Below, in pieces: positions 1 through 58,864 of a DNA stretch of 58,864 nucleotides. Within the stretch, counting starts at the first letter, position 1; each line of letters starts with the position of its first letter. A program made the position numbers and the translations under genes. The stretch comes from Bordetella petrii (GTDB lineage Bacteria > Pseudomonadota > Gammaproteobacteria > Burkholderiales > Burkholderiaceae_B): positions 1 to 58,864 of the forward strand of contig WMBV01000034.1 of assembly GCA_017745595.1 (NCBI GenBank). The letters run 5' to 3'. A model generated the notes under the pieces. It saw only the letters and a program-made list of their open reading frames with translations, was not told where the DNA came from and ran no database searches.

Positions 1-144
1 TGCTCACGCTCATGACGCGCCTGGGTTTCGCCAACGCCCCCGCCATCTACCCCTTCGATACCAGGTCCAGCCAGACCCGCCGCATGGTGGGGTCTTCGGG
101 ATCGGGGTCGTTGGTGAAACCCAGGCGCGTCATGAGCGTGAGCA
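1..144. repeat. 36-bp inverted repeat at the window edge (1-36 and 109-144)
   Basis: Bases 1-36 are the reverse complement of bases 109-144 with one mismatch (35/36). The right arm lies inside the 3' end of the PatZ-like gene and encodes its GNAT-domain tail (LTLMTRLGF). The left arm encodes almost the same peptide on the plus strand. The left arm could be a small inverted duplication of the gene end, the tail of a plus-strand paralogue, or half of a hairpin downstream of the gene. The window starts inside the arm, so its full length is unknown. Confidence 0.75.
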
Positions 145-2500
145 TGGGACGGTTGTTGGCCAGCACCAAGCCGTCGATGTATTCCAGCCCTTGTTCGCGC
201 GCGGCGTCGATCAGCGCTTCCATCAGTTGCCCGCCCAGCCGGCGGCGCTGCCAGGCGTCGCCGATGACCAGGGCGTATTCGGCGCCGCGCCCGTCGGCAT
301 TGCGCAGATAGTGCGCGAAGCCGATGATGACTTCGCGCGGATGGCCGCGGTTTTCGGGGTTAGGCACTTGCGTGGTGGCCACCAGCGCCAGTTCGCGGTG
401 GTAGTCGATTTGCGTATAGCGCGCCACCATGCGCGGCGTGAGTTCGCGCATCATGGACACGAAACGCATATAGCGCGATTGCTCGGACAGGCCGCGGATG
501 AATTCTTGCAGCGTCTGGGCGTCTTCGGGCCGGATGGGGCGGATGACCCAGGCGGTGCCGTCGTCGAACTGGCGGGTGCGTACCAGGCGCGCCGGGTACG
601 GGTGGATGGCCATGTGCGGATAGCCGCTGGCCTGCGGCGTGGGGCAGCCGGGCTCGGCACTCAGCCTGATGCGCACGTCGGCCGCGCGCAATTGCGCTTC
701 GCCCGCGTATAGCGGGTCGAGGTCGAGCGATTCGATGTCGGGCAGTTCGGAGATCAGTTCGGAGACGTGCACCAGCGTCTGCTGCACGGCTTCGGTGGCC
801 GCGCCGCTGACTTGCGGCGCCAGCACCCGGCGCCAGGCGCGGCTGCGCTCGATGAGCTGGCCGGCCAGGAAGCCATTGAGAGGCGGAAGATCCATGCCGC
901 GATCGGTGCCGCTGGCCAGCAAGGCATCGGGGCCGCCGGCGCCGAACTGGATCACGGGCCCGAAACGCGGATCGCGCCGCACGCGGATGGCCATGGGGCG
1001 CGATTCGGGCTCGCCGGGCAGCACGCCGGGCGGCACGTCGCGCAGCGGCACGTAAAAGGCGTCGAGCACGCTGCGGCATTCGGCCGCCGACAAATCGAGC
1101 CGGCCCTGCGCGCGGGCGCCATCCAGCACGGCGCGGGCCCGGGCGATGTCGGGCAGGCGGTTGGGGGGCTCGGGCGGCAGGGTTTGCAGCAGCAATTGCT
1201 GGTTGTAGTAGTGCGTGGCCAGCACGCCGAAGGCGTCGGCGGCGGATTCGGGCGTGCGGAACGCCGACGTGCCGGCGTCGTCGAGCATGCGGCGCAGCGG
1301 CCGCATGCCGGCATCGCCCATGAAGCAGCTGACCACCGGCTTGGGTGCCTTGGGCGCGATCTGGGCCAGTTGGCGCGCCACGCCCGGCATATCGGCCAGG
1401 GCATCGGGGGCCAGCAGCACCAGCACGCCGTCGACGCCGCTGTCGTCGATGAGGTGGTCGAGCATGGCCTGGATGCGCTCGGGCGTAAGCGGCACATAGG
1501 TGATGACGGGGTTGGCGATGGCCGCGTCGGGCTCGAGCAGGCCGGCCAGCGCGCGCCGGGTGGCGGGCGCCAGTTCGGCCTTGAGCACGGCCGCGTCGGG
1601 GCCGATGAGATCGAGCGCCAGCTGGGGCGGGCCGCTGCCATTGGACAGCAGCGCCACGCGGCGGCCACGCGGCCGCCGCGTGTAGCCCAGCACCTTGACG
1701 GCCGAAAACAGCTGCACGAAATAACGCACCCGCACGGCGCCGGCGCGCCGCAGGGCGGCATCGAGCACGGCATCGCTGCCGGGCGGCCCGTCGTGGCCGG
1801 CCTTGAGCACGATGACCGGCTTGACGCTGGCCGCCGACCGCAGCGCGCTCATGAATTCGCGCGCCGTGCCGGCGTCTTCGAGGTACAGCACGATGCTGTC
1901 GGTGCGCGGGTCGCTGGCCAGGAAATCGAGCACCTGCGCCAACCCCACCACGGCTTCGTCGCCCAGCGACACCGCCGTGGAAAAGCCGATGTGGACGTCT
2001 TCGGCCCAATCCATGACGGCGGCGGTGATGGAACGCGACTGCGCCACCAGCGCCACGCGGCCGGCGCGCGCCAGCGTGGGGTGCTGGCTGAGGTTCAGGC
2101 CCGCATGGGGCCGCTGGACGCCAAAGGCGCGCGGGCCGAGCAGCGCGCAGCCGGTTTCCTGGGCCCAGGCGCGGCACAGCGCCAGGGTGCCGCCGGGATA
2201 GGGATCGGGCAATTCGTGCGGCAGCACGATGGCCGCGTGCGGCCGCAGCGGCGCCAGGCGGCGCAGGGTTTCGGGCAGCACGGCGGGCGATACGCACACC
2301 AGCGCCAGGTCGGGACGCTGGCCGTCGGCCAGGCCGGCACTGGCCGCCGGCAGTTCGGGGGCCTGGCCCGGCGCGGCATCGACGCGCGTGGTGCGCGCGC
2401 GCAGCGCGGCAGGCAGGGCATCGGCCACCGGCAAGGGCCGGTCGGCCACGATGAGCAGCGATCGGGGCTCGAACAGCGGGGCAAGAGCGTGTCGCAGCAT
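47..2500 (-). CDS. PatZ-like protein: CoA-binding/succinyl-CoA ligase-like domains with C-terminal GNAT acetyltransferase
   Basis: This 817-residue protein has the order of the PatZ/Pat protein acetyltransferases, which acetylate lysines such as those of acetyl-CoA synthetase. It has an N-terminal CoA-binding Rossmann-like domain (from about residue 9), a CoA-ligase-like middle part (VALVAQSR, LYLEDAGTA, LLSNGSG), an ATP-grasp remnant (DPRFGPVIQFGAGG) and a C-terminal GNAT domain from about residue 640 (RPEDAQTLQEFIRGL, QRRRLGGQLMEALI). It is shorter than typical PatZ (about 890 residues). The gap falls in the ATP-grasp region, where the usual SPDIxHK nucleotide-binding block is not seen, so ligase activity is unlikely. 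It is divergent from gltX. The role as a protein acetyltransferase is inferred from family. Confidence 0.85.
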   Translation of the reverse strand: MLRHALAPLFEPRSLLIVADRPLPVADALPAALRARTTRVDAAPGQAPELPAASAGLADGQRPDLALVCVSPAVLPETLRRLAPLRPHAAIVLPHELPDPYPGGTLALCRAWAQETGCALLGPRAFGVQRPHAGLNLSQHPTLARAGRVALVAQSRSITAAVMDWAEDVHIGFSTAVSLGDEAVVGLAQVLDFLASDPRTDSIVLYLEDAGTAREFMSALRSAASVKPVIVLKAGHDGPPGSDAVLDAALRRAGAVRVRYFVQLFSAVKVLGYTRRPRGRRVALLSNGSGPPQLALDLIGPDAAVLKAELAPATRRALAGLLEPDAAIANPVITYVPLTPERIQAMLDHLIDDSGVDGVLVLLAPDALADMPGVARQLAQIAPKAPKPVVSCFMGDAGMRPLRRMLDDAGTSAFRTPESAADAFGVLATHYYNQQLLLQTLPPEPPNRLPDIARARAVLDGARAQGRLDLSAAECRSVLDAFYVPLRDVPPGVLPGEPESRPMAIRVRRDPRFGPVIQFGAGGPDALLASGTDRGMDLPPLNGFLAGQLIERSRAWRRVLAPQVSGAATEAVQQTLVHVSELISELPDIESLDLDPLYAGEAQLRAADVRIRLSAEPGCPTPQASGYPHMAIHPYPARLVRTRQFDDGTAWVIRPIRPEDAQTLQEFIRGLSEQSRYMRFVSMMRELTPRMVARYTQIDYHRELALVATTQVPNPENRGHPREVIIGFAHYLRNADGRGAEYALVIGDAWQRRRLGGQLMEALIDAAREQGLEYIDGLVLANNRPMLTLMTRLGFTNDPDPEDPTMRRVWLDLVSKG

Positions 2501-2623
2501 GTCAAACGGGCGCTATTCTAAAATACAGCCATCGTAACAAGACCTGCACCCTATCGCCATGATCGCGCGCCGGGCTTTCCCGCATGCCCACGGCGTCCGC
2601 CACGCCGTTTTTTCCTGCTTCCT

Positions 2624-4030
2624 ATGACCTCGACCCCTGCCCCTATCCGTACCCGCTTCGCGCCCTCGCCCACTGGTTTCCTGCACCTGGGCGGCGCGCG
2701 CACCGCGCTGTTTTCCTGGGCCTACGCGCGCCATCACCAGGGCGTGTTCGTGCTGCGCATCGAAGACACCGACCTGGAGCGCTCGACCCCCGAAGCGGTG
2801 CAGGCCATTCTGGACAGCATGGACTGGCTGGGCATGCAGCCCGACGAAGGGCCGTTCTATCAAATGCAGCGCATGGACCGCTACCGCGAAGTCATCGCGC
2901 AGATGCTGCGCGACGGCACCGCCTACCTTTGCTATAGCTCGCCCGAAGAAGTCGAGGCCATGCGCGAAGCGGCGCGCGCCCGGGGCCTGAAGCCGCGCTA
3001 CGACGGCACCTGGCGCCCCGAGCCCGGCAAGACGCTGCCGCCGGTGCCGGCCGGACGCCAGCCGGTGGTGCGCTTCAAGAACCCGCAAGACGGCGCCACG
3101 GGCTGGAACGACATGGTCAAGGGCCCCATCAGTTTCGACAACACCGAGCTCGACGACCTGATCATCGCCCGCCCCGACGGCACCCCCACCTACAACTTCT
3201 GCGTGGTGGTCGACGACTGGGACATGGGCATCACCCACGTGCTGCGCGGCGACGACCACGTCAACAATACGCCGCGCCAGATCAATATCCTGCGCGCGCT
3301 GGGCGCCACCCTGCCCGAATACGGCCACGTGCCGATGATTCTGGGGCCCGACGGCGAAAAGCTGTCCAAGCGCCACGGCGCGGTCAATGTCATGGACTAC
3401 GACGCGCAAGGCTACCTGCCCGAAGCCATGGTGAACTACCTGGCGCGGCTGGGCTGGAGCCACGGCGACGACGAACTGTTCACGCGCGAACAGCTGGTGC
3501 AATGGTTCGACACCCGGCATCTGTCGAAGTCGGCGTCGCAATGGGACCCGAAGAAGCTGAACTGGGTCAACGCCCACTACATCAAGCAGATGGACAACGC
3601 CGAACTGGCCGCGCGCGTGGCGCCGCGCATCGAAAAGCGCGGCGGCAATCCGGCGGCGGTGGACCTGGCCGCGGCCATGGGCTTGCTGAAAGACCGCGCC
3701 GAAACGCTGGAACAACTGGCCGACGCGGCACTGCTGTTCTGCAAGCCGTTCCAGCCGGCCGCCGCCGAATTGGCCGAACAGCACCTGACGCCGGCCGCGC
3801 GCGAGGCGCTGGCCGATTTCGCGCAACGCGCGGCAGGCACCGACTGGACCCGCGAGGCGATTTCCGCCCTGATCAAGGCCGTGCTGGCCGAACGCGGCCT
3901 GAAAATGCCGCAACTGGCCATTCCGCTGCGCGTGGCCGTGGTGGGCCAGACCCAGACGCCGGCGGTCGACGCCGTGCTGGCCCTGATCGGTAAAGAGGCG
4001 GTATTGCAGCGGCTGGGGGGCGGTGTCTGA
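2624..4030 (+). CDS. gltX: glutamate--tRNA ligase
   Basis: Glutamyl-tRNA synthetase, which charges tRNA-Glu in the cytoplasm. The 468-residue length is normal for the family. The HIGH-type motif reads HLGG (within [14 protein letters not shown], residues 15-28) and the KMSKS-type motif reads KLSKRHG near residue 245; the class I signature RIEDTD follows the first motif. The start at 2624 gives the usual N-terminus just ahead of TRFAPSPTG. Oddly, the last codons GGT-GTC-TGA lie inside a copy of the dispersed GGTGTCTGACACC palindrome, so the stop codon is supplied by the repeat. The convergent MFS gene follows after the repeat. Confidence 0.97.
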
Positions 4031-4104
4031 CACCCTGCAGACACCTGACGATGTGACGAGGACGTGGTCAAGGTGTCCGACTCCCGAAGGGTGTCGGACA
4101 CCGC
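4021..4104. repeat. Dispersed palindromic repeat, element A (between convergent gltX and MFS gene)
   Basis: There is one degenerate unit at 4022-4047 and one full unit at 4071-4102 of the family AGGTGTCTGACTCCC...GGGTGTCAGACACC. The full unit has GTCCGAC paired with GTCGGAC, a compensatory change relative to the family consensus. It sits between two convergent genes and contains the gltX stop codon. It may act as a bidirectional terminator or be a REP-like element; no T-tract follows the stems. Confidence 0.85.
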
Positions 4105-4118
4105 GGCGAGCACCCCTG

Positions 4119-5309
4119 CTACGCCGCCATCGCCCGCAGCCGGCAGCGCAGGGCCCAGGCGAAGCTGCCGCCCAGCAAGGGCAGCAATACCGCGGCCGCG
4201 CCGAACAGCGCCGCGGCGCCGGCCACGTCGACCACCAGCCCGGCCAGCGCCACCCCCACCGCCTGGCCCATGAACAGGCAGGACGCGAACCAGGCAACCG
4301 CGGTGCCGCGCGCGCCGGGCACCATTTGCGTGGCGTGGGTTTGCAGCGTGGCGTGCAGCAGGTAATAGCCGAAACCGGCCAGCATGCTGGCCGCCAGCCC
4401 CCAGGCCCAGACCGGGCCCAGCAGATAAGCCAGAAAGGCCGCGCACAGCACCAGCCCGCCCGCGGCGGCCAGGCCGCGCTCGCCCAGGCGCCGCAGCACG
4501 GGCCCCGCCACCAGGGTGTACAGCAACCCGCCCAGCGCATACACCGCCACCACGGCCCCCGCCGCGGTCAGCGACAGGCCGAAGCGCGCATGCAGGTAGG
4601 CCGGCACGAAGGCCAATGCGCCGAAGACCAGCAGGCCTTCCACGAAAACCGTGGCCAGCACGATGCGCGCCCAGGGCACGCTGAGCACCGTGCGCACCTG
4701 GGCGGCGAAACCCTGGCGCGGCGCGGCCTCGGCCGCCGGCCGGGCGGCCTGCCGGCCCACTTCGCGCCACAGCAGCGCGCCCACGATCAGATAGCCGACC
4801 ACCAGCGCGCCGAACGCCCAGCGCCAGCCGACCGTATCGGTGAACCAGCCGCCGGCCAGCTGCCCCGCGGCCATGCCCAGGATCGTGCCGGTGAGAAAGC
4901 GCGCCAGCGTGGCCTGGCGCTGCTCATAGGGAACGTTGTCGCCGATCCAGGCCATCGACAGCGGCACGATGCCGGCCCCGGCCGCGCCGGACAGGGCGCG
5001 GCACACCACCAGCATGTCCAGCGACGAGGCCAGCACCGCGCCGGCGCTGCCGATCGCGCACGCGAAGGTCGCCACCGTCACCACGCGGAATTTGCCATAG
5101 CGGTCGCCCACCGGCCCGAAGAACATCTGCAGCAGCCCGTAGGCGACCGCGAACGCGGTCACGGTGGCCGCGGCCTGCCCGGTGGTGGTGCCGAAATCGG
5201 CCGCCAGCCGCGGCAGCATGGGATCGCAGATGCGGAAGGCGGTGGCGCTGACGAAAGCCGCCAGCGCCAGCAAGGCGATCGCGCGGCCGTGGGAACTGGC
5301 GGGCGGCAT
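4119..5309 (-). CDS. MFS transporter
   Basis: Major facilitator superfamily permease of 396 residues with about twelve hydrophobic segments. Motif A (GPVGDRYGKFR) lies between helices 2 and 3, near residues 65-75, and a drug/H+ antiporter style N-terminus is visible (LAAFVSATAFRICDPMLPRLA). The length fits the DHA1 group of exporters. It is 10 bp downstream of a lipoprotein gene on the same strand, so the two are probably co-transcribed. Substrate unknown; efflux of a small molecule is the family expectation. It ends against a dispersed repeat that separates it from gltX. Confidence 0.88.
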   Translation of the reverse strand: MPPASSHGRAIALLALAAFVSATAFRICDPMLPRLAADFGTTTGQAAATVTAFAVAYGLLQMFFGPVGDRYGKFRVVTVATFACAIGSAGAVLASSLDMLVVCRALSGAAGAGIVPLSMAWIGDNVPYEQRQATLARFLTGTILGMAAGQLAGGWFTDTVGWRWAFGALVVGYLIVGALLWREVGRQAARPAAEAAPRQGFAAQVRTVLSVPWARIVLATVFVEGLLVFGALAFVPAYLHARFGLSLTAAGAVVAVYALGGLLYTLVAGPVLRRLGERGLAAAGGLVLCAAFLAYLLGPVWAWGLAASMLAGFGYYLLHATLQTHATQMVPGARGTAVAWFASCLFMGQAVGVALAGLVVDVAGAAALFGAAAVLLPLLGGSFAWALRCRLRAMAA

Positions 5310-5319
5310 CGGGCTGCCG

Positions 5320-5832
5320 TCAGTAAGACAGGTGGTAGCCCGGCGGCATGCGGCGCGCCGTGATCGCCTGGCCGCCCGAACGCAGCTCGCGCAGGCTCAG
5401 GCGGGCGGACTCGACCTTTTCGATGCGGTAGCGGTTCTGGTAGATGGGATCGGCGGCATCGACGGGTTCGCCATTGGAGCGGGTCGTCTGCAGGGTGAGC
5501 ACGCCATCGGCCTGTTGCCAGCAGCCCGCTTCGCGCAGGCCGGGCCGCACGCGCTTGCCGATCTTGAGCTGGGTCTCGTATGACATGGTGCCGTCGGCGG
5601 ACAGCACGATCAGCGCGCGGAAGTCGCCCGCCACGCCCCGCGGGCGGGTGTTCGATTGCCAGGTGCCGACCAGGCGGCTGCCGGGCTCGGCGGGCGTGCA
5701 GGCCACCGGGGGCGGCGCGGCGGCGGGGGCGGCGGGCGCCGGAGCCTGCCCGGTCTTGCGGGCCGCGCAACCGGCCAGGATCAATGCGGCGCCCACGGCG
5801 CCGATACGGTGCAACCACAACACACTTTTCAT
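5320..5832 (-). CDS. Putative lipoprotein
   Basis: A 170-residue protein with a lipoprotein signal peptide: a short basic N-terminus, a hydrophobic run and the lipobox LAGC at residues 19-22, followed by a Pro/Ala-rich linker. The mature part has a lipocalin/META-like start (GSRLVGTWQSN) and predicted beta-rich sequence (GTMSYETQLKIG, GVLTLQTT), but I do not recognise a named family. The gene directly precedes the MFS gene (10 bp), so an envelope role linked to that exporter is possible but inferred. Confidence 0.75.
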   Translation of the reverse strand: MKSVLWLHRIGAVGAALILAGCAARKTGQAPAPAAPAAAPPPVACTPAEPGSRLVGTWQSNTRPRGVAGDFRALIVLSADGTMSYETQLKIGKRVRPGLREAGCWQQADGVLTLQTTRSNGEPVDAADPIYQNRYRIEKVESARLSLRELRSGGQAITARRMPPGYHLSY

Positions 5833-5988
5833 GACGTCCTCGAAACCACGCGCGTCGCCGGACCGGATGAGCCGAGTCCGACACGCGCAGGTGGGACTCT
5901 AATGACGCCGCCCCCGCGATGCAATGACACCAGCTTGCAGATGGTGTGTAAGCGCAACAGTGGAGGCGAAGCCGGCCGCGGGTTTTGC

Positions 5989-6155
5989 AGGTGTCTGGCC
6001 TCCCGGAGAGGGTCGGACACCTGGCCACACGCCTATGCAGGTGTCTGACTCCCGAAGGGTGTCAGACACCGGAAGATCGTTTGCCCACTACGGTGTCAGG
6101 CACCCTGCGGGAGCCTGACACCTGACTCCTGACACACCTGAAGCCTGACACCAGG
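5989..6155. repeat. Dispersed palindromic repeat, element B (three units)
   Basis: This lies in the 342-bp stretch between the lipoprotein and Lrp genes. Units are at 5989-6022 (TCTGG/TCGGAC variant), 6039-6070 (consensus, CCCGAAGGG loop) and 6092-6123 (TCAGGC paired with GCCTGA, a compensatory change), followed by fragments to 6155. It lies just downstream of the Lrp gene stop codon. The rest of the gap (5833-5988) holds the presumed lipoprotein promoter; no further gene is seen. Confidence 0.85.
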
Positions 6156-6174
6156 CCGGCTGGCCAGTTGGCCA

Positions 6175-6642
6175 TTACGCCGCGTCGAGCGGCAGGCGCA
6201 CTTCGTGCTTGATCTCGCGCAGCGCGACGATGGTGCGGGTCTGGCGGATGCCGGGCAGGTTGAACAGGAAGCGGTGCAGGAACCGGTCGTACGCCTCGGG
6301 GCTTTCGACCAGGATCTTCAGCAGGAAGTCGGAATCGCCCGTGACCGCGTAGCACTCGAGTATCTCGGGCGCGTCGCGCACCGAGCGTTCGAAATTTTCG
6401 ACCGTGCTGGCCGAATGCCGCTCCAGGCTGATCTGCGCGAACATGCAGCCCTGCAATCCGACCTTGGCGCGATCGACCTGCGCGCTGTAGCCCGTGATGA
6501 CGCCCGCCGCTTCGAGCGCCTTGACGCGTCGCCACACCGGCGCGGCCGACAAGCCTACCTGCTCGGACAACTGCTGCGCCGAGGCGCGGCCGTCGGCCTG
6601 CAGGGCGCGCAGGATGCCGATGTCGGTTTTGTCCATATCCAC
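6175..6642 (-). CDS. Lrp/AsnC family transcriptional regulator
   Basis: A 155-residue regulator with an N-terminal winged helix-turn-helix (LDKTDIGILRAL-type start, then QLSEQVGLSAAPVWRRVKALEAAGVI at about residues 20-50) and a C-terminal RAM/AsnC ligand-binding domain (ECYAVTGDSDFLLKI). Members of this family sense amino acids and act as dimers or octamers. It is divergent from the indolepyruvate ferredoxin oxidoreductase gene, with a palindrome GAAATG-TT-CATTTC in between, so local control of that gene in response to an aromatic amino acid is a reasonable inference. Confidence 0.93.
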   Translation of the reverse strand: MDMDKTDIGILRALQADGRASAQQLSEQVGLSAAPVWRRVKALEAAGVITGYSAQVDRAKVGLQGCMFAQISLERHSASTVENFERSVRDAPEILECYAVTGDSDFLLKILVESPEAYDRFLHRFLFNLPGIRQTRTIVALREIKHEVRLPLDAA

Positions 6643-6660
6643 CCCATTTTTTGCCGAAAC

Positions 6661-6674
6661 GAAATGTTCATTTC
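6661..6674. promoter_or_regulatory. Putative Lrp/AsnC operator palindrome
   Basis: GAAATG-TT-CATTTC, a perfect 6-bp inverted repeat with a 2-bp centre. It is followed by the AT-rich stretch CAAATTATAG in an otherwise GC-rich intergenic region. It lies 18 bp upstream of the Lrp-gene start and about 90 bp upstream of the oxidoreductase start. This position suits autoregulation and control of the divergent gene. Binding is inferred. Confidence 0.55.
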
Positions 6675-6761
6675 AAATTATAGGGATTACACGATCCAAT
6701 AACGCAATAAATCGCTGGCCTCGCGCTCCTATCATGACTAGAACGAACAGGAGCATCCATC

Positions 6762-9700
6762 ATGGACGGGACCCCGGCGGCCGAACCGGCCTTGGATCTG
6801 GATTACCAATTGCAGGACAACCTGACCCGCACGCGGGGCCGCGTGTTCCTGACCGGCACGCAGGCGCTGGTGCGGCTGCTGCTGGCGCAGCGGCGGCTGG
6901 ACCGCGAACGCGGCCTGAATACCGCCGGTTTCGTGTCGGGCTATCGCGGCTCGCCGCTGGGCGGCGTGGACATGGCGCTGTGGAAGGCCCAGGCGCAGCT
7001 CGACGCCCACCAGATCACCTTCGTGCCCGGCATCAACGAAGACATGGCCGCCACCGCGATCATGGGCACGCAGCAGGCGGGCGTGCGCGACGACCGCCAG
7101 GTCGATGGCGTGTTCGCGCTGTGGTACGGCAAGGGGCCCGGGGTGGACCGGGCCGGCGATGCGCTGCATCATGGCAACGCGGCCGGCGCCTCGCGCCACG
7201 GCGGCGTGCTGGTGGTGGTGGGCGACGACCACACGGCGGTGTCCTCGTCGATTCCGCATGCCAGCGAAGCCTCGCTGATCGGCTGGCAGATGCCCGTGGT
7301 GCATCCCGCCTCGGTCGACGAATACGAGACCTTCGCGCTGTGGGGCTGGGCGCTGTCGCGCTATAGCGGCACGTGGGTGGCGTTCAAGGCCGTTTCCGAA
7401 ACCGTCGAAAGCGGCCAGGCCTATCTGCCGGCGCCGGCCGCCCGCTACGACATGCCGGCCGATCCCGCCCTGCCGCCCGGCGCCCTGGAATACACCGCGC
7501 GCGACTTCCTGTCGCCGGCGGTCGAACTGCGCATGCAAAAGCGCCTGCAGGCCGTGCGCGCCTTCGCGCGGCGCCATTCGATCGACCGGCTGGTCTGCGC
7601 CGCGCCGCGCGCCGCCGTGGGGCTGGTGACGGTGGGCAAGGCGCACCTGGACACCCTGGAAGCCCTGGCCCGGCTGGGCATCGACCCGCACGCCGCCGAC
7701 ACGCCGGTGCGCATCTACAAGCCCGGCCTGACGTGGCCGCTGGATGCCGGGCGCCTGCACGATTTCGCGCGCGGCCTGTCGCACATTCTGGTGATCGAAG
7801 AAAAGGGCGCGGTGGTTGAAAGCCAGATCAAGGACCTGCTGTACAACCAGCCGCACCGGCCCACCGTGGCCGGCAAGACCGGGCTGGACGGCGCGCCGCT
7901 GGTGCCGTCGGCCGGACAGTTGCGGCCCTCGCTGCTGGCCGCGCCGCTGGCGGCCTGGCTGGCGCGCTGCGCCGGCCTGCGCGGCGCCGTCGACCCGGCC
8001 GCCTTCGCCTGCCCCGCGCCGCTGTCCAACGATGCCGACGGCATGCGCCGCCGGCCGTACTTCTGTTCGGGCTGCCCGCACAACAGCTCGACCAAAGTGC
8101 CCGAGGGCAGCCAGGCGCTGGCCGGCGTGGGCTGCCACTACATGGCCGCCTGGATGGACCGCGACACCGGCGGCCTGACCCAGATGGGCGGCGAAGGCGC
8201 CGACTGGATCGGCCTGGCGCGCTATATAAAAATGCCGCACGTGTTCCAGAACATGGGCGAAGGCACGTACTACCATTCGGGCTATCTGGCGATCCGGCAG
8301 GCGGTCGCGGCGGGCGCCCACATCACCTACAAGATACTGTTCAACGACGCGGTCGCCATGACGGGCGGCCAGCCGGTCGACGGGCCGATCTCGGTACCGC
8401 AGATCTGCCAGCAGCTGCGCGGCGAGAACGTGGCGCGCATCGTGGTCACCACCGACGAGCCCCAGAAATACCAGAGCGTCGAGCTGCCGGCCGGCGTTAC
8501 CGTGCATCACCGGCGCGAGCTCGATGCCCTGCAGCGCGAACTGCGCGACACCGCCGGCGTGACCGTGCTGATCCACGACCAGACCTGCGCCGCCGAAAAA
8601 CGGCGGCGCCGCAAAAAGCAGCAATTTCCCGATCCGCCGCGCCGCCTGCTGATCAACAGCGCGGTGTGCGAAGGCTGCGGCGATTGCGGCACGCAATCGA
8701 ACTGCCTGTCGATCGTGCCCCTGGAAACGCCGTATGGCCGCAAGCGCGCCATCGACCAGTCCAGCTGCAATAAAGACTATTCGTGCGCCGACGGGTTTTG
8801 CCCCAGCTTCGTGTCGGTCATGGGCGGCCGGTTGCGCAAGCAGGCCGCGCCCGCCAGCGGCGCGCCGGCCTGGCGGCGGCACCTAAATGCCCTGCCGCTG
8901 CCCGCCGTCCAGGCGCCCGAACAGCCGTATCGCATGCTGGTGGCGGGCATGGGCGGCACCGGCGTCATCACCATCGGCGCCATCGTCTCGATGGCGGCGC
9001 ACTTGCAAGGCCTGTCGGCGTCGGTGCTGGACCTGACCGGCCTGGCGCAGAAAGGCGGCACGGTGGTCAGCCACATCCGCCTGGCCCCGGCGCAGGCGCC
9101 CGACGGCCCGGTGCGGCTCGACTGGCAGCAGGCCGACGCCGCCATACTGTGCGACCCGGTGGCGGCCGTGGCGCCGGACTCTCTGGGGGCGCTGCGGCGC
9201 GGCCACACGCAAGTGACGGTCAACACCTACGTGGCGCCGATATCGGAATTCACCCGCGACCCCGACGCGGCGTTGCGGCCCGAGGCCCTACTGGCCAAGA
9301 TCCGCCACGCCGCCGGCGAATCCCGCACCGCCGCGCTGGATGCGCACCACGCGGCGCAGGCCCTGTTCGGCGACAGCATCCTGTCGAACATGTTCATGCT
9401 GGGCCATGCCTGGCAACGCGGCGGCGTGCCGCTGTCGCACGCCGCGCTGGCGCGCGCCATCGAGCTGAATGGCGTGGCGGTGCAGGCCAACCGCGACGCC
9501 TTCGAGGCCGGGCGCCTGGCCGCCCACCAGCCGCAGGCATTGGAAGAGGCCCTGCGCCCGGCAGCGCAGGTGGTGCAGTTGCAGGTGCCGGAATCGTTCG
9601 AACGCGCCGTGGCGCGCCGCGTGCGCGACCTGACGGCCTACCAGAACGCCGCCTATGCGCGCCAATACCAACAACTGGTCGAACGCGTGGCGCGGCGCGA

Positions 9701-10268
9701 ACGCGAGCTGGCCCCCGCCGCGCGCACGCCGCGGCTGGCCATGGCGGTGGCGCGCGGCCTGTTCAAGCTGATGGCCTACAAAGACGAATACGAGGTGGCC
9801 CGGCTGTACACCGACGGCGGCTTCCAGCAGCAGTTGCGCGAGCAATTCGAAGGCGATTACTCGCTGCGCTTTCATATGGCGCCGCCGCTGCTGGCGCGCA
9901 AAGATCCGCGCACCGGCATCCCGCGCAAGATCGCGCTGGGCCCCGCCGCCCTGCCGGCGTTGCGGGTGCTGGCGCGCCTGAAGGGTTTGCGCGGCACCTG
10001 GCTGGATCCGTTCGGCCACAGCGCCGAGCGCCGCCTGGAACGCCAGCTGATCGAGGAATACCGCGGCACCGTCCAGACGCTGCTGGACCACCTGACGCCG
10101 GCCAGCCTGGCGCAGGCCGTCCGCATCGCCGCCCTGGCCGAACAGGTGCGCGGCTACGGGCACGTCAAGGCGGCCAGCGTGGCACACTACCGCGAAACCG
10201 TGCGGCAGATGCTGCAACACTACGGCCCGCCTGCCTTTCCGGACGTTTCGTTGCGCAAACGCGCGTGA
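6762..10268 (+). CDS. Indolepyruvate ferredoxin oxidoreductase family protein (fused alpha and gamma parts)
   Basis: An 1168-residue fusion of the IorA-like thiamine-diphosphate subunit and the IorB-like gamma subunit. This family oxidatively decarboxylates aryl-pyruvates (from Trp, Phe, Tyr transamination) to aryl-acetyl-CoA with ferredoxin as acceptor. The N-terminal alpha part starts with FVSGYRGSPLGG; the TPP half contains CSGCPHNSSTKVPEGS. A 4Fe-4S motif (CEGCGDCG) is near residue 636 with further Cys (SCNKDYSCADGFCPSF). The gamma part begins near residue 726 (VAGMGGTGVITIGAIV), and a C-terminal family-specific extension follows. It is a single gene divergent from an Lrp/AsnC regulator. 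Substrate among 2-oxo acids not fixed by sequence. Confidence 0.9.
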   Translation: MDGTPAAEPALDLDYQLQDNLTRTRGRVFLTGTQALVRLLLAQRRLDRERGLNTAGFVSGYRGSPLGGVDMALWKAQAQLDAHQITFVPGINEDMAATAIMGTQQAGVRDDRQVDGVFALWYGKGPGVDRAGDALHHGNAAGASRHGGVLVVVGDDHTAVSSSIPHASEASLIGWQMPVVHPASVDEYETFALWGWALSRYSGTWVAFKAVSETVESGQAYLPAPAARYDMPADPALPPGALEYTARDFLSPAVELRMQKRLQAVRAFARRHSIDRLVCAAPRAAVGLVTVGKAHLDTLEALARLGIDPHAADTPVRIYKPGLTWPLDAGRLHDFARGLSHILVIEEKGAVVESQIKDLLYNQPHRPTVAGKTGLDGAPLVPSAGQLRPSLLAAPLAAWLARCAGLRGAVDPAAFACPAPLSNDADGMRRRPYFCSGCPHNSSTKVPEGSQALAGVGCHYMAAWMDRDTGGLTQMGGEGADWIGLARYIKMPHVFQNMGEGTYYHSGYLAIRQAVAAGAHITYKILFNDAVAMTGGQPVDGPISVPQICQQLRGENVARIVVTTDEPQKYQSVELPAGVTVHHRRELDALQRELRDTAGVTVLIHDQTCAAEKRRRRKKQQFPDPPRRLLINSAVCEGCGDCGTQSNCLSIVPLETPYGRKRAIDQSSCNKDYSCADGFCPSFVSVMGGRLRKQAAPASGAPAWRRHLNALPLPAVQAPEQPYRMLVAGMGGTGVITIGAIVSMAAHLQGLSASVLDLTGLAQKGGTVVSHIRLAPAQAPDGPVRLDWQQADAAILCDPVAAVAPDSLGALRRGHTQVTVNTYVAPISEFTRDPDAALRPEALLAKIRHAAGESRTAALDAHHAAQALFGDSILSNMFMLGHAWQRGGVPLSHAALARAIELNGVAVQANRDAFEAGRLAAHQPQALEEALRPAAQVVQLQVPESFERAVARRVRDLTAYQNAAYARQYQQLVERVARRERELAPAARTPRLAMAVARGLFKLMAYKDEYEVARLYTDGGFQQQLREQFEGDYSLRFHMAPPLLARKDPRTGIPRKIALGPAALPALRVLARLKGLRGTWLDPFGHSAERRLERQLIEEYRGTVQTLLDHLTPASLAQAVRIAALAEQVRGYGHVKAASVAHYRETVRQMLQHYGPPAFPDVSLRKRA

Positions 10269-10295
10269 ATCCGCCGCTGATAGCAACCACTACGC

Positions 10296-10320
10296 CGTAC
10301 GCGCCTAGCCGGCGCGTACG
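10296..10320 (+). terminator. Hairpin after the oxidoreductase gene
   Basis: A perfect 10-bp stem CGTACGCGCC / GGCGCGTACG with a 5-base loop, 27 bp after the stop codon. Only TTACACTT follows, not a strong T-tract, so intrinsic termination is possible but not certain. Confidence 0.5.
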
Positions 10321-10384
10321 TTACACTTAGACGCAATTAAGTGGGAACTCGGAGCATAGTTCTTCTTGTTCCCCTCCCCCCTCA

Positions 10385-10400
10385 TCACTAGAATTAGTGT
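10385..10400 (+). promoter_or_regulatory. Putative NrdR box 1
   Basis: TCACTAGAATTAGTGT, an inverted repeat CACTA-N4-TAGTG resembling the NrdR box (consensus near ACACWATATATWGTGT). It lies upstream of nrdA, exactly 31 bp (about three helical turns) before a second box. NrdR represses ribonucleotide reductase operons in a nucleotide-dependent way. The nrdR gene is not in this window. Confidence 0.75.
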
Positions 10401-10415
10401 CATCCGAGGGGTGTT

Positions 10416-10431
10416 ACACTATATGTAGTGG
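10416..10431 (+). promoter_or_regulatory. Putative NrdR box 2
   Basis: ACACTATATGTAGTGG, close to the NrdR consensus with the typical AT-rich centre. It is in phase with box 1 (31 bp), the usual tandem spacing. The nrdA start is 140 bp downstream. The AT-rich box probably overlaps core promoter elements. The remaining leader (10432-10570) contains an RBS (AGGAG) just before nrdA and no other gene. Confidence 0.8.
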
Positions 10432-10570
10432 TCGTCAGAACAGTCGGATTCACTTCCGCCTGGCGCAGCCGGGCGTTCGCGCCGGCAAGCAGACCCCCTC
10501 TCCCGATACATCAGCACCGGCATGGGCACGCCCCATGCCGCTTACTTTACGTCTTTCCACAGGAGCTTCC

Positions 10571-13498
10571 ATGCAGACTACGATCGCCTCTGTGACCCGG
10601 CCTTCCGCCGTGCCGCCCTCCCAAACCGATGCCCCCGCCGACGCCAACGGCGGACAATGGGCCAGTTACAACGTCATCCGGCGCAATGGCTCGGTGGTGG
10701 GTTTCGAACCCGGCAAGATCGCCATCGCCATGACCAAGGCCTTCCTGGCCGTCAACGGCGGCCAGGGCGCAGCCTCTGCGCGCGTGCGCGAACTGGTCGG
10801 CACCCTGACCACGCAAGCGGTCAACGCCCTGGTGCGCAACCGCCCGGCCGGCGGCACCTTCCATATTGAAGACATCCAGGACCAGGTCGAACTGGCCCTG
10901 ATGCGCTCGGGCGAGCACGACGTGGCGCGCGCCTACGTGCTTTACCGCGAAAAACGCGCACAAGAACGCGCCGCCGCCGCGGAAGGGCAGGAAAAATCCG
11001 CCCCGGCCGCCGCCGCCCAGGAACACCAGCTGAATGTGGTCGACAACGGCGTGCGCCGCCCGCTCAACCTGGCCGAGCTGCGCGCCACCATCGAAGCGGC
11101 CGGCGAAGGCCTGCGCGAATTCGTCGACACCGAAGCCATCCTGAAGGAAACCGTCAAGAACCTGTACGACGGCGTGCCCGTCGACGAAGTGTTCAAGTCC
11201 GCCATCCTGTCGGCGCGCGCGCTGGTCGAAAAAGACCCGTCGTACAGCCAGGTCACGGCGCGCCTGCTGCTGCACACGATCCGCAAAGAAGTGCTGGGCG
11301 AAGAAGTGTCGCAGGCCGGCATGGCCACCCGCTACGCCGAATACTTCCCCCACTTCATCCAGCGCGGCATCGAAGGCGGCCTGCTCGATCCTCAACTGGC
11401 CGAATACGACCTGGCACGCGTGGCCGCGGCGCTGGACGCCCGGCGCGACCTGCAATTCAGCTATCTGGGCCTGCAGACGCTGTACGACCGCTACTTCCTG
11501 CACATCCGCGGCACCCGCATCGAACTGCCGCAGGTGTTCTTCATGCGCGTGGCCATGGGCCTGGCGCTGCGCGAAGCCGATCGCGAAGCCCGCGCCATCG
11601 AGTTCTACGAAATCCTGTCGTCGTTCGACTTCATGAGCTCGACCCCCACGCTGTTCAACTCGGGCACGCTGCATTCGCAACTGTCGTCGTGCTACCTGAC
11701 CACCGTGTCCGACGACCTGGAAGGCATCTACGACGCCATCAAGGAAAACGCCCTGCTGGCCAAGTACGCCGGCGGCCTGGGCAACGACTGGACCCCGGTG
11801 CGCGCGCTGCGCAGCCACATCAAGGGCACCAATGGCGAAAGCCAGGGCGTGGTGCCGTTCCTGAAAGTCGTCAACGACACCGCCGTGGCGGTGAACCAGG
11901 GCGGCAAGCGCAAGGGCGCGGTGTGCACGTACCTGGAAACGTGGCACCTGGACATCGAAGAATTCCTCGAGCTGCGCAAGAACACCGGCGACGAACGCCG
12001 CCGCACCCACGACATGAACACGGCGAACTGGATTCCCGACCTGTTCATGAAGCGTGTCATGGAAAACGGCGAATGGACGCTGTTCTCGCCGTCGGACTGC
12101 CCCGACCTGCACGACAAGTACGGCAAGGCCTTCGAACAAGCCTACCTGGGCTACGAAGCCAAGGTCGCCAGCGGCGAGCTGAAGCTGTTCAAGAAAATGC
12201 CGGCCCTCTCGCTGTGGCGCAAGATGCTGTCGATGCTGTTCGAAACCGGCCATCCCTGGATCACGTTCAAGGACCCGTGCAACATCCGCTCGCCGCAGCA
12301 GCACGTGGGCGTGGTGCACAGCTCGAACCTGTGCACGGAAATCACGCTGAACACCAACGAGTCTGAAATCGCCGTTTGCAACCTGGGCTCGGTGAACCTG
12401 GTCGCGCACATGAAGCCGGCCGCCGCCGGCGGGTTCGAACTCGACCACGACAAGCTCAAGCACACGGTCGGCATCGCCATGCGCATGCTCGACAACGTGA
12501 TCGACATCAATTACTACGCCGTCAAGAAGGCCAAAGATTCGAACGAACGCCATCGTCCGGTCGGCATGGGCATCATGGGCTTCCAGGATTGCCTGCAGAT
12601 GATGCGCGTGTCGTATGCATCGCAAGCCGCCGTCGAATTCGCCGACCGCTCGATGGAAGCGGTGTGCTATCACGCTTATTGGGCATCGAGCGAACTGGCG
12701 AAAGAACGCGGCCGCTATCCTTCGTATGAAGGCTCGCTGTGGTCGCGCGGCATCTTGCCGCAAGACACGCTGGCGATGCTGCGCGACGAACGCGGTGGTC
12801 ATGTCGAAGTCGATGAATCGAGCACGCTCGATTGGAATGCGTTGCGCGCGCGCATCAAAGAACATGGCATGCGCAACTCGAACTGCATCGCAATTGCCCC
12901 AACTGCGACAATTTCCAATATCATTGGCGTATCTGCGTGCATCGAACCCACTTTCCAGAACTTGTACGTCAAATCGAATCTCTCCGGCGAGTTCACGGTC
13001 GTAAACGATTACCTCGTGCGTGACCTGAAGAAACTCGGTCTCTGGGACGAAGTCATGGTCGCCGACCTCAAGTACTTCGACGGCAGCCTGTCCCGTATCG
13101 ATCGCGTACCTTCCGAACTTCGCGAACTCTACGCCACCGCGTTCGAAGTCGAACCGCGCTGGCTGGTCGAGTGCGCGTCGCGTCGCCAAAAGTGGATCGA
13201 CCAGGCCCAATCGCTCAACATCTACATGGCGGGCGCTTCGGGCAAGAAGCTCGACGACACCTACAAGCTGGCGTGGCAGCGTGGCCTGAAAACCACCTAC
13301 TATCTGCGCACGCTGGGCGCCACCAGCGCTGAAAAATCCACGGGCCGCGGCGGCGAACTCAACGCCGTCAGCGCCGGCCAGGCCGCCACGGTGGCCGCGG
13401 CGGGCGCCCCTGTTTTGCCGGAACCCGAAGTCCTCGGGGCGGTTTGCACCATGCGGCCGGGCGATCCCGGCTTCGAAGAGTGCGAAGCCTGCCAGTAA
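10571..13498 (+). CDS. nrdA: Ribonucleoside-diphosphate reductase, alpha subunit (class Ia)
   Basis: The 975-residue large subunit that reduces NDPs to dNDPs with NrdB. I chose the ATG at 10571 because AGGAG lies directly upstream; an in-frame ATG at 10397 overlaps NrdR box 1 and is unlikely. An N-terminal ATP-cone (about residues 32-115, [20 protein letters not shown]) is followed by a second, degenerate cone-like region (residues 155-240). Active-site cysteines are in SSCYLTT (about 372) and NLCTE (about 587), with a redox tail CEAC at the C-terminus. Two cones are known in Pseudomonas NrdA. Codons around 12.55-13.1 kb are noticeably less GC-rich than the rest. nrdB follows after 26 bp. Confidence 0.97.
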
Positions 13499-13524
13499 TC
13501 AAACCGCCTCCGGAGAATTCATTC

Positions 13525-14736
13525 ATGCTTAATTGGGAAGAAGACAAACTCGCGACGCAACCGGTGCAATCGCCCGCCCCCGCGGCGGGCGGGCAGCCCG
13601 GTGCGCTCGCGGCCCAGCCCGCGCGCGCCGCCACCGGCGTGTTCGGCGACGAAGCGCTGCCCACCCCGGCCGCGCCGCAACATGCCGCCAACCTGCACGG
13701 CAGCGGCGACGCCGCCTCGCAGCGCGTCAAGGTCGCCGACAAGCGCATCATCAACGGCAAGACCGACGTCAACCAGCTGGTTCCGTTCAAATACAAGTGG
13801 GCTTGGGAAAAGTACCTGGCCACCTGCGCCAACCACTGGATGCCGCAGGAAATCAACATGTCGCGCGACATCGCTCTGTGGAAGAACCCCAACGGGCTCT
13901 CCGAAGACGAGCGTCGCATCGTCAAGCGCAACCTGGGTTTCTTCGTCACGGCCGACTCGCTGGCCGCGAACAACATCGTGCTGGGCACCTACCGCCACAT
14001 CACGGCGCCCGAGTGCCGCCAGTTCCTGCTGCGCCAGGCGTTCGAAGAAGCCATCCACACGCACGCTTACCAATACATCGTCGAAAGCCTCGACCTGGAC
14101 GAAGCCGAGATCTTCAACGCTTACAACGAAGTCCCGTCCATTCGTGCCAAAGACGAATTCCTGATCCCGTTCATCGACGCGATCGCCGACCCCAACTTCC
14201 AAACCGGCACCCCCGAAGCCGACCAGACCCTGCTGAAGTCTCTGATCGTGTTCGCATGCCTGATGGAAGGCCTGTTCTTCTACGTGGGGTTCACGCAGAT
14301 CCTGGCGCTGGGCCGCCAGAACAAGATGACCGGCGCCGCCGAGCAATACATGTACATCCTGCGCGATGAATCCATGCATTGCAATTTCGGTATCGACCTG
14401 ATCAACACTATCAAGCTGGAGAACCCCCATCTGTGGACGCCGGAATTCCGCGAGGAAATCCGCGGGCTGTTCCAGAAGGCGGTAGAACTCGAATACGCCT
14501 ACGCCGAAGACACGATGCCGCGCGGCGTGCTGGGCTTGAACGCCCCCATGTTCAAGTCGTACCTGCGCTTCATCGCCAATCGCCGTTGCCAGCAAATTGG
14601 GATAGAACCGCTGTATCCGCAGGAAGAAAACCCCTTCCCCTGGATGGCGGAAATGATCGACCTTAAAAAGGAACGCAACTTTTTCGAAACACGCGTGATC
14701 GAATACCAAACCGGCGGAACGCTGAGCTGGGAATAA
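13525..14736 (+). CDS. nrdB: Ribonucleoside-diphosphate reductase, beta subunit
   Basis: The 403-residue small subunit that houses the di-iron centre and tyrosyl radical. Start at 13525 (MLNWEEDKL) has CGGAG upstream; a longer frame to 13444 overlaps nrdA. After a Pro/Ala-rich N-terminus of about 60 residues come the metal ligands ([27 protein letters not shown]). The radical Tyr is predicted as the Y four residues after the His of EEAIH, matching E. coli Y122 spacing. The C-terminus ends TGGTLSWE, the part that normally docks into NrdA. It is co-transcribed with nrdA under the NrdR boxes. Confidence 0.96.
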
Positions 14737-14851
14737 CGCGCATCGTGCGCCGCGCGCAGTGGCTTGCGCGGCGATCCGATGCGGCTCCGTCGGCCTGGGT
14801 ATTCGAATACGCAGTACCAAGCGGTAGGCGCCCCGATGCGCGCCTGCCGGC

Positions 14852-14898
14852 GCCATTTGAGATGGCTCGCGCAAGGCGCGGGGGCCATATCAAATGGC
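14852..14898. repeat. Long hairpin in the nrdB-histone gap
   Basis: Arms 14852-14866 (GCCATTTGAGATGGC) and 14884-14898 (GCCATATCAAATGGC) are inverted repeats with one mismatch. The loop itself contains CGCGC-AAG-GCGCG. No T-tract follows. It sits in the 311-bp gap between nrdB and the histone-like gene, which otherwise holds a small stem TCCGTC/GACGGA (14982-14997) near the histone promoter and no recognisable gene. It could be an attenuated terminator, a processing site or a mobile palindrome. Confidence 0.65.
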
Positions 14899-15047
14899 TG
14901 TGCCGAATTCATTAGCGCACACCGTAGTAGCTGTCGCCCGCATGGGGCAGCGGCATGCGCCGATGAATAGCCCGGGCGCGCTCCGTCATGCGACGGAACG
15001 TGGCACGGGTTTAAGTTCTGGGACCCCTGAACCTAAGGAGCATAACC

Positions 15048-15695
15048 ATGGCAACAGCCAAGAAAGCCGCCAAGAAAGCGGTGAAGAAACCCGCCGCCAA
15101 GAAGGCCGCGGCCAAGAAAGCCCCGGCCAAGAAGGCCGTGAAGAAAGTCGCCGTGAAGAAGGTTGCGGCCAAGAAACCCGCCGTGAAGAAAACGGCGGCC
15201 AAGAAACCGGCAGTGAAGAAGACCGCCGCCAAGAAAACCGTCAAGAAAGCCGCCGCCAAAAAGGCAGTGAAGAAGACGGTTGCCAAGAAGGCAGTCAAGA
15301 AGGTCGCAGCCAAAAAGACCGTGAAAAAAGCGGTCAAGAAGGCACCGGCCAAGAAGGTCGCCAAGAAAGCGGTAGCCAAGAAGGCTGTTGCCAAAAAGGC
15401 CGTCGCCAAGAAAGCCGTAGCCAAGAAGGCCCCGGCCAAGAAGGCTGCCGCCAAGAAGGCACCCGCCAAGAAAGCGGCCAAGGCCCCTGCCAAGAAGGCC
15501 GCCAAGAAAGCGGTAGCCAAGAAGGCGCCGGCGAAGAAGGCTGCTGCCAAGAAGCCTGCCGCGAAAAAGCCTGCCGCCAAGAAGGCTGCTCCCAAGAAGC
15601 CCGCCACGCCGCCTTCCACGGCAGCTGCCCCGGGTGCGAAGACCGCGCTGAATCCGGCCGCCTCGTGGCCGTTCCCGACCGGTGGCCGTCCGTAA
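15048..15695 (+). CDS. Histone H1-like Lys/Ala-rich DNA-binding protein
   Basis: A 215-residue, strongly basic nucleoid protein made almost entirely of short repeats such as [10 protein letters not shown] and APAKK over residues 1-185. It resembles the Bordetella H1 homologue (BpH1) and eukaryotic H1 tails. The last 30 residues are not repetitive and are Pro-rich, ending in [16 protein letters not shown] precedes the ATG (15036-15041). The repeats are encoded by near-identical GCC-AAG-AAG codon blocks, so length variation by slippage is expected. A strong terminator follows. Role in DNA compaction is inferred from composition and family. Confidence 0.93.
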
Positions 15696-15727
15696 TACGG
15701 GCGCGACCGTTCGCTAGCGGTACCCTT

Positions 15728-15757
15728 AGCCGCCTGGCTACGGCCAGGCGGCTTTTG
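15728..15757 (+). terminator. Rho-independent terminator of the histone-like gene
   Basis: A perfect 11-bp stem AGCCGCCTGGC / GCCAGGCGGCT around a TACG tetraloop, followed by TTTG and a T-rich stretch. It lies 32 bp after the stop codon. Confidence 0.9.
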
Positions 15758-15840
15758 ATTTTCGGCGGCACGCGTTCTTCGCGCGCCGCCGCAAGGCCGT
15801 GCGACAATAAAAGTCGTTATTTTTTGGCAGACCGTCCCCT

Positions 15841-16404
15841 ATGCTCGGCGATATCCTCCGCTTCCTGCTCGAGATCACCTTCACCCTGTTCGGCGCCGCC
15901 CTGATCGCGCGCGTCTGGATCCACGCGGTACGGCTGCATCCCTTCAATCCATTGGCGCGCGGCATCTTCCAGGCCACCAACTGGCTGGTGCTGCCCCTGC
16001 GCAAGCTGATTCCGGCGGGCAATTCGGTCGACTGGACCAGCCTGTTCGCCGCGTGGCTGACGGCGCTGGCCTACCTGATGCTGATCTGGCTGCTGGCCGT
16101 GGGCGCGCTGATCCCCGCCGCGCTGCTGCCGGCGGCGCTGGGGTCGTCGCTGCTGATGGTGGCGAAGTGGGCGCTGAACCTGATCGTGTGGCTGACGCTG
16201 CTGCAGGCGGTGCTGTCATGGATCAATCCCATGTCGCCGCTGATGGCGCTGCTGCAAACCCTGACCGCGCCGCTGCTCGAGCCTATCCGGCGCATCCTGC
16301 CCCGCACCGCGGCCATCGATTTCTCGCCCCTGGTGCTGCTGATCCTGGCGCAGGTCGTGCTGATGATGCTGGCCCGGCTGACGTACGGGTTGCTGGGCGT
16401 ATAA
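15841..16404 (+). CDS. YggT family integral membrane protein
   Basis: A 187-residue hydrophobic protein with two YggT-type repeats. Each has a hydrophobic helix pair ending in a motif like NWLVLPLRKLIP (about residues 45-55) or LTAPLLEPIRRILP (about residues 140-152). Family members are inner-membrane proteins often near cell-division or proC genes; function is poorly defined. Here it stands alone between the histone terminator and a repeat-rich region. The second repeat contains WINPMSPL, the more conserved block. Confidence 0.9.
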   Translation: MLGDILRFLLEITFTLFGAALIARVWIHAVRLHPFNPLARGIFQATNWLVLPLRKLIPAGNSVDWTSLFAAWLTALAYLMLIWLLAVGALIPAALLPAALGSSLLMVAKWALNLIVWLTLLQAVLSWINPMSPLMALLQTLTAPLLEPIRRILPRTAAIDFSPLVLLILAQVVLMMLARLTYGLLGV

Positions 16405-16468
16405 CTGGGGTTATCGGGCGGGGTGGCTGGGGGGAGTTTTTGCCCCGTCAGTTCTTGCCCCGCTATCC

Positions 16469-16752
16469 AGGTGCCTGACTCCCCGCGAGGGGTGTCGGAC
16501 ACCGATCCTGGAATCTCAGTTCTTGCCCCGTCCCGCGGTGTCCGGTCGGGCGGGAAGCCGCGCACGTACTTCGGGCTCGGGCGCATGCAGGCGCCCTCGG
16601 CCTGCTACGCAGGCTGCCCCGCCGCCCAACGCGCGGCTTCCCGCCCGACCGGACACCGCGGGACTGCGATCGATGACTTCCCGACCGCCGCACAGATCCT
16701 GGAATCTCTGCACACATCGGTGTCAGGCACCCTGGCGGGAGCCTGACACCTG
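16469..16752. repeat. Dispersed palindromic repeat, element C, split by a nested element
   Basis: Outer units are at 16469-16503 and 16719-16751 (GTCAGGC paired with GCCTGAC). They are 215 bp apart instead of the 20-32 bp seen at other sites. Between them lie 14-bp direct repeats GATCCTGGAATCTC (16504-16517 and 16695-16708) that flank a 34-bp inverted repeat. Removing one direct repeat and the enclosed DNA restores a 23-bp spacer, which suggests insertion into an existing element. The 419-bp gap 16405-16823 between convergent genes contains no gene. Confidence 0.75.
16530..16664. repeat. Perfect 34-bp inverted repeat with structured loop
   Basis: Arms 16530-16563 and 16631-16664 are exact reverse complements. 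The 67-bp loop has its own hairpins (GCCTGC-TAC-GCAGGC and GGGCGC...GCGCCC). A 15-bp direct repeat TCAGTTCTTGCCCCG occurs at 16448-16462 and again at 16516-16530, abutting the left arm. No ORF of note; it looks like a small MITE-like or REP-like element. Confidence 0.8.
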
Positions 16753-16823
16753 TTCACGACGTTTCAATGAAACTGGTGTCGCTAGATCGGGGAAGCGCGG
16801 TAGCGCTTCGGGGGTGGGCCAGA

Positions 16824-17327
16824 TTAATACGGCGCGACGCGGGTGGGGCCGGCGCCGCTGATGACTTGGACGCGCTGGCCCACACTGATGGGCACGTCGG
16901 CTTCCTGGGCCACGACCCGCGTTTCGCCGTTATCCAGGCGTACCGTGATTTCCAGGCCCGAGGCCCGGCCCGCGCGGTTTTCGACGGCGTTGCCGGCCAG
17001 CGCGCCCAGGATGGCGCCGCCTACCGTAGCCAGGGCCCGGCCCGTGCCGCCGCCCACCGCATTACCCGCCACGCCGCCCAGGGCGCCGCCGGCGATCATG
17101 CCCACGCCGCTGGACCGGTCTTGCTGAATGGTGATGGGACGCACGCCGGTCACGGTGCCGATGCGCACGATCTGTTCACGCTGGGCCTGGTCGAACGAAT
17201 ACACCCCGCTTGAGGCGCTGGGGTTGGCGCACCCGCCCAGCAGGGCCACCGAGGCCACGACTGCGGCCACGGCCACCCAGCGGCCGGCGCGCGGCGCGAT
17301 AACGGAAGAGGACAAAGTCTGGGTCAT
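16824..17327 (-). CDS. Glycine-zipper 2TM-domain outer-membrane lipoprotein (SlyB/PcP-like)
   Basis: A 167-residue protein with a lipoprotein signal (hydrophobic run ending in the lipobox LGGC, residues 30-33). The mature part carries a glycine-zipper 2TM domain (GVGMIAGGALGGVAGNAVGG and ATVGGAILGALAGNAVE, about residues 78-118) and a C-terminal beta-rich tail (LEITVRLDNGETRVV, VGQRVQVISG). This is the SlyB/PcP-like group, which sits in the outer membrane and stabilises the envelope. Monocistronic, with its own promoter in 17328-17514. Confidence 0.9.
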   Translation of the reverse strand: MTQTLSSSVIAPRAGRWVAVAAVVASVALLGGCANPSASSGVYSFDQAQREQIVRIGTVTGVRPITIQQDRSSGVGMIAGGALGGVAGNAVGGGTGRALATVGGAILGALAGNAVENRAGRASGLEITVRLDNGETRVVAQEADVPISVGQRVQVISGAGPTRVAPY

Positions 17328-17514
17328 GTGGACTCCTTGGGTCGGGAACCGCTATGTTATGTAAGGATGATACTCTGCCGCACATCAAAAAAAAGGGTAC
17401 GAAACAGCATGCAACCTTTAAAACCGTTGTGGCGAGCCAGTGTAACCATGGCGTGACACTCGCTGTCGCCCGCGAACGGCACAGGGCTTCGACCGCCCTG
17501 GCCGCCGCGGGTTC

Positions 17515-18465
17515 CTAGGCCGGCAAGCCGATGCCATAGGCGGCTCGCAACTGGGCGTCGATGTCGGCGCGGCTAGGCACGTGGTTCTGCGGCCCCCGCG
17601 AGGCGATCTTGATCGACCCCATCAAATTGGCCAGGCGGCAGCTGTCCAGCCAGTTCCAGCCGTTGGTCAGCCCATAGAGCAGCCCCGCGCGGTGCGCGTC
17701 GCCGCAGCCGGTGGGATCGACCACCTGGGACGGGCGCACCGGCGGCACTTGCACCTCGGTTCCGCCGGTCAGCAAGGTGGCGCCTTCGGCGCCGCGCGTG
17801 ATGACCACGGCCTGCAGTTGGCTGGCGATCTGCGCCAGGGCGCGGCCGGTGCGCTGCTCGACCACGCCGGCCTCGTAATCGTTGACGGTCAGCACCTGCG
17901 CCAGGCCCAGCATGCGGTCGAGGTCGGCGCCGTCGAAGAGCGGCATGGCCTGGCCCAGGTCGAACACAAACGGAATGCCGGCGGCGCGCAGCCGTTCGGC
18001 ATGGGCGAACATGCCGGCCTTGGCATCCGGCGCGACGATGGCCCAGGCTGCCTGGGCGCCGCTCAGGTCGTTCTGCGCCGAAAGCTCCATGGCGCCGGGG
18101 TGGAACGCGGCGATCTGGTTGTCTTCGAGGTCGGTGGTGATGAAGCACTGGGCGGTGAAAGTGCCCGGCATGATGCGCAGGCGCGAGGTATCGATGCCCA
18201 GGCCGGCGAAGCGTTCCAGATAGTCGGCCGCGTCGTCGCCCACGGTGGCCACCGGCACCGGCTGGCCGCCCAGCAGCTTCAGGTTGTAGGCGATGTTGCC
18301 CGCGCATCCGCCGTACTCTTTGCGCATGGCGGGCACCAGGAACGATACGCTGAGCGACTGGATGCGATCGGGCAGGATGTGTTCTTTGAAACGGCCGTCG
18401 AACACCGCGATGGTGTCGAACGCCATCGATCCGCAAACCAGAACAGAAGCCGTCATGCTTGTCAT
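17515..18465 (-). CDS. PfkB-family carbohydrate/nucleoside kinase
   Basis: A 316-residue kinase of the ribokinase/PfkB family. The N-terminus has CGSMAFDTI; GGCAGNIAYNLKLLGG (about residues 52-67) is the substrate-lid signature; and DPTGCGDAHRAG (about residues 252-263) is the ATP/anion-hole signature with the catalytic Asp. The fold is complete. Adenosine, ribose or another sugar could be the substrate; adenosine-kinase-like proteins share the short first motif, but this is not decisive. It is the last gene of a long minus-strand run, 3 bp after the DUF3426 gene. Confidence 0.88.
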   Translation of the reverse strand: MTSMTASVLVCGSMAFDTIAVFDGRFKEHILPDRIQSLSVSFLVPAMRKEYGGCAGNIAYNLKLLGGQPVPVATVGDDAADYLERFAGLGIDTSRLRIMPGTFTAQCFITTDLEDNQIAAFHPGAMELSAQNDLSGAQAAWAIVAPDAKAGMFAHAERLRAAGIPFVFDLGQAMPLFDGADLDRMLGLAQVLTVNDYEAGVVEQRTGRALAQIASQLQAVVITRGAEGATLLTGGTEVQVPPVRPSQVVDPTGCGDAHRAGLLYGLTNGWNWLDSCRLANLMGSIKIASRGPQNHVPSRADIDAQLRAAYGIGLPA

Positions 18466-18468
18466 CCT

Positions 18469-19686
18469 TCAGGGAAAGAACTTGTCGAGTTGGTAGCCGT
18501 TGACCTGCGCGCCGGCCACTTCGATAGGCACCTCGATGTTGAGTTCGGCACCGGCCTCGAACGGCCCGGCCGCCTGGCCGGGCGGCAAGTAGTCTTCGGG
18601 CCGCAGCACCTTGCGCACCACCACGGTATCGGACAGGTCGGTGAGATCGAGCCGCAGCGCGGGCCAGTGCTGCGGCTTGTCGTAGCGGTTGCGCAGCGAC
18701 ACGCGCAGCACCAGGCGGCTGCGGTCGTCTTGCTCGGGCGCGCCGGCCTGGCCGCGCGGCGGCTGCAGCGATGAAGAGGTAATGAAAATGCGCTCGATGC
18801 GGCGCGCATAGCCGACCTGGCAGCCCAGCGGCTGGCAGACGCTGGTGAGCAGCGGCCGCAGCGACGGCACGGCAATGGCGATGGCCGACCGGTACACGAA
18901 CACCAATTGCAGCGCCAGCAGCAGCAGGCCCAGCACGCAGCCGTAGCCCCACAGGCTGCGCAGCAGGTAGCGGCGGTTCTGCCGGTCGGTATCGAGGAAC
19001 TCGGGCGGCGTGCGGCCGACGTCGGTAGCGCCGTAATAGCGGGTGCGCGCTTCGCCCTGCACCACGGGCTCAGCCGCGGCCCGGGGCTCATCGTCGTAAA
19101 GCTCGGGGGCGTCGTCGCGCAGCTCGGGCGCGTCGTGGCGCAGGTCGGGCTGGTCGTTGCGAAATTCGGGTTCGTCGTCGCGCAGTTCGGGCTCGTCGTC
19201 ATGCAGCCCGGGCTCGTCGTCGGCATCGGGCCGGCCCACATAGGGGTCATGGCGCCGGATGTCGGTGCGGCCGCGCAACACGGCCGGCGGCGCGGCCGGC
19301 GCGGCGCCCAGGCGGGGCTCGGGCCGCGCCGACAACGGCGGCGCGGGTACCGCGGACAGCACGGGCGGCGCGCTGGGCGGCGCGGACGCGGCAGGGGCAG
19401 CGGGTAGAACCGGAGCAGGCGGAACCGGAGCGGGAGGAACTGCCGGCGGCACCGGCGCGGCGGGGGTAGCGGGCGCCGGCGCGGGAACGGCAACAGGAGC
19501 CGGCGCCGCGGGCATGGCCGATGGAGGCGCCGGGGCGGCTTGGGGGATCTGCGCCACCAGGCAGGCCCGGCCGTCGAATACGGTGTCGCAGGCGCCGCAA
19601 CGCACCAGGCCGTTGCGCACTCGCAGCTGGTCGGGCACCACCCTGAACGCGGTGCCGCACTGCGGGCAGCGGGTCGTCATGGCCAT
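18469..19686 (-). CDS. Zinc-ribbon and DUF3426 domain protein
   Basis: A 405-residue membrane protein. An N-terminal MJ0042-type zinc ribbon (CPQCGTAF ... CGACDTVF, residues 6-30) is followed by a long Pro/Ala-rich linker, an acidic repeat of seven-residue units (DEPELRD-like), one membrane helix (GCVLGLLLLALQLVFVY) and a C-terminal DUF3426 domain. I chose the ATG at 19686 because the zinc ribbon starts right after it; an upstream in-frame ATG overlaps prmA. The gene sits between prmA and the PfkB kinase gene. Function unknown; the layout suggests a bitopic envelope protein with a cytoplasmic metal-binding end. Confidence 0.87.
   Translation of the reverse strand: MAMTTRCPQCGTAFRVVPDQLRVRNGLVRCGACDTVFDGRACLVAQIPQAAPAPPSAMPAAPAPVAVPAPAPATPAAPVPPAVPPAPVPPAPVLPAAPAASAPPSAPPVLSAVPAPPLSARPEPRLGAAPAAPPAVLRGRTDIRRHDPYVGRPDADDEPGLHDDEPELRDDEPEFRNDQPDLRHDAPELRDDAPELYDDEPRAAAEPVVQGEARTRYYGATDVGRTPPEFLDTDRQNRRYLLRSLWGYGCVLGLLLLALQLVFVYRSAIAIAVPSLRPLLTSVCQPLGCQVGYARRIERIFITSSSLQPPRGQAGAPEQDDRSRLVLRVSLRNRYDKPQHWPALRLDLTDLSDTVVVRKVLRPEDYLPPGQAAGPFEAGAELNIEVPIEVAGAQVNGYQLDKFFP
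19083..19222. repeat. 21-bp minisatellite coding for acidic heptapeptide repeats
   Basis: Inside the DUF3426 gene, about six to seven imperfect 21-bp units encode DEPGLHD, DEPELRD, DEPEFRN, DQPDLRH, DAPELRD, DAPELYD and DEPRAAA. The 21-bp period keeps frame, so copy-number change would only alter linker length. Confidence 0.85.
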
Positions 19687-19709
19687 GGCGCTTTCCCCGT
19701 GCGGCGCGC

Positions 19710-20630
19710 TCAGGCCTTGCGCCCGTGCAGGCAGACCCAGCCGTCGCGGGCCTGCCAGACCGACATGGCCAGCCACGGCGCATAGGCGGCGGCGACTTCG
19801 TCGGCCTGGCGCTCGAGCACGCCCGACAGCACCAACTGGCCGCCCGGCGCCACGCGCCCGGCCAGCATGGGCGCCAGCACCTTCAACGGATTGGACAGGA
19901 TATTGGCCACCACCACGTCATAAGCGCCGTCCGACAAGGCGTCGGGCAGCATGGCCCGCAGGTCGACCCGGTTGACGCGGGCATTGTCGCCCGTGGCCTG
20001 CACCGCCTGCGGATCGATGTCGACCGCATCGGTGGGGCCGGCGCCCAGTTTGCGGGCCGCGATGGCCAGGATGCCGGAGCCGCAGCCGTAATCGAGCACG
20101 GTGGCGCCGGCCGGCAATTCGGTTTCAAGCCAGGCCAGGCACAGATGGGTGGTGGGATGGCTGCCGGTACCGAAGGCCAGGCCCGGATCCAGTTCGATGT
20201 GGATGGCGTCGTCGGCCAGGCCGGCCGCCGCCGGCAAGGCCGGATCGTCGCGGTGCCAGCTGGGCACGATCCACAGGCGCTGGGCGATGTGGATGGGGCC
20301 GAACTGCGATTGCGTCAGCCGCACCCAATCGGCGTCGGGCACGTCGCGCAGCGTCCAGCCGCCGGCCAGGATGGGGTCGAGCCCGGCGCCGGCCATGGCC
20401 TGTTCGTAGACCTGGGCCGGATCGGCGCCGTCGGGCAGCAGCGCCACCACGCGGTTGCGTTCCCAGGCCTGCACGTCGGGCTCGGTGCCGGGCTCGCCGA
20501 ACAGCGGGCGTTCGGCGTCGGTGCCCAGGTCGGCGTCTTCCACCGAGACCGACAGCACGCCGGCTTCGAGCAGCGCATCGGACAGCGCTTCGGCCTGCGC
20601 CTCGGGGCAATGAAGCACAAGTTCACGCAT
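19710..20630 (-). CDS. prmA: Ribosomal protein L11 methyltransferase
   Basis: A 306-residue SAM-dependent enzyme that trimethylates ribosomal protein L11. The SAM motif reads [14 protein letters not shown] (about residues 178-191), and the catalytic-region motif [15 protein letters not shown] matches the PrmA (N-I-L) signature. FGTGSHPTT (about residues 154-162) is also conserved in PrmA. Order accC-prmA on the same strand (46-bp gap) is common in proteobacteria. Confidence 0.96.
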
Positions 20631-20676
20631 GGCGGTTCTTCCGGTGCGGCGGGCCGCTGGGCGGCCCGCCTTGGCA

Positions 20677-22023
20677 TCAAGGGCGCTGGGCCAGCTTGTG
20701 CTCGAGATAGTGGATGCTGGTGCCGCCTTCGATGAAGCGCGCGTCTTGCAGCAGTTCGCGGTGCAGCGGGATGTTGGTGGAAATGCCTTCCACCACCATC
20801 TCGGACAGCGCGATGCGCATGCGGGCCAGCGCCTGGTCGCGCGTGTCGCCGTACGTGATGACCTTGGCGATCATCGAGTCGTAGTTGGGCGGCACGAAGT
20901 AGCCGTTGAAGGCGTGCGAGTCGATGCGCACCCCGGGGCCGCCTGGCGTGTGCCAGTTGGTGATGCGGCCGGGGCTGGGCACGAAGCGGAACGGATCTTC
21001 GGCGTTGATGCGGCATTCGATGGCATGGCCCTTCAGGGCGACGTCGCGCTGGCGCAGCGTGAATTTCTCGCCCGAGGCGATGAGGATCTGCTGCTGCACC
21101 AGGTCGATGCCGGTGATCAGTTCGGTGACCGGGTGCTCGACCTGGATACGGGTGTTCATTTCGATGAAATAGAACTCGCCGTTTTCGTACAGGAACTCGA
21201 ACGTGCCGGCGCCCCGGTAGCCCATTTTGCGGCAGGCGTCGGCGCAGCGGTCGCCGATGCGTTCGATCAGGCGGCGGGCGATGCCCGGGGCCGGGGCTTC
21301 TTCGATGACCTTCTGGTGCCGGCGCTGCATGGAACAGTCGCGCTCGCCCAGCCAGACGGCGTTGCGCCCGCCATCGGCCAGCACCTGGATTTCCACATGG
21401 CGCGGGTTCTCGAGGAACTTCTCCATGTAGACTTCGGGATTGTTGAAGGCCGCGCCGGCCTCCGAGCGCGTCATGTTGACGGCATTGAGCAGCGCGGCCT
21501 CGGTGTACACCACGCGCATGCCGCGCCCGCCGCCGCCGCCGGCGGCCTTGATGATGACCGGGTAGCCCACTTCGCGGGCCACGCGGATGATTTCCTGGGA
21601 ATCGTCGGGCAGCGCGCCTTCGGAGCCGGGCACCACCGGCACGCCGGCTTCGATCATGGCGCGCTTGGCGCTGACCTTGTCGCCCATCAGCCGGATGGTT
21701 TCGGGGCGCGGCCCGATGAACACGAAGCCGCTTTTTTCGACCCGCTCGGCAAAATCGGCGTTCTCGGACAAGAAACCGTAGCCGGGATGGATGGCCTCGG
21801 AATCGGTGACCTCGGCCGCCGAAATGATGGCCGGCATGTTCAGGTAGCTTTCGCGCGAGGGCGCCGGCCCGATGCACACGGACTCGTCGGCCAGGCGCAC
21901 GTATTTGGCGTCGCGGTCGGCCTCGGAGTGCACGACCACCGTCTTGATGCCGAGTTCGCGGCAGGCGCGTTGGATGCGCAGCGCGATCTCGCCGCGGTTG
22001 GCGATCAGGATTTTTTCAAACAT
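20677..22023 (-). CDS. accC: Acetyl-CoA carboxylase, biotin carboxylase subunit
   Basis: A 448-residue ATP-grasp enzyme that carboxylates biotin on AccB, the first step of fatty-acid synthesis. Visible are the N-terminal [14 protein letters not shown], the ATP-binding glycine loop ([11 protein letters not shown], about residues 159-169), [20 protein letters not shown] with the metal-binding Glu/Asn, and the conserved EHPVTE. It is 8 bp downstream of accB, so translationally close-coupled. Length is the family norm. Confidence 0.98.
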
Positions 22024-22031
22024 ATGCGCAA

Positions 22032-22478
22032 TCAGCCGATGACGAACAGCGGTTGGCCGTATTCGACGGGTTCGCCGTTTTCGACGAGGATCTCTTTGAT
22101 GACGCCGGACTTGTCGGCCTCGATTTCATTGAGCAGCTTCATGGCTTCGATGATGCACAGCGGATCGCCTTCTTTGACCGTCTGGCCGACGTCGACGAAA
22201 GGCGCGGCGCCGGGATTGGGCGCGCGGTAGAACGTGCCGACCATGGGGGCCTTGACGACGTGGCCCTGCGGAACCGGCGCGGCTTCGGGCGCCGGGGCGG
22301 CCTGGGCAGCCGGCGCGGGCGCGGCGGCGGGTGCTTCGGGGACGTGATAGGCCACCGGCTGCAGGGTCTGCGAGAACTTGACGATGCGGACCTTGCCTTC
22401 GCCTTCGGTGATTTCAAGCTCGGCAATGCCCGATTCAGCCACCAGGTCGATCAAGGTCTTGAGTTTTCGGAGGTCCAT
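22032..22478 (-). CDS. accB: Acetyl-CoA carboxylase, biotin carboxyl carrier protein
   Basis: A 148-residue BCCP. An N-terminal dimerisation part ([22 protein letters not shown]) is followed by a Pro/Ala-rich flexible linker (about residues 45-70) and a C-terminal biotinyl domain with [18 protein letters not shown], where the Lys of EAMK is the biotinylation site (about residue 114). accB and accC form a pair; aroQ is just upstream on the same strand after about 100 bp, as in E. coli. Confidence 0.98.
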
Positions 22479-22577
22479 AGAAGCTGCTTCCCGATTAGTG
22501 TTGGCGGCGCGTCTGCGTCAGGGCCGCGCCGTATCGTATGTGGAGGTAAAGGTGAATCCAGAGACTGGAATGCCGCA

Positions 22578-23012
22578 CTAATGCCGTGCCGCATAACGCA
22601 CGGCCGCCTCGTAGCCATCGGCACCCAGGCCGCAGACCAGGCCCACGGCCAGGTCGGACAGGTAAGAATGCTGCCGGAACGGTTCGCGTTTATACAGGTT
22701 CGACAAATGTACTTCAACAAAAGGGATCGCAACCGCCGCCAGGGCGTCGCGCACGGCCACGCTGGTATGCGTATAAGCGGCCGCGTTGATCACGATGAAA
22801 TCGGTGCCGTCTTGGCGGGCGGCCTGGATGCGCTCGACCAGCGCGCCTTCGTGATTGCTTTGCCAGGCAGTCAGGCCGACCCCGAGTTGCGCTGCCAGCG
22901 CCTCGAGGCCCTGGTTGATCTGCGCCAGCGTCAGGCTGCCGTAGAGTTGCGGTTCGCGCGAACCCAGCAGGTTCAGGTTGGGGCCGTGCAAAACCAGGAT
23001 GTGTTGCGCCAT
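22578..23012 (-). CDS. aroQ: 3-dehydroquinate dehydratase, type II
   Basis: A 144-residue shikimate-pathway enzyme that dehydrates 3-dehydroquinate. The N-terminus [21 protein letters not shown] contains the type II signature with the catalytic Tyr, [17 protein letters not shown] carries active-site residues, and [15 protein letters not shown] holds the catalytic His region. Start at 23012 ([10 protein letters not shown]) is the family start; ten more in-frame residues upstream are not typical. aroE lies elsewhere in the window (28.9 kb). Confidence 0.96.
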
Positions 23013-23151
23013 GAGGGTTGCGCCGGAAGGCCAGCCGCACAAAGTGTCGGCAAAACTATCGATAAACCGCCTTTTTACGCCTATTCACCCCTTTTGTCCA
23101 ACACATACCTTGCATGCGCCCCACAGCGCGCGGCCGCGAAGGCGGGCGGAA

Positions 23152-23703
23152 TCAGGCCGCCAACCCCTGCAAAGTGCGGTCGAGGTCGTCGGATTGGATT
23201 TGCCCGAGGATTTTACGGTTAATTCGGCCATTTGCGTCGAAAACCAGGGTAAACGGCAGGCCGCCCGCCGGATTACCCAGGGTGCGCAGGGTATCGATAG
23301 CCCCGCCCCCCATGACCAGCAGGGGGTACGAGACCGGCACTTTCTGCACGAATTGGCGCATGTTCTCGGCTTTATCGACACCGATGCCGACAAACTGGAT
23401 ATCGGGATACTTTTGATGCAAGGCTTGCAATTCGGGCATTTCTTTCACGCACGGCGCGCACCAGGTGGCCCAGAAATTCACCACCATGGGCCGCCCCTGC
23501 CAGTCGGCCAGGCGATGCGACTGGCCGTCGAGATCGGGCAGCGGCAGCGCTCGCAGGGCGGCGACGGGATCGCCGCCATCGGCCGCGGGGGACGGCGCGC
23601 CGCCGGGCCCGGCGGCGGGGCGACGGCGTTCGCGGTAAGCATAGCCGCCGGCGACGGCAACAGCGGCCGCGGCACCGGCATACAAGAAGAAGCGACGGTT
23701 CAT
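23152..23703 (-). CDS. TlpA-family thioredoxin-like protein (membrane-anchored)
   Basis: A 183-residue protein with a short basic N-terminus and one hydrophobic segment (residues 6-22, an uncleaved anchor or signal), a Pro/Ala/Gly linker and a thioredoxin fold with NFWATWCAPCVKEMPEL (CxxC at about residues 86-89). This is the periplasmic TlpA/ResA-like group that reduces protein disulfides, often for cytochrome c maturation. The cis-Pro region reads GGLPFTLVF. It is divergent from mpl. Confidence 0.9.
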   Translation of the reverse strand: MNRRFFLYAGAAAAVAVAGGYAYRERRRPAAGPGGAPSPAADGGDPVAALRALPLPDLDGQSHRLADWQGRPMVVNFWATWCAPCVKEMPELQALHQKYPDIQFVGIGVDKAENMRQFVQKVPVSYPLLVMGGGAIDTLRTLGNPAGGLPFTLVFDANGRINRKILGQIQSDDLDRTLQGLAA

Positions 23704-23772
23704 GGGCCGATCATAACCGCAGGCGGCGGCCGCGGGCAGGCAAGCCTCTACAATGCGCCCAGGAGAACATCA

Positions 23773-25149
23773 ATGCACCTGCACATTCTTGGCATTTGCG
23801 GCACTTTCATGGGTGGCCTGGCGCTGATCGCGCGGGCGGCCGGCCACCGGGTCACGGGCTGCGATACCGCCGTGTATCCGCCCATGAGCACCCAGCTGGC
23901 CGAGCAAGGCATCGACCTGATCGAAGGCTACGGGGCCGACCAGCTGGCGCTGTCGCCCGACCTGTACGTGATCGGCAACGTGGTGACGCGCGGCAATCCG
24001 CTGATGGAAGCCATCTTGAATGCCGGGGCCCGCTACGTGTCAGGCCCGCAATGGCTGGGCGACAACGTGCTGCCCGGCGCGCATGTGCTGGCCGTGGCCG
24101 GCACGCATGGCAAGACCACCACCAGCTCGATGCTGGCCTGGATTCTCGAGGCCGCCGGCCTGCGCCCCAATTTCCTGATCGGCGGGGTGGCGCACGACCT
24201 GAAGGTCTCGGCGCGCTACGACCCGGCGGTGCGGCCGTTCGTGATCGAGGCCGACGAATACGACACCGCGTTCTTCGACAAGCGTTCGAAGTTCGTGCAT
24301 TACCGGCCGCGCACGGCGATTTTGAACAATCTGGAATACGACCACGCCGACATCTTCCCCGATCTGGCGGCCATCGAGACCCAGTTCCACCATCTGGTGC
24401 GCACGATTCCCGGTAGCGGCCGCATCGTGCTGCCCACCGGCAGCGACGCGCTGCAGCGCGTGCTGGCGCGCGGCTGCTGGTCGGAAACCGTGAGCTTCGG
24501 CGCCGGCGGCATGTGGCAGGCCGGCCCGGCGGACGCCGACGGCGCCTTTGAAGTGCGCCAGGGCGAGCAGGCGGTGGGCACGGTGCGCTGGACGCTGGGC
24601 GGCAAGCACAATCGCCTGAACGCCCTGGCGGCGCTGGCCGCGGCCCAGCATGCCGGCGTGGCGGCCGCCGACGGCGTGGCCGCGCTGAGCCGCTTCGGCG
24701 GCGTCAAGCGCCGCATGGAATTGCGCGGCACCGCCGGCGGCGTAAAGGTATACGACGATTTCGCTCACCACCCGACCGCCATCGCCACCACGCTGGAAGG
24801 GCTGCGGCGCCAGGTGGGGCAGGCCCGCATCCTGGCGGTGCTCGAGCCGCGCTCGAACACCATGAAGCTGGGCGCCATGGCGGCCCGGCTGCCCGACGCG
24901 CTGCGGCTGGCCGACCGGGTCTTCTGCTTCGGCGCCCGCGACGGCAAGCACGCGCTGGGCTGGAACCCGGCCGCGGTCCTGGCCCCGCTGGGCGAACGCG
25001 CCGGCAGCTACGACGACCTGGACGCCCTGGTCGCCGCGGTGGCGCAGGCGGCCCGGCCCGGCGACCACGTGCTGGTCATGAGCAACGGCGGCTTCGGCGG
25101 CGTGCATGGCAAGCTGCTGCAGGCGCTGGCACCGCGGGAACCTTCATGA
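23773..25149 (+). CDS. mpl: UDP-N-acetylmuramate:L-alanyl-gamma-D-glutamyl-meso-diaminopimelate ligase
   Basis: A 458-residue Mur-ligase-family enzyme that reattaches recycled murein tripeptide to UDP-MurNAc. The ATP P-loop is AGTHGKTTTSSML (about residues 111-123), with the Mur-ligase motifs EADEYDTAFFDKRSKF, GKHNRLNALAALAAA and YDDFAHHPTAI. AGGAGAAC upstream and the start MHLHILGICGT at 23773 match Mpl N-termini. It overlaps the next gene by ATGA, so translation is coupled. Confidence 0.96.
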   Translation: MHLHILGICGTFMGGLALIARAAGHRVTGCDTAVYPPMSTQLAEQGIDLIEGYGADQLALSPDLYVIGNVVTRGNPLMEAILNAGARYVSGPQWLGDNVLPGAHVLAVAGTHGKTTTSSMLAWILEAAGLRPNFLIGGVAHDLKVSARYDPAVRPFVIEADEYDTAFFDKRSKFVHYRPRTAILNNLEYDHADIFPDLAAIETQFHHLVRTIPGSGRIVLPTGSDALQRVLARGCWSETVSFGAGGMWQAGPADADGAFEVRQGEQAVGTVRWTLGGKHNRLNALAALAAAQHAGVAAADGVAALSRFGGVKRRMELRGTAGGVKVYDDFAHHPTAIATTLEGLRRQVGQARILAVLEPRSNTMKLGAMAARLPDALRLADRVFCFGARDGKHALGWNPAAVLAPLGERAGSYDDLDALVAAVAQAARPGDHVLVMSNGGFGGVHGKLLQALAPREPS

Positions 25150-25745
25150 TTCTTTACCTGCACGGCTTTCGCTCGTCGCCCGACTCGTTCAAGGCCCGCC
25201 TGATGGCGCAGGCCCTGGCCGCGCGCGGCCTGGCGGGCGAACGCGACTGGCAATGCCCGCAACTGCCGGCCAGCCCGCGCCAGGCGCTCGACCTGGCGCT
25301 GCGGCTGGCGCGCGGCCAGCTGGCACAGGCCGACAGCCCGCGCCGCCTGACCGTGATCGGCTCGTCGCTGGGCGGGTACTACGCCACCTGGCTGGCCGAA
25401 CAGCTGGACTGCAAGGCGGTGCTGCTGAACCCGGCCGTCGAGGCCGCGCGCGACCTGGCCACGCAGGTGGGCACGCAACGCATGTATCATTCGGACGCGC
25501 CGTTCGAGTTCCGCGCCGAATATGTCGACGAACTGGCCGCGGCGCGCGTGGCGGCCGTTACCCGACCCGAACGTTATTTTCTGGTGGCCGCCACCGGCGA
25601 CGAAGTCCTGGATTGGCGCGAGATGCAGGCCCGTTTCGCGGGCTGCCGCCAGCGCATCGTGCCGGGCAGCGATCACGGTTTGTCGGATTTCGACCGCTGG
25701 CTGCCCGAGGTACTGGATTTCGCCTTCGAGGCCCCCGGGCCCTGA
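25146..25745 (+). CDS. YqiA/YcfP-family alpha/beta-fold esterase
   Basis: A 199-residue alpha/beta hydrolase. LYLHGFRSSPDSFKARL at the N-terminus, a nucleophile elbow GSSLGGYYATWLAEQ (Ser near residue 75) and a C-terminal GSDHGLSDFDRWLPEVL with the catalytic His define the YqiA/YcfP group of small cytoplasmic esterases. The start overlaps the mpl stop (ATGA), indicating one transcript with mpl and probably with the RNase gene after it. Confidence 0.9.
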   Translation: MILYLHGFRSSPDSFKARLMAQALAARGLAGERDWQCPQLPASPRQALDLALRLARGQLAQADSPRRLTVIGSSLGGYYATWLAEQLDCKAVLLNPAVEAARDLATQVGTQRMYHSDAPFEFRAEYVDELAAARVAAVTRPERYFLVAATGDEVLDWREMQARFAGCRQRIVPGSDHGLSDFDRWLPEVLDFAFEAPGP

Positions 25746-25830
25746 CCGCACCCGATATCGCCCCTCTATATAAGCAGGTGCCCGCCCCCGAGCGGGCCAG
25801 CGCGGATGCCGCGCCCCCGATGGACTGATT

Positions 25831-27723
25831 ATGCACGTGTTTTACGAAGAAGACGGCGGTTTCAAGGCCGGCCACATCCTGTCCGAGACCGACGCCAGCC
25901 TGCAGGTGGAGTCGGAATCGGGCAAGCGCAGCAAGATCAAGCGCGCCAACACGCTGTTCACCTTCGCCGACCCGGCGCCGGCCGCCCTGCTGGCCCAGGC
26001 CGCCCAGGCGGCGGACGCGCTGGACCTGCAATTCTTGTGGGAATGCGCGCCGCAGGAAGAGTTCGACGCGTCGGCGCTGGCCGCCGACTATTTCGGGCAT
26101 GCGCCCAGCGCCGTGGAGCACGCCGCGCTGTTGATGCGCCTGCATGGCGCGCCGGCGTATTTCCACCGGCGCGGCAAGGGCCGCTACCGGCCGGCGCCTC
26201 CCGATATCCTGGCCGCCGCCCTGGCGGCGCTGGAAAAGAAACAGAAGCAGGCCGAGCAGCAGCAGCAGTGGGTGGACGAGATGGCCGCGGGCCGGCTGCC
26301 CGCCGAAATCGCGCAGGCGGCCGAATCGCTGCTGATCCGCCCCGACAAGAACAGCCAGCCCTGGAAGGCCCTGGACGCCGCCTGCGCGCGGCTGCAGAAA
26401 AGCCCCGACCGCCTGCTGCTGGAACTGGGCGCCTGGCCGCACCCGCTGGCGCTGCACAAGCGCCGCTTCCTGGCCACGTATTTCCCGCGAGGCACCGGCT
26501 TTCCCGAGCTGGCGGTGCCGCCGCTGGCGCGCGACCTGCCGCTGGCCGACGCCGAGATCTATTCCGTCGACGACATCACCACCACCGAGATCGACGATGC
26601 GCTGTCGGTCACGGCCCTGCCCGGCGGCAAGGTGCGCGTCGGCATCCACGTCGCGGCGCCGGGGCTGGCCGTGACGCGCGGCAGCGAACACGACAAGCTG
26701 GCGCGCGCCCGCCTGTCGACGGTATATATGCCGGGCGAGAAGATTCCCATGCAGCCGGACAACGTCATCCAGGCGTTTTCGCTGGACGCGGGCCGCGAGG
26801 TGCCGGCGGTGTCGCTGTACGTGACGGCCGATCCGGCCACCGGCGAGATCAGCGCGTCCGAGACGCGCCTGGAGCGCATCGTGGTGCGCGAGAACCTGCG
26901 CCACAATGCGCTGGACACCCAGATCACCGAGGCGGCCCTGAACGATCCGCAGGCCCCGCTGCCTTACGGGCACTGGCTGCGGCCGCTGTGGCAACTGGCC
27001 AGCGCCCTGTCGGCGCAGCGCGACATCGTGCGCGGCAAGCCCGAGAACAATTCGCGGGTGGAATACAGCTTTTATCTGGACGGCGACCCCGACGACCCCG
27101 CCACGCCGGTGCGCCTGGTGCCGCGCCAGCGCAACGCGCCGCTGGACCGCATGGTGGCCGAATACATGATCCTGGCCAACAACATCTGGGGCGGCCTGCT
27201 GCAGCAGCACGGGGTGCCGGGCATCTACCGCTCGCAACAGGCGGGCCGGGTGCGCATGAGCACGCAGGCCTTGCCGCACGAGGCCATCGGCGTGCCGCAA
27301 TATGCCTGGCACACGTCGCCGCTGCGCCGCTATGTCGACCTGGTGAACCAGTGGCAGCTGATCGCCGCGGTGGAACACGGGGTCTCGGCCCGCCTGGTGG
27401 CGCCTTTCAAGCCGCGCGACGCCGATCTGTTCGCCATTATTGGCGCGTTCGATGCGCAGTATGCCGCCTGGAACGAGTTCCAGGGCAACATGGAACGCTA
27501 TTGGTGCCTGCGCTGGCTGCAGCAGCAGGGCATTACGCACACGGTGGCGCACGTGCTGCGCGACGACCTGGTGCGCCTGGGCAACGCGCCGCTGGTGACG
27601 CGGGTGGGCGGCATGCCCGAACTGGAACGCGGCACGGCGGTGCAGCTGGATATCCTGGGCGCGGATGAACTGGGGCTGGAGCTGGATGCCCGATATGCGG
27701 GGTTGGCGGACTCGGGAGGGTAG
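25831..27723 (+). CDS. RNase II/RNB-family exoribonuclease
   Basis: A 630-residue protein with an RNB catalytic domain. The metal-binding signature is SVDDITTTEIDDALSV (about residues 247-262), where the Asp residues bind Mg2+. The RNB fold continues through VGIHVAAPG, RARLSTVYMPGEKIPM and the late conserved segment YAWHTSPLRRYVDLVNQWQL. The N-terminal 230 residues do not show a clear cold-shock domain, unlike E. coli RNase II/R, so it belongs to the shorter RNB family seen in betaproteobacteria. It lies 85 bp after the esterase gene. Confidence 0.93.
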   Translation: MHVFYEEDGGFKAGHILSETDASLQVESESGKRSKIKRANTLFTFADPAPAALLAQAAQAADALDLQFLWECAPQEEFDASALAADYFGHAPSAVEHAALLMRLHGAPAYFHRRGKGRYRPAPPDILAAALAALEKKQKQAEQQQQWVDEMAAGRLPAEIAQAAESLLIRPDKNSQPWKALDAACARLQKSPDRLLLELGAWPHPLALHKRRFLATYFPRGTGFPELAVPPLARDLPLADAEIYSVDDITTTEIDDALSVTALPGGKVRVGIHVAAPGLAVTRGSEHDKLARARLSTVYMPGEKIPMQPDNVIQAFSLDAGREVPAVSLYVTADPATGEISASETRLERIVVRENLRHNALDTQITEAALNDPQAPLPYGHWLRPLWQLASALSAQRDIVRGKPENNSRVEYSFYLDGDPDDPATPVRLVPRQRNAPLDRMVAEYMILANNIWGGLLQQHGVPGIYRSQQAGRVRMSTQALPHEAIGVPQYAWHTSPLRRYVDLVNQWQLIAAVEHGVSARLVAPFKPRDADLFAIIGAFDAQYAAWNEFQGNMERYWCLRWLQQQGITHTVAHVLRDDLVRLGNAPLVTRVGGMPELERGTAVQLDILGADELGLELDARYAGLADSGG

Positions 27724-27793
27724 TCCGGGGACAGGCCGGCTGCTGGGTCTCGTGCTTAGGGCGTCGGGGCGGGGTGGCGCGCGCGCCTTGGCC

Positions 27794-27914
27794 AGGTGTC
27801 TGACTCCCGCAGGGTGTCAGACACCGTGAAGGGGCGGGCATCGCTTTGCCATGCTTCGGTGTCTGACACCCTGCGGGAGTCAGACACCTGGTTGACCTGG
27901 TTGCCAGACACCTG
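27794..27914. repeat. Dispersed palindromic repeat, element D (perfect 32-bp inverted pair)
   Basis: Units 27794-27825 and 27858-27889 are exact reverse complements over 32 bp, including the loop CCCGCAGGG, with a 32-bp spacer ending TGCCATGCTTC. A further fragment (CCAGACACCTGG) is at 27904-27915. The element lies downstream of the RNase gene in a 277-bp gap that otherwise holds only the promoter for the TonB-like gene. Confidence 0.9.
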
Positions 27915-28000
27915 GTTGCCGTCGCCCTCGGCACCGGCCTGCCGGGCCATCGCCGGGGCCGGTCTCGCACCGAGGGGCGCAAGACGTCTAAAATCCCCCC

Positions 28001-28900
28001 GTGCAACGTTCTGCTGATTCTTCTTCGACGCCGGGCCGGTTGTTATTTTGGTTGAGCGCGCCCGCCCAGCACTACTTGCGGATCGGACTGGCGATCTCGC
28101 TGCTGCTGCACGCCGGCGCGCTGGCGTGGCGGTTCAGCGCGCCGGCGCCGGCGCGGTCGACCCAGGCGCCGCTGGAAATCGTGCTGGTCAACGCCCGCAC
28201 CGAGTCGGCGCCCGCCCAGGCGCAGGTGGTGGCGCAGAACCAGGTCGACGGCGGCGGCAATGCCGAACAAGGGGTGGCCGCCACGCCCCTGCCGCGCACC
28301 GGCCAGTCCGCCGAAACCATCGTGCTGCAGGCCATGCGCAAGCGCCAGGCGCAGCTCGAAGCCGAACAGATGCGGCTGTTGAGCCAATTGCAGGCGCAGG
28401 CCAAGGCCGGCACCGAACGGCAGCCGGTGTACCCCTGGCCCGACGCCACGGCGCCCGGCGAAGACGTGCACGACCAGCCCGGCCTGGTGCAGAACGCCCA
28501 GATCGCCACCCTGGCCGCCCGCGTCCAGTCGTACAACGGCCAGCCCCGCAAGGCCTATGTGGCCCCCTCGGCGCAGGCGTCGCGCTATGCCGCCTATCTG
28601 GATGCCTGGCGCACGCGCATCGAGGCCGTGGGCACGCAGCACTACCCGGACGAAGCGCGCGGCCGCATCTACGGTTCGCTGCAGATCACGGTATCGGTGC
28701 GCGCCGACGGCAGCGTGGCCAACGTCGAAATCGACCAGCCGTCCGAACACGCCGTCCTGAACCAGGCGGCGCGCCGCATCGTGCAGATGGCCGCGCCCTT
28801 CCCGCCCTTTCCTGCGCAGATTGCACGCGAAGCCGATATGCTGGTCATTACCCGCACCTGGCACTTCGTCAACGACACTCTGGAAACCCAAGCCCCATGA
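28001..28900 (+). CDS. TonB-family energy-transducer-like protein
   Basis: A 299-residue protein with an N-terminal cytoplasmic stretch, one membrane anchor (LRIGLAISLLLHAGALAW, about residues 26-43), a long Gln/Ala-rich periplasmic segment and a C-terminal TonB-like domain (YGSLQITVSVRADGSVANVEIDQPS ... RTWHF). Start is GTG at 28001. No exbB/exbD neighbours are present, so it may be an accessory TonB-like protein rather than the main transducer. It overlaps aroE by ATGA and is the first gene of a tonB-like/aroE/mtgA cluster. Confidence 0.85.
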   Translation: MQRSADSSSTPGRLLFWLSAPAQHYLRIGLAISLLLHAGALAWRFSAPAPARSTQAPLEIVLVNARTESAPAQAQVVAQNQVDGGGNAEQGVAATPLPRTGQSAETIVLQAMRKRQAQLEAEQMRLLSQLQAQAKAGTERQPVYPWPDATAPGEDVHDQPGLVQNAQIATLAARVQSYNGQPRKAYVAPSAQASRYAAYLDAWRTRIEAVGTQHYPDEARGRIYGSLQITVSVRADGSVANVEIDQPSEHAVLNQAARRIVQMAAPFPPFPAQIAREADMLVITRTWHFVNDTLETQAP

Positions 28901-29760
28901 GCCAGGACCCGACCCTGCCCCGCTACGCCGTCATCGGCAACCCCGTGGCGCACAGCCGCTCGCCGCAGATCCACGCCCAGTTCTCGGCGCAGACCGGCAA
29001 GCCGCTGCGGTACGAGCGGCTGCTGGCGCCGGTGGACGGCTTCGCGGCCACCGTGCAGGCATTCCGCGAACAGGGCGGGCTGGGCCTGAACGTGACCGTG
29101 CCGTTCAAGCAGGAAGCCCGCGAACTGGCGGGCGCGCACCTGAGCGACCGCGCCCGCCTGGCCGGCGCGGTCAATACGCTGTGGCTGCGCGACGGCGCCT
29201 GGCACGGCTGCAATACCGACGGCGTGGGCCTGGTGGCCGACCTGCTGCGGCTGGGCGTGGTGCTGGAAGGCGCCCGCGTGCTGCTGGTGGGTGCCGGCGG
29301 CGCGGCGCGCGGCGTGCTGCAGCCGCTGGCGGCGGCCGGTTGCGCCCATATCCATGTGGTCAACCGCGGCGCCCAGCGCGCCCGCGACCTGGCCGCCGAC
29401 TGGGCTTCGGCCGGTGCCCTGCCGGGCACCCACGTCACGGCGGGCGCCCTGTCCGAAGCGGGCACCGCGGGCGGCTGGAACCTGGTGATCAACGCCACCG
29501 CCAGCAGCCTGCAGGGCGCCGCGCCCGACCTGCCCGGCGGGCTGTACGCGCCCGATGCCCTGGCCTACGACATGATGTATGCCGCCCATCCCACGGCCTT
29601 CATGCGCCAGGCCACCGCCGACGGCGCCGCCCGCACCGCCGACGGCCTGGGCATGCTGGTGGGCCAGGCCGCGGAAAGCTTCTTCATCTGGCACGGGGTG
29701 CGGCCCGATCCGTCGCCGGTGCTGGCGACGCTGCGCGCCGCGCTGCTGGCCCAGGGCTGA
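28897..29760 (+). CDS. aroE: Shikimate dehydrogenase (NADP+)
   Basis: A 287-residue enzyme reducing 3-dehydroshikimate. Conserved blocks: AVIGNPVAHSRSPQIHAQF (substrate Ser residues), NVTVPFKQEA with the catalytic Lys, the NTDG motif (CNTDGVGL), and the NADP-binding loop VLLVGAGGAARGVLQPL (about residues 128-144) followed by VNR. The C-terminal DGLGMLVGQAAESFFIWHG is also typical. It starts inside the stop of the TonB-like gene and is followed by mtgA after 6 bp. Confidence 0.97.
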   Translation: MSQDPTLPRYAVIGNPVAHSRSPQIHAQFSAQTGKPLRYERLLAPVDGFAATVQAFREQGGLGLNVTVPFKQEARELAGAHLSDRARLAGAVNTLWLRDGAWHGCNTDGVGLVADLLRLGVVLEGARVLLVGAGGAARGVLQPLAAAGCAHIHVVNRGAQRARDLAADWASAGALPGTHVTAGALSEAGTAGGWNLVINATASSLQGAAPDLPGGLYAPDALAYDMMYAAHPTAFMRQATADGAARTADGLGMLVGQAAESFFIWHGVRPDPSPVLATLRAALLAQG

Positions 29761-29766
29761 GCGCGC

Positions 29767-30501
29767 ATGCCGTCGCGCCGCTCGACCATGGGCAGAATCC
29801 GCTGGGGCCGGGTCATCGGCGCCGGCATCATGGCCCTGCTGTGCCTGATCATCATGTACCAGCTGTGGATGTTCTCGCTGGTGGTCTGGTACGCCTATCG
29901 CGACCCGGGCAGCAGCGCCATCATGCGCCAGGAACTCTCGCGGCTGCGCGAAACCGATCCCGATGCCGAATTGCAGTACCAATGGGTGCCGTACGACCGC
30001 ATCAGCGATTCGCTCAAGCGCGCGGTGGTGGCCTCGGAAGACGCCAATTTCACCGAGCACGACGGCGTCGAATGGGATGCGATCCGCAAGGCCTGGGAAT
30101 ACAACCAGCGCCAGGAAGAACGCGGCGGCCACAAAATGCGCGGCGGCTCGACCATTACCCAGCAGCTGGCCAAGAACCTGTTCCTGTCGGGCTCGCGCAG
30201 CTATTTGCGCAAGGGCCAGGAACTGGTGCTGACCTACATGATCGAGCACGTCATGCCCAAACGGCGCATTCTCGAGCTGTATCTGAATGTGGCCGAATGG
30301 GGCGTGGGCGTGTTCGGCGCCGAAGCGGCCGCCCGCCACTACTACAAGACCAGCGCCGCCAAGCTGGGCAGTTCGCAGGCGGCGCGCCTGGCGGCCATGT
30401 TGCCCAACCCGCGCTACTACGACAAGCACCGCCATACCAGCTATCTGAACTCGCGCACCGGCACCCTGACGCGCCGCATGCGCATGGTTGACATCCCCTG
30501 A
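29767..30501 (+). CDS. mtgA: Monofunctional biosynthetic peptidoglycan transglycosylase
   Basis: A 244-residue glycosyltransferase family 51 enzyme that polymerises lipid II. One N-terminal membrane anchor (VIGAGIMALLCLIIMYQLWMF region) is followed by the GT51 motifs ASEDANFTEHDGV (catalytic Glu near residue 89), GGSTITQQLAKNLFLS and RKGQELVLTYMIE ... KRRILELYLNVAEWG. An in-frame ATG at 29788 (MGRIRW) is an alternative start. It follows aroE closely, as in several betaproteobacteria. Confidence 0.96.
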   Translation: MPSRRSTMGRIRWGRVIGAGIMALLCLIIMYQLWMFSLVVWYAYRDPGSSAIMRQELSRLRETDPDAELQYQWVPYDRISDSLKRAVVASEDANFTEHDGVEWDAIRKAWEYNQRQEERGGHKMRGGSTITQQLAKNLFLSGSRSYLRKGQELVLTYMIEHVMPKRRILELYLNVAEWGVGVFGAEAAARHYYKTSAAKLGSSQAARLAAMLPNPRYYDKHRHTSYLNSRTGTLTRRMRMVDIP

Positions 30502-30576
30502 CACAGCCAAGGGGCCGGAACACCAGCCGATTTTGGTAAGCTTTCACGTTTACGCGCCCACCGACGCACCCTTTTC

Positions 30577-31755
30577 ATGCGTACAGCCCGCCGCTACCTG
30601 GCCCGCGAAATCTATCGCTCTTGCACAGTGGTCCTACTGGCCCTGCTGGGGCTGTTCACATTCTTCGCGCTGGTCGACGACCTGGACAACGTCGGCGACA
30701 AGTTCAGCATGCTGGCTCTGCTGTACATGCAGGCCCTGGCGCTGCCCACCCGCCTGTACGACCTGCTGCCCATCGGCCTGCTGATCGGGGCCATCCTGGC
30801 GCTGGCCGGGCTGGCGCAGCGCAACGAACTGGTCATCCTGCGCGTCTCGGGCGTGAGCGGCATGCGGCTGCTGCGCATGCTGTGGCTGATCACCCTGCCC
30901 CTGATGATCGGCGCCACCCTGCTGTCCGAATTCGTGACCCCGGTCGCCGAGATCAAAAGCGGCGAAGCCAGCCTGCTGTTCCGCGGCAAGGCCAGCGGCA
31001 CCCGCATGGACAGCGGCTACTGGTTCAAAGAGCCCACGCGCGACGGCGGCACCCGCATCATCAATATCGCCAGGCTGCTGGCCGACGGCAACGTCGAAGG
31101 CGTGACCCTGTACGAATTCAAGCCCGGCCTGCAGCTGACCACGCTTTCCAAGGCCGCCACCGGCACGTTCACCCGCGACAAGCTGGTGCTGCAAGACGTG
31201 GTCGAAACCCACATCGACGCCCGCGCGGCGCAGGCGCTGGCCGACGCCAAGCCGCCCCGCACCCCTCCCGCGCGCGTCGCCAAGGTGCCGCAGCGCGAAC
31301 TGGACACCACCCTCAGCCCCGAACGCCTGCTGGCCCGCGTGCTGACGCCCGAGCGCATGTCGCTGGGCACCCTGCTCGACTACATCGATTACCTGCACCA
31401 CAACCAGCTCGATGCCAGCCGCCAGGTGGTGGCGCTGTGGCGCAAGGTCTCTTATCCGTTCACGCTGCTGGTCATGATCACCATCGCGGCGCCCATCGGC
31501 TTCATGCAGACGCGCCGCGGCGGCGTGGGCGCCAAGGTGTTCATCGGCATTCTGCTGGGCGTGGGCTTCTTCATGCTGAACCAGCTGGCCCTGAATGTCG
31601 GCATGCTCAGCCGCTGGCCGCCCTGGCTGACGGCGCTGGGCCCCAACGTGGGGGCCGTGCTGGCGGCGCTGGGCGCGCTCAGCCTGATGGAATACCGCCA
31701 TGCCACCGCGCGTTTCGCGCAGGCGCGCTGGCCCTGGAGACGAAGCCCCGCATGA
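30577..31755 (+). CDS. lptG: LPS export ABC transporter permease LptG
   Basis: A 392-residue LptF/LptG-family permease that moves LPS from the inner membrane to the Lpt bridge. It has three N-terminal helices, a jellyroll-like periplasmic domain (about residues 130-290) and three C-terminal helices. [24 protein letters not shown] matches LptG better than LptF. The usual partner lptF is not next to it; here the neighbours are mtgA and apaH. The gene overlaps apaH by ATGA. Confidence 0.88.
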
Positions 31756-32591
31756 AAGAAGGCAGCAGTATCTGGATGATCGGCGACGTGCAGGGGTGCT
31801 GCGCGCCGCTGGAGCAGCTTCTGGCCCACCCCGACCTAGCCGGCGAACCCGATGCCCGCTTCTGGTTCGCCGGCGACCTGGTCAACCGCGGCCCGCAATC
31901 GCTGGCCAGCCTGCGCCGCATCATCGGCCTGGGCGACCGGGCCGTATCGGTGCTGGGCAACCACGACCTGCACCTGCTGGCGGCCGCCGCCGGGGTGCGC
32001 AAGCCGTCCAAATCGGACACCATCGACGAAATCCTGCAGGCCCCCGACGCCGCCGACCTGATCGACTGGCTGCGCCACCGGCCGCTGGCCCATTTCGAGC
32101 GAGGCCATCTGCTGGTGCACGCCGGCGTGCTGGCCAAATGGGACGTGGCCAAGACCCTGGCGCTGGCCGGCGAAGTCCAGGACGCGCTGCGCGGCCCGAA
32201 CTGGCAGAAGGCCCTGCAGAAGATGTACGGCAACGAGCCCACCCAATGGAAAGACCGCCACAAGGGCGGCAAGCGGCTGCGCGTGATCATCAACGCCCTG
32301 ACCCGCATCCGCCTGTGCACGCCGGCGGGCCACATGGAATTCGCGACCAAGGTGGCGCCGGGCGCCTGGCCGGCCGGCCTGCTGCCGTGGTTCGACGTGC
32401 CGGGCCGCGCCACGCGCGACATCACCATCGTGTTCGGCCACTGGTCCACCCTGGGCCTGCTGGTGCGCCAGGACGTGATCTGCCTGGATACCGGCTGCGT
32501 CTGGGGCGGCTCGCTGACGGCTCTGCGCCTGCAAGACCGCAAGCTGGTGCAGATCAAGTGCGCGCAGTTCCAGGATCCGCAGGCGGAATAG
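31752..32591 (+). CDS. apaH: Bis(5'-nucleosyl)-tetraphosphatase, symmetrical
   Basis: A 279-residue metallophosphatase that splits Ap4A into two ADP. The signature blocks are IGDVQGC (residues 10-16), [20 protein letters not shown] and [10 protein letters not shown], with a late FGHWSTLGL and [15 protein letters not shown]. These supply the His/Asp metal ligands. Start overlaps the lptG stop (ATGA). It is convergent with the LysR gene, with an inverted repeat covering both stops. Confidence 0.96.
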
Positions 32592-32625
32592 CGGCGCGCG
32601 GGTACGCGGGCCGGCTCATTCCGCC
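32582..32625. terminator. Bidirectional terminator-like inverted repeat over the apaH and lysR stop codons
   Basis: Arms GGCGGAAT (32582-32589) and ATTCCGCC (32618-32625) are perfect reverse complements with a 28-bp loop. The two convergent genes end only 24 bp apart, and each arm covers part of one gene's end. The stem is short and lacks T-tracts, so activity is a guess. Confidence 0.5.
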
Positions 32626-33542
32626 ATGCGGCTACCCACCCACTGGCCATTGCCGACCAGTTCGCGGCATAGCGCCAGGCAGATGTCCTTGACCTTCTGC
32701 GCAGCCTGCGTGAATGGCAGGCTGCTCGAGGTACAGATGGACAGCTCGCGAAAGAAGGTAGGCGGCGGCAGCCGCACCACCCGCAGCGTGCCGGCGCGTA
32801 CATCTTCGTTCACGGCCGACCAGGGCAGCAGAGTAGCCGCCATGCCCGCCTTGACCGCGGGAATCAGGATCGCCGAGGTGCTGGCCTCGCCCGCCAGCTT
32901 GTATTCGAGCCGCGCCTGCTGGAACACGTGCTCGACGCGCGTACGCAGCGTGTTGGGCAGACTGGGCAATATCAGCGGGATCTGCGCCAGCTCTGCCAGC
33001 GGCATGGGGTCGGCCGATACCGCCATGGCGGGGTGCAAAATCACATAGATCTCTTCCAGCAGCACCGGCAGCACCTGCAGCCCTCGCTTGGGCAGCTGGT
33101 CGGGCGTGATCGACATGTCGACCCGGCCCTGGGCAGCCAGCCCGGTCAAGTCGGCACTGGGTACGTCGACGACCTCAACCAGGATGCCTGGATAAACCTC
33201 GCGCACACGCTGAAACAGGGGCAGCGCCAGCACCCGGCCCGTGCTCGACGGCATGCCGATCGACACCTTGCCGGTGACGTCCTCGTCTTTCTGCATCAGC
33301 AGCGCGCGGGTATTGTCGATCTGCCGCAAGATGGTGCGCGCGTGCCGGTACAGCACCTCGCCTTCGGCGGTGGGCATCACGCCGTGGACGTGGCGGTCGA
33401 GCAGTCTCACGCCCAGCTCGGCCTCCAGGTGGGCGATCTGCTGGCTCAGGGCCGGCTGCGCCACAAACAACGTCTGGGCAGCACGCGTCATGCCGCCCAG
33501 TTCGACAATCTTGACGAAATACTTGAGCTGCCTGAAGTTCAT
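32616..33542 (-). CDS. LysR-family transcriptional regulator
   Basis: A 308-residue regulator with an N-terminal winged HTH (MNFRQLKYFVKIVELGGMTRAAQTL, ALSQQIAHLEAELGVRLLDRH) and a C-terminal periplasmic-binding-like effector domain. The N-terminus is of the Nac/CynR-like type. It is divergent from the CoA-transferase/TRAP cluster, and a T-N11-A palindrome (ATAAGA-TTT-TCTTAT) lies between the two, so it probably activates or represses that cluster in response to the transported acid. Confidence 0.94.
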   Translation of the reverse strand: MNFRQLKYFVKIVELGGMTRAAQTLFVAQPALSQQIAHLEAELGVRLLDRHVHGVMPTAEGEVLYRHARTILRQIDNTRALLMQKDEDVTGKVSIGMPSSTGRVLALPLFQRVREVYPGILVEVVDVPSADLTGLAAQGRVDMSITPDQLPKRGLQVLPVLLEEIYVILHPAMAVSADPMPLAELAQIPLILPSLPNTLRTRVEHVFQQARLEYKLAGEASTSAILIPAVKAGMAATLLPWSAVNEDVRAGTLRVVRLPPPTFFRELSICTSSSLPFTQAAQKVKDICLALCRELVGNGQWVGSRMAE

Positions 33543-33598
33543 GTCCCCCGTCCCATGTGGCCTGAGCCATCGTTTTTTTGCATTGCAACACGGTCGCC

Positions 33599-33613
33599 AT
33601 AAGATTTTCTTAT
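33599..33613. promoter_or_regulatory. LysR-type operator (T-N11-A palindrome)
   Basis: ATAAGATTTTCTTAT is a perfect 6-3-6 palindrome containing T-N11-A, the classic LysR box. It lies 57 bp upstream of the lysR start and 121 bp upstream of the CoA-transferase start, in a region that is AT-rich compared with its surroundings. Confidence 0.7.
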
Positions 33614-33733
33614 CCCGTAATCAGCAAACCGTATTTTTCTCCAGCGCCGCTCCTTCCTAAGATTGCCTCCACACAAGGCCGGGCCTGTACCGGCTCGTGC
33701 AGAAAATGCAGCCAACAGGAAGAGGAGCGGAGT

Positions 33734-34954
33734 ATGGCGTTGCCCTTGAGCGGTGTGCGAATCCTGGATCTGACGCGGGCGCTGTCGGGCCCTTTTTGTA
33801 CCATGATCCTGGCCGACCTCGGCGCCGAAGTCGTGAAGGTTGAGCCGGGCCCCAGCGGCGACATGATCCGCCAGTGGGGGCCGTTCGATCGCGGCGTCAG
33901 CGCCTACTATCTGAGCAGCAACCGCAACAAGCTGGGCCTGGGGCTGGACTTCCGCCATCCGGAGGGGCTGGCCCTGCTGCGCGAGCTGGCGCTCGAGTCC
34001 GACATCGTGGTCGAGAATTTCAAGCCCGGCACGATGCGCCGCATGGGGCTGGATTACGACACCCTGGCCGCCAGCCGGCCCGGCCTGGTCTACGCCTCGA
34101 TCACGGGCTTCGGCAGCAGCGGCCCGGCCGGCGGCTGGCCGGGCTTCGACCAGATCGCCCAGGGTTATTCGGGCCTGATGAGCTTCACCGGCATGCCCGA
34201 GGCCGGCCCGACCCGCGTCGGCGTCGCCATCGGCGACCTGACCGCCGGGATGTGGGCGGCGATGGGCGTGCTGGCCGCCTGGATCGAGCGGCAGCGCGAC
34301 GGCCGCGGCCAGCGGATCGAGACCTCGCTGCTGGCCAGCCTGGTCGGCCTGCTGAGCGTGCAGGGCCAGCGCTATCTCAGTCTGGGAGAAGTTCCGCAGC
34401 CCACCGGCAATGTGCATCCGGTGATTGCCCCTTATGGCGTGTTCGAGACCGCCGACGGCCCGCTGAACCTGGCGCCCGCCACGCAGGACATGTGGCTGCG
34501 CCTGTGCGAGCTGCTGGAGCTGCCGGAGGCGCCCGGCGATGCGCGCTACCGGACCAATGCCGACCGCATGCAGCATCGCGACGAATTGAAGGCCCTGATC
34601 GAGTCGCGGCTGCGCCGCCACGACCGCATGCACTGGACCCGCGAGATGATCGCGCGCGGCATTCCCGCCGGCCCCATCAACAACCTGGCCGACGTGTTTG
34701 CCGATCCCCAGGTGCAGCATTGCCGCATGGTCGAAACGGCGCAGCATCCCGAGCTGGGCGAGATCCGCCAGCTGGCGCTGCCGATCTCGATGCGCGCGCT
34801 GGCGGCCGGCAGCGTGCGCAGCGCGCCGCCGGCGTTCGGCCAGCATACTCAGCAGATACTGCGCTCCTACGGCCTGCCGCAGGAGCGCATCGACGCGCTG
34901 CGCGCCGCCAAGGTGGTTTTCCAGCACGAGGCCGCCGCGGCAGCAAGGCCCTGA
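33734..34954 (+). CDS. Family III CoA-transferase (CaiB/BaiF type)
   Basis: A 406-residue CaiB/BaiF-family enzyme that transfers CoA between carboxylic acids. Conserved parts: GVRILDLTRALSGPFCTMILADLGAEVVKVE at the N-terminus, the YYLSSNRNKLGLGLD block, and GLVYASITGFGSSGP with a Gly-rich turn; the catalytic Asp is expected in VGVAIGDLTAGMWAA (about residues 161-175). AGAGGAG lies upstream of the ATG. It precedes a three-gene TRAP transporter, suggesting that the imported acid is activated to its CoA ester. Confidence 0.94.
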   Translation: MALPLSGVRILDLTRALSGPFCTMILADLGAEVVKVEPGPSGDMIRQWGPFDRGVSAYYLSSNRNKLGLGLDFRHPEGLALLRELALESDIVVENFKPGTMRRMGLDYDTLAASRPGLVYASITGFGSSGPAGGWPGFDQIAQGYSGLMSFTGMPEAGPTRVGVAIGDLTAGMWAAMGVLAAWIERQRDGRGQRIETSLLASLVGLLSVQGQRYLSLGEVPQPTGNVHPVIAPYGVFETADGPLNLAPATQDMWLRLCELLELPEAPGDARYRTNADRMQHRDELKALIESRLRRHDRMHWTREMIARGIPAGPINNLADVFADPQVQHCRMVETAQHPELGEIRQLALPISMRALAAGSVRSAPPAFGQHTQQILRSYGLPQERIDALRAAKVVFQHEAAAAARP

Positions 34955-34980
34955 CAACGACCAACCAGAGGAGACACAAG

Positions 34981-35976
34981 ATGAACAGAACACTATCGGG
35001 ATTGGCGGCGTGCCTGCTGGCCCTGGCCTGCGCCGCCGGGGCGCAGGCCCAGCAGTTCAAGCTGTCGCACCAATGGCCTCGCGGCGACGGCCGCGACGAT
35101 GGCGCGCGCGCCTTCGCCGCCGAAGCCACCCGCCTCGATCCGACACTGAAGTTCCGCATCTATCCGGGCGCCTCGCTGATCAGCAACCCCATCAAGCAGA
35201 TCGACGCCCTGCAGGACGGCACGGTCGACCTGGCCATCTTCCCGCTGATCTATGGCGTGGGCAAGGTGCCGGAGCTGTCCATCACCATCCTGCCCGGCGC
35301 GGTGAACAGCGTGGAAGATGCCATGACGCTGAAGGATTCGCCCTTTGCGCGCAAGCTGCAAGAGCTGTGCGAAGCCAACGGCTTTCATTTCCTGACCTGG
35401 TGGTGGACCGAGGGCGGCATCGCCAACCGCACCCGTGAAGTGGGCGGCCCGGCATCGGTCAAGGGCCTGAAAATGCGCGGCGCCGACCGCAGCATCGACA
35501 CCATGCTCAAGAGCGCCGGCGCGTCGGTGTTCTCGATGCCATCCACCGAGCTCTACAACGCCCTGCAGACCGGCGTGCTGGACGGCCTGATGACCTCGTA
35601 CGAAACCTTCGTCAGCATGCGCCTGTACGAACAGACCAAGTACGCGACGCTGGGCGGCGATTACACCATTTTCGTCGTGTTCCAGCCGCTGCTCATCTCG
35701 ATGAAGGCCTGGAACAAGCTGACGCCGGCGCAGCAGAAAACCCTGGAGCAGGCCGCCGCCAGCACGCAGGAAAAATTCAATGCCGAACAGGTCAAGGTCA
35801 AGCAGGAAACCCTGGCCGCCTTCACCAAGGCAGGCGCGCAGATCCACGCCATGACCAAGCCGGAGTTCGACGAATGGCTGGCGCTGTCGCGCCGCGTGTC
35901 GTGGCCCGAGTTCGCGCGCATCAGCCCCACCGCCCAGGCGCTGGTCGATGCGCTGGAGCAGTCGCGCCGGCAGTGA
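34981..35976 (+). CDS. TRAP transporter substrate-binding protein (DctP family)
   Basis: A 331-residue periplasmic receptor with a Sec signal peptide (cleavage near AQA, about residue 22). DctP features are FKLSHQWP, the ALQDGTVDLAIFP block, the conserved Arg region KGLKMRGADRSIDTML (about residues 160-175, carboxylate-binding in the family) and the VQ/TE-like segment MPSTELYNALQTGVLDGLMTS. Ligand probably a carboxylate; the exact compound is unknown. The small and large permeases follow. Confidence 0.94.
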   Translation: MNRTLSGLAACLLALACAAGAQAQQFKLSHQWPRGDGRDDGARAFAAEATRLDPTLKFRIYPGASLISNPIKQIDALQDGTVDLAIFPLIYGVGKVPELSITILPGAVNSVEDAMTLKDSPFARKLQELCEANGFHFLTWWWTEGGIANRTREVGGPASVKGLKMRGADRSIDTMLKSAGASVFSMPSTELYNALQTGVLDGLMTSYETFVSMRLYEQTKYATLGGDYTIFVVFQPLLISMKAWNKLTPAQQKTLEQAAASTQEKFNAEQVKVKQETLAAFTKAGAQIHAMTKPEFDEWLALSRRVSWPEFARISPTAQALVDALEQSRRQ

Positions 35977-36025
35977 TCCGGGACACGGATGGACAACGGC
36001 AGTCGCACAGGCAAAGGAGACCGGG

Positions 36026-36556
36026 GTGACGACGTTTGGCAAATGGGTAACGAGGTGCAGCACGCTGTGCGCCATGGCGGCGGCCGTGCTGCTGCTGGCG
36101 GCGATCGGCGTGCTGACCTGGATGGTGCTGGTGCGCAGCCTGGGCTACCAGAATTCCTGGGAGCTGGAGACCAGCATCGAAATGATGGTGATCGCGATCT
36201 TCCTGGGCGCGCCCTACACGCTGCATACCGGCGGGCACGTCAAGATGGAGATCCTGGAGGCCGTGCTGCCGGAATCGGCGCGCCGGGCCGTGCGCTTCGC
36301 CGCGCAGGCGACGGGCCTGGCCGTGTGCGTGTACCTGGCCTGGTCGGGCTTCCTGATGGCGCTGGACGCGTACCGGTCGGGCGAGCGCGCGCTGGGCGTC
36401 TGGCAGCCGCTGGTCTGGCCCAAGTATGCCTCGGTACCGCTGGGCATGGGCCTGACGGCCCTGCAATACCTGGTGGAAATGCGCTGGCCGCGGCTGCATC
36501 GGCCGGCCCCCGCTACCGCGCGGCCCGCGCCGACCCTGGAGAAACTGCATGACTGA
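36026..36556 (+). CDS. TRAP transporter small permease (DctQ family)
   Basis: A 176-residue membrane protein with four predicted helices, the size of DctQ subunits. I chose GTG at 36026 because AAAGGAG lies just upstream (36014-36020) and the product begins right before the first helix; a longer ATG frame from 35948 overlaps the receptor gene. The motif YQNSWELETSIEMMVIAIFLGAPY resembles the DctQ core. It overlaps the large permease gene by 8 bp. Confidence 0.9.
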   Translation: MTTFGKWVTRCSTLCAMAAAVLLLAAIGVLTWMVLVRSLGYQNSWELETSIEMMVIAIFLGAPYTLHTGGHVKMEILEAVLPESARRAVRFAAQATGLAVCVYLAWSGFLMALDAYRSGERALGVWQPLVWPKYASVPLGMGLTALQYLVEMRWPRLHRPAPATARPAPTLEKLHD

Positions 36557-37874
36557 GCTGCAAATCGGCGCGCTGTTGTTCGTGGTCACCTTCGCGGTGC
36601 TGTTTTCCGGCATTCCCATCGCCTTCGGCCTGACCGCCGTGTCCATCGCTTTCCTGGCCTGCTTCGGCGAGCCGGGCGCGCTGGAGGCCGTGGCCAAGAC
36701 CTTCATCGGCGAGCTGTCCAACTTCGCCCTGCTGACCCTGCCGATGTTCGTCGTGCTGGGCGCGGCCATCGGCATGTCGCGCGCAGGCCGCGACTTGTAC
36801 GAGTCGCTGCACCGCTGGCTGTGCCGGGTGCCCGGCGGCCTGGTCATCGCCAATATCGTCGGGTGCGGACTGTTCTCGGCGATGTGCGGCTCCAGCCCGG
36901 CCACCGCCGCCGCCATCGGCAAGGTCGGCATCCCCGAGATGCTCAAGCGCGGCGTGCCGGCCCGGCTGGCCACCGGCGCGATCGCCGCCGGCGGAACCCT
37001 GGGTATCCTGATCCCGCCGTCGATCACGTTCATCGTCTACGGGATCGTCACGCACACCTCGATCGCGCGGCTGTTCCTGGCCGGCGTGGTGCCGGGCCTG
37101 GCGCTGGTCGTGGTGTTCGCGGTGTACTCGTGGGTGGCCAGCCGTGCCGGCCTGCGCCGCGCGGGCGCCGGGGCGACGATGCAAGAGACCTACACCCTGG
37201 CCGAGAAACTCTCGGGCCTGCTGCGCACCCTGCCGTTCCTGGCGATCATCGTCGCGGTCACCGTATTCATGTACGGCGGCTTCGCCACGCCGTCCGAGGT
37301 CGCGGCCATCGCGGCCTTCCTGGCGCTGGTGCTGGTCGCGGTGGTGTACCGCGGGCTGCGCCTGGCCGACCTGTGGGCCATCATGCGCGATGCCACGCGC
37401 GAGTCCAGCATGATCCTGCTCATCATCGCCGCGGCGGCCCTGTATGCGTACATGATGTCCTATCTATACGTCACGCAGAGCGTGGCCGACTGGATGTTCG
37501 GCTGGCAGCTGAGCAATTGGCAGCTCATCCTGGTGCTCAACCTGTTCCTGCTGCTGGCGGGCTTCTTCATGCCGGCGGTCTCGGTCATCTTGATGAGCAT
37601 GCCCATCATGCTGCCGGTGCTGCAGCAGGGCCAGATAGACCTGGTGTGGTTCGCGGTGATCCTGACCATCAACCTCGAGATCGGCCTGATCCATCCTCCG
37701 CTGGGCTTGAATCTGTTCGTGATCCGCGGCGTTGCGCCCGACGTGCCGCTGCGCGAAGTGATGTGGGGCACGCTGCCCTTCGTCGTCATCATGGTGCTCT
37801 TCATCGTGCTGCTGACGTTCTTTCCCGGCATCGCCACGTGGCTGCCCGACCGCCTGATGGGCCCCGGCCATTAG
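36549..37874 (+). CDS. TRAP transporter large permease (DctM family)
   Basis: A 441-residue, very hydrophobic protein with about twelve helices, the Na+-coupled transport subunit. DctM signatures include FALLTLPMFVVLGAAIGMS, MCGSSPATAAAIGKVGIPEM and AAGGTLGILIPPSITFIVYG; the GxxxPPS motif is conserved. Overlap with the small permease shows co-transcription. The stop codon is followed within 2 bp by a repeat of a second type (37877-37959). Confidence 0.95.
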   Translation: MTELQIGALLFVVTFAVLFSGIPIAFGLTAVSIAFLACFGEPGALEAVAKTFIGELSNFALLTLPMFVVLGAAIGMSRAGRDLYESLHRWLCRVPGGLVIANIVGCGLFSAMCGSSPATAAAIGKVGIPEMLKRGVPARLATGAIAAGGTLGILIPPSITFIVYGIVTHTSIARLFLAGVVPGLALVVVFAVYSWVASRAGLRRAGAGATMQETYTLAEKLSGLLRTLPFLAIIVAVTVFMYGGFATPSEVAAIAAFLALVLVAVVYRGLRLADLWAIMRDATRESSMILLIIAAAALYAYMMSYLYVTQSVADWMFGWQLSNWQLILVLNLFLLLAGFFMPAVSVILMSMPIMLPVLQQGQIDLVWFAVILTINLEIGLIHPPLGLNLFVIRGVAPDVPLREVMWGTLPFVVIMVLFIVLLTFFPGIATWLPDRLMGPGH

Positions 37875-37876
37875 TG

Positions 37877-37959
37877 GGATCCACCCCCGAAGCGCTGCGC
37901 GCACCCGCCTCAAGGGGGCGACGCTGGCGGACCGGCAAAGCCGGCTCCGCGGCGTCCCC
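37877..37959. repeat. Second intergenic repeat family, hairpin-forming
   Basis: A GC-rich block beginning GGATCCACCCCCGAAGC with a stem-loop from 37914 to 37959 (GGGG...ACGC...GCGGA-CCGGC-AAA-GCCGG-TCCGC...GCGTCCCC). From memory similar blocks recur in Bordetella/Achromobacter and Comamonadaceae genomes, though I cannot verify it here. It lies right after the dctM stop and could serve as a terminator. Confidence 0.6.
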
Positions 37960-37984
37960 GATCGAGTTGCATCTATTTCTTGCC

Positions 37985-38076
37985 AGGTGTCTGGCTCCCG
38001 CCAGGGTGCCAGACACCGCTGTGTGCAGAGGATTTCGTCACACCTCGGTGTCTGACACCTTCGGAGTCAGACACCT
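37985..38076. repeat. Dispersed palindromic repeat, element E
   Basis: Units 37985-38017 (TCTGGC paired with GCCAGA) and 38047-38076 (consensus stem with a shortened loop). Unlike elements D and H, the two halves have different loops. It sits between the TRAP cluster and the crotonase gene in a 268-bp gap that also holds the second repeat family. Confidence 0.85.
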
Positions 38077-38142
38077 GCAGTATCCCGGCCCATACGCTTA
38101 AAGAAGTGCCATGGGACACTAACCCTGCGACAGGAGCCCCGC

Positions 38143-38868
38143 ATGAACCACGATACCGACGGCGCGCCGGTGCTTGAGATCGATGGGCCGCTCGCCCGGC
38201 TGCGGCTGTGCCGCCCCCGCCAGCACAACCGGCTGGACCCCGCCGACCTGCCGGTCATGCTGGACCACCTGGAACGTGTCGCGCGGGATCCCGCGCTGCG
38301 CGTGCTGGTGCTGACCGGCAGCGGCCGGCAGACGTTCAGCTCGGGCTATACGCTGGCCGCCATCCGCAACGAGCTCGACGACCGCTTCGAGCGCGTGCTG
38401 GATACGCTGGAGCAGTTGCCGCTGCCCGTCGTCTGCGCCCTGAACGGCAGCGTCTACGGCGGCGCCACCGACCTGGCGTTGTGCTGCGACTTTCGGATCG
38501 GCGTGCGCGGCAGCCGCATGTTCATGCCCGCCGCCAAATTCGGCCTGCACTACTACCCCGGCGGCCTGCGACGCTATGTGGCCAACCTGGGCCTGCCGGC
38601 GGCCAAGAAACTGTTCCTGAGCGCGCGCACCATCTATGCCGAGGAAATGCTGCGTATCGGCTTCCTGACCGACCTGGTCGAAGCCACCGAACTCGATGCC
38701 GCGGTGGACAGCCAGGTGCGGAGCCTGCTGGACTGCGCGCCGGGCGTCGTGGCATCGATGAAGGCGGCATTGAACCAGATCGCGGCGGGCGAGGCCGACG
38801 CGGGGCAGTTGCGGGCCGCCTACGAGGCGTCGCTGCGTTCGGAAGAACTGGCGCGGCGCGTGGGATAG
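38143..38868 (+). CDS. Enoyl-CoA hydratase/isomerase family protein (crotonase fold)
   Basis: A 241-residue crotonase-fold protein. Oxyanion-hole segments are TGSGRQTFSSGYTLAAI (about residues 55-71) and NGSVYGGATDLALCCDFRIG (about residues 100-119). The residue equivalent to hydratase Glu144 appears as D in GATD, and the second catalytic Glu is not evident, so it may be an isomerase, hydrolase or decarboxylase rather than a true hydratase. It could act on the CoA ester made by the upstream CoA-transferase, but repeats separate the two, so a shared operon is uncertain. Confidence 0.85.
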   Translation: MNHDTDGAPVLEIDGPLARLRLCRPRQHNRLDPADLPVMLDHLERVARDPALRVLVLTGSGRQTFSSGYTLAAIRNELDDRFERVLDTLEQLPLPVVCALNGSVYGGATDLALCCDFRIGVRGSRMFMPAAKFGLHYYPGGLRRYVANLGLPAAKKLFLSARTIYAEEMLRIGFLTDLVEATELDAAVDSQVRSLLDCAPGVVASMKAALNQIAAGEADAGQLRAAYEASLRSEELARRVG

Positions 38869-38902
38869 GGCCGGGTGCCGGCTGTCGGACTTTCATTTTC
38901 CA

Positions 38903-38918
38903 GGGGTCAGACACCTGG
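38903..38918. repeat. Remnant of the dispersed palindromic repeat (element F)
   Basis: GGGGTCAGACACCTGG is a half unit of the family, between the convergent crotonase and plsC genes. It makes a small stem CCAGG...CCTGG. The short duplicated GACCTGGC next to it suggests local rearrangement. Confidence 0.55.
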
Positions 38919-38934
38919 CGACCTGGCGACAGCG

Positions 38935-39678
38935 CTACAGACGCGCCGCGATAGCCGTGCGGGCCTGGCGCGACAGTTCCAGACGCGAGACTGGCTGGCC
39001 GTCCGAGGTATGGCCGGGCAGCGGCGGCAGGAACTCGACTTCGACGCTCAGGCCGGTGGCCCCCAGCACGCGCCACAAGTTGGCCGCCAGGGTTTCTTCG
39101 CCCACGAACGCGGCCAGCGGGCTGCGCCGGCCGTGCTGCAGAAAGCGCAGCACCACGGGCTGGATGGGCACGCCGGCGGCGCGGGCCGGCTCGAACAGGC
39201 TGGCATGGAACGGCCGCACGATGTCGCCTTCGCTGGTGGTGCCTTCCGGGAACAGCCCGACCGCCACGCCTTGCCGGAAGCGGTCTTGTACCGACTCGCC
39301 CACCGCGTGCACGGCGTGGCGCTGGCCGCGCTCGATGAACAACGTGCCGGCGCCGGCGGCCAGCCAGCCGATCAGCGGCCACTTGCGGATTTCGCTCTTG
39401 GCCACGAACGCGGTGGCCCGCACCGAGTTCACCACGAAAATGTCGATCCAGGACACGTGGTTGGCTACCCACAGCACCGGGCCGGCCAGCAAGGGATCGC
39501 CGGCGCGGGCGACGCGGATGCCGCACATGGCCATCAGCCGGCGCGACCAATAGCGGTTCAGGCCGGCGCGCGCCGGCAGGCTCATGAACGGATACAGCAG
39601 GCCCACGCACAGCAGGCCGAAAATGATCCACGGCGCCACCATGGCAAGGCGCAGGACGACACGCGGCAACTTCAGCAA
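38935..39678 (-). CDS. 1-acyl-sn-glycerol-3-phosphate acyltransferase (PlsC family)
   Basis: A 247-residue membrane-associated acyltransferase of phospholipid synthesis. The HX4D motif NHVSWID is at about residues 73-79, and the substrate motif FPEGTTSEGD lies near residues 142-151. One or two N-terminal hydrophobic segments anchor it (RLAMVAPWIIFGLLCVGLLYPF). It follows ruvX on the minus strand after 100 bp and is convergent with the crotonase gene. Confidence 0.93.
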   Translation of the reverse strand: MLKLPRVVLRLAMVAPWIIFGLLCVGLLYPFMSLPARAGLNRYWSRRLMAMCGIRVARAGDPLLAGPVLWVANHVSWIDIFVVNSVRATAFVAKSEIRKWPLIGWLAAGAGTLFIERGQRHAVHAVGESVQDRFRQGVAVGLFPEGTTSEGDIVRPFHASLFEPARAAGVPIQPVVLRFLQHGRRSPLAAFVGEETLAANLWRVLGATGLSVEVEFLPPLPGHTSDGQPVSRLELSRQARTAIAARL

Positions 39679-39778
39679 ATCGGGGGCCTCCGGACCGCCG
39701 CGGCGCCCACCCCTGTGGCGCGCCGCCGGCCGGCCAGCATCATACCCGCGATCGGCCGCGGCACGGCACGGCGGGGGG

Positions 39779-40174
39779 TCATGGCAGGGCGTCGAGATAG
39801 CGTTGCAGGATCACGGCCGCGGCCACGGCGTCGTCGGGCGCGTGGGTGCCCAGCAGGCGCTGGGCTTCCATGCTGGAGCCCCGTTCGTCGACCAGCTCGA
39901 CCGCCAGGCCGTAGCGGCCGTGCAGCTGGTTGGCGAAGCGCCGGCAGCGCGCGGTGGCGGGCTGCTCGCCGCCGTCGGCGGCCAGGGCCAGGCCCACGAT
40001 GACGCGCTGCGGCCGCCATTCTTGCAGCAGCTGCGCGATACGGGCGAAGCGCGCTTCGCGCACTTCGGAAAAAATGATTTCCAGGGGCCGCGCCTGGCGC
40101 GTCAGGGTGTTGCCGATGGCGATGCCGATTTTCTTTTCCCCGAAATCGAACGCCAGCAGGGTTTCTTCAGGCAT
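39779..40174 (-). CDS. ruvX: Holliday junction resolvase-like RuvX/YqgF
   Basis: A 131-residue RNase H-fold protein of the YqgF family, acting in pre-16S rRNA 5' processing and perhaps junction resolution. The N-terminus LAFDFGEKKIGIAIGN carries the catalytic Asp; VIVGLALAADGG and LVDERGSSMEAQRLL are the other conserved blocks, and DDAVAAAVILQRYL ends the fold. The ATG at 40174 is preferred over an in-frame GTG at 40183. It overlaps the yqgE stop by 8 bp, so they are coupled. Confidence 0.95.
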   Translation of the reverse strand: MPEETLLAFDFGEKKIGIAIGNTLTRQARPLEIIFSEVREARFARIAQLLQEWRPQRVIVGLALAADGGEQPATARCRRFANQLHGRYGLAVELVDERGSSMEAQRLLGTHAPDDAVAAAVILQRYLDALP

Positions 40175-40772
40175 GCCCCGCACCGCCGGACAGCATCACC
40201 GGGTCGATGCCCAGCAGCTTCAGCGCGGCCGGGTAGCGGTCTTCGGGCGGCACGTCGAAAATGATGTCGGCGTCGGCGCCCACGCTCAGCCAGGCGTTCT
40301 GCGCCATTTCGCTTTCGAGCTGGCCGGCGCCCCAGCCCGCATAGCCCAGGGTTACCAGCATGCGCGCCGGGCCGTTGCCGTCGGCCACGGCCTGCAGCAC
40401 GTCGCGCGACGTGGTAAGCGCCAGGTCGCCCAGCTTGATGCTGGAACTGTAGTCGCCCGCGGGCGCGTGCAGCACGAAGCCCCGGTCGGTTTGCACCGGC
40501 CCGCCGAAAAACACGGGCGAGTCTTTCACGGGCCGGATCTCGAGCTTGAGGTCGATACGCTCGAACAGGCTGGCCAGGGTCAGGTCGGTGGGCCGGTTGA
40601 TGACCAGCCCCAAGGCGCCGCGCACGGTGTGTTCGCAGACGTAGATGACGGACCCGGCCAGGCTGCCCTCGACCATCTGGGGCATGGCAATCAGGAACTG
40701 ATTGGAAAAATCGGTGGCCGGCGCGTCGGTGGCGTCGTCGTCGGCGGGCGTGTCGTGATTTTCGTCGGTCAT
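40167..40772 (-). CDS. YqgE/AlgH family protein
   Basis: A 201-residue UPF0301 protein. After an acidic, disordered N-terminus (residues 1-20) comes the family core FSNQFLIAMPQMVEGSLAGSVIYVCEH, GALGLVINRPTDLTLASLF and FFGGPVQTDRGFVLH, with a C-terminal LGYAGWGAGQLESEMAQNAWL. Molecular role not settled. Start at 40772 (MTDENHD) is better than longer frames that run into the rubredoxin gene. The yqgE-ruvX pairing is widespread in proteobacteria. Confidence 0.94.
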   Translation of the reverse strand: MTDENHDTPADDDATDAPATDFSNQFLIAMPQMVEGSLAGSVIYVCEHTVRGALGLVINRPTDLTLASLFERIDLKLEIRPVKDSPVFFGGPVQTDRGFVLHAPAGDYSSSIKLGDLALTTSRDVLQAVADGNGPARMLVTLGYAGWGAGQLESEMAQNAWLSVGADADIIFDVPPEDRYPAALKLLGIDPVMLSGGAGHA

Positions 40773-40837
40773 GGCAACCCCTGGGCGCTGTACGCGGACG
40801 GGCGGCCGGGCCGCGGACGGCCGGGACACCCGCGCGG

Positions 40838-41002
40838 TCAGATTTCCATTAATTCGAAGTCTTCCTTGCGGGCACCACATTCGGGACACACCCAGTTGGG
40901 CGGCACGTCTTCCCAGCGGGTGCCGGGCGCGATGCCTTCATCGGGCAAGCCAGCCTCTTCATCGTAAACCCAACCGCAGATCAGGCACATCCAAGTACGC
41001 AT
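40838..41002 (-). CDS. Rubredoxin
   Basis: A 54-residue one-iron electron carrier. CLICG (residues 6-10) and CPECG (residues 39-43) provide the four Cys ligands, with the usual WVYDEEAG and APGTRWEDVPPNWVCPEC core. Start at 41002 (MRTWMCLICGW) is the family start; 43 residues of upstream open frame lie in the promoter region. It is divergent from thiD and upstream of yqgE. Confidence 0.97.
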   Translation of the reverse strand: MRTWMCLICGWVYDEEAGLPDEGIAPGTRWEDVPPNWVCPECGARKEDFELMEI

Positions 41003-41160
41003 ATATTCTCTTTTCTCTGTTACATCAACTGGCGCCCGCCCCCGGAGGCGGGCAACGCGCAGGGCGCATCCATTAGAATGGGGCAATCTTACCGAAACCC
41101 AATAGGGGTTGCCCGATTTGCCGCCGCGCAATCCGGGCCTTCCCCCTTATTCCGCAGCTT

Positions 41161-41970
41161 GTGGCCCTTGTGACTCCCCCTCTTATCCTGATTTTCGGGC
41201 CCGTCGACCCGTCTGGCGCCGACGGCCTGCCCGCCGACGCCGTTACTTGCGCGCGCCTGGGGTGCCATGGCCTGGCCGCGGCCACCGCCCTGACCGTGCA
41301 GGATACCGCCGGCATCGAAGAAATCCATCCCGTTACCCCCGAGCTGCTCGACGACCAGGCCCGCTGCCTGCTCGAAGACATGCCGGTGCAGGCCATCAAG
41401 GTGGGCGGGCTGTACAGCGCCGAAGCGGCCAGCGTGGCCGCCCAGGTCGCGGCCGACTACAGCCAGGTACCGCTGGTGCTGCACCTGGGCCAGCGCGGCC
41501 TGCCGGCGCACGACGCGGCCTCGCAGGACGACGCCGACGACCTGCTGGCCGCCACGCTGGAGCTGGTGCTGCCCCAGACCGACCTGGTGGTGGTCGAACA
41601 CCTGCGGCTGGCGCAGTGGCATGCCGACGGCGACATCGACATCGGCGACGCCCCCAGCCCCATGCACGCCATGGTGGCGGGCGGCGCGCAATGGGTGCTG
41701 GTGCTGGGGTCGCCGGTGCGGCCCGGGCACCACGCCAACGTGCTGCTGGGCCCGGGCGGGCAGACGGTCACCTGGCCCTGGCAGGCGCCGCCCGAGCGCA
41801 ACGCCGACACCGGCGGAGTCGCCGCCACCGCCGCGGCCGCCATGCTGGCCCAGGGGCTCGACATGCCCAAGGCCGTCGAGCAGGCGCTGCGCCACGCCGA
41901 CGAAACCGTGGGCGCCGCCTTCCTGGCCGGCATGGGCCGCCGCATTCCCAACCGCCTAGGTACGCCATGA
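41161..41970 (+). CDS. thiD: Hydroxymethylpyrimidine/phosphomethylpyrimidine kinase
   Basis: A 269-residue ribokinase-fold kinase of thiamine synthesis that phosphorylates HMP and HMP-P. The N-terminal LILIFGPVDPSGADGLPADAVTCARLGCHG replaces the classic SGGAGIQADLK block, a variation seen in this lineage, and AIKVGGLYSAEA plus a late Gly-rich phosphate-binding region are retained. Start is GTG at 41161, with GTG at 41170 possible; no clear Shine-Dalgarno sequence is seen. It overlaps thiE by ATGA. No TPP riboswitch is visible upstream, only a small leader hairpin. Confidence 0.88.
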   Translation: MALVTPPLILIFGPVDPSGADGLPADAVTCARLGCHGLAAATALTVQDTAGIEEIHPVTPELLDDQARCLLEDMPVQAIKVGGLYSAEAASVAAQVAADYSQVPLVLHLGQRGLPAHDAASQDDADDLLAATLELVLPQTDLVVVEHLRLAQWHADGDIDIGDAPSPMHAMVAGGAQWVLVLGSPVRPGHHANVLLGPGGQTVTWPWQAPPERNADTGGVAATAAAAMLAQGLDMPKAVEQALRHADETVGAAFLAGMGRRIPNRLGTP

Positions 41971-42626
41971 GCTCGCCGCGTTTTCCGGCCGGCCTGTATG
42001 GCGTCACCCCCGAATGGGACGACACCGACCGCCTGATGGACGCCGTCCGCCAGGCGGCCGCGGGCGGCATGACCGCCCTGCAACTGCGCCGCAAGCTCGC
42101 CACCGTGCCGCAGCGCGTCGCCCAGGCCCGCGCGCTGGCGCCGCTGTGCCGCGAACTGGGCGTGGTGTTCCTGGTCAACGATCACTGGCAGCTGGCGCTG
42201 GAAGTCGGCGCCGACGGCGCCCACCTGGGCCGCGACGACGGCGACCTGGCGCAGGCGCGCGCGCAGGCCGGCCCCGGCCTGATCCTGGGCGCCTCTTGCT
42301 ACGATGACCTGACCCGCGCGCGCCAGCTGCTCGATGCCGGCGCCGACTACATCGCCTTCGGCGCGGTATTTTCCTCTTCGACCAAGCCGCAGGCGGTGCG
42401 CGCGCCCCTGGCGCTGCTGGGGCAGGCGCGCGAACTCGCCGCCGGCCGCGCCGCGCCGCGGCCCGCCGTGGTGGCCATCGGCGGCATCACCCCCGCCAAT
42501 GCGCCCCAGGTGGCCCAGGCCGGCGCCGACAGCATCGCCGTCATTACCGGGCTGTTCGAAGCGCCCGACATCCGGCAGGCCGCCGCGGCCTGCTCGGCGC
42601 CCTTTATCGCTTCCACTGACTCTTAG
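41967..42626 (+). CDS. thiE: Thiamine phosphate synthase
   Basis: A 219-residue TIM-barrel enzyme that joins HMP-PP and thiazole phosphate. Conserved blocks: LYGVTPE at the N-terminus, [31 protein letters not shown] (residues 70-93, diphosphate and Mg2+ binding), [17 protein letters not shown] and [14 protein letters not shown]. It follows thiD with a 4-bp overlap and precedes hemL. Confidence 0.96.
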
Positions 42627-42636
42627 CCGTTACACC

Positions 42637-43920
42637 ATGTCCAGCAACGCCCAACTGTTCGATCGTGCCTGCCGCAGCATTCCCGGCGGCGTCAATTCGC
42701 CCGTGCGCGCCTTCCGCTCGGTAGGCGGCACGCCGCGCTTCATCAAGCGCGCGCAAGGCCCCTATGTGTGGGACGAAGAAGATACCCGCTACATCGACTA
42801 CGTCGGCTCGTGGGGCCCGGCCATCCTGGGCCACGCCCACCCCGACGTGGTGCAGGCGGTGCGCGAGGCCGCGCTCGACGGCCTGTCGTTCGGCGCGCCC
42901 ACCCAGGCCGAAATCGAACTGGCCGAAGTCCTGATCGAGCGCCTGCCCTCGCTGGAACAGGTGCGGCTGGTCAGTTCGGGCACCGAGGCCACCATGACGG
43001 CCATCCGCCTGGCGCGCGGCGCCACCGGCCGCGCCAAGATCGTCAAGTTCGAAGGCTGCTATCACGGGCATTCCGACAGCCTGCTGGTCAAGGCCGGCTC
43101 GGGCCTGCTGACCCTCGGCAATCCCAGCTCGGCCGGCGTGCCGCCCGAGTTCGTGGCGCATACGCTCACGCTGGAATACAACAACCTGGACGCGGTGCAG
43201 GCCGCCTTCGCGCAGCATGGCACCGACATCGCCTGCGTGATCGTCGAGCCGGTGGCCGGCAACATGAACCTGATCAAGCCGGTGGACGGCTTCCTGCAAG
43301 GCTTGCGCGACGTCTGCACGCAGCACGGCGCGGTGCTGATTTTCGACGAAGTCATGACCGGCTTTCGCGTCGGCCCGCAGGGCGTGCAGGGCCTGTCGGG
43401 CATCAAGCCCGACCTGACCACCCTGGCCAAAGTCATCGGCGGCGGCATGCCGGTGGGCGCGCTGGGCGGCCGGGCCGACCTGATGGCGCACCTGGCGCCG
43501 CTGGGCGGCGTGTACCAGGCCGGCACGCTGTCGGGCAACCCGGTGGCGGTGGCCGCGGGGCTGGCCACGCTGCGCCTGATCGCGCAGCCCGGCTTCTACG
43601 AGCAACTGGCCCGCCAGACCCAGCGCCTGACCGACGGGCTGCGCCAGCGCGCCCACGCCGCCGGCATCCCGTTCGCGGCCGACGCCATCGGCGGCATGTT
43701 CGGCATTTATTTCCGCGACACGGTGCCCGCCTCGTTCGCCGAGGTCTCGGCCGGCGACACCGGCACCTTCAAACGCTTCTTCCACGCCATGCTGGACCGC
43801 GGCGTGCATTTCGCGCCCTCGGCGTTCGAAGCCGGCTTCGTGTCGGCCACCCACGACGACGCCGTCATCGACGCCACCCTGGACGCGGCCGAGGCGGTGT
43901 TCGCGGAAATGAAGGGCTGA
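42637..43920 (+). CDS. hemL: Glutamate-1-semialdehyde 2,1-aminomutase
   Basis: A 427-residue PLP enzyme that makes 5-aminolevulinate in the C5 haem pathway. It begins with the typical [22 protein letters not shown]; the PLP Lys lies in [18 protein letters not shown] (about residue 265), the cofactor Asp in [13 protein letters not shown], and [12 protein letters not shown] is conserved. It is tandem with thiD-thiE (10-bp gap after thiE). A dispersed repeat lies between its stop and the convergent Rid gene. Confidence 0.97.
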
Positions 43921-43932
43921 CGGGGAGCTGCC

Positions 43933-44044
43933 AGGTGTCTGACTCCCGTGGTCAGGTGTCAGGCTCCGCAGGTGCCTGACACCGCTGTATAAGCGGCGCC
44001 CTGCCCGCTTCGGTGTCTGACACCCTACGGGAGTCAGACACCTG
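43933..44044. repeat. Dispersed palindromic repeat, element G (mosaic)
   Basis: The right unit 44012-44043 has loop CCCTACGGG. The left side starts with the first 17 bases of the matching inverted copy (43933-43949) and then switches to a different unit with stem GTCAGGC/GCCTGAC (43954-43983). This mosaic suggests recombination between subtypes. It lies between convergent hemL and the Rid-family gene. Confidence 0.85.
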
Positions 44045-44061
44045 ACCATACTTGACCGTGC

Positions 44062-44466
44062 CTAGCCCGGAATGACGGCGGTGACCTCGATTTCGACCTT
44101 GGCGCGGTCCTCGATCAGGCCGGCCACCTGGAACGCCGTCATGGGCGGGAAGTGGCGGCCGATGACTTCGCGGTAGTGCTTGCCGATCTCGGGATACGCG
44201 GCCACATACTCTTGCTTGTCGGTCACGTACCAGGTCATGCGCACAATGTGCTCGGGCCGGCCGCCGCCTTCGGCCAGGATGGCCACGATGTTTTCCAGGG
44301 TCTGCCGCACCTGGCCGGCGAAATCGTCGGTCTGGAATTGCTGCTGGCCGTCCCAGCCGACCTGCCCGCCCACGAACACCAGCCGGTCGCCCACCGCGAC
44401 CTGCGTCATCACACCGTTCGAATATCCCCGCGGCGGCATCCAGTCCGGCGGTTGCAGAATCTTCAT
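44062..44466 (-). CDS. RidA/YjgF-family protein, atypical
   Basis: A 134-residue Rid-family protein, the last gene of the aryl-CoA operon. The family core is visible: LVFVGGQVGWDGQQQFQTDDFAGQVRQTLENIVAILAEGG and VEIEVTAV at the end. The position of the catalytic Arg (FPARS in E. coli RidA) reads FPPMT, so classical 2-iminoacid deaminase activity is doubtful. Since the pathway handles an amino-substituted CoA ester, a role with an enamine/imine intermediate is a reasonable guess. It is 4 bp after the thioesterase gene. Confidence 0.88.
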   Translation of the reverse strand: MKILQPPDWMPPRGYSNGVMTQVAVGDRLVFVGGQVGWDGQQQFQTDDFAGQVRQTLENIVAILAEGGGRPEHIVRMTWYVTDKQEYVAAYPEIGKHYREVIGRHFPPMTAFQVAGLIEDRAKVEIEVTAVIPG

Positions 44467-44470
44467 GGAA

Positions 44471-44893
44471 TCATCCTGTCATTAAAAACGCCTGCATGCG
44501 CTGGCGCAGATCATCGGGAATGGCGGTCGAGCGCAACGTGCGCAGGTCCACCGTCACAATCGTCAATGCCGCCTTCAGGCGGGTACCGCCGTCCGGGCCC
44601 ATGAACTGCACGTCGGCGGCGAACGACGCGCCGCCGATGCGCCGCACGGCGAGTTCCTGGCGCAGCTTTTCGTGCCAGCGGCTGGGCGCGGTGAAATCGC
44701 ACTGCACCGATGCCAGCGGCGTGCCGATCTGGCGCTCGACGTGCAGGGCGTGAAACGGCAGGCCCATGCCCTTGTCGAACCACTCTTCGACAAAATCGTT
44801 GATCATCTCGAAATAGCGCGGGTAGAACACGATGCCGGCCGGATCGCAGTGCCGGAAGCGCACCTCGACCTCGCTGACGAAGGGTGTGGCCAT
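44471..44893 (-). CDS. 4-hydroxybenzoyl-CoA thioesterase-family acyl-CoA thioesterase
   Basis: A 140-residue hotdog-fold thioesterase. VRFRHCDPAGIVFYPRYFEMINDFVEEWF (residues 9-37) carries the catalytic Asp of the 4HBT family. Start at 44893 (MATPFVSEVE) is chosen because a longer frame overlaps the ligase. Probably releases CoA from dead-end aryl- or alicyclic-CoA esters, a common housekeeping role in CoA-dependent aromatic pathways. It lies 10 bp after the ligase gene. Confidence 0.92.
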   Translation of the reverse strand: MATPFVSEVEVRFRHCDPAGIVFYPRYFEMINDFVEEWFDKGMGLPFHALHVERQIGTPLASVQCDFTAPSRWHEKLRQELAVRRIGGASFAADVQFMGPDGGTRLKAALTIVTVDLRTLRSTAIPDDLRQRMQAFLMTG

Positions 44894-44903
44894 GAATGTT
44901 TCC

Positions 44904-46544
44904 TTAAGCCAGCTTGCGCAGCGCGAAGCGCTGCAGCTTGCCGGTCTCGGTGCGCGGCAGGGCATCCAGGAACACGATGGCGCGCGGATACTTATACGGG
45001 GCGATGCTGGCCTTTACATAGGCCTGCAGCGCCGCCGCCAGTTCCGGGCCGGCCGTGTAGCCCGGCTTGAGCACCACGAACGCCTTCACCAATTGGCCGC
45101 GCTCGTCGTCGGGCGCCCCCACCACGCCGCATTCGGCCACGGCCTCGTGGCGCAGCAAGGCGTCTTCGACCTCGGGGCCGGCGATGTTATAGCCCGCCGA
45201 CACGATCATGTCGTCATTGCGCGCCTGGTAGAAAAAATACCCGTCGGCATCCTGCACGAAGGTGTCGCCCGGCAGGTTCCAGCCCTGCTGCACGAAACGG
45301 CGCTGGCGCTCGTCGGCCAGGTAGCGGCAGCCGGTGGGGCCCTTCAGCGCCAGCCGGCCCGCCGTGCCGTGGGGCACGGGGCGCATGTTTTCGTCGACCA
45401 CGCAGGCCACATAGCCGGGCACCACCTTGCCGATGGCACCGGGGCGCACCTGCTCGGGCGGGCTGGACACGAACACGTGGATCATTTCGGTGCCGCCGAT
45501 GCCGTCGATCATCTCGATGCCGGTGGCCTGCTTCCACAACTGGCGCGTGGCGTCGGGCAGGGCCTCGCCCGCCGACACGCTTTTGCGCAGCGACGCGATG
45601 TCGTACTTGCCGGCAAGCGCCGCCATCTGCCGGTAAAAAGTGGGCGCCGTGAACACGATGGTGGCGCGAAAATCCTGGATCAGTTCCAGCAGCCCGTCGG
45701 GCGTGAGCTTCTCGGCCAGCACGGTGCTGGCGCCCACCCGCAGCGGAAAACACAATAGCCCGCCCAGGCCGAACGTGAAGGCCAGCGGCGGCGTGCCGCA
45801 AAAAATATCGTCGGGGCCGGGCTTGATGACATGGCGCGGAAACAGGTCGCACATGGCCAGCACATCGCGGTGGAAATGCATGCAGCCCTTGGGCATGCCG
45901 GTGGTGCCGCTGGTGAAGGCGATCAGGCAGACGTCGTCGACCGCCGTATCGCACGCGGCGAAATCGTCGGGCTTGGCGGCCGCGCGCGCGTCCAGCGCGT
46001 CGGGCGCCGGGTCGTTGAACAGCATGACCTGGCGCAGCCCTTCGCAGTAGTACTCGTGGCCGGCCTGCATGCAGGTTTGAGCCTCGGCGCGCAGCTGCGC
46101 ATCGCACAGCATGGCCGACACCTGGGCCTTGTCGATGATCTGCTTCAGTTCCTTGGCGCGCAGCAGCGGCATGGTGGGCACGGTCACCAGCCCCGCCTTG
46201 ATGGCGGCCAGCCAGGCGGCCGCCATCATGGGGTTGTTGGGGCCGCGCAGCACGATCCGGTTGCCGGGCACCAGCCGCATGTCTTCGACCAGCACGCGCG
46301 CGATGCGGTTGGTCAGGGCCTGCAATTCGGCGTAGGACATCGTGGCAGGCGCACCGTCGCGGCGCCAGCGCAGCGCCGGGCGCGGGCCGTGGCCGCGCGC
46401 CACCATGGCGTCGACCAGCTCTACCGCGCAATTCACGCGCGCGGGGTAGGCGACGTCGGGACTGTCGAGCAGGAACTCGGGCCATTCGTCGGCGGGCGGC
46501 AGGTGGTCCCGGGCGTAAGTATCCAGGTGGGCGGAGCGTTCCAT
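44904..46544 (-). CDS. Benzoate-CoA ligase-family AMP-forming ligase (2-aminobenzoate-CoA ligase-like)
   Basis: A 546-residue ANL-superfamily enzyme that activates an aromatic acid as its CoA thioester. Motifs: LIAFTSGTTGMPKGCMHFHRD (ATP/AMP loop, about residues 208-228), an IDGIGGTEMIHVF acyl-adenylate block, YFFYQARNDDMIVSAGYNIAGPEVEDAL hinge region, and the C-terminal catalytic Lys in PRTETGKLQRFAL. The N-terminus DHLPPADEWPEFL is typical of benzoate/2-aminobenzoate-CoA ligases. Context (fusion hydroxylase/reductase, beta-oxidation genes, Rid protein) favours anthranilate; salicylate or benzoate remain possible. Confidence 0.9.
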   Translation of the reverse strand: MERSAHLDTYARDHLPPADEWPEFLLDSPDVAYPARVNCAVELVDAMVARGHGPRPALRWRRDGAPATMSYAELQALTNRIARVLVEDMRLVPGNRIVLRGPNNPMMAAAWLAAIKAGLVTVPTMPLLRAKELKQIIDKAQVSAMLCDAQLRAEAQTCMQAGHEYYCEGLRQVMLFNDPAPDALDARAAAKPDDFAACDTAVDDVCLIAFTSGTTGMPKGCMHFHRDVLAMCDLFPRHVIKPGPDDIFCGTPPLAFTFGLGGLLCFPLRVGASTVLAEKLTPDGLLELIQDFRATIVFTAPTFYRQMAALAGKYDIASLRKSVSAGEALPDATRQLWKQATGIEMIDGIGGTEMIHVFVSSPPEQVRPGAIGKVVPGYVACVVDENMRPVPHGTAGRLALKGPTGCRYLADERQRRFVQQGWNLPGDTFVQDADGYFFYQARNDDMIVSAGYNIAGPEVEDALLRHEAVAECGVVGAPDDERGQLVKAFVVLKPGYTAGPELAAALQAYVKASIAPYKYPRAIVFLDALPRTETGKLQRFALRKLA

Positions 46545-46592
46545 GAATTTTCCCTTGGCAATGCGATAAGCGGCTGTCTGGCGGACACGGCA

Positions 46593-47762
46593 CTAGTCTT
46601 TCAACAGCTCTCGGGCAATGATCAATTTCTGGACTTCGGTAGCGCCTTCGTAAATGCGCAGCGCGCGGATCTCGCGATAAAGTTTTTCCACGGGCATGCC
46701 CGCCACGACGCCCGCGCCGCCGAACATCTGCAGGGCCCGGTCGATGACCGACTGCGCCGATTCCGTGGCGGCCATCTTGGCCATGGCCGCCTCGCGCGTG
46801 GTGCGCACGCCGCGCACGTCGCGCAGCCAGGCGGCGCGGTAGGTCAGCAGCGCGGCCGCGTCGATGGCGGTGGCCATATCGCCCAGCGCCGCCTGGGTCA
46901 GCTGCAGGTCGGCCAGGGCCTGGCCGAACATGCGGCGCCCGCGGGCGCGCGTCACGGCCTCGTCCAGCGCGCGCCGGGCAAAACCCAGGGCCGCCGCCGC
47001 CACCGATGCCCGGAAGATATCCAGCGTCATCATGGCCAGCTTGAACCCCTGCCCCGGTTCGCCCAGCCGGTGGCTGGCGGGAACGCGGCAACCGTCGAAC
47101 GACAGCGTGGCCAGCGGGTGCGGCGCCATCACCTCGATGCGTTCGGCGATGTCGAAGCCCGGCGTGCCGGCCTCGACCACGAACGCGCTGATGCCGCGCG
47201 CGCCCGGCGCTTCGCCGGTGCGGGCGAATACGCAGTAGAAATCGGCGATGCCGCCGTTCGAGATCCAGGTCTTGGCGCCGTCGAGCACGTAGTGGTCGCC
47301 GTCGGCGCGCGCGCTGCACGCCAGGGCCGCGACATCGGACCCCGCGTCGGGTTCGGACAGCGCGAAAGCGGCGATGGCCTGGCCGCTGGCCACGCGCGGC
47401 AGGTATTGCCGGCGCAGCGCCTCGGAGCCCATCAGCGCAATGGCCCCGCTGCCCAGGCCCTGCATGGCCAGCGCGAAATCGGCCAGCCCGTCGTGGCGCG
47501 CCAGGGTCTCGCGCAAGATGCAGACCATGCGCGAGTCGATCTGCGGCAGCGCCCCGCCCCAGGCGCCATCGGGGCCGGCGGGCACGCAATAGCGCAGCCA
47601 GCCGGCCTGGCCCAGCGCCGCCACCAGCTTGCGGCAGGCCGCGTCGGTGTCGTGATGGTCGATGTCGGCCAGCGCGTCCACGCACCAGGCCTCGAGCTCG
47701 CCCGCCAGGGCCCGATGGTGTTCATCGAAAAACGGCCAGTCCAGCCATGTAGTGTCTGCCAT
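46593..47762 (-). CDS. Acyl-CoA dehydrogenase
   Basis: A 389-residue FAD enzyme of the acyl-CoA dehydrogenase family that makes an alpha,beta double bond in a CoA ester. [15 protein letters not shown] and [11 protein letters not shown] are the flavin-binding signatures; the catalytic Glu is in [21 protein letters not shown] near the C-terminus. It lies 45 bp downstream of the crotonase gene and 48 bp before the ligase gene in one transcription unit. Likely acts in the beta-oxidation part of the ring-degradation pathway. Confidence 0.95.
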
Positions 47763-47807
47763 GTCAGTGTCTCGCCGCGCGCAGCGCTTGGGGGGTGGGT
47801 CTCATGG

Positions 47808-48665
47808 TCAATCTCCTTCGAATACCGGTTTGCGCTTGGCCACGAAGGCCTCGTAGGCGCGCCGGAAATCGCGCGTCTGCATGCAGATGGCCTGCGCTTC
47901 GGCCTCGGCCTCGATGGCCTCGTCGACGCCCATGTTCCATTCCTGGTGCAGCAGCTTCTTGGTGATGCCATGCGCGAAGGTGGGGCCGGCCGCCAATTGC
48001 GCCGCCAGCGACTGGGCCGCTTCCAGCAGCCCGGCGCCCTGGTGCAGGCTGTTGAAGAACCCCCATTGCGCGCCCTCATCGGCGCTCATGGCGCGGCCCG
48101 TATACAGCAACTCCGACGCCCGGCCCTGCCCGATCACGCGCGGCAGCAGGGTGCAGGCCCCCATGTCGGCGCCGGCCAGGCCCACCCGGGTGAACAGGAA
48201 GGCAGTGCGCGCGGCCGGGGTGCCCAGCCTGAGGTCGGAGGCCAGCGCCATCATGGCCCCGGCGCCGGCGCACACGCCATCGACCGCGGCCACGATGGGC
48301 TGCGGGCAGGCGCGCATGGCCTTGACCAGGTCGCCCGTCATGCGCGTGAAGTCCAGCAATTCGGGCATGCTCATGCGCGTGAGCGGGCCGATGATCTCAT
48401 GCACGTCGCCGCCCGAGCAGAAATTGCCGCCCGCGCCGGTAATGACCACGGTCTTGATGTCGGTGGCATACACCAGGCCGCGGAACAGGTCGCGCAGTTC
48501 GGCGTACGAATCGAAGGTCAGCGGATTCTTGCGTTCGGGCCGGTTCAGCGTAATGGTGGCCACCTTGCCGTCGGCCGACACTTGCCACAGGAAAGTGCGG
48601 GCGGCGTAATCGGTGTAAGGGCGCCGGTGGTGCTTCATGGTGTGCTCGGGTGCAACGCTGTTCAT
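47808..48665 (-). CDS. Enoyl-CoA hydratase-family protein lacking both hydratase glutamates
   Basis: A 285-residue crotonase-fold protein. The oxyanion loop is [13 protein letters not shown] (about residues 80-92) and the second loop is [20 protein letters not shown]. Aligned by eye with rat mitochondrial hydratase, Glu144 is Met and Glu164 is Arg, while an Asp appears in LAGADMGAC. Hydratase chemistry is therefore doubtful; a ring-opening hydrolase or isomerase would fit both the fold and the operon. Start at 48665 ([13 protein letters not shown]) has GGAG upstream; MKHHRRP is an alternative. Confidence 0.9.
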
Positions 48666-48708
48666 GGGGTCTCCTGGGTGGCCTGGGGCCTGGGAATACG
48701 GAAAAGCC

Positions 48709-49500
48709 CTAGCCGGGCATGACTTCGCCGCCATCGATGGCGATGGCCTGGCCGTTGATGGATGCGCAGGCCGGCAAGGCCAGCCAGGCGACGGCCTCGG
48801 CCACTTCGCCGGGCTGCACCAGCCGGCCTTGCGGATTGCGCGCGGCCAGTTCGGCGCGCGCCTGCCCGGCCGTGCGGCCGGTTTTCCGCACGATGTTGTC
48901 GACGGCGTCGCGCACGATATCGGTCTCGGTAAAGCCGGGGCAGACCGCGTTGACGGTGACGCCCTTGCGCGCCACTTCCAGCGCCAGCGCCCGGGTCAGG
49001 CCCACCACGCCGTGCTTGGCCGCGCAGTAGGCGCTGACATACGGATAGCCGATCAGCCCGGCGGTGCTGGCCACATTGATGACGCGCCCCCAGCCGGCCG
49101 CCAGCATGCCCGGCAGCGCGGCCTGGATGCAATGGAAAGTGCCGGTAAGGTTGACGGCCAGCATCGCCTGCCACTGCGCCGCGTCGGTGCGCTCGAAGCG
49201 CTGGCTGGTCGCCTGGCCGGCATTGTTGACCAGGATGTCGATGGCGCCGGCGTCTTGCGCGGCCTGCTCGAACGCGGCGCGCACCGAGGCCTCGTCGGCG
49301 ATGTCGGCCGCCACGGCGCGCACCGCCCCCTGCCGGCCAAGCGACGCCACGGCCGCGTCCAGCGCGGCGCGGTCGCGCCCCAGCAGGGTCAGGGTGGCGC
49401 CGCGCTGCTGCAGGGCCTGCGCGCAGGCCAGCCCGATGCCGCGGGCCCCGCCCGTGACCAGGGCATGGCGGCCTTCCAGGCCGCGTGCGGAAGCGTTCAT
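48709..49500 (-). CDS. SDR-family 3-hydroxyacyl-CoA dehydrogenase-like oxidoreductase
   Basis: A 263-residue short-chain dehydrogenase. [15 protein letters not shown] (residues 13-27) is the NAD(P)-binding Gly motif, NNAGQ the structural motif, and the catalytic triad is Ser in VASTAGLIG with YxxxK in [10 protein letters not shown] (about residue 157). The C-terminal DGGEVMPG is typical of the SDR family. It starts within the stop of the fusion enzyme (ATGA), so the two are translationally coupled. Likely oxidises a hydroxy- or reduces an oxo-acyl-CoA intermediate. Confidence 0.93.
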
Positions 49501-51848
49501 TTGGCGTCCTGTTGCGCCAGCGTGGCGGCGCGTTCGAAGTTGGTTTCCAGCTGCCGCTTGCCCGCCGCGTATTGCGGCGGCCAGGCCGTGTCGCAATACC
49601 CCACGCGGGCCGCTTCGCGCAGCGTCCATGAGGCATCGGCCAGGTGCGGGCGCGCCAGCGCGCACAGGTCGGCGCGGCCCGAGGCGATGATGCCGTTGGC
49701 GTGGTCGGCCTCGAAAATGGCGCCCACCGCGATGGTGGCGATGCCGGCCTCGTTGCGCACCCGGTCGGCAAAGGGCGTCTGGTACATGCGGCCATACACC
49801 GGACGCTGCTCGGGGCTGACCTGCCCCGACGAGCAGTCGATCATGTCGGCGCCCGCGGCCTTGAAATGGCGCGCGATTTCGACCGCGTCGTCGGCCGTGA
49901 TACCGCCCTCGACCCAGTCGTGCGCCGAGATGCGCACCGACATGGGCCGGTCTTGCGGCCAGGCCTCGCGCACCGCGCGGAACACTTCCAGCGGATAGCG
50001 CAGGCGGTTTTCCAGGCTGCCGCCATAGTCGTCGTCGCGCCGGTTCGTCAGCGGCGAGATGAAGCTGGACAGCAGATAGCCGTGGGCGCAGTGCAGTTCC
50101 AGCCAATCGAAGCCGGCCTGCGCCGCGCGCCGGGCCGCGGCCGCGAAGTCGTCGCGCACGCGGTCCATGTCGGCGCGGTCCATGGCGCGCGGCGTCTGGG
50201 AAATACCGGGCAGATAGGGCAAGGCCGAAGCCGACAGCAGCGGCCAGTTGCCCTCGGCCAGCGGGTGGTCCATTTGCTGCCAGCCCAGCTGGGTGGAGCC
50301 CTTGCGGCCCGCATGCCCGAGCTGCATGCCGATGCGCGCGTCGCTATGCGCGTGCACGAAATCGACGATGCGCGCGAAGGCCCGCGCCTGCTCGTCGTTC
50401 CACAAGCCCGGGCAGCCCGGGGTAATGCGCGCGTCGGGCGAAACGCAGGTCATTTCGACCATGACCAGGCCGGCGCCGCCCAGGGCGCGCGAGCCCAGGT
50501 GCACCAGGTGGAATTCGCCCGGCACCCCGTCCGCGCACGAATACATGGCCATCGGCGACACCACGATGCGGTTCTTCAGCTCGACGCCGCGCAAGCGGTA
50601 GGGGGTCAGCATGGGCAGCGGCGGGCGGGTGCCGGCGGCCCCGGGCTCGCCCGAACGCCCGGCCAGCCAGCGCTCGTAGCCTTCCAGCCAGGCCGGGTCG
50701 CGCACGCGCAGGTTTTCGTGCGAAATGCGCTGCGAACGGGTCAGCAGCGAATAGGCGAACTGTTCCGGATCGAGCCCGGCATAGCGCTGCACGTTCTCGA
50801 ACCATTCGGTGGAGTTGCGCGCGGCGTTCTGGATTTTCAGGACCTCGACGCTGCGCACGTCTTGATAATGCCGCAGGCCCGGTTCCAGTCCGCCCTCGGC
50901 GCCGCCCAGGCAGCGCGCCAGTTCGATGGCGTCTTCCAGCGCCAGCTTGGTGCCCGAGCCCACCGAAAAATGCGCGGTGTGCGCCGCATCGCCCATCAGC
51001 ACCACCGGCACGCGGCGCGGGCCGCGCGGCGTGTCCAGCGTGTTCCAGTGCACCCAGGTGTCGCAGATGACGCGCGGGAAGCGGATCCAGATGGCGGCGC
51101 CGCGCAGGTGCGAGGCGTTGCTGATGAGCTTGTGGCCGTCCAGCCAGGGCGCGAACAGTTTTTCGCAATAGGCGATGCCCTCTTCCTGGCTCAGGTCGCC
51201 GATGCCGGCGGCCTGCCAGGTTTCTTCGGGCGTTTCGACGATGAAGGTCGACAGGCCGTCCTGGAAGCGGTAGGCGTGGGCCTGGAACCAGCCGTGTTCG
51301 GTCTGCACGAAAGCGAAGGTGAAGGCATCGAACACCTTGGTGGTGCCCAGCCAGACGAAGCGGCAGCGCCGCGTGTCGATGTCTGGCTTGAAGGTGTCGG
51401 CATAGCGGGTGCGCGCCTGGCTGTTGATGCCGTCGGACGCGATGACCAGGTCGGCGTCGTACTGCAGCGCCACGGCCTGGTCGTCTTGCACGAAGGTTTC
51501 GAACACCAGCTTCACGCCCACTTCTTCGCAGCGCGCCTGCAGGATGTTCAGCAGTTTCTTGCGGCCGATGCCGATGAAGCCATGGCCATGGGTGCGTACG
51601 CTGCGGCCCTTGAAATGGATGTCGATGTCGTCCCAGTGATTGAAGGCGTCGCCGATGGTCTGGGCCGATACCGGGTCGGCCTGGCGCAGGTTTTCCATGG
51701 TGGCGTCCGAAAACACCACCCCCCAGCCGAAAGTGTCGTACGGCCGGTTGCGCTCGATGACGGTGACTTCGTTGGCGGGGTCCCGCAGCTTCATCAGCAG
51801 GCCGAAGTACAGGCCGGCGGGGCCACCGCCCAGGCAGACGATTTTCAT
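49497..51848 (-). CDS. Bifunctional aryl-CoA monooxygenase/reductase (2-aminobenzoyl-CoA monooxygenase/reductase or salicylyl-CoA 5-hydroxylase type)
   Basis: A 783-residue fusion. Residues 1 to about 390 are an FAD aromatic hydroxylase ([13 protein letters not shown] near the N-terminus, [27 protein letters not shown]). Residues about 412-783 are an Old Yellow Enzyme of the YqjM class ([38 protein letters not shown] with both His, [10 protein letters not shown]). The YqjM-type redox Cys (SPMCMY) is Ala here. This architecture belongs to 2-aminobenzoyl-CoA monooxygenase/reductase, which hydroxylates C5 and reduces the ring, and to proteins annotated as salicylyl-CoA 5-hydroxylase. No gentisate dioxygenase is near and beta-oxidation genes are, which favours the former. 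First gene of its operon. Confidence 0.9.
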
Positions 51849-51904
51849 TGCGCGACAGGCTCCGTGAAACCGGAGCGGGCCGATGGGTTCCGCCCGCTCC
51901 AATT

Positions 51905-51920
51905 AGTTTAGGTTTCAACT
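51905..51920 (-). promoter_or_regulatory. Operator-like palindrome upstream of the aryl-CoA operon
   Basis: AGTTTAGGTTTCAACT, an imperfect palindrome of the form AGTTTA-N4-TAAACT (one mismatch). It lies 57 bp upstream of the fusion-enzyme start. The same 12-base core AGTTTAGGTTT(C/A)A recurs at 57295-57310. It fits a MarR-type operator; the MarR gene at 58271 is the likely partner. The rest of the 291-bp gap is filled by repeat element H. Confidence 0.7.
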
Positions 51921-51980
51921 ATATACCTCAAGCATGGGCCGCGCAAGAAATGCGGGTTTATACCGAGAGACGGTGATGCC

Positions 51981-52113
51981 AGGTGTCTGACTCCCGCAGG
52001 GTGTGATAGCAAGGTGTCTGACTCCCGCGCAGCGGGTGTCAGACACCTATGCAGTCGGCAGGGTCTGGCCATGCTTCGGTGTCTGACACCCGCTGCGCGG
52101 GAGTCAGACACCT
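51981..52113. repeat. Dispersed palindromic repeat, element H (perfect 36-bp inverted pair)
   Basis: Units 52012-52047 and 52078-52113 are exact reverse complements over 36 bp including an expanded loop CCCGCGCAGCGGG, with a 30-bp spacer ending GCCATGCTTC (shared with element D). A truncated unit of a different loop type (CCCGCAGGG) precedes it at 51981-52004. It lies downstream of the thioredoxin gene and upstream of the aryl-CoA operon promoter. Confidence 0.9.
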
Positions 52114-52139
52114 GCTGGACCTGCTGGATCGACTGCCGC

Positions 52140-52463
52140 TCAGGCGATCTGCTTCAGCGCGTCGGCGATGTCTTGCGCGCTGTCGGGCTGCACCAGGCGG
52201 GCCACTTCGTGGCCGTCGCGCAGGAAGATCAGCGACGGCCACAGTTTGACGCGGAACGAGCGGCCCAGCGGGCGGCCGCTGCCGTCTTCGACCTTCACGT
52301 GTTCTATCTGCGGATGGGCGGCGAAGGCCTGCTCGATGAGCGGCTGCGCGGCCTGGCAAAAGCCGCACCAATTGGTGCCGAATTCCAGCACCAGCGCGCC
52401 CGGGCAGCGATCGACCTCATCGCGCTTCAGGGTTTCCGGCACATAGGTATGAGTCATGGGCAT
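52140..52463 (-). CDS. Thioredoxin-family protein
   Basis: A 107-residue cytoplasmic thioredoxin-like protein. The redox motif is NWCGFCQAAQPL (CGFC, about residues 33-36), and the cis-Pro site is LWPSLIFLRDG. Start at 52463 (MPMTHTYVP) has GGAG six bases upstream; the second Met is less well spaced. It lies 82 bp after the LivF-like gene with a hairpin between, so it may be transcribed on its own or by read-through. Repeat element H follows. Confidence 0.92.
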   Translation of the reverse strand: MPMTHTYVPETLKRDEVDRCPGALVLEFGTNWCGFCQAAQPLIEQAFAAHPQIEHVKVEDGSGRPLGRSFRVKLWPSLIFLRDGHEVARLVQPDSAQDIADALKQIA

Positions 52464-52485
52464 GAAGGGCTCCGTATCGAGGCGG

Positions 52486-52514
52486 CCGGCATGGGCACGC
52501 AAATGGCATGCCGG
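52486..52514 (-). terminator. Hairpin between the LivF-like and thioredoxin genes
   Basis: A perfect 8-bp stem CCGGCATG / CATGCCGG with a 13-base loop, overlapping alternative pairings GGCAC/GTGCC and GGTGCC/GGCACC. It lies just downstream of the ABC transporter operon. No T-tract, so partial or Rho-aided termination is a guess. Confidence 0.4.
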
Positions 52515-52545
52515 TGCCCCCGCCACCGCACCGCGGCACCGCCGA

Positions 52546-53243
<698 letters not shown>

Positions 53244-53250
<7 letters not shown>

Positions 53251-54047
53251 GGTGCGCGCTCCGGAATGGCCGCGTCGTCTTCGCCCAGGTAGGCCTGCCG
53301 CACGGCCGGATGGGCGCGGATCTCGGCCGGCGTGCCGGTGGCGATGATGCGCCCGTACACCAGCACCGAGATGCGGTCGGCCAGGCGGAACACAGCCTGC
53401 ATGTCGTGCTCGACCAGCAGCATGGCGGCCTGGCCGCGCAGCGATTCGATCAGGTCGGTCAGGCGCAGGGTTTCGTCCGGCCCCATGCCGGCCATGGGTT
53501 CGTCCAGCAGCAGCACGCCTGGCCGCGCGGCCAGGGCCAGGGCGAATTCCAGCTTGCGCTGTTCGCCGTGCGGCAGCGTGCCCGCCGGGTGGTCGAGCAG
53601 GCCGGCATCGATGGCGCACTGGCGCGCCAGCGCATGCGCCGCGTCGTGCAGCGCGGTGTCGGCCGCGCGGGGCTTCCACAGCCGGAAGCTGCTGCCGGCA
53701 TGCGCCTGGGCGGCCAGCAGCAGGTTGTCGCGCACGCTGAACGATTTGAAAATGTTGGTGACCTGATACGAGCGCGACAGCCCCGCCGCCACGCGCTGGT
53801 GCGCGTTCAGGCGGGTGATGTCGGTGCCGCCCAGCGCCAGCCGGCCCTCGTCGGCGCCCAGGGTGCCCGACAACAGGTGGATCAGGGTGGACTTGCCCGC
53901 GCCGTTGGGGCCGATCAGCGCATGGATTTCGCCCGGCGCCAGGGTCAACGATACGTGGTCGGTGGCCAGCAGCGCCCCGAAGCGCCGCACCAGCCCGGTG
54001 GCCTGCAGCGCCGGCGTGCCGGCGGCGGAATGGGCGCCCGCCGTCAT
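53244..54047 (-). CDS. Branched-chain amino acid-type ABC transporter ATP-binding protein (LivG family)
   Basis: A 267-residue ABC ATPase. Walker A GPNGAGKST (about residues 48-56), LSRSYQVTNIFKSFSVRDNLLLA typical of LivG, a weak signature LPHGEQRKLEFALALA (LSGG replaced by LPHG) and Walker B VLLLDEPMAGMGPDE, then VEHDMQAVFRLADRI. Start at 54047 overlaps the LivM-like stop by 4 bp. Works with the LivF-like ATPase as a heterodimer. Confidence 0.94.
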
Positions 54048-54997
54048 GGCCGTTCTCCGCGCGCGGCGCCGGCGAACCAGGGGCCCGCCAGGCCCGCCAC
54101 GCCGCGCGGCGCGCCGAACACGACGCACAGCAACAGCACGCCCAGCGGCAAGTGCCAGTATTCGGTCCACATGCGCAGCACCTCTTCCAGTGTCAGCATC
54201 AGGGCCGCGCCCACCACCCCGCCGTACCGCAGCCCGATGCCGCCCACCAGCACCATGACCAGCAGGTTGGCCGATTGCGTCCAGTGCATCAGGCTGGGCG
54301 AGATGAACAGATTATGGTTGGCCAGCAGCGCGCCCGCCAGCCCGGCGGCCGCGCCGCTGAGCACGAAGGCGGCCAGCTTCAGCCGGTACACGGGGTAGCC
54401 CAGCGCTTCCATGCGCGCTTCGTTTTCGCGTATGCCCTGCAGCGCGGCGCCGAAGCGCGAATCGACCAGCCGCCCGAAGGCCCACATCAGCACCGCGAAC
54501 AGGGCCAGCACCAGGTAATAGAACTGCGTGCTGTCGGCCAGGTCCAGCCCCGGCAGCAGCGAATACCCGGACAGGTTCAGGCCGTCTTCGCCGCCGTACT
54601 GCCGCAGCGAGATGAACAGGTAGTACACCATCTGTGCGAAAGCCAGGGTAATCATGATGAAGTACACGCCGCGCGTACGCAGCGACACGGCGCCGATCAA
54701 CAGCGCCAGCAGCGCGGCCACGGCGGCGGCCGCCGGCCAGGCCAGCAGCGCGGCGTGGACGCCGGCCGCGTCCAGGATGCCCACCACGTAGGCGCCGGCG
54801 CCGAAAAACGCGGCGTGCCCCAGCGCCACCATGCCGCCATAGCCCAGGATCAGGTTCAGGCTGGTGGCGGCCAGGGCGTAGATCAGCATGCGGCGCACGA
54901 CCGATACGTAGAAATCCAGGCCCAGGGCCGATGCGGCGTACGGAAACAGCGCCAATGCCAGCAGCAGGCCCAGGGTCCAGTAGGTGGATCTGTGCAT
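54044..54997 (-). CDS. Branched-chain amino acid-type ABC transporter permease (LivM family)
   Basis: A 317-residue membrane permease with eight or more hydrophobic helices. YALAATSLNLILGYGGMVALGHAAFFGAGAY (about residues 40-70) is the LivM signature, and SPSLMHWTQSANLLVMVLVGGIGLRYGGVVGAAL the late EAA-like block. It is 3 bp after the LivH-like gene. Confidence 0.94.
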   Translation of the reverse strand: MHRSTYWTLGLLLALALFPYAASALGLDFYVSVVRRMLIYALAATSLNLILGYGGMVALGHAAFFGAGAYVVGILDAAGVHAALLAWPAAAAVAALLALLIGAVSLRTRGVYFIMITLAFAQMVYYLFISLRQYGGEDGLNLSGYSLLPGLDLADSTQFYYLVLALFAVLMWAFGRLVDSRFGAALQGIRENEARMEALGYPVYRLKLAAFVLSGAAAGLAGALLANHNLFISPSLMHWTQSANLLVMVLVGGIGLRYGGVVGAALMLTLEEVLRMWTEYWHLPLGVLLLCVVFGAPRGVAGLAGPWFAGAARGERP

Positions 54998-55000
54998 CGT

Positions 55001-55915
55001 TCAACCACGCGCCGGAAACAGCCCGGCCGGGCGGAACACCAGCACGCCGGCCATGAGCAGGTAAATGGAAATGGCCGCCAGGGTCGCGGCCAGGCTGGAC
55101 GCCATGGCCGGCGGCAGCACCTCGCGCAGCAGCATGGGCAGGAAGGCGCGGCCGGCGGTGTCGACCATGCCCACCAGCAAGGCGCCCACGAACGCCCCGC
55201 GTATCGAGCCGATGCCGCCGATGACGATGCACACGAGCACCAGGATCAGGATTTCTTCGCCCATGCCGACCTGCACGGCGGTGATCGGCCCCAGCAGCGC
55301 GCCGGCCAGCGCCGCCAGCATGGCGCCCAGCGTGAACACGCCCAGGAACAGCAGCGGCACGCGCACGCCCATCAGCGTGGCCATCTGCCGGTTCGACGCG
55401 CCGGCGCGCACCAGCACGCCGGCCCGCGTGCGCGTCACGAACCAGTACAGGCCCACCGCGGCCGCCAGGCCGCAGGCAATGATCATCAGGCGATAGGCGG
55501 GGTACATCAGGTCGGGCAGCAGGCGCACCGGTCCGGACAGCGATGCCGGCAGGTTCAGCATGACCGGTGCCGGCCCCCAGATCATCTTGACCAGATCGTT
55601 GGCGATCAGGATGATCGCGTAGGTGCCCAGCACTTGCGCCAGGTGGTCGCGCACCGCCAGCCGGCGCACCAGCACCAGTTCCAGCGCCACCCCCACCAGC
55701 CCGGTCGCCAGCGCGGCCACCAGCAGCGCCGCGGTGAACGAGCCGGTGCGCTGCATGGTTTCGGCCGCGACATAGGCGCCCGCCATGTACAGCGAACCGT
55801 GCGCCAGGTTCATGATGTCCATGATGCCGAACACCAGGGTCAGCCCGGCGGCGATCAGGAACAGCATCAGTCCGAACTGCAGACCGTTCAACAATTGCTC
55901 GACGACCAGCGTCAT
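55001..55915 (-). CDS. Branched-chain amino acid-type ABC transporter permease (LivH family)
   Basis: A 304-residue membrane permease. LNGLQFGLMLFLIAAGLTLVFGIMDIMNLAHGSLYMAGAY is the LivH N-terminal signature, and VCIVIGGIGSIRGAFVGALLVGMVDT the conserved late loop. Begins 93 bp after the binding-protein gene stop; that gap carries no clear gene. Partner of the LivM-like permease. Confidence 0.95.
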   Translation of the reverse strand: MTLVVEQLLNGLQFGLMLFLIAAGLTLVFGIMDIMNLAHGSLYMAGAYVAAETMQRTGSFTAALLVAALATGLVGVALELVLVRRLAVRDHLAQVLGTYAIILIANDLVKMIWGPAPVMLNLPASLSGPVRLLPDLMYPAYRLMIIACGLAAAVGLYWFVTRTRAGVLVRAGASNRQMATLMGVRVPLLFLGVFTLGAMLAALAGALLGPITAVQVGMGEEILILVLVCIVIGGIGSIRGAFVGALLVGMVDTAGRAFLPMLLREVLPPAMASSLAATLAAISIYLLMAGVLVFRPAGLFPARG

Positions 55916-56008
55916 CTAGGGCCTATATTCACACTCGAAGAAATACACGCGAAGACCACTCGCCGCGGGCGCGCCGGGGCGGCGCGGGCTCCGCGGGCGG
56001 CGACATGG

Positions 56009-57172
56009 CTACAGCTTGCACTGCCCCACGTACACGTCTTGATAGTTGTCGAACACCTTGCCCACCAGCTTGTTGGTGATGCGGCCGTCGCCGTCTTTTT
56101 CGATGACGCGCAGGTAGTAGGCCTGGATGGGATAGTGGTTCTTGCCGTAAGTGAACTTGCCGCGCACCGAGGGGAAGTCGGCCTTGGCCAGCGCCTGCAC
56201 GATGGCATCGCGGTCGGACACCTTGCCGCCGGCCTGCTTCACGGCCGCGTCCATGGCCATGATCACGTCGTAGGCCTGGGCGGCGTATACCGACGGATAG
56301 CGGCCGTTGTATTCCTTGCGGAAGGCCTCCACGAACCGCTTGTTCTGCGGCACGTCGAGATCGTGCGCCCACTGCGCGGTGTTGTACATGCCCAGCATGG
56401 GCTCGCCCACCGCCTGGATCACGTCTTCGTCGGCCGAAAAGCCCGGCCCGATGAGCTTGACGCTTTGCGCCAGGCCGGTGGACACGAATTGCTTGACGAA
56501 GTTGATGCCCATGCCGCCGGGCAGGAAGATGAACACGGCATCGGGCTTGGCGGCGCGGATCTGCGCCAGTTCGGCGGCGTAGTCGATCTGGCCGAGCTTG
56601 GTGTAGACCTCTTCGGCCACGTCGGCCTTGTAGCCGCGCTTGAAGCCGGTCAGGGCGTCTTTGCCGGCTGGATAATCGGGCGCCATGATCAGCACCTTCT
56701 TGAAGCCGCGGTCGGCGGCGACCTTGCCGGCCGCTTCATGGAAGGCGTCGTTCTGGTACGAAGTGCCGAACCAATAGCGGTTGCAGCGTTCGCCGGCATA
56801 CTGGCTGGGGCCGGGATTGTTCGACAGGTACGGCACCTTGGCGGCGAACAGTGCCGGGCCTACCGCCAGCGCCACGTTCGAGCCGATGGGGCCGGTGAAG
56901 AAATCGACTTTGTCGCGCTGGATGTAGCGGGTGACCAGCTGGCGCGCCTGATCGGGGTTGCCGCCCATGTCGGCCTGCAGGAACTCGGCGGGCTGGCCGC
57001 CCAGCTGGCCGCCCAGCTGCTTGATGGCCAGGTTGAAGCCGTCGCGGGCCTCGGCGCCGAGCGCCGCGAACGGACCCGAGATATCATTGGCGATGCCGAC
57101 CTTGATCGGGTCGGCCGACGACAGGGCGGGAGCCAGCGCGGCGGCCACTACCAGGGAAGTCAGGAAACGCAT
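56009..57172 (-). CDS. ABC transporter substrate-binding protein (Liv/amide family, possibly aromatic ligand)
   Basis: A 387-residue periplasmic binding protein with a Sec signal (cleavage after about residue 20, LSSA-D). The fold starts PIKVGIANDISGPFAALG; DFFTGPIGSNVALAVGPALF and RYWFGTSYQNDAFHEAAGK lie in the ligand cleft region. It is of the group whose members often bind aromatic acids rather than Leu/Ile/Val, but the ligand is not known. First gene of the importer operon; the promoter region holds an operator shared with the aryl-CoA operon. ATG at 57172 fits the signal peptide. Confidence 0.92.
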   Translation of the reverse strand: MRFLTSLVVAAALAPALSSADPIKVGIANDISGPFAALGAEARDGFNLAIKQLGGQLGGQPAEFLQADMGGNPDQARQLVTRYIQRDKVDFFTGPIGSNVALAVGPALFAAKVPYLSNNPGPSQYAGERCNRYWFGTSYQNDAFHEAAGKVAADRGFKKVLIMAPDYPAGKDALTGFKRGYKADVAEEVYTKLGQIDYAAELAQIRAAKPDAVFIFLPGGMGINFVKQFVSTGLAQSVKLIGPGFSADEDVIQAVGEPMLGMYNTAQWAHDLDVPQNKRFVEAFRKEYNGRYPSVYAAQAYDVIMAMDAAVKQAGGKVSDRDAIVQALAKADFPSVRGKFTYGKNHYPIQAYYLRVIEKDGDGRITNKLVGKVFDNYQDVYVGQCKL

Positions 57173-57294
57173 CTTGGTGCTCCTTGCGCATGCCGCGCGG
57201 CGGATGTTTTTATGGAATATTGCGAGTTCGGATGCTTCTGCCATCGGCTGCCCGGCATCGCCCGGACGACGCGGCAAGGGCTGGCGTGCCGCAT

Positions 57295-57310
57295 AGTTTA
57301 GGTTTAAAGT
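57295..57310. promoter_or_regulatory. Operator-like palindrome between the importer operon and hydrolase/marR genes
   Basis: AGTTTAGGTTTAAAGT, an imperfect palindrome AGTTTA-N4-TAAACT with one mismatch, nearly identical to the site at 51905-51920. It lies 123 bp from the binding-protein start and 54 bp from the hydrolase start, in the 191-bp divergent promoter region. It could serve both directions and the MarR gene's own expression. Confidence 0.7.
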
Positions 57311-57363
57311 ATTCGGCAAGACAAGCCTAGGGTTTTTACCAGGGGCCTTCCCCGCGCCACGCC

Positions 57364-58263
57364 ATGCCCGCCCTTTACCGCCAATACGATCGCGCCGCGC
57401 TCGACGTGCAATACAACGCCCGCGCCACGGTGCCCGACATTCAGCCGATTCTGGCGCAATACGCCGCGCAAAGCCAGGCCGCGCGCGCCGCGCTGCCCTG
57501 CGCGGCCGACGTGCCTTTCGGCGCGCACCCCGACGAACGGCTCGATATTTTCCCCGCGGCGCCCCAGGCGGCGCCGCCCGCCGCCGGCGCGCCGGTGTTC
57601 GTGTTCATCCATGGCGGCTACTGGCGGCTGTTGTCGAAAGACGATTCCTGCAGCATGGCGCCGGCTTTCACGCGGGCGGGCGCGGTGGTGGTAACGGTGA
57701 ATTACTCGCTGGCGCCCGCAGTTACGCTGGACCATATCGTCGACCAGAACCGCCGCGCCCTGGCCTGGGTGTACCGGCATATCGCGCGCCACGGCGGCGA
57801 TCCGGCCCGCATCCATGTGTGCGGCAGTTCGGCCGGCGGGCACCTGGTGGGCATGCTGCTGGCCGGCGGCTGGCACGACGCCTACGGCGTGCCGGCCGAC
57901 GTGGTCGCCGGCGCCGCGCCGCTGTCGGGCCTGTACGATCTGCGGCCGCTGGTGCATACGCACATCAATGCCTGGATGCGCCTGAGCCCGGCCGATGCCG
58001 AACGCAACAGCCCGGCGCTGCTGCCGCCCGGCGCGGCCTGCCCTTTGCTGGCCAGTTACGGCGCCAATGAAACCGATGAGTTCAAGCGCCAGACCGACGA
58101 TTACCTGGACGCCTGGCGCGCCCGCGGCCTGCCGGCCCGCCATGTGCCCATGCCCGGCACCAATCATTACGACATCGTGCTTACCCTGAACGATCCCGCC
58201 AGCCCGCTGACGCGCGCCATTTTCGAACAAATGGGCCTGGCCGGCGGCCAGCCCGCTTGCTGA
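57364..58263 (+). CDS. Alpha/beta hydrolase of the kynurenine formamidase-like group
   Basis: A 299-residue alpha/beta hydrolase. The HGGYW oxyanion motif (FIHGGYWRLLSKDD, about residues 80-93) and nucleophile elbow CGSSAGGHLVGMLL (Ser near 156) match the arylformamidase/carboxylesterase group; a C-terminal GTNHYDIVLTL provides the catalytic His. Kynurenine formamidase would feed kynurenine, hence anthranilate, but kynA and kynU are not in the window, so this is a lead only. It is co-directional with the marR gene (7-bp gap). Confidence 0.85.
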   Translation: MPALYRQYDRAALDVQYNARATVPDIQPILAQYAAQSQAARAALPCAADVPFGAHPDERLDIFPAAPQAAPPAAGAPVFVFIHGGYWRLLSKDDSCSMAPAFTRAGAVVVTVNYSLAPAVTLDHIVDQNRRALAWVYRHIARHGGDPARIHVCGSSAGGHLVGMLLAGGWHDAYGVPADVVAGAAPLSGLYDLRPLVHTHINAWMRLSPADAERNSPALLPPGAACPLLASYGANETDEFKRQTDDYLDAWRARGLPARHVPMPGTNHYDIVLTLNDPASPLTRAIFEQMGLAGGQPAC

Positions 58264-58270
58264 CGCTCTC

Positions 58271-58756
58271 ATGATCGACGCTCCCGACCTGGAAACGCGC
58301 GCCGCGCCCGACGACCACCATGCATTGCGGCTGTGGCTGCGCATGCTGACATGCTGCAATCTGATCGAATCCGAGATCCGCGGCCGCCTGCGCACCGAAT
58401 TCGACACCACCCTGCCTCGTTTCGACCTGATGGCGCAGCTGCAGCGCGCACCCAAGGGGATGAAAATGGGCGAGCTGTCGCGCCGCATGATGGTGACCAA
58501 CGGCAATATCACGGGCATCACCGACCAGCTCGAAAAAGAGGGGCTGGTGACGCGCACCAAAATGGAAACCGACCGGCGCAGTTCGGTGCTGAAGCTCACG
58601 CCGCAGGGGCGCCGCATTTTTTCCCGCATGGCGCGCGCGCACGAAAACTGGGTGAAAAGCATGTTCATCGACCTGCCCGAAGCCAGCCGAGACGCGCTGT
58701 ACCAGGCGCTGGGGGAATTGAAGTTGCAGGTGGTGGCAGTGCGGGGGCGGGGGTGA
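58271..58756 (+). CDS. MarR-family transcriptional regulator
   Basis: A 161-residue winged-helix regulator. The HTH core is FDLMAQLQRAPKGMKMGELSRRMMVTNGNITGITDQLEKEGLV (about residues 50-92), followed by the wing RTKMETDRRSSVLKLTPQGRRIF. MarR proteins are usually repressors relieved by aromatic acids or their CoA esters. It is adjacent to the importer and the aryl-CoA operon, and both promoters carry the same palindrome. The 108 bases after it hold no gene. Confidence 0.94.
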   Translation: MIDAPDLETRAAPDDHHALRLWLRMLTCCNLIESEIRGRLRTEFDTTLPRFDLMAQLQRAPKGMKMGELSRRMMVTNGNITGITDQLEKEGLVTRTKMETDRRSSVLKLTPQGRRIFSRMARAHENWVKSMFIDLPEASRDALYQALGELKLQVVAVRGRG

Positions 58757-58864
58757 CGGCGCGGGTTGGCTTGCGTGTTTCTGTCTGTTTTCAATGTGGT
58801 TGATGATCTGTCGGCGGGGGTGCAGGTTGCGTGCTTGCCCCCGTCCTGTGGCGTTGGGGCGGGC

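Follow-up and report, generated by a model that had tools for sequence, protein, structure and literature searches.

The window analysed here is a stretch of 58,864 nucleotides of Bordetella petrii DNA (G000:C27:1-58864), one contig of a 6.10-Mb genome, G000, that is assembled in 68 contigs. Its genes were called with a codon-usage script rather than taken from an annotation, and their starts are rough. Between these genes lie seven sites and one half-unit remnant of a palindromic unit, all present as a preliminary description of this DNA had listed them. With units designated F or R according to orientation, they are the following:

4022..4102 (site 1), convergent gap between gltX and an MFS-transporter gene: shortened unit 4022-4045 and F unit 4072-4102 (TCCGAC/GTCGGA)
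5990..6152 (site 2), co-directional gap downstream of an Lrp/AsnC gene: units 5990-6021, 6040-6070 and 6092-6122, and a degenerate half 6140-6152
16470..16750 (site 3), convergent gap 16405-16823: F unit 16470-16503 and R unit 16719-16750 on either side of an unrelated 34-nt inverted repeat
27795..27912 (site 4), co-directional gap: REPIN of F unit 27795-27825 and R unit 27858-27888, and half-unit 27900-27912
37986..38075 (site 5), co-directional gap: F unit 37986-38017 (TCTGGC/GCCAGA) and R unit 38047-38075
38903..38915, convergent gap of 66 bp: half-unit remnant
43934..44042 (site 6), convergent gap: outer half-unit from 43934, complete TCAGGC/GCCTGA unit 43955-43983 and R unit 44012-44042
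51982..52112 (site 7), co-directional gap: half-unit from 51982, and REPIN of F unit 52013-52047 and R unit 52078-52112 with a lengthened inner stem

In the main unit, cAGGTGTCTGACTCCCGCAGGGTGTCAGACACCg, a T.T mismatch separates an outer stem of 10 bp from a short inner stem (CCC/GGG) with a small loop; the second frequent type is GGTGTCAGGCTCCGCAGGTGCCTGACACC. The window contains 124 matches to GGTGTCTGACNCC with up to three mismatches, the highest count among 100 shuffles being 79, and an Rfam scan of the window gave no match reaching the gathering score. Head-to-head pairs of units form REPIN-like elements of about 90-100 bp with no gene inside. In an 859-kb sample of the genome, made up of the window and stretches of contigs C1, C4, C6, C11 and C36, 68 sites hold 128 units, which include 74 exact copies of the unit core, and 36 F-R pairs were counted, 24 of which have a gap of 28-30 bp; two inverted repeats around a short spacer are the arrangement of a REPIN or BIME. 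Folded as single-stranded DNA, two window elements each give one long hairpin (z -13 to -14.3), and a third gives z -8.4. At the feet of 116 oriented units, the last three outer positions are C in 68, C in 93 and A in 110, and the inner position is G in 104; neither a GTAG nor a CGTC tag was found at either foot of these units.

The 14-mer core, GGTGTCTGACTCCC, occurs exactly 543 times in the 6.10-Mb genome, against no occurrence of the reversed control, and scaling by cores extrapolates to roughly 940 units genome-wide. Of the 68 sampled sites, 67 lie between called genes, and the remaining one lies on C36 near the contig end, outside called genes. The units are short, palindromic, high-copy and intergenic, as canonical REPs are. 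The core was present in six of 151 genomes of the family, namely five of the seven genus members drawn and one other; outside the genus, it was met in one of 144 sampled family genomes, as a single copy. We regard the repeats as a lineage-specific, untagged, REP-like family.

The compensated stem variants named in the preliminary description recur in the window as TCTGAC/GTCAGA, TCAGGC/GCCTGA (6092, 16719 and 43955), TCTGGC/GCCAGA (37986) and TCCGAC/GTCGGA (4072), alongside incompletely compensated units such as those at 5990 and 16470. Watson-Crick pairing holds in 1243 of the 1280 arm cells of the 128 units, and 62 cells are changed on both arms, compared with 13.3 on average and at most 25 after the right arms were redealt 1000 times; the detection rule tolerates two mismatches per arm and so favours paired units, a bias that the redealing control retains. 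Of the cells in a hand-picked 40-unit alignment, 98.8% pair, and 32 are double-changed versus at most three for slid structures. The double changes are concentrated at stem pairs 7 (31 of 62) and 9 (29 of 62), most of them accounted for by the two main types. The other eight stem positions are nearly invariant, and the variable ones show several paired states (TA, AT and CG; AT and GC).

The compensatory excess, which had been taken to point to selection on the hairpin, is thus real, but it is no proof of selection on RNA: the same pattern could come from a transposase that reads hairpins in single-stranded DNA or from repair of palindromes by template switching. One alternative is that template switching or gene conversion within the palindrome accounts for the compensation, with no selection on the hairpin itself. 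This is consistent with the near-confinement of double changes to two positions and mostly two types, as well as with arms that may match exactly within one element (at site 4, the REPIN arms are 35 nt long and 100% complementary). It is nevertheless unlikely, as the eight other stem positions hardly vary and the several paired states at the two variable positions imply more than one conversion event.

A mobile REP/BIME-like unit was the other reading offered at the outset, with a unit-flanked RAYT as a feature to look for, and the search found one with units on both sides. The only Y1_Tnp protein encoded in the genome is a RAYT of 202 aa at G000:C36:41626-42231, outside the window. It carries HVH and YIELNP motifs, scores 40.9 bits against PF01797 and reaches 86.4 bits against the NCBIfam REP-associated tyrosine transposase model NF047646 (cut-off 80), a combination of HUH and Y...NP motifs, Y1_Tnp domain and REP_Tyr_transpos score by which a RAYT (TnpAREP) is recognised. 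Y1_Tnp is its sole Pfam match at E 0.1, with no C-terminal helix-turn-helix extension, and its nearest named relative is a protein of Bordetella sp. BOR01 (82% identical). Four units lie at the 3' end of the gene, a unit and a half-unit lie beyond its 5' end, and its stop codon falls within a unit. When aligned to 4er8, the protein keeps W among the five residues that contact the GTAG tag in E. coli TnpAREP (W94, Q95, E100, H101 and R104, as listed in the part of PMC6006769 consulted), the others being E, S, R and D.

Related RAYTs are accompanied by their own versions of the hairpin. All six RAYT loci seen in the genus Bordetella have units on both sides, with a separate version in each species: perfect AGGTGTCAGACACCC...GGGTGTCTGACACCT in genomosp. 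2 and mixed forms in genomosp. 7. The consensus units at the RAYTs of BOR01 and petrii MY10 have one stem position unpaired, which speaks against the REPIN-RAYT reading. So does the genus Achromobacter, where one of three RAYT loci has a longer-looped form and no such hairpin was found near the other two. Farther out in the family, G024 has GGGGTCAGACCCC by its RAYT, and the flanking hairpins of the more distant relatives L055 and L057 start with GGGGTCAG. The RAYTs of Bordetella and Achromobacter have 183-202 aa, without the C-terminal stretch of their relatives of 228-235 aa.

RAYT and abundant units agree in eight of nine genus genomes, a broken RAYT being scored as present. Both occur in G000, G141, G151, G152, G081 and G053, and both are lacking in G015 (no units) and G103 (two weak matches). 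The ninth genome, G123, has abundant units and no Y1_Tnp; its counterpart of the G000 RAYT locus contains two unit-like hairpins, and nothing there matches the RAYT. This weighs against the REPIN-RAYT reading, as does G053 (Bordetella genomosp. 7), whose RAYT has an in-frame TGA after codon 99 while 250 exact cores remain in the genome; its unit population may have outlived its enzyme. A further adverse point is that the RAYT locus is common to only three of the six RAYT-bearing genus genomes (G000, G141 and G053 share a flanking gene), with RAYT and flank on different contigs in G152 and G081.

Presence and absence of units also vary at orthologous places. In G152, no unit with up to four mismatches was found in any of the eight regions orthologous to occupied window regions, six of which are short gaps and two of which hold other long inserts. 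Two of five comparable window regions in G141 have no unit, as have two of four in G123, where one of the empty regions, the gltX gap, retains a degenerate half. The compared flanking gene ends are 82-95% identical, and the gaps are too diverged for exact insertion boundaries. Together with the single unit-flanked RAYT and the hundreds of copies, these unit-free regions lend good support to mobility. With high probability, the palindromes are an untagged REP-like family whose REPIN-like pairs are probably copied by the single RAYT of the genome, a Y1/HUH transposase, as association and presence and absence suggest.

The position of the units relative to genes is far from random in G000. Among the 67 intergenic sites of the 859-kb sample, 31 are convergent, 34 co-directional and two divergent, compared with 8.6, 38.5 and 19.9 expected from intergenic bases (p 2e-11 for the convergent excess, 0.27 for co-directional gaps and 5e-8 for the divergent deficit); without the window, the counts are 26, 30 and two. 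Units in co-directional gaps lie a median of 41.5 bp past the upstream stop versus 132 bp ahead of the next start (p 0.0008). In a sample that is 90.7% coding, just one of 128 units lies wholly within a called gene, near its end, and two sites overlap called starts. The window itself has six divergent intergenic regions of at least 40 bp by the new gene calls, none of them occupied, which agrees with the earlier remark that divergent promoter regions are free of units. Four of its eight occupied regions are co-directional (5833-6174, 27724-28051, 37875-38142 and 51849-52139), where the element thus also precedes the following gene.

The claim that every copy is downstream of a stop codon holds for most copies, which lie just past gene ends, but the stop of gltX (2624-4030) is supplied by the element itself, its TGA at 4028-4030 falling within the first palindrome; the protein ends in ...GGV in G000 versus ...AL in three relatives. 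In the sample, eight called genes terminate within an element, one at a TAA and seven at a TGA. According to the excerpt of PMC3733652 consulted, REPs prefer convergent and co-directional gene 3' ends and may supply stop codons, so the positional observation is expected of such elements.

Tolerance at gene ends alone, as first proposed, is too strong a formulation. The 3'-end bias is found in the G000 sample and in 400 kb of G141, where 11 sites are convergent, nine co-directional and none divergent out of 20 (p 4e-5 convergent, 0.02 divergent), but two of 67 sites in G000 are divergent and G123 shows no significant bias. In 400 kb of the latter (C1:1-400000), the 19 intergenic sites comprise five convergent, ten co-directional and four divergent ones, and three further sites, one a poor match, lie inside called genes. 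Divergent gaps and the vicinity of called starts in G123 hold units about as intergenic bases predict; several sites overlap called starts, which may be start miscalls. Either such miscalls or the loss of the RAYT may account for this distribution.

The gene-end position probably reflects that insertions are least harmful there. Alternatively, the bias could be set at insertion, with the transposase or the replication or transcription state targeting gene ends. Sites with unchanged arms are already biased relative to intergenic bases (convergent 9 of 34, p 0.034; divergent 2 of 34, p 0.001), and GGTGTCTGA provides the terminal TGA of five called genes, with two more ending at other TGAs of the element, which would suit targeting. 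We consider it improbable on account of G123, where there is no bias at all, and because the convergent share is higher in diverged sites (22 of 33) than in pristine ones (9 of 34; p 0.0014). Four other cuts between the two classes gave p 0.0006, 0.068, 0.078 and 0.13, and one cut without the window gave 0.0033; over five cuts (p 0.0006-0.13), the G000 data thus hint at an age gradient. The gradient is absent in G141 (p 0.65) and G123 (p 1).

Retention of the hairpins as RNA, whether as terminators or as mRNA 3'-end stabilisers shared by convergent genes, with mobility secondary, is very unlikely: the strong placement directly past stop codons, the stable RNA folds at three sites (z -12.6, -7.3 and -6.8) and the lower share of intrinsic-terminator-like sites in occupied than in empty convergent gaps (1 of 30 versus 8 of 47 in a simple scan, a weak difference) are offset by the similar shares in co-directional gaps (4 of 33 occupied, 20 of 274 empty), the orthologous G152 gaps that manage without units, the units of G123 that are unbiased to gene ends and the absence, as a rule, of T-runs after the hairpins. 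An intrinsic terminator, a GC hairpin followed by a T-run, was likewise rejected on the listed flanks and composition.

The copy number, the paired arms, the unit-flanked RAYT, the species-specific versions beside related RAYTs, the absence at orthologous places in a relative and the placement bias are observations; binding, cutting, copying and selective purging are inferred. A unit in single-stranded DNA would fold into a hairpin, or the entire element would form a single long one. The RAYT would bind the hairpin, cut at its foot, where CCA is conserved outside and G inside, and put a copy elsewhere in the genome. Copies landing in genes or promoters would mostly be lost, and those directly past stops would persist, chiefly between convergent genes. 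Most of the stem is invariant, as if its sequence were read, and two positions would mainly need pairing, so compensated variants gather there.

The system works like a REPIN-RAYT system and is closest to the little-studied TIR-associated RAYTs. With GTAG-tagged REPs and REPINs (BIMEs) and their RAYTs (PMC2817692, PMC3733652 and PMC3116915, each used in part), it shares hundreds of short intergenic hairpins, inverted pairs and one RAYT flanked by them, as well as a tendency to lie near gene 3' ends in convergent and co-directional gaps and the occasional supply of a stop codon (PMC3733652, in the excerpt consulted). Unlike these, the present family is untagged, with CCA at the outer foot and G at the inner foot, and it supplies TGA rather than TAG as a stop codon. 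Because the tag is missing and the G000 RAYT has replacements at four of the five residues with which E. coli TnpAREP contacts it, we do not file the units as canonical REPs.

TIRYTs, or TIRtrons, are described in the excerpt of PMC3733652 as RAYTs with non-REP flanking repeats, some of them self-complementary and in dimers. These and TnpAREP subclass 2.1 (PMC6006769, in part) resemble the present system in the non-REP repeats that flank the RAYT. The published flanking-repeat consensus, as given in the excerpt, is GGGG[AT][CG]A[CG]; the GGGGTCAG hairpins of L055 and L057 fit it, in contrast to the unit here, which starts with GGTGTC. The Bordetella and Achromobacter RAYTs differ from TIRYT and subclass 2.1 proteins, as excerpted, in having no C-terminal extension. 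For subclass 2.1, the part of PMC6006769 consulted reports no REP-like sequences near the gene, whereas clear hairpins flank the RAYT here; the tree made for this RAYT comprises the relatives found in this analysis. A possible but tentative scenario is that a TIR-type RAYT lost its C-terminal domain in the Bordetella/Achromobacter line, that its flanking repeats grew into a large untagged REPIN population recognised by a CCA/G foot in place of GTAG, and that hairpin and transposase co-diverged into species versions differing at two stem positions. If so, the REPIN way of life would have arisen a second time, independently.

Among repeats reported from the genus, the Beta-proteobacterial repeat element BRE (PMC3110155, in part) is, by description, likewise dispersed, about 90 bp long, present in Bordetella and mostly intergenic. 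According to the excerpt, it has 8-22 copies in four Bordetella genomes and also occurs in other Betaproteobacteria, whereas the unit core occurs in hundreds of copies almost confined to the genus. A second dispersed repeat in the window, GC-rich and with the core GACCGGCNAAGCCGGCTCCGCGGCGTC, lies at 37879-37965, directly before site 5. With up to two mismatches, GACCGGCNAAGCCGGCTCCGCGGCGTC has 31 copies in G000, 25 in G152, 20 in G123, ten in G151, three in G141 and one in G081, and none in G015, G103 and G053. By length and copy number, this repeat may be the BRE of PMC3110155, as excerpted, and by copy number it is a better candidate than the unit.

Untagged REP-like repeats in Bordetellae are mentioned in one sentence, with a citation, in the excerpt of PMC3733652. 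Among the best-ranked literature matches on RAYTs or REPINs in Bordetella and on TIRYTs, no description of this family was recognised, and the matches listed for core 10-mers are unrelated by title. Features that were not expected are the missing tag, a large population with a shortened RAYT, species-specific hairpins and the lack of placement bias in a RAYT-free relative. REP-RAYT systems are rare examples of transposon populations that persist for long in bacterial genomes, and REP families in the cited literature, as excerpted, mostly carry the GTAG tag contacted by the E. coli enzyme. A tag-free population with one cognate RAYT, set beside sister species whose RAYT is broken or absent, offers a natural test of the purpose of the tag, and the same setting allows tests of co-change between hairpin and enzyme and of whether gene-end bias stems from insertion or selection.

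Several other features of the window were observed. Inside site 3, at 16530-16664, the two 34-nt arms of a perfect inverted repeat enclose a middle of 67 nt. Looser matches to this middle occur in the sample at C4:108362, adjoining a REP site, and, fairly near such a site, at C11:215939 and 216184; the repeat is perhaps a further hairpin element moving with or near the units. Positions 1-144, where the contig begins, hold an inverted repeat with arms of 42 nt (95% complementary, 60 nt apart) that overlaps the start of reading frame 47-2500 and is possibly a contig-end assembly artefact. The reading frame 15048-15695 is rich in lysine and alanine, with short, AAG-rich repeats, and presumably resembles the histone H1-like proteins of Bordetella. 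Coding DNA at 19084-19230 contains a 21-nt tandem repeat in at least five copies.
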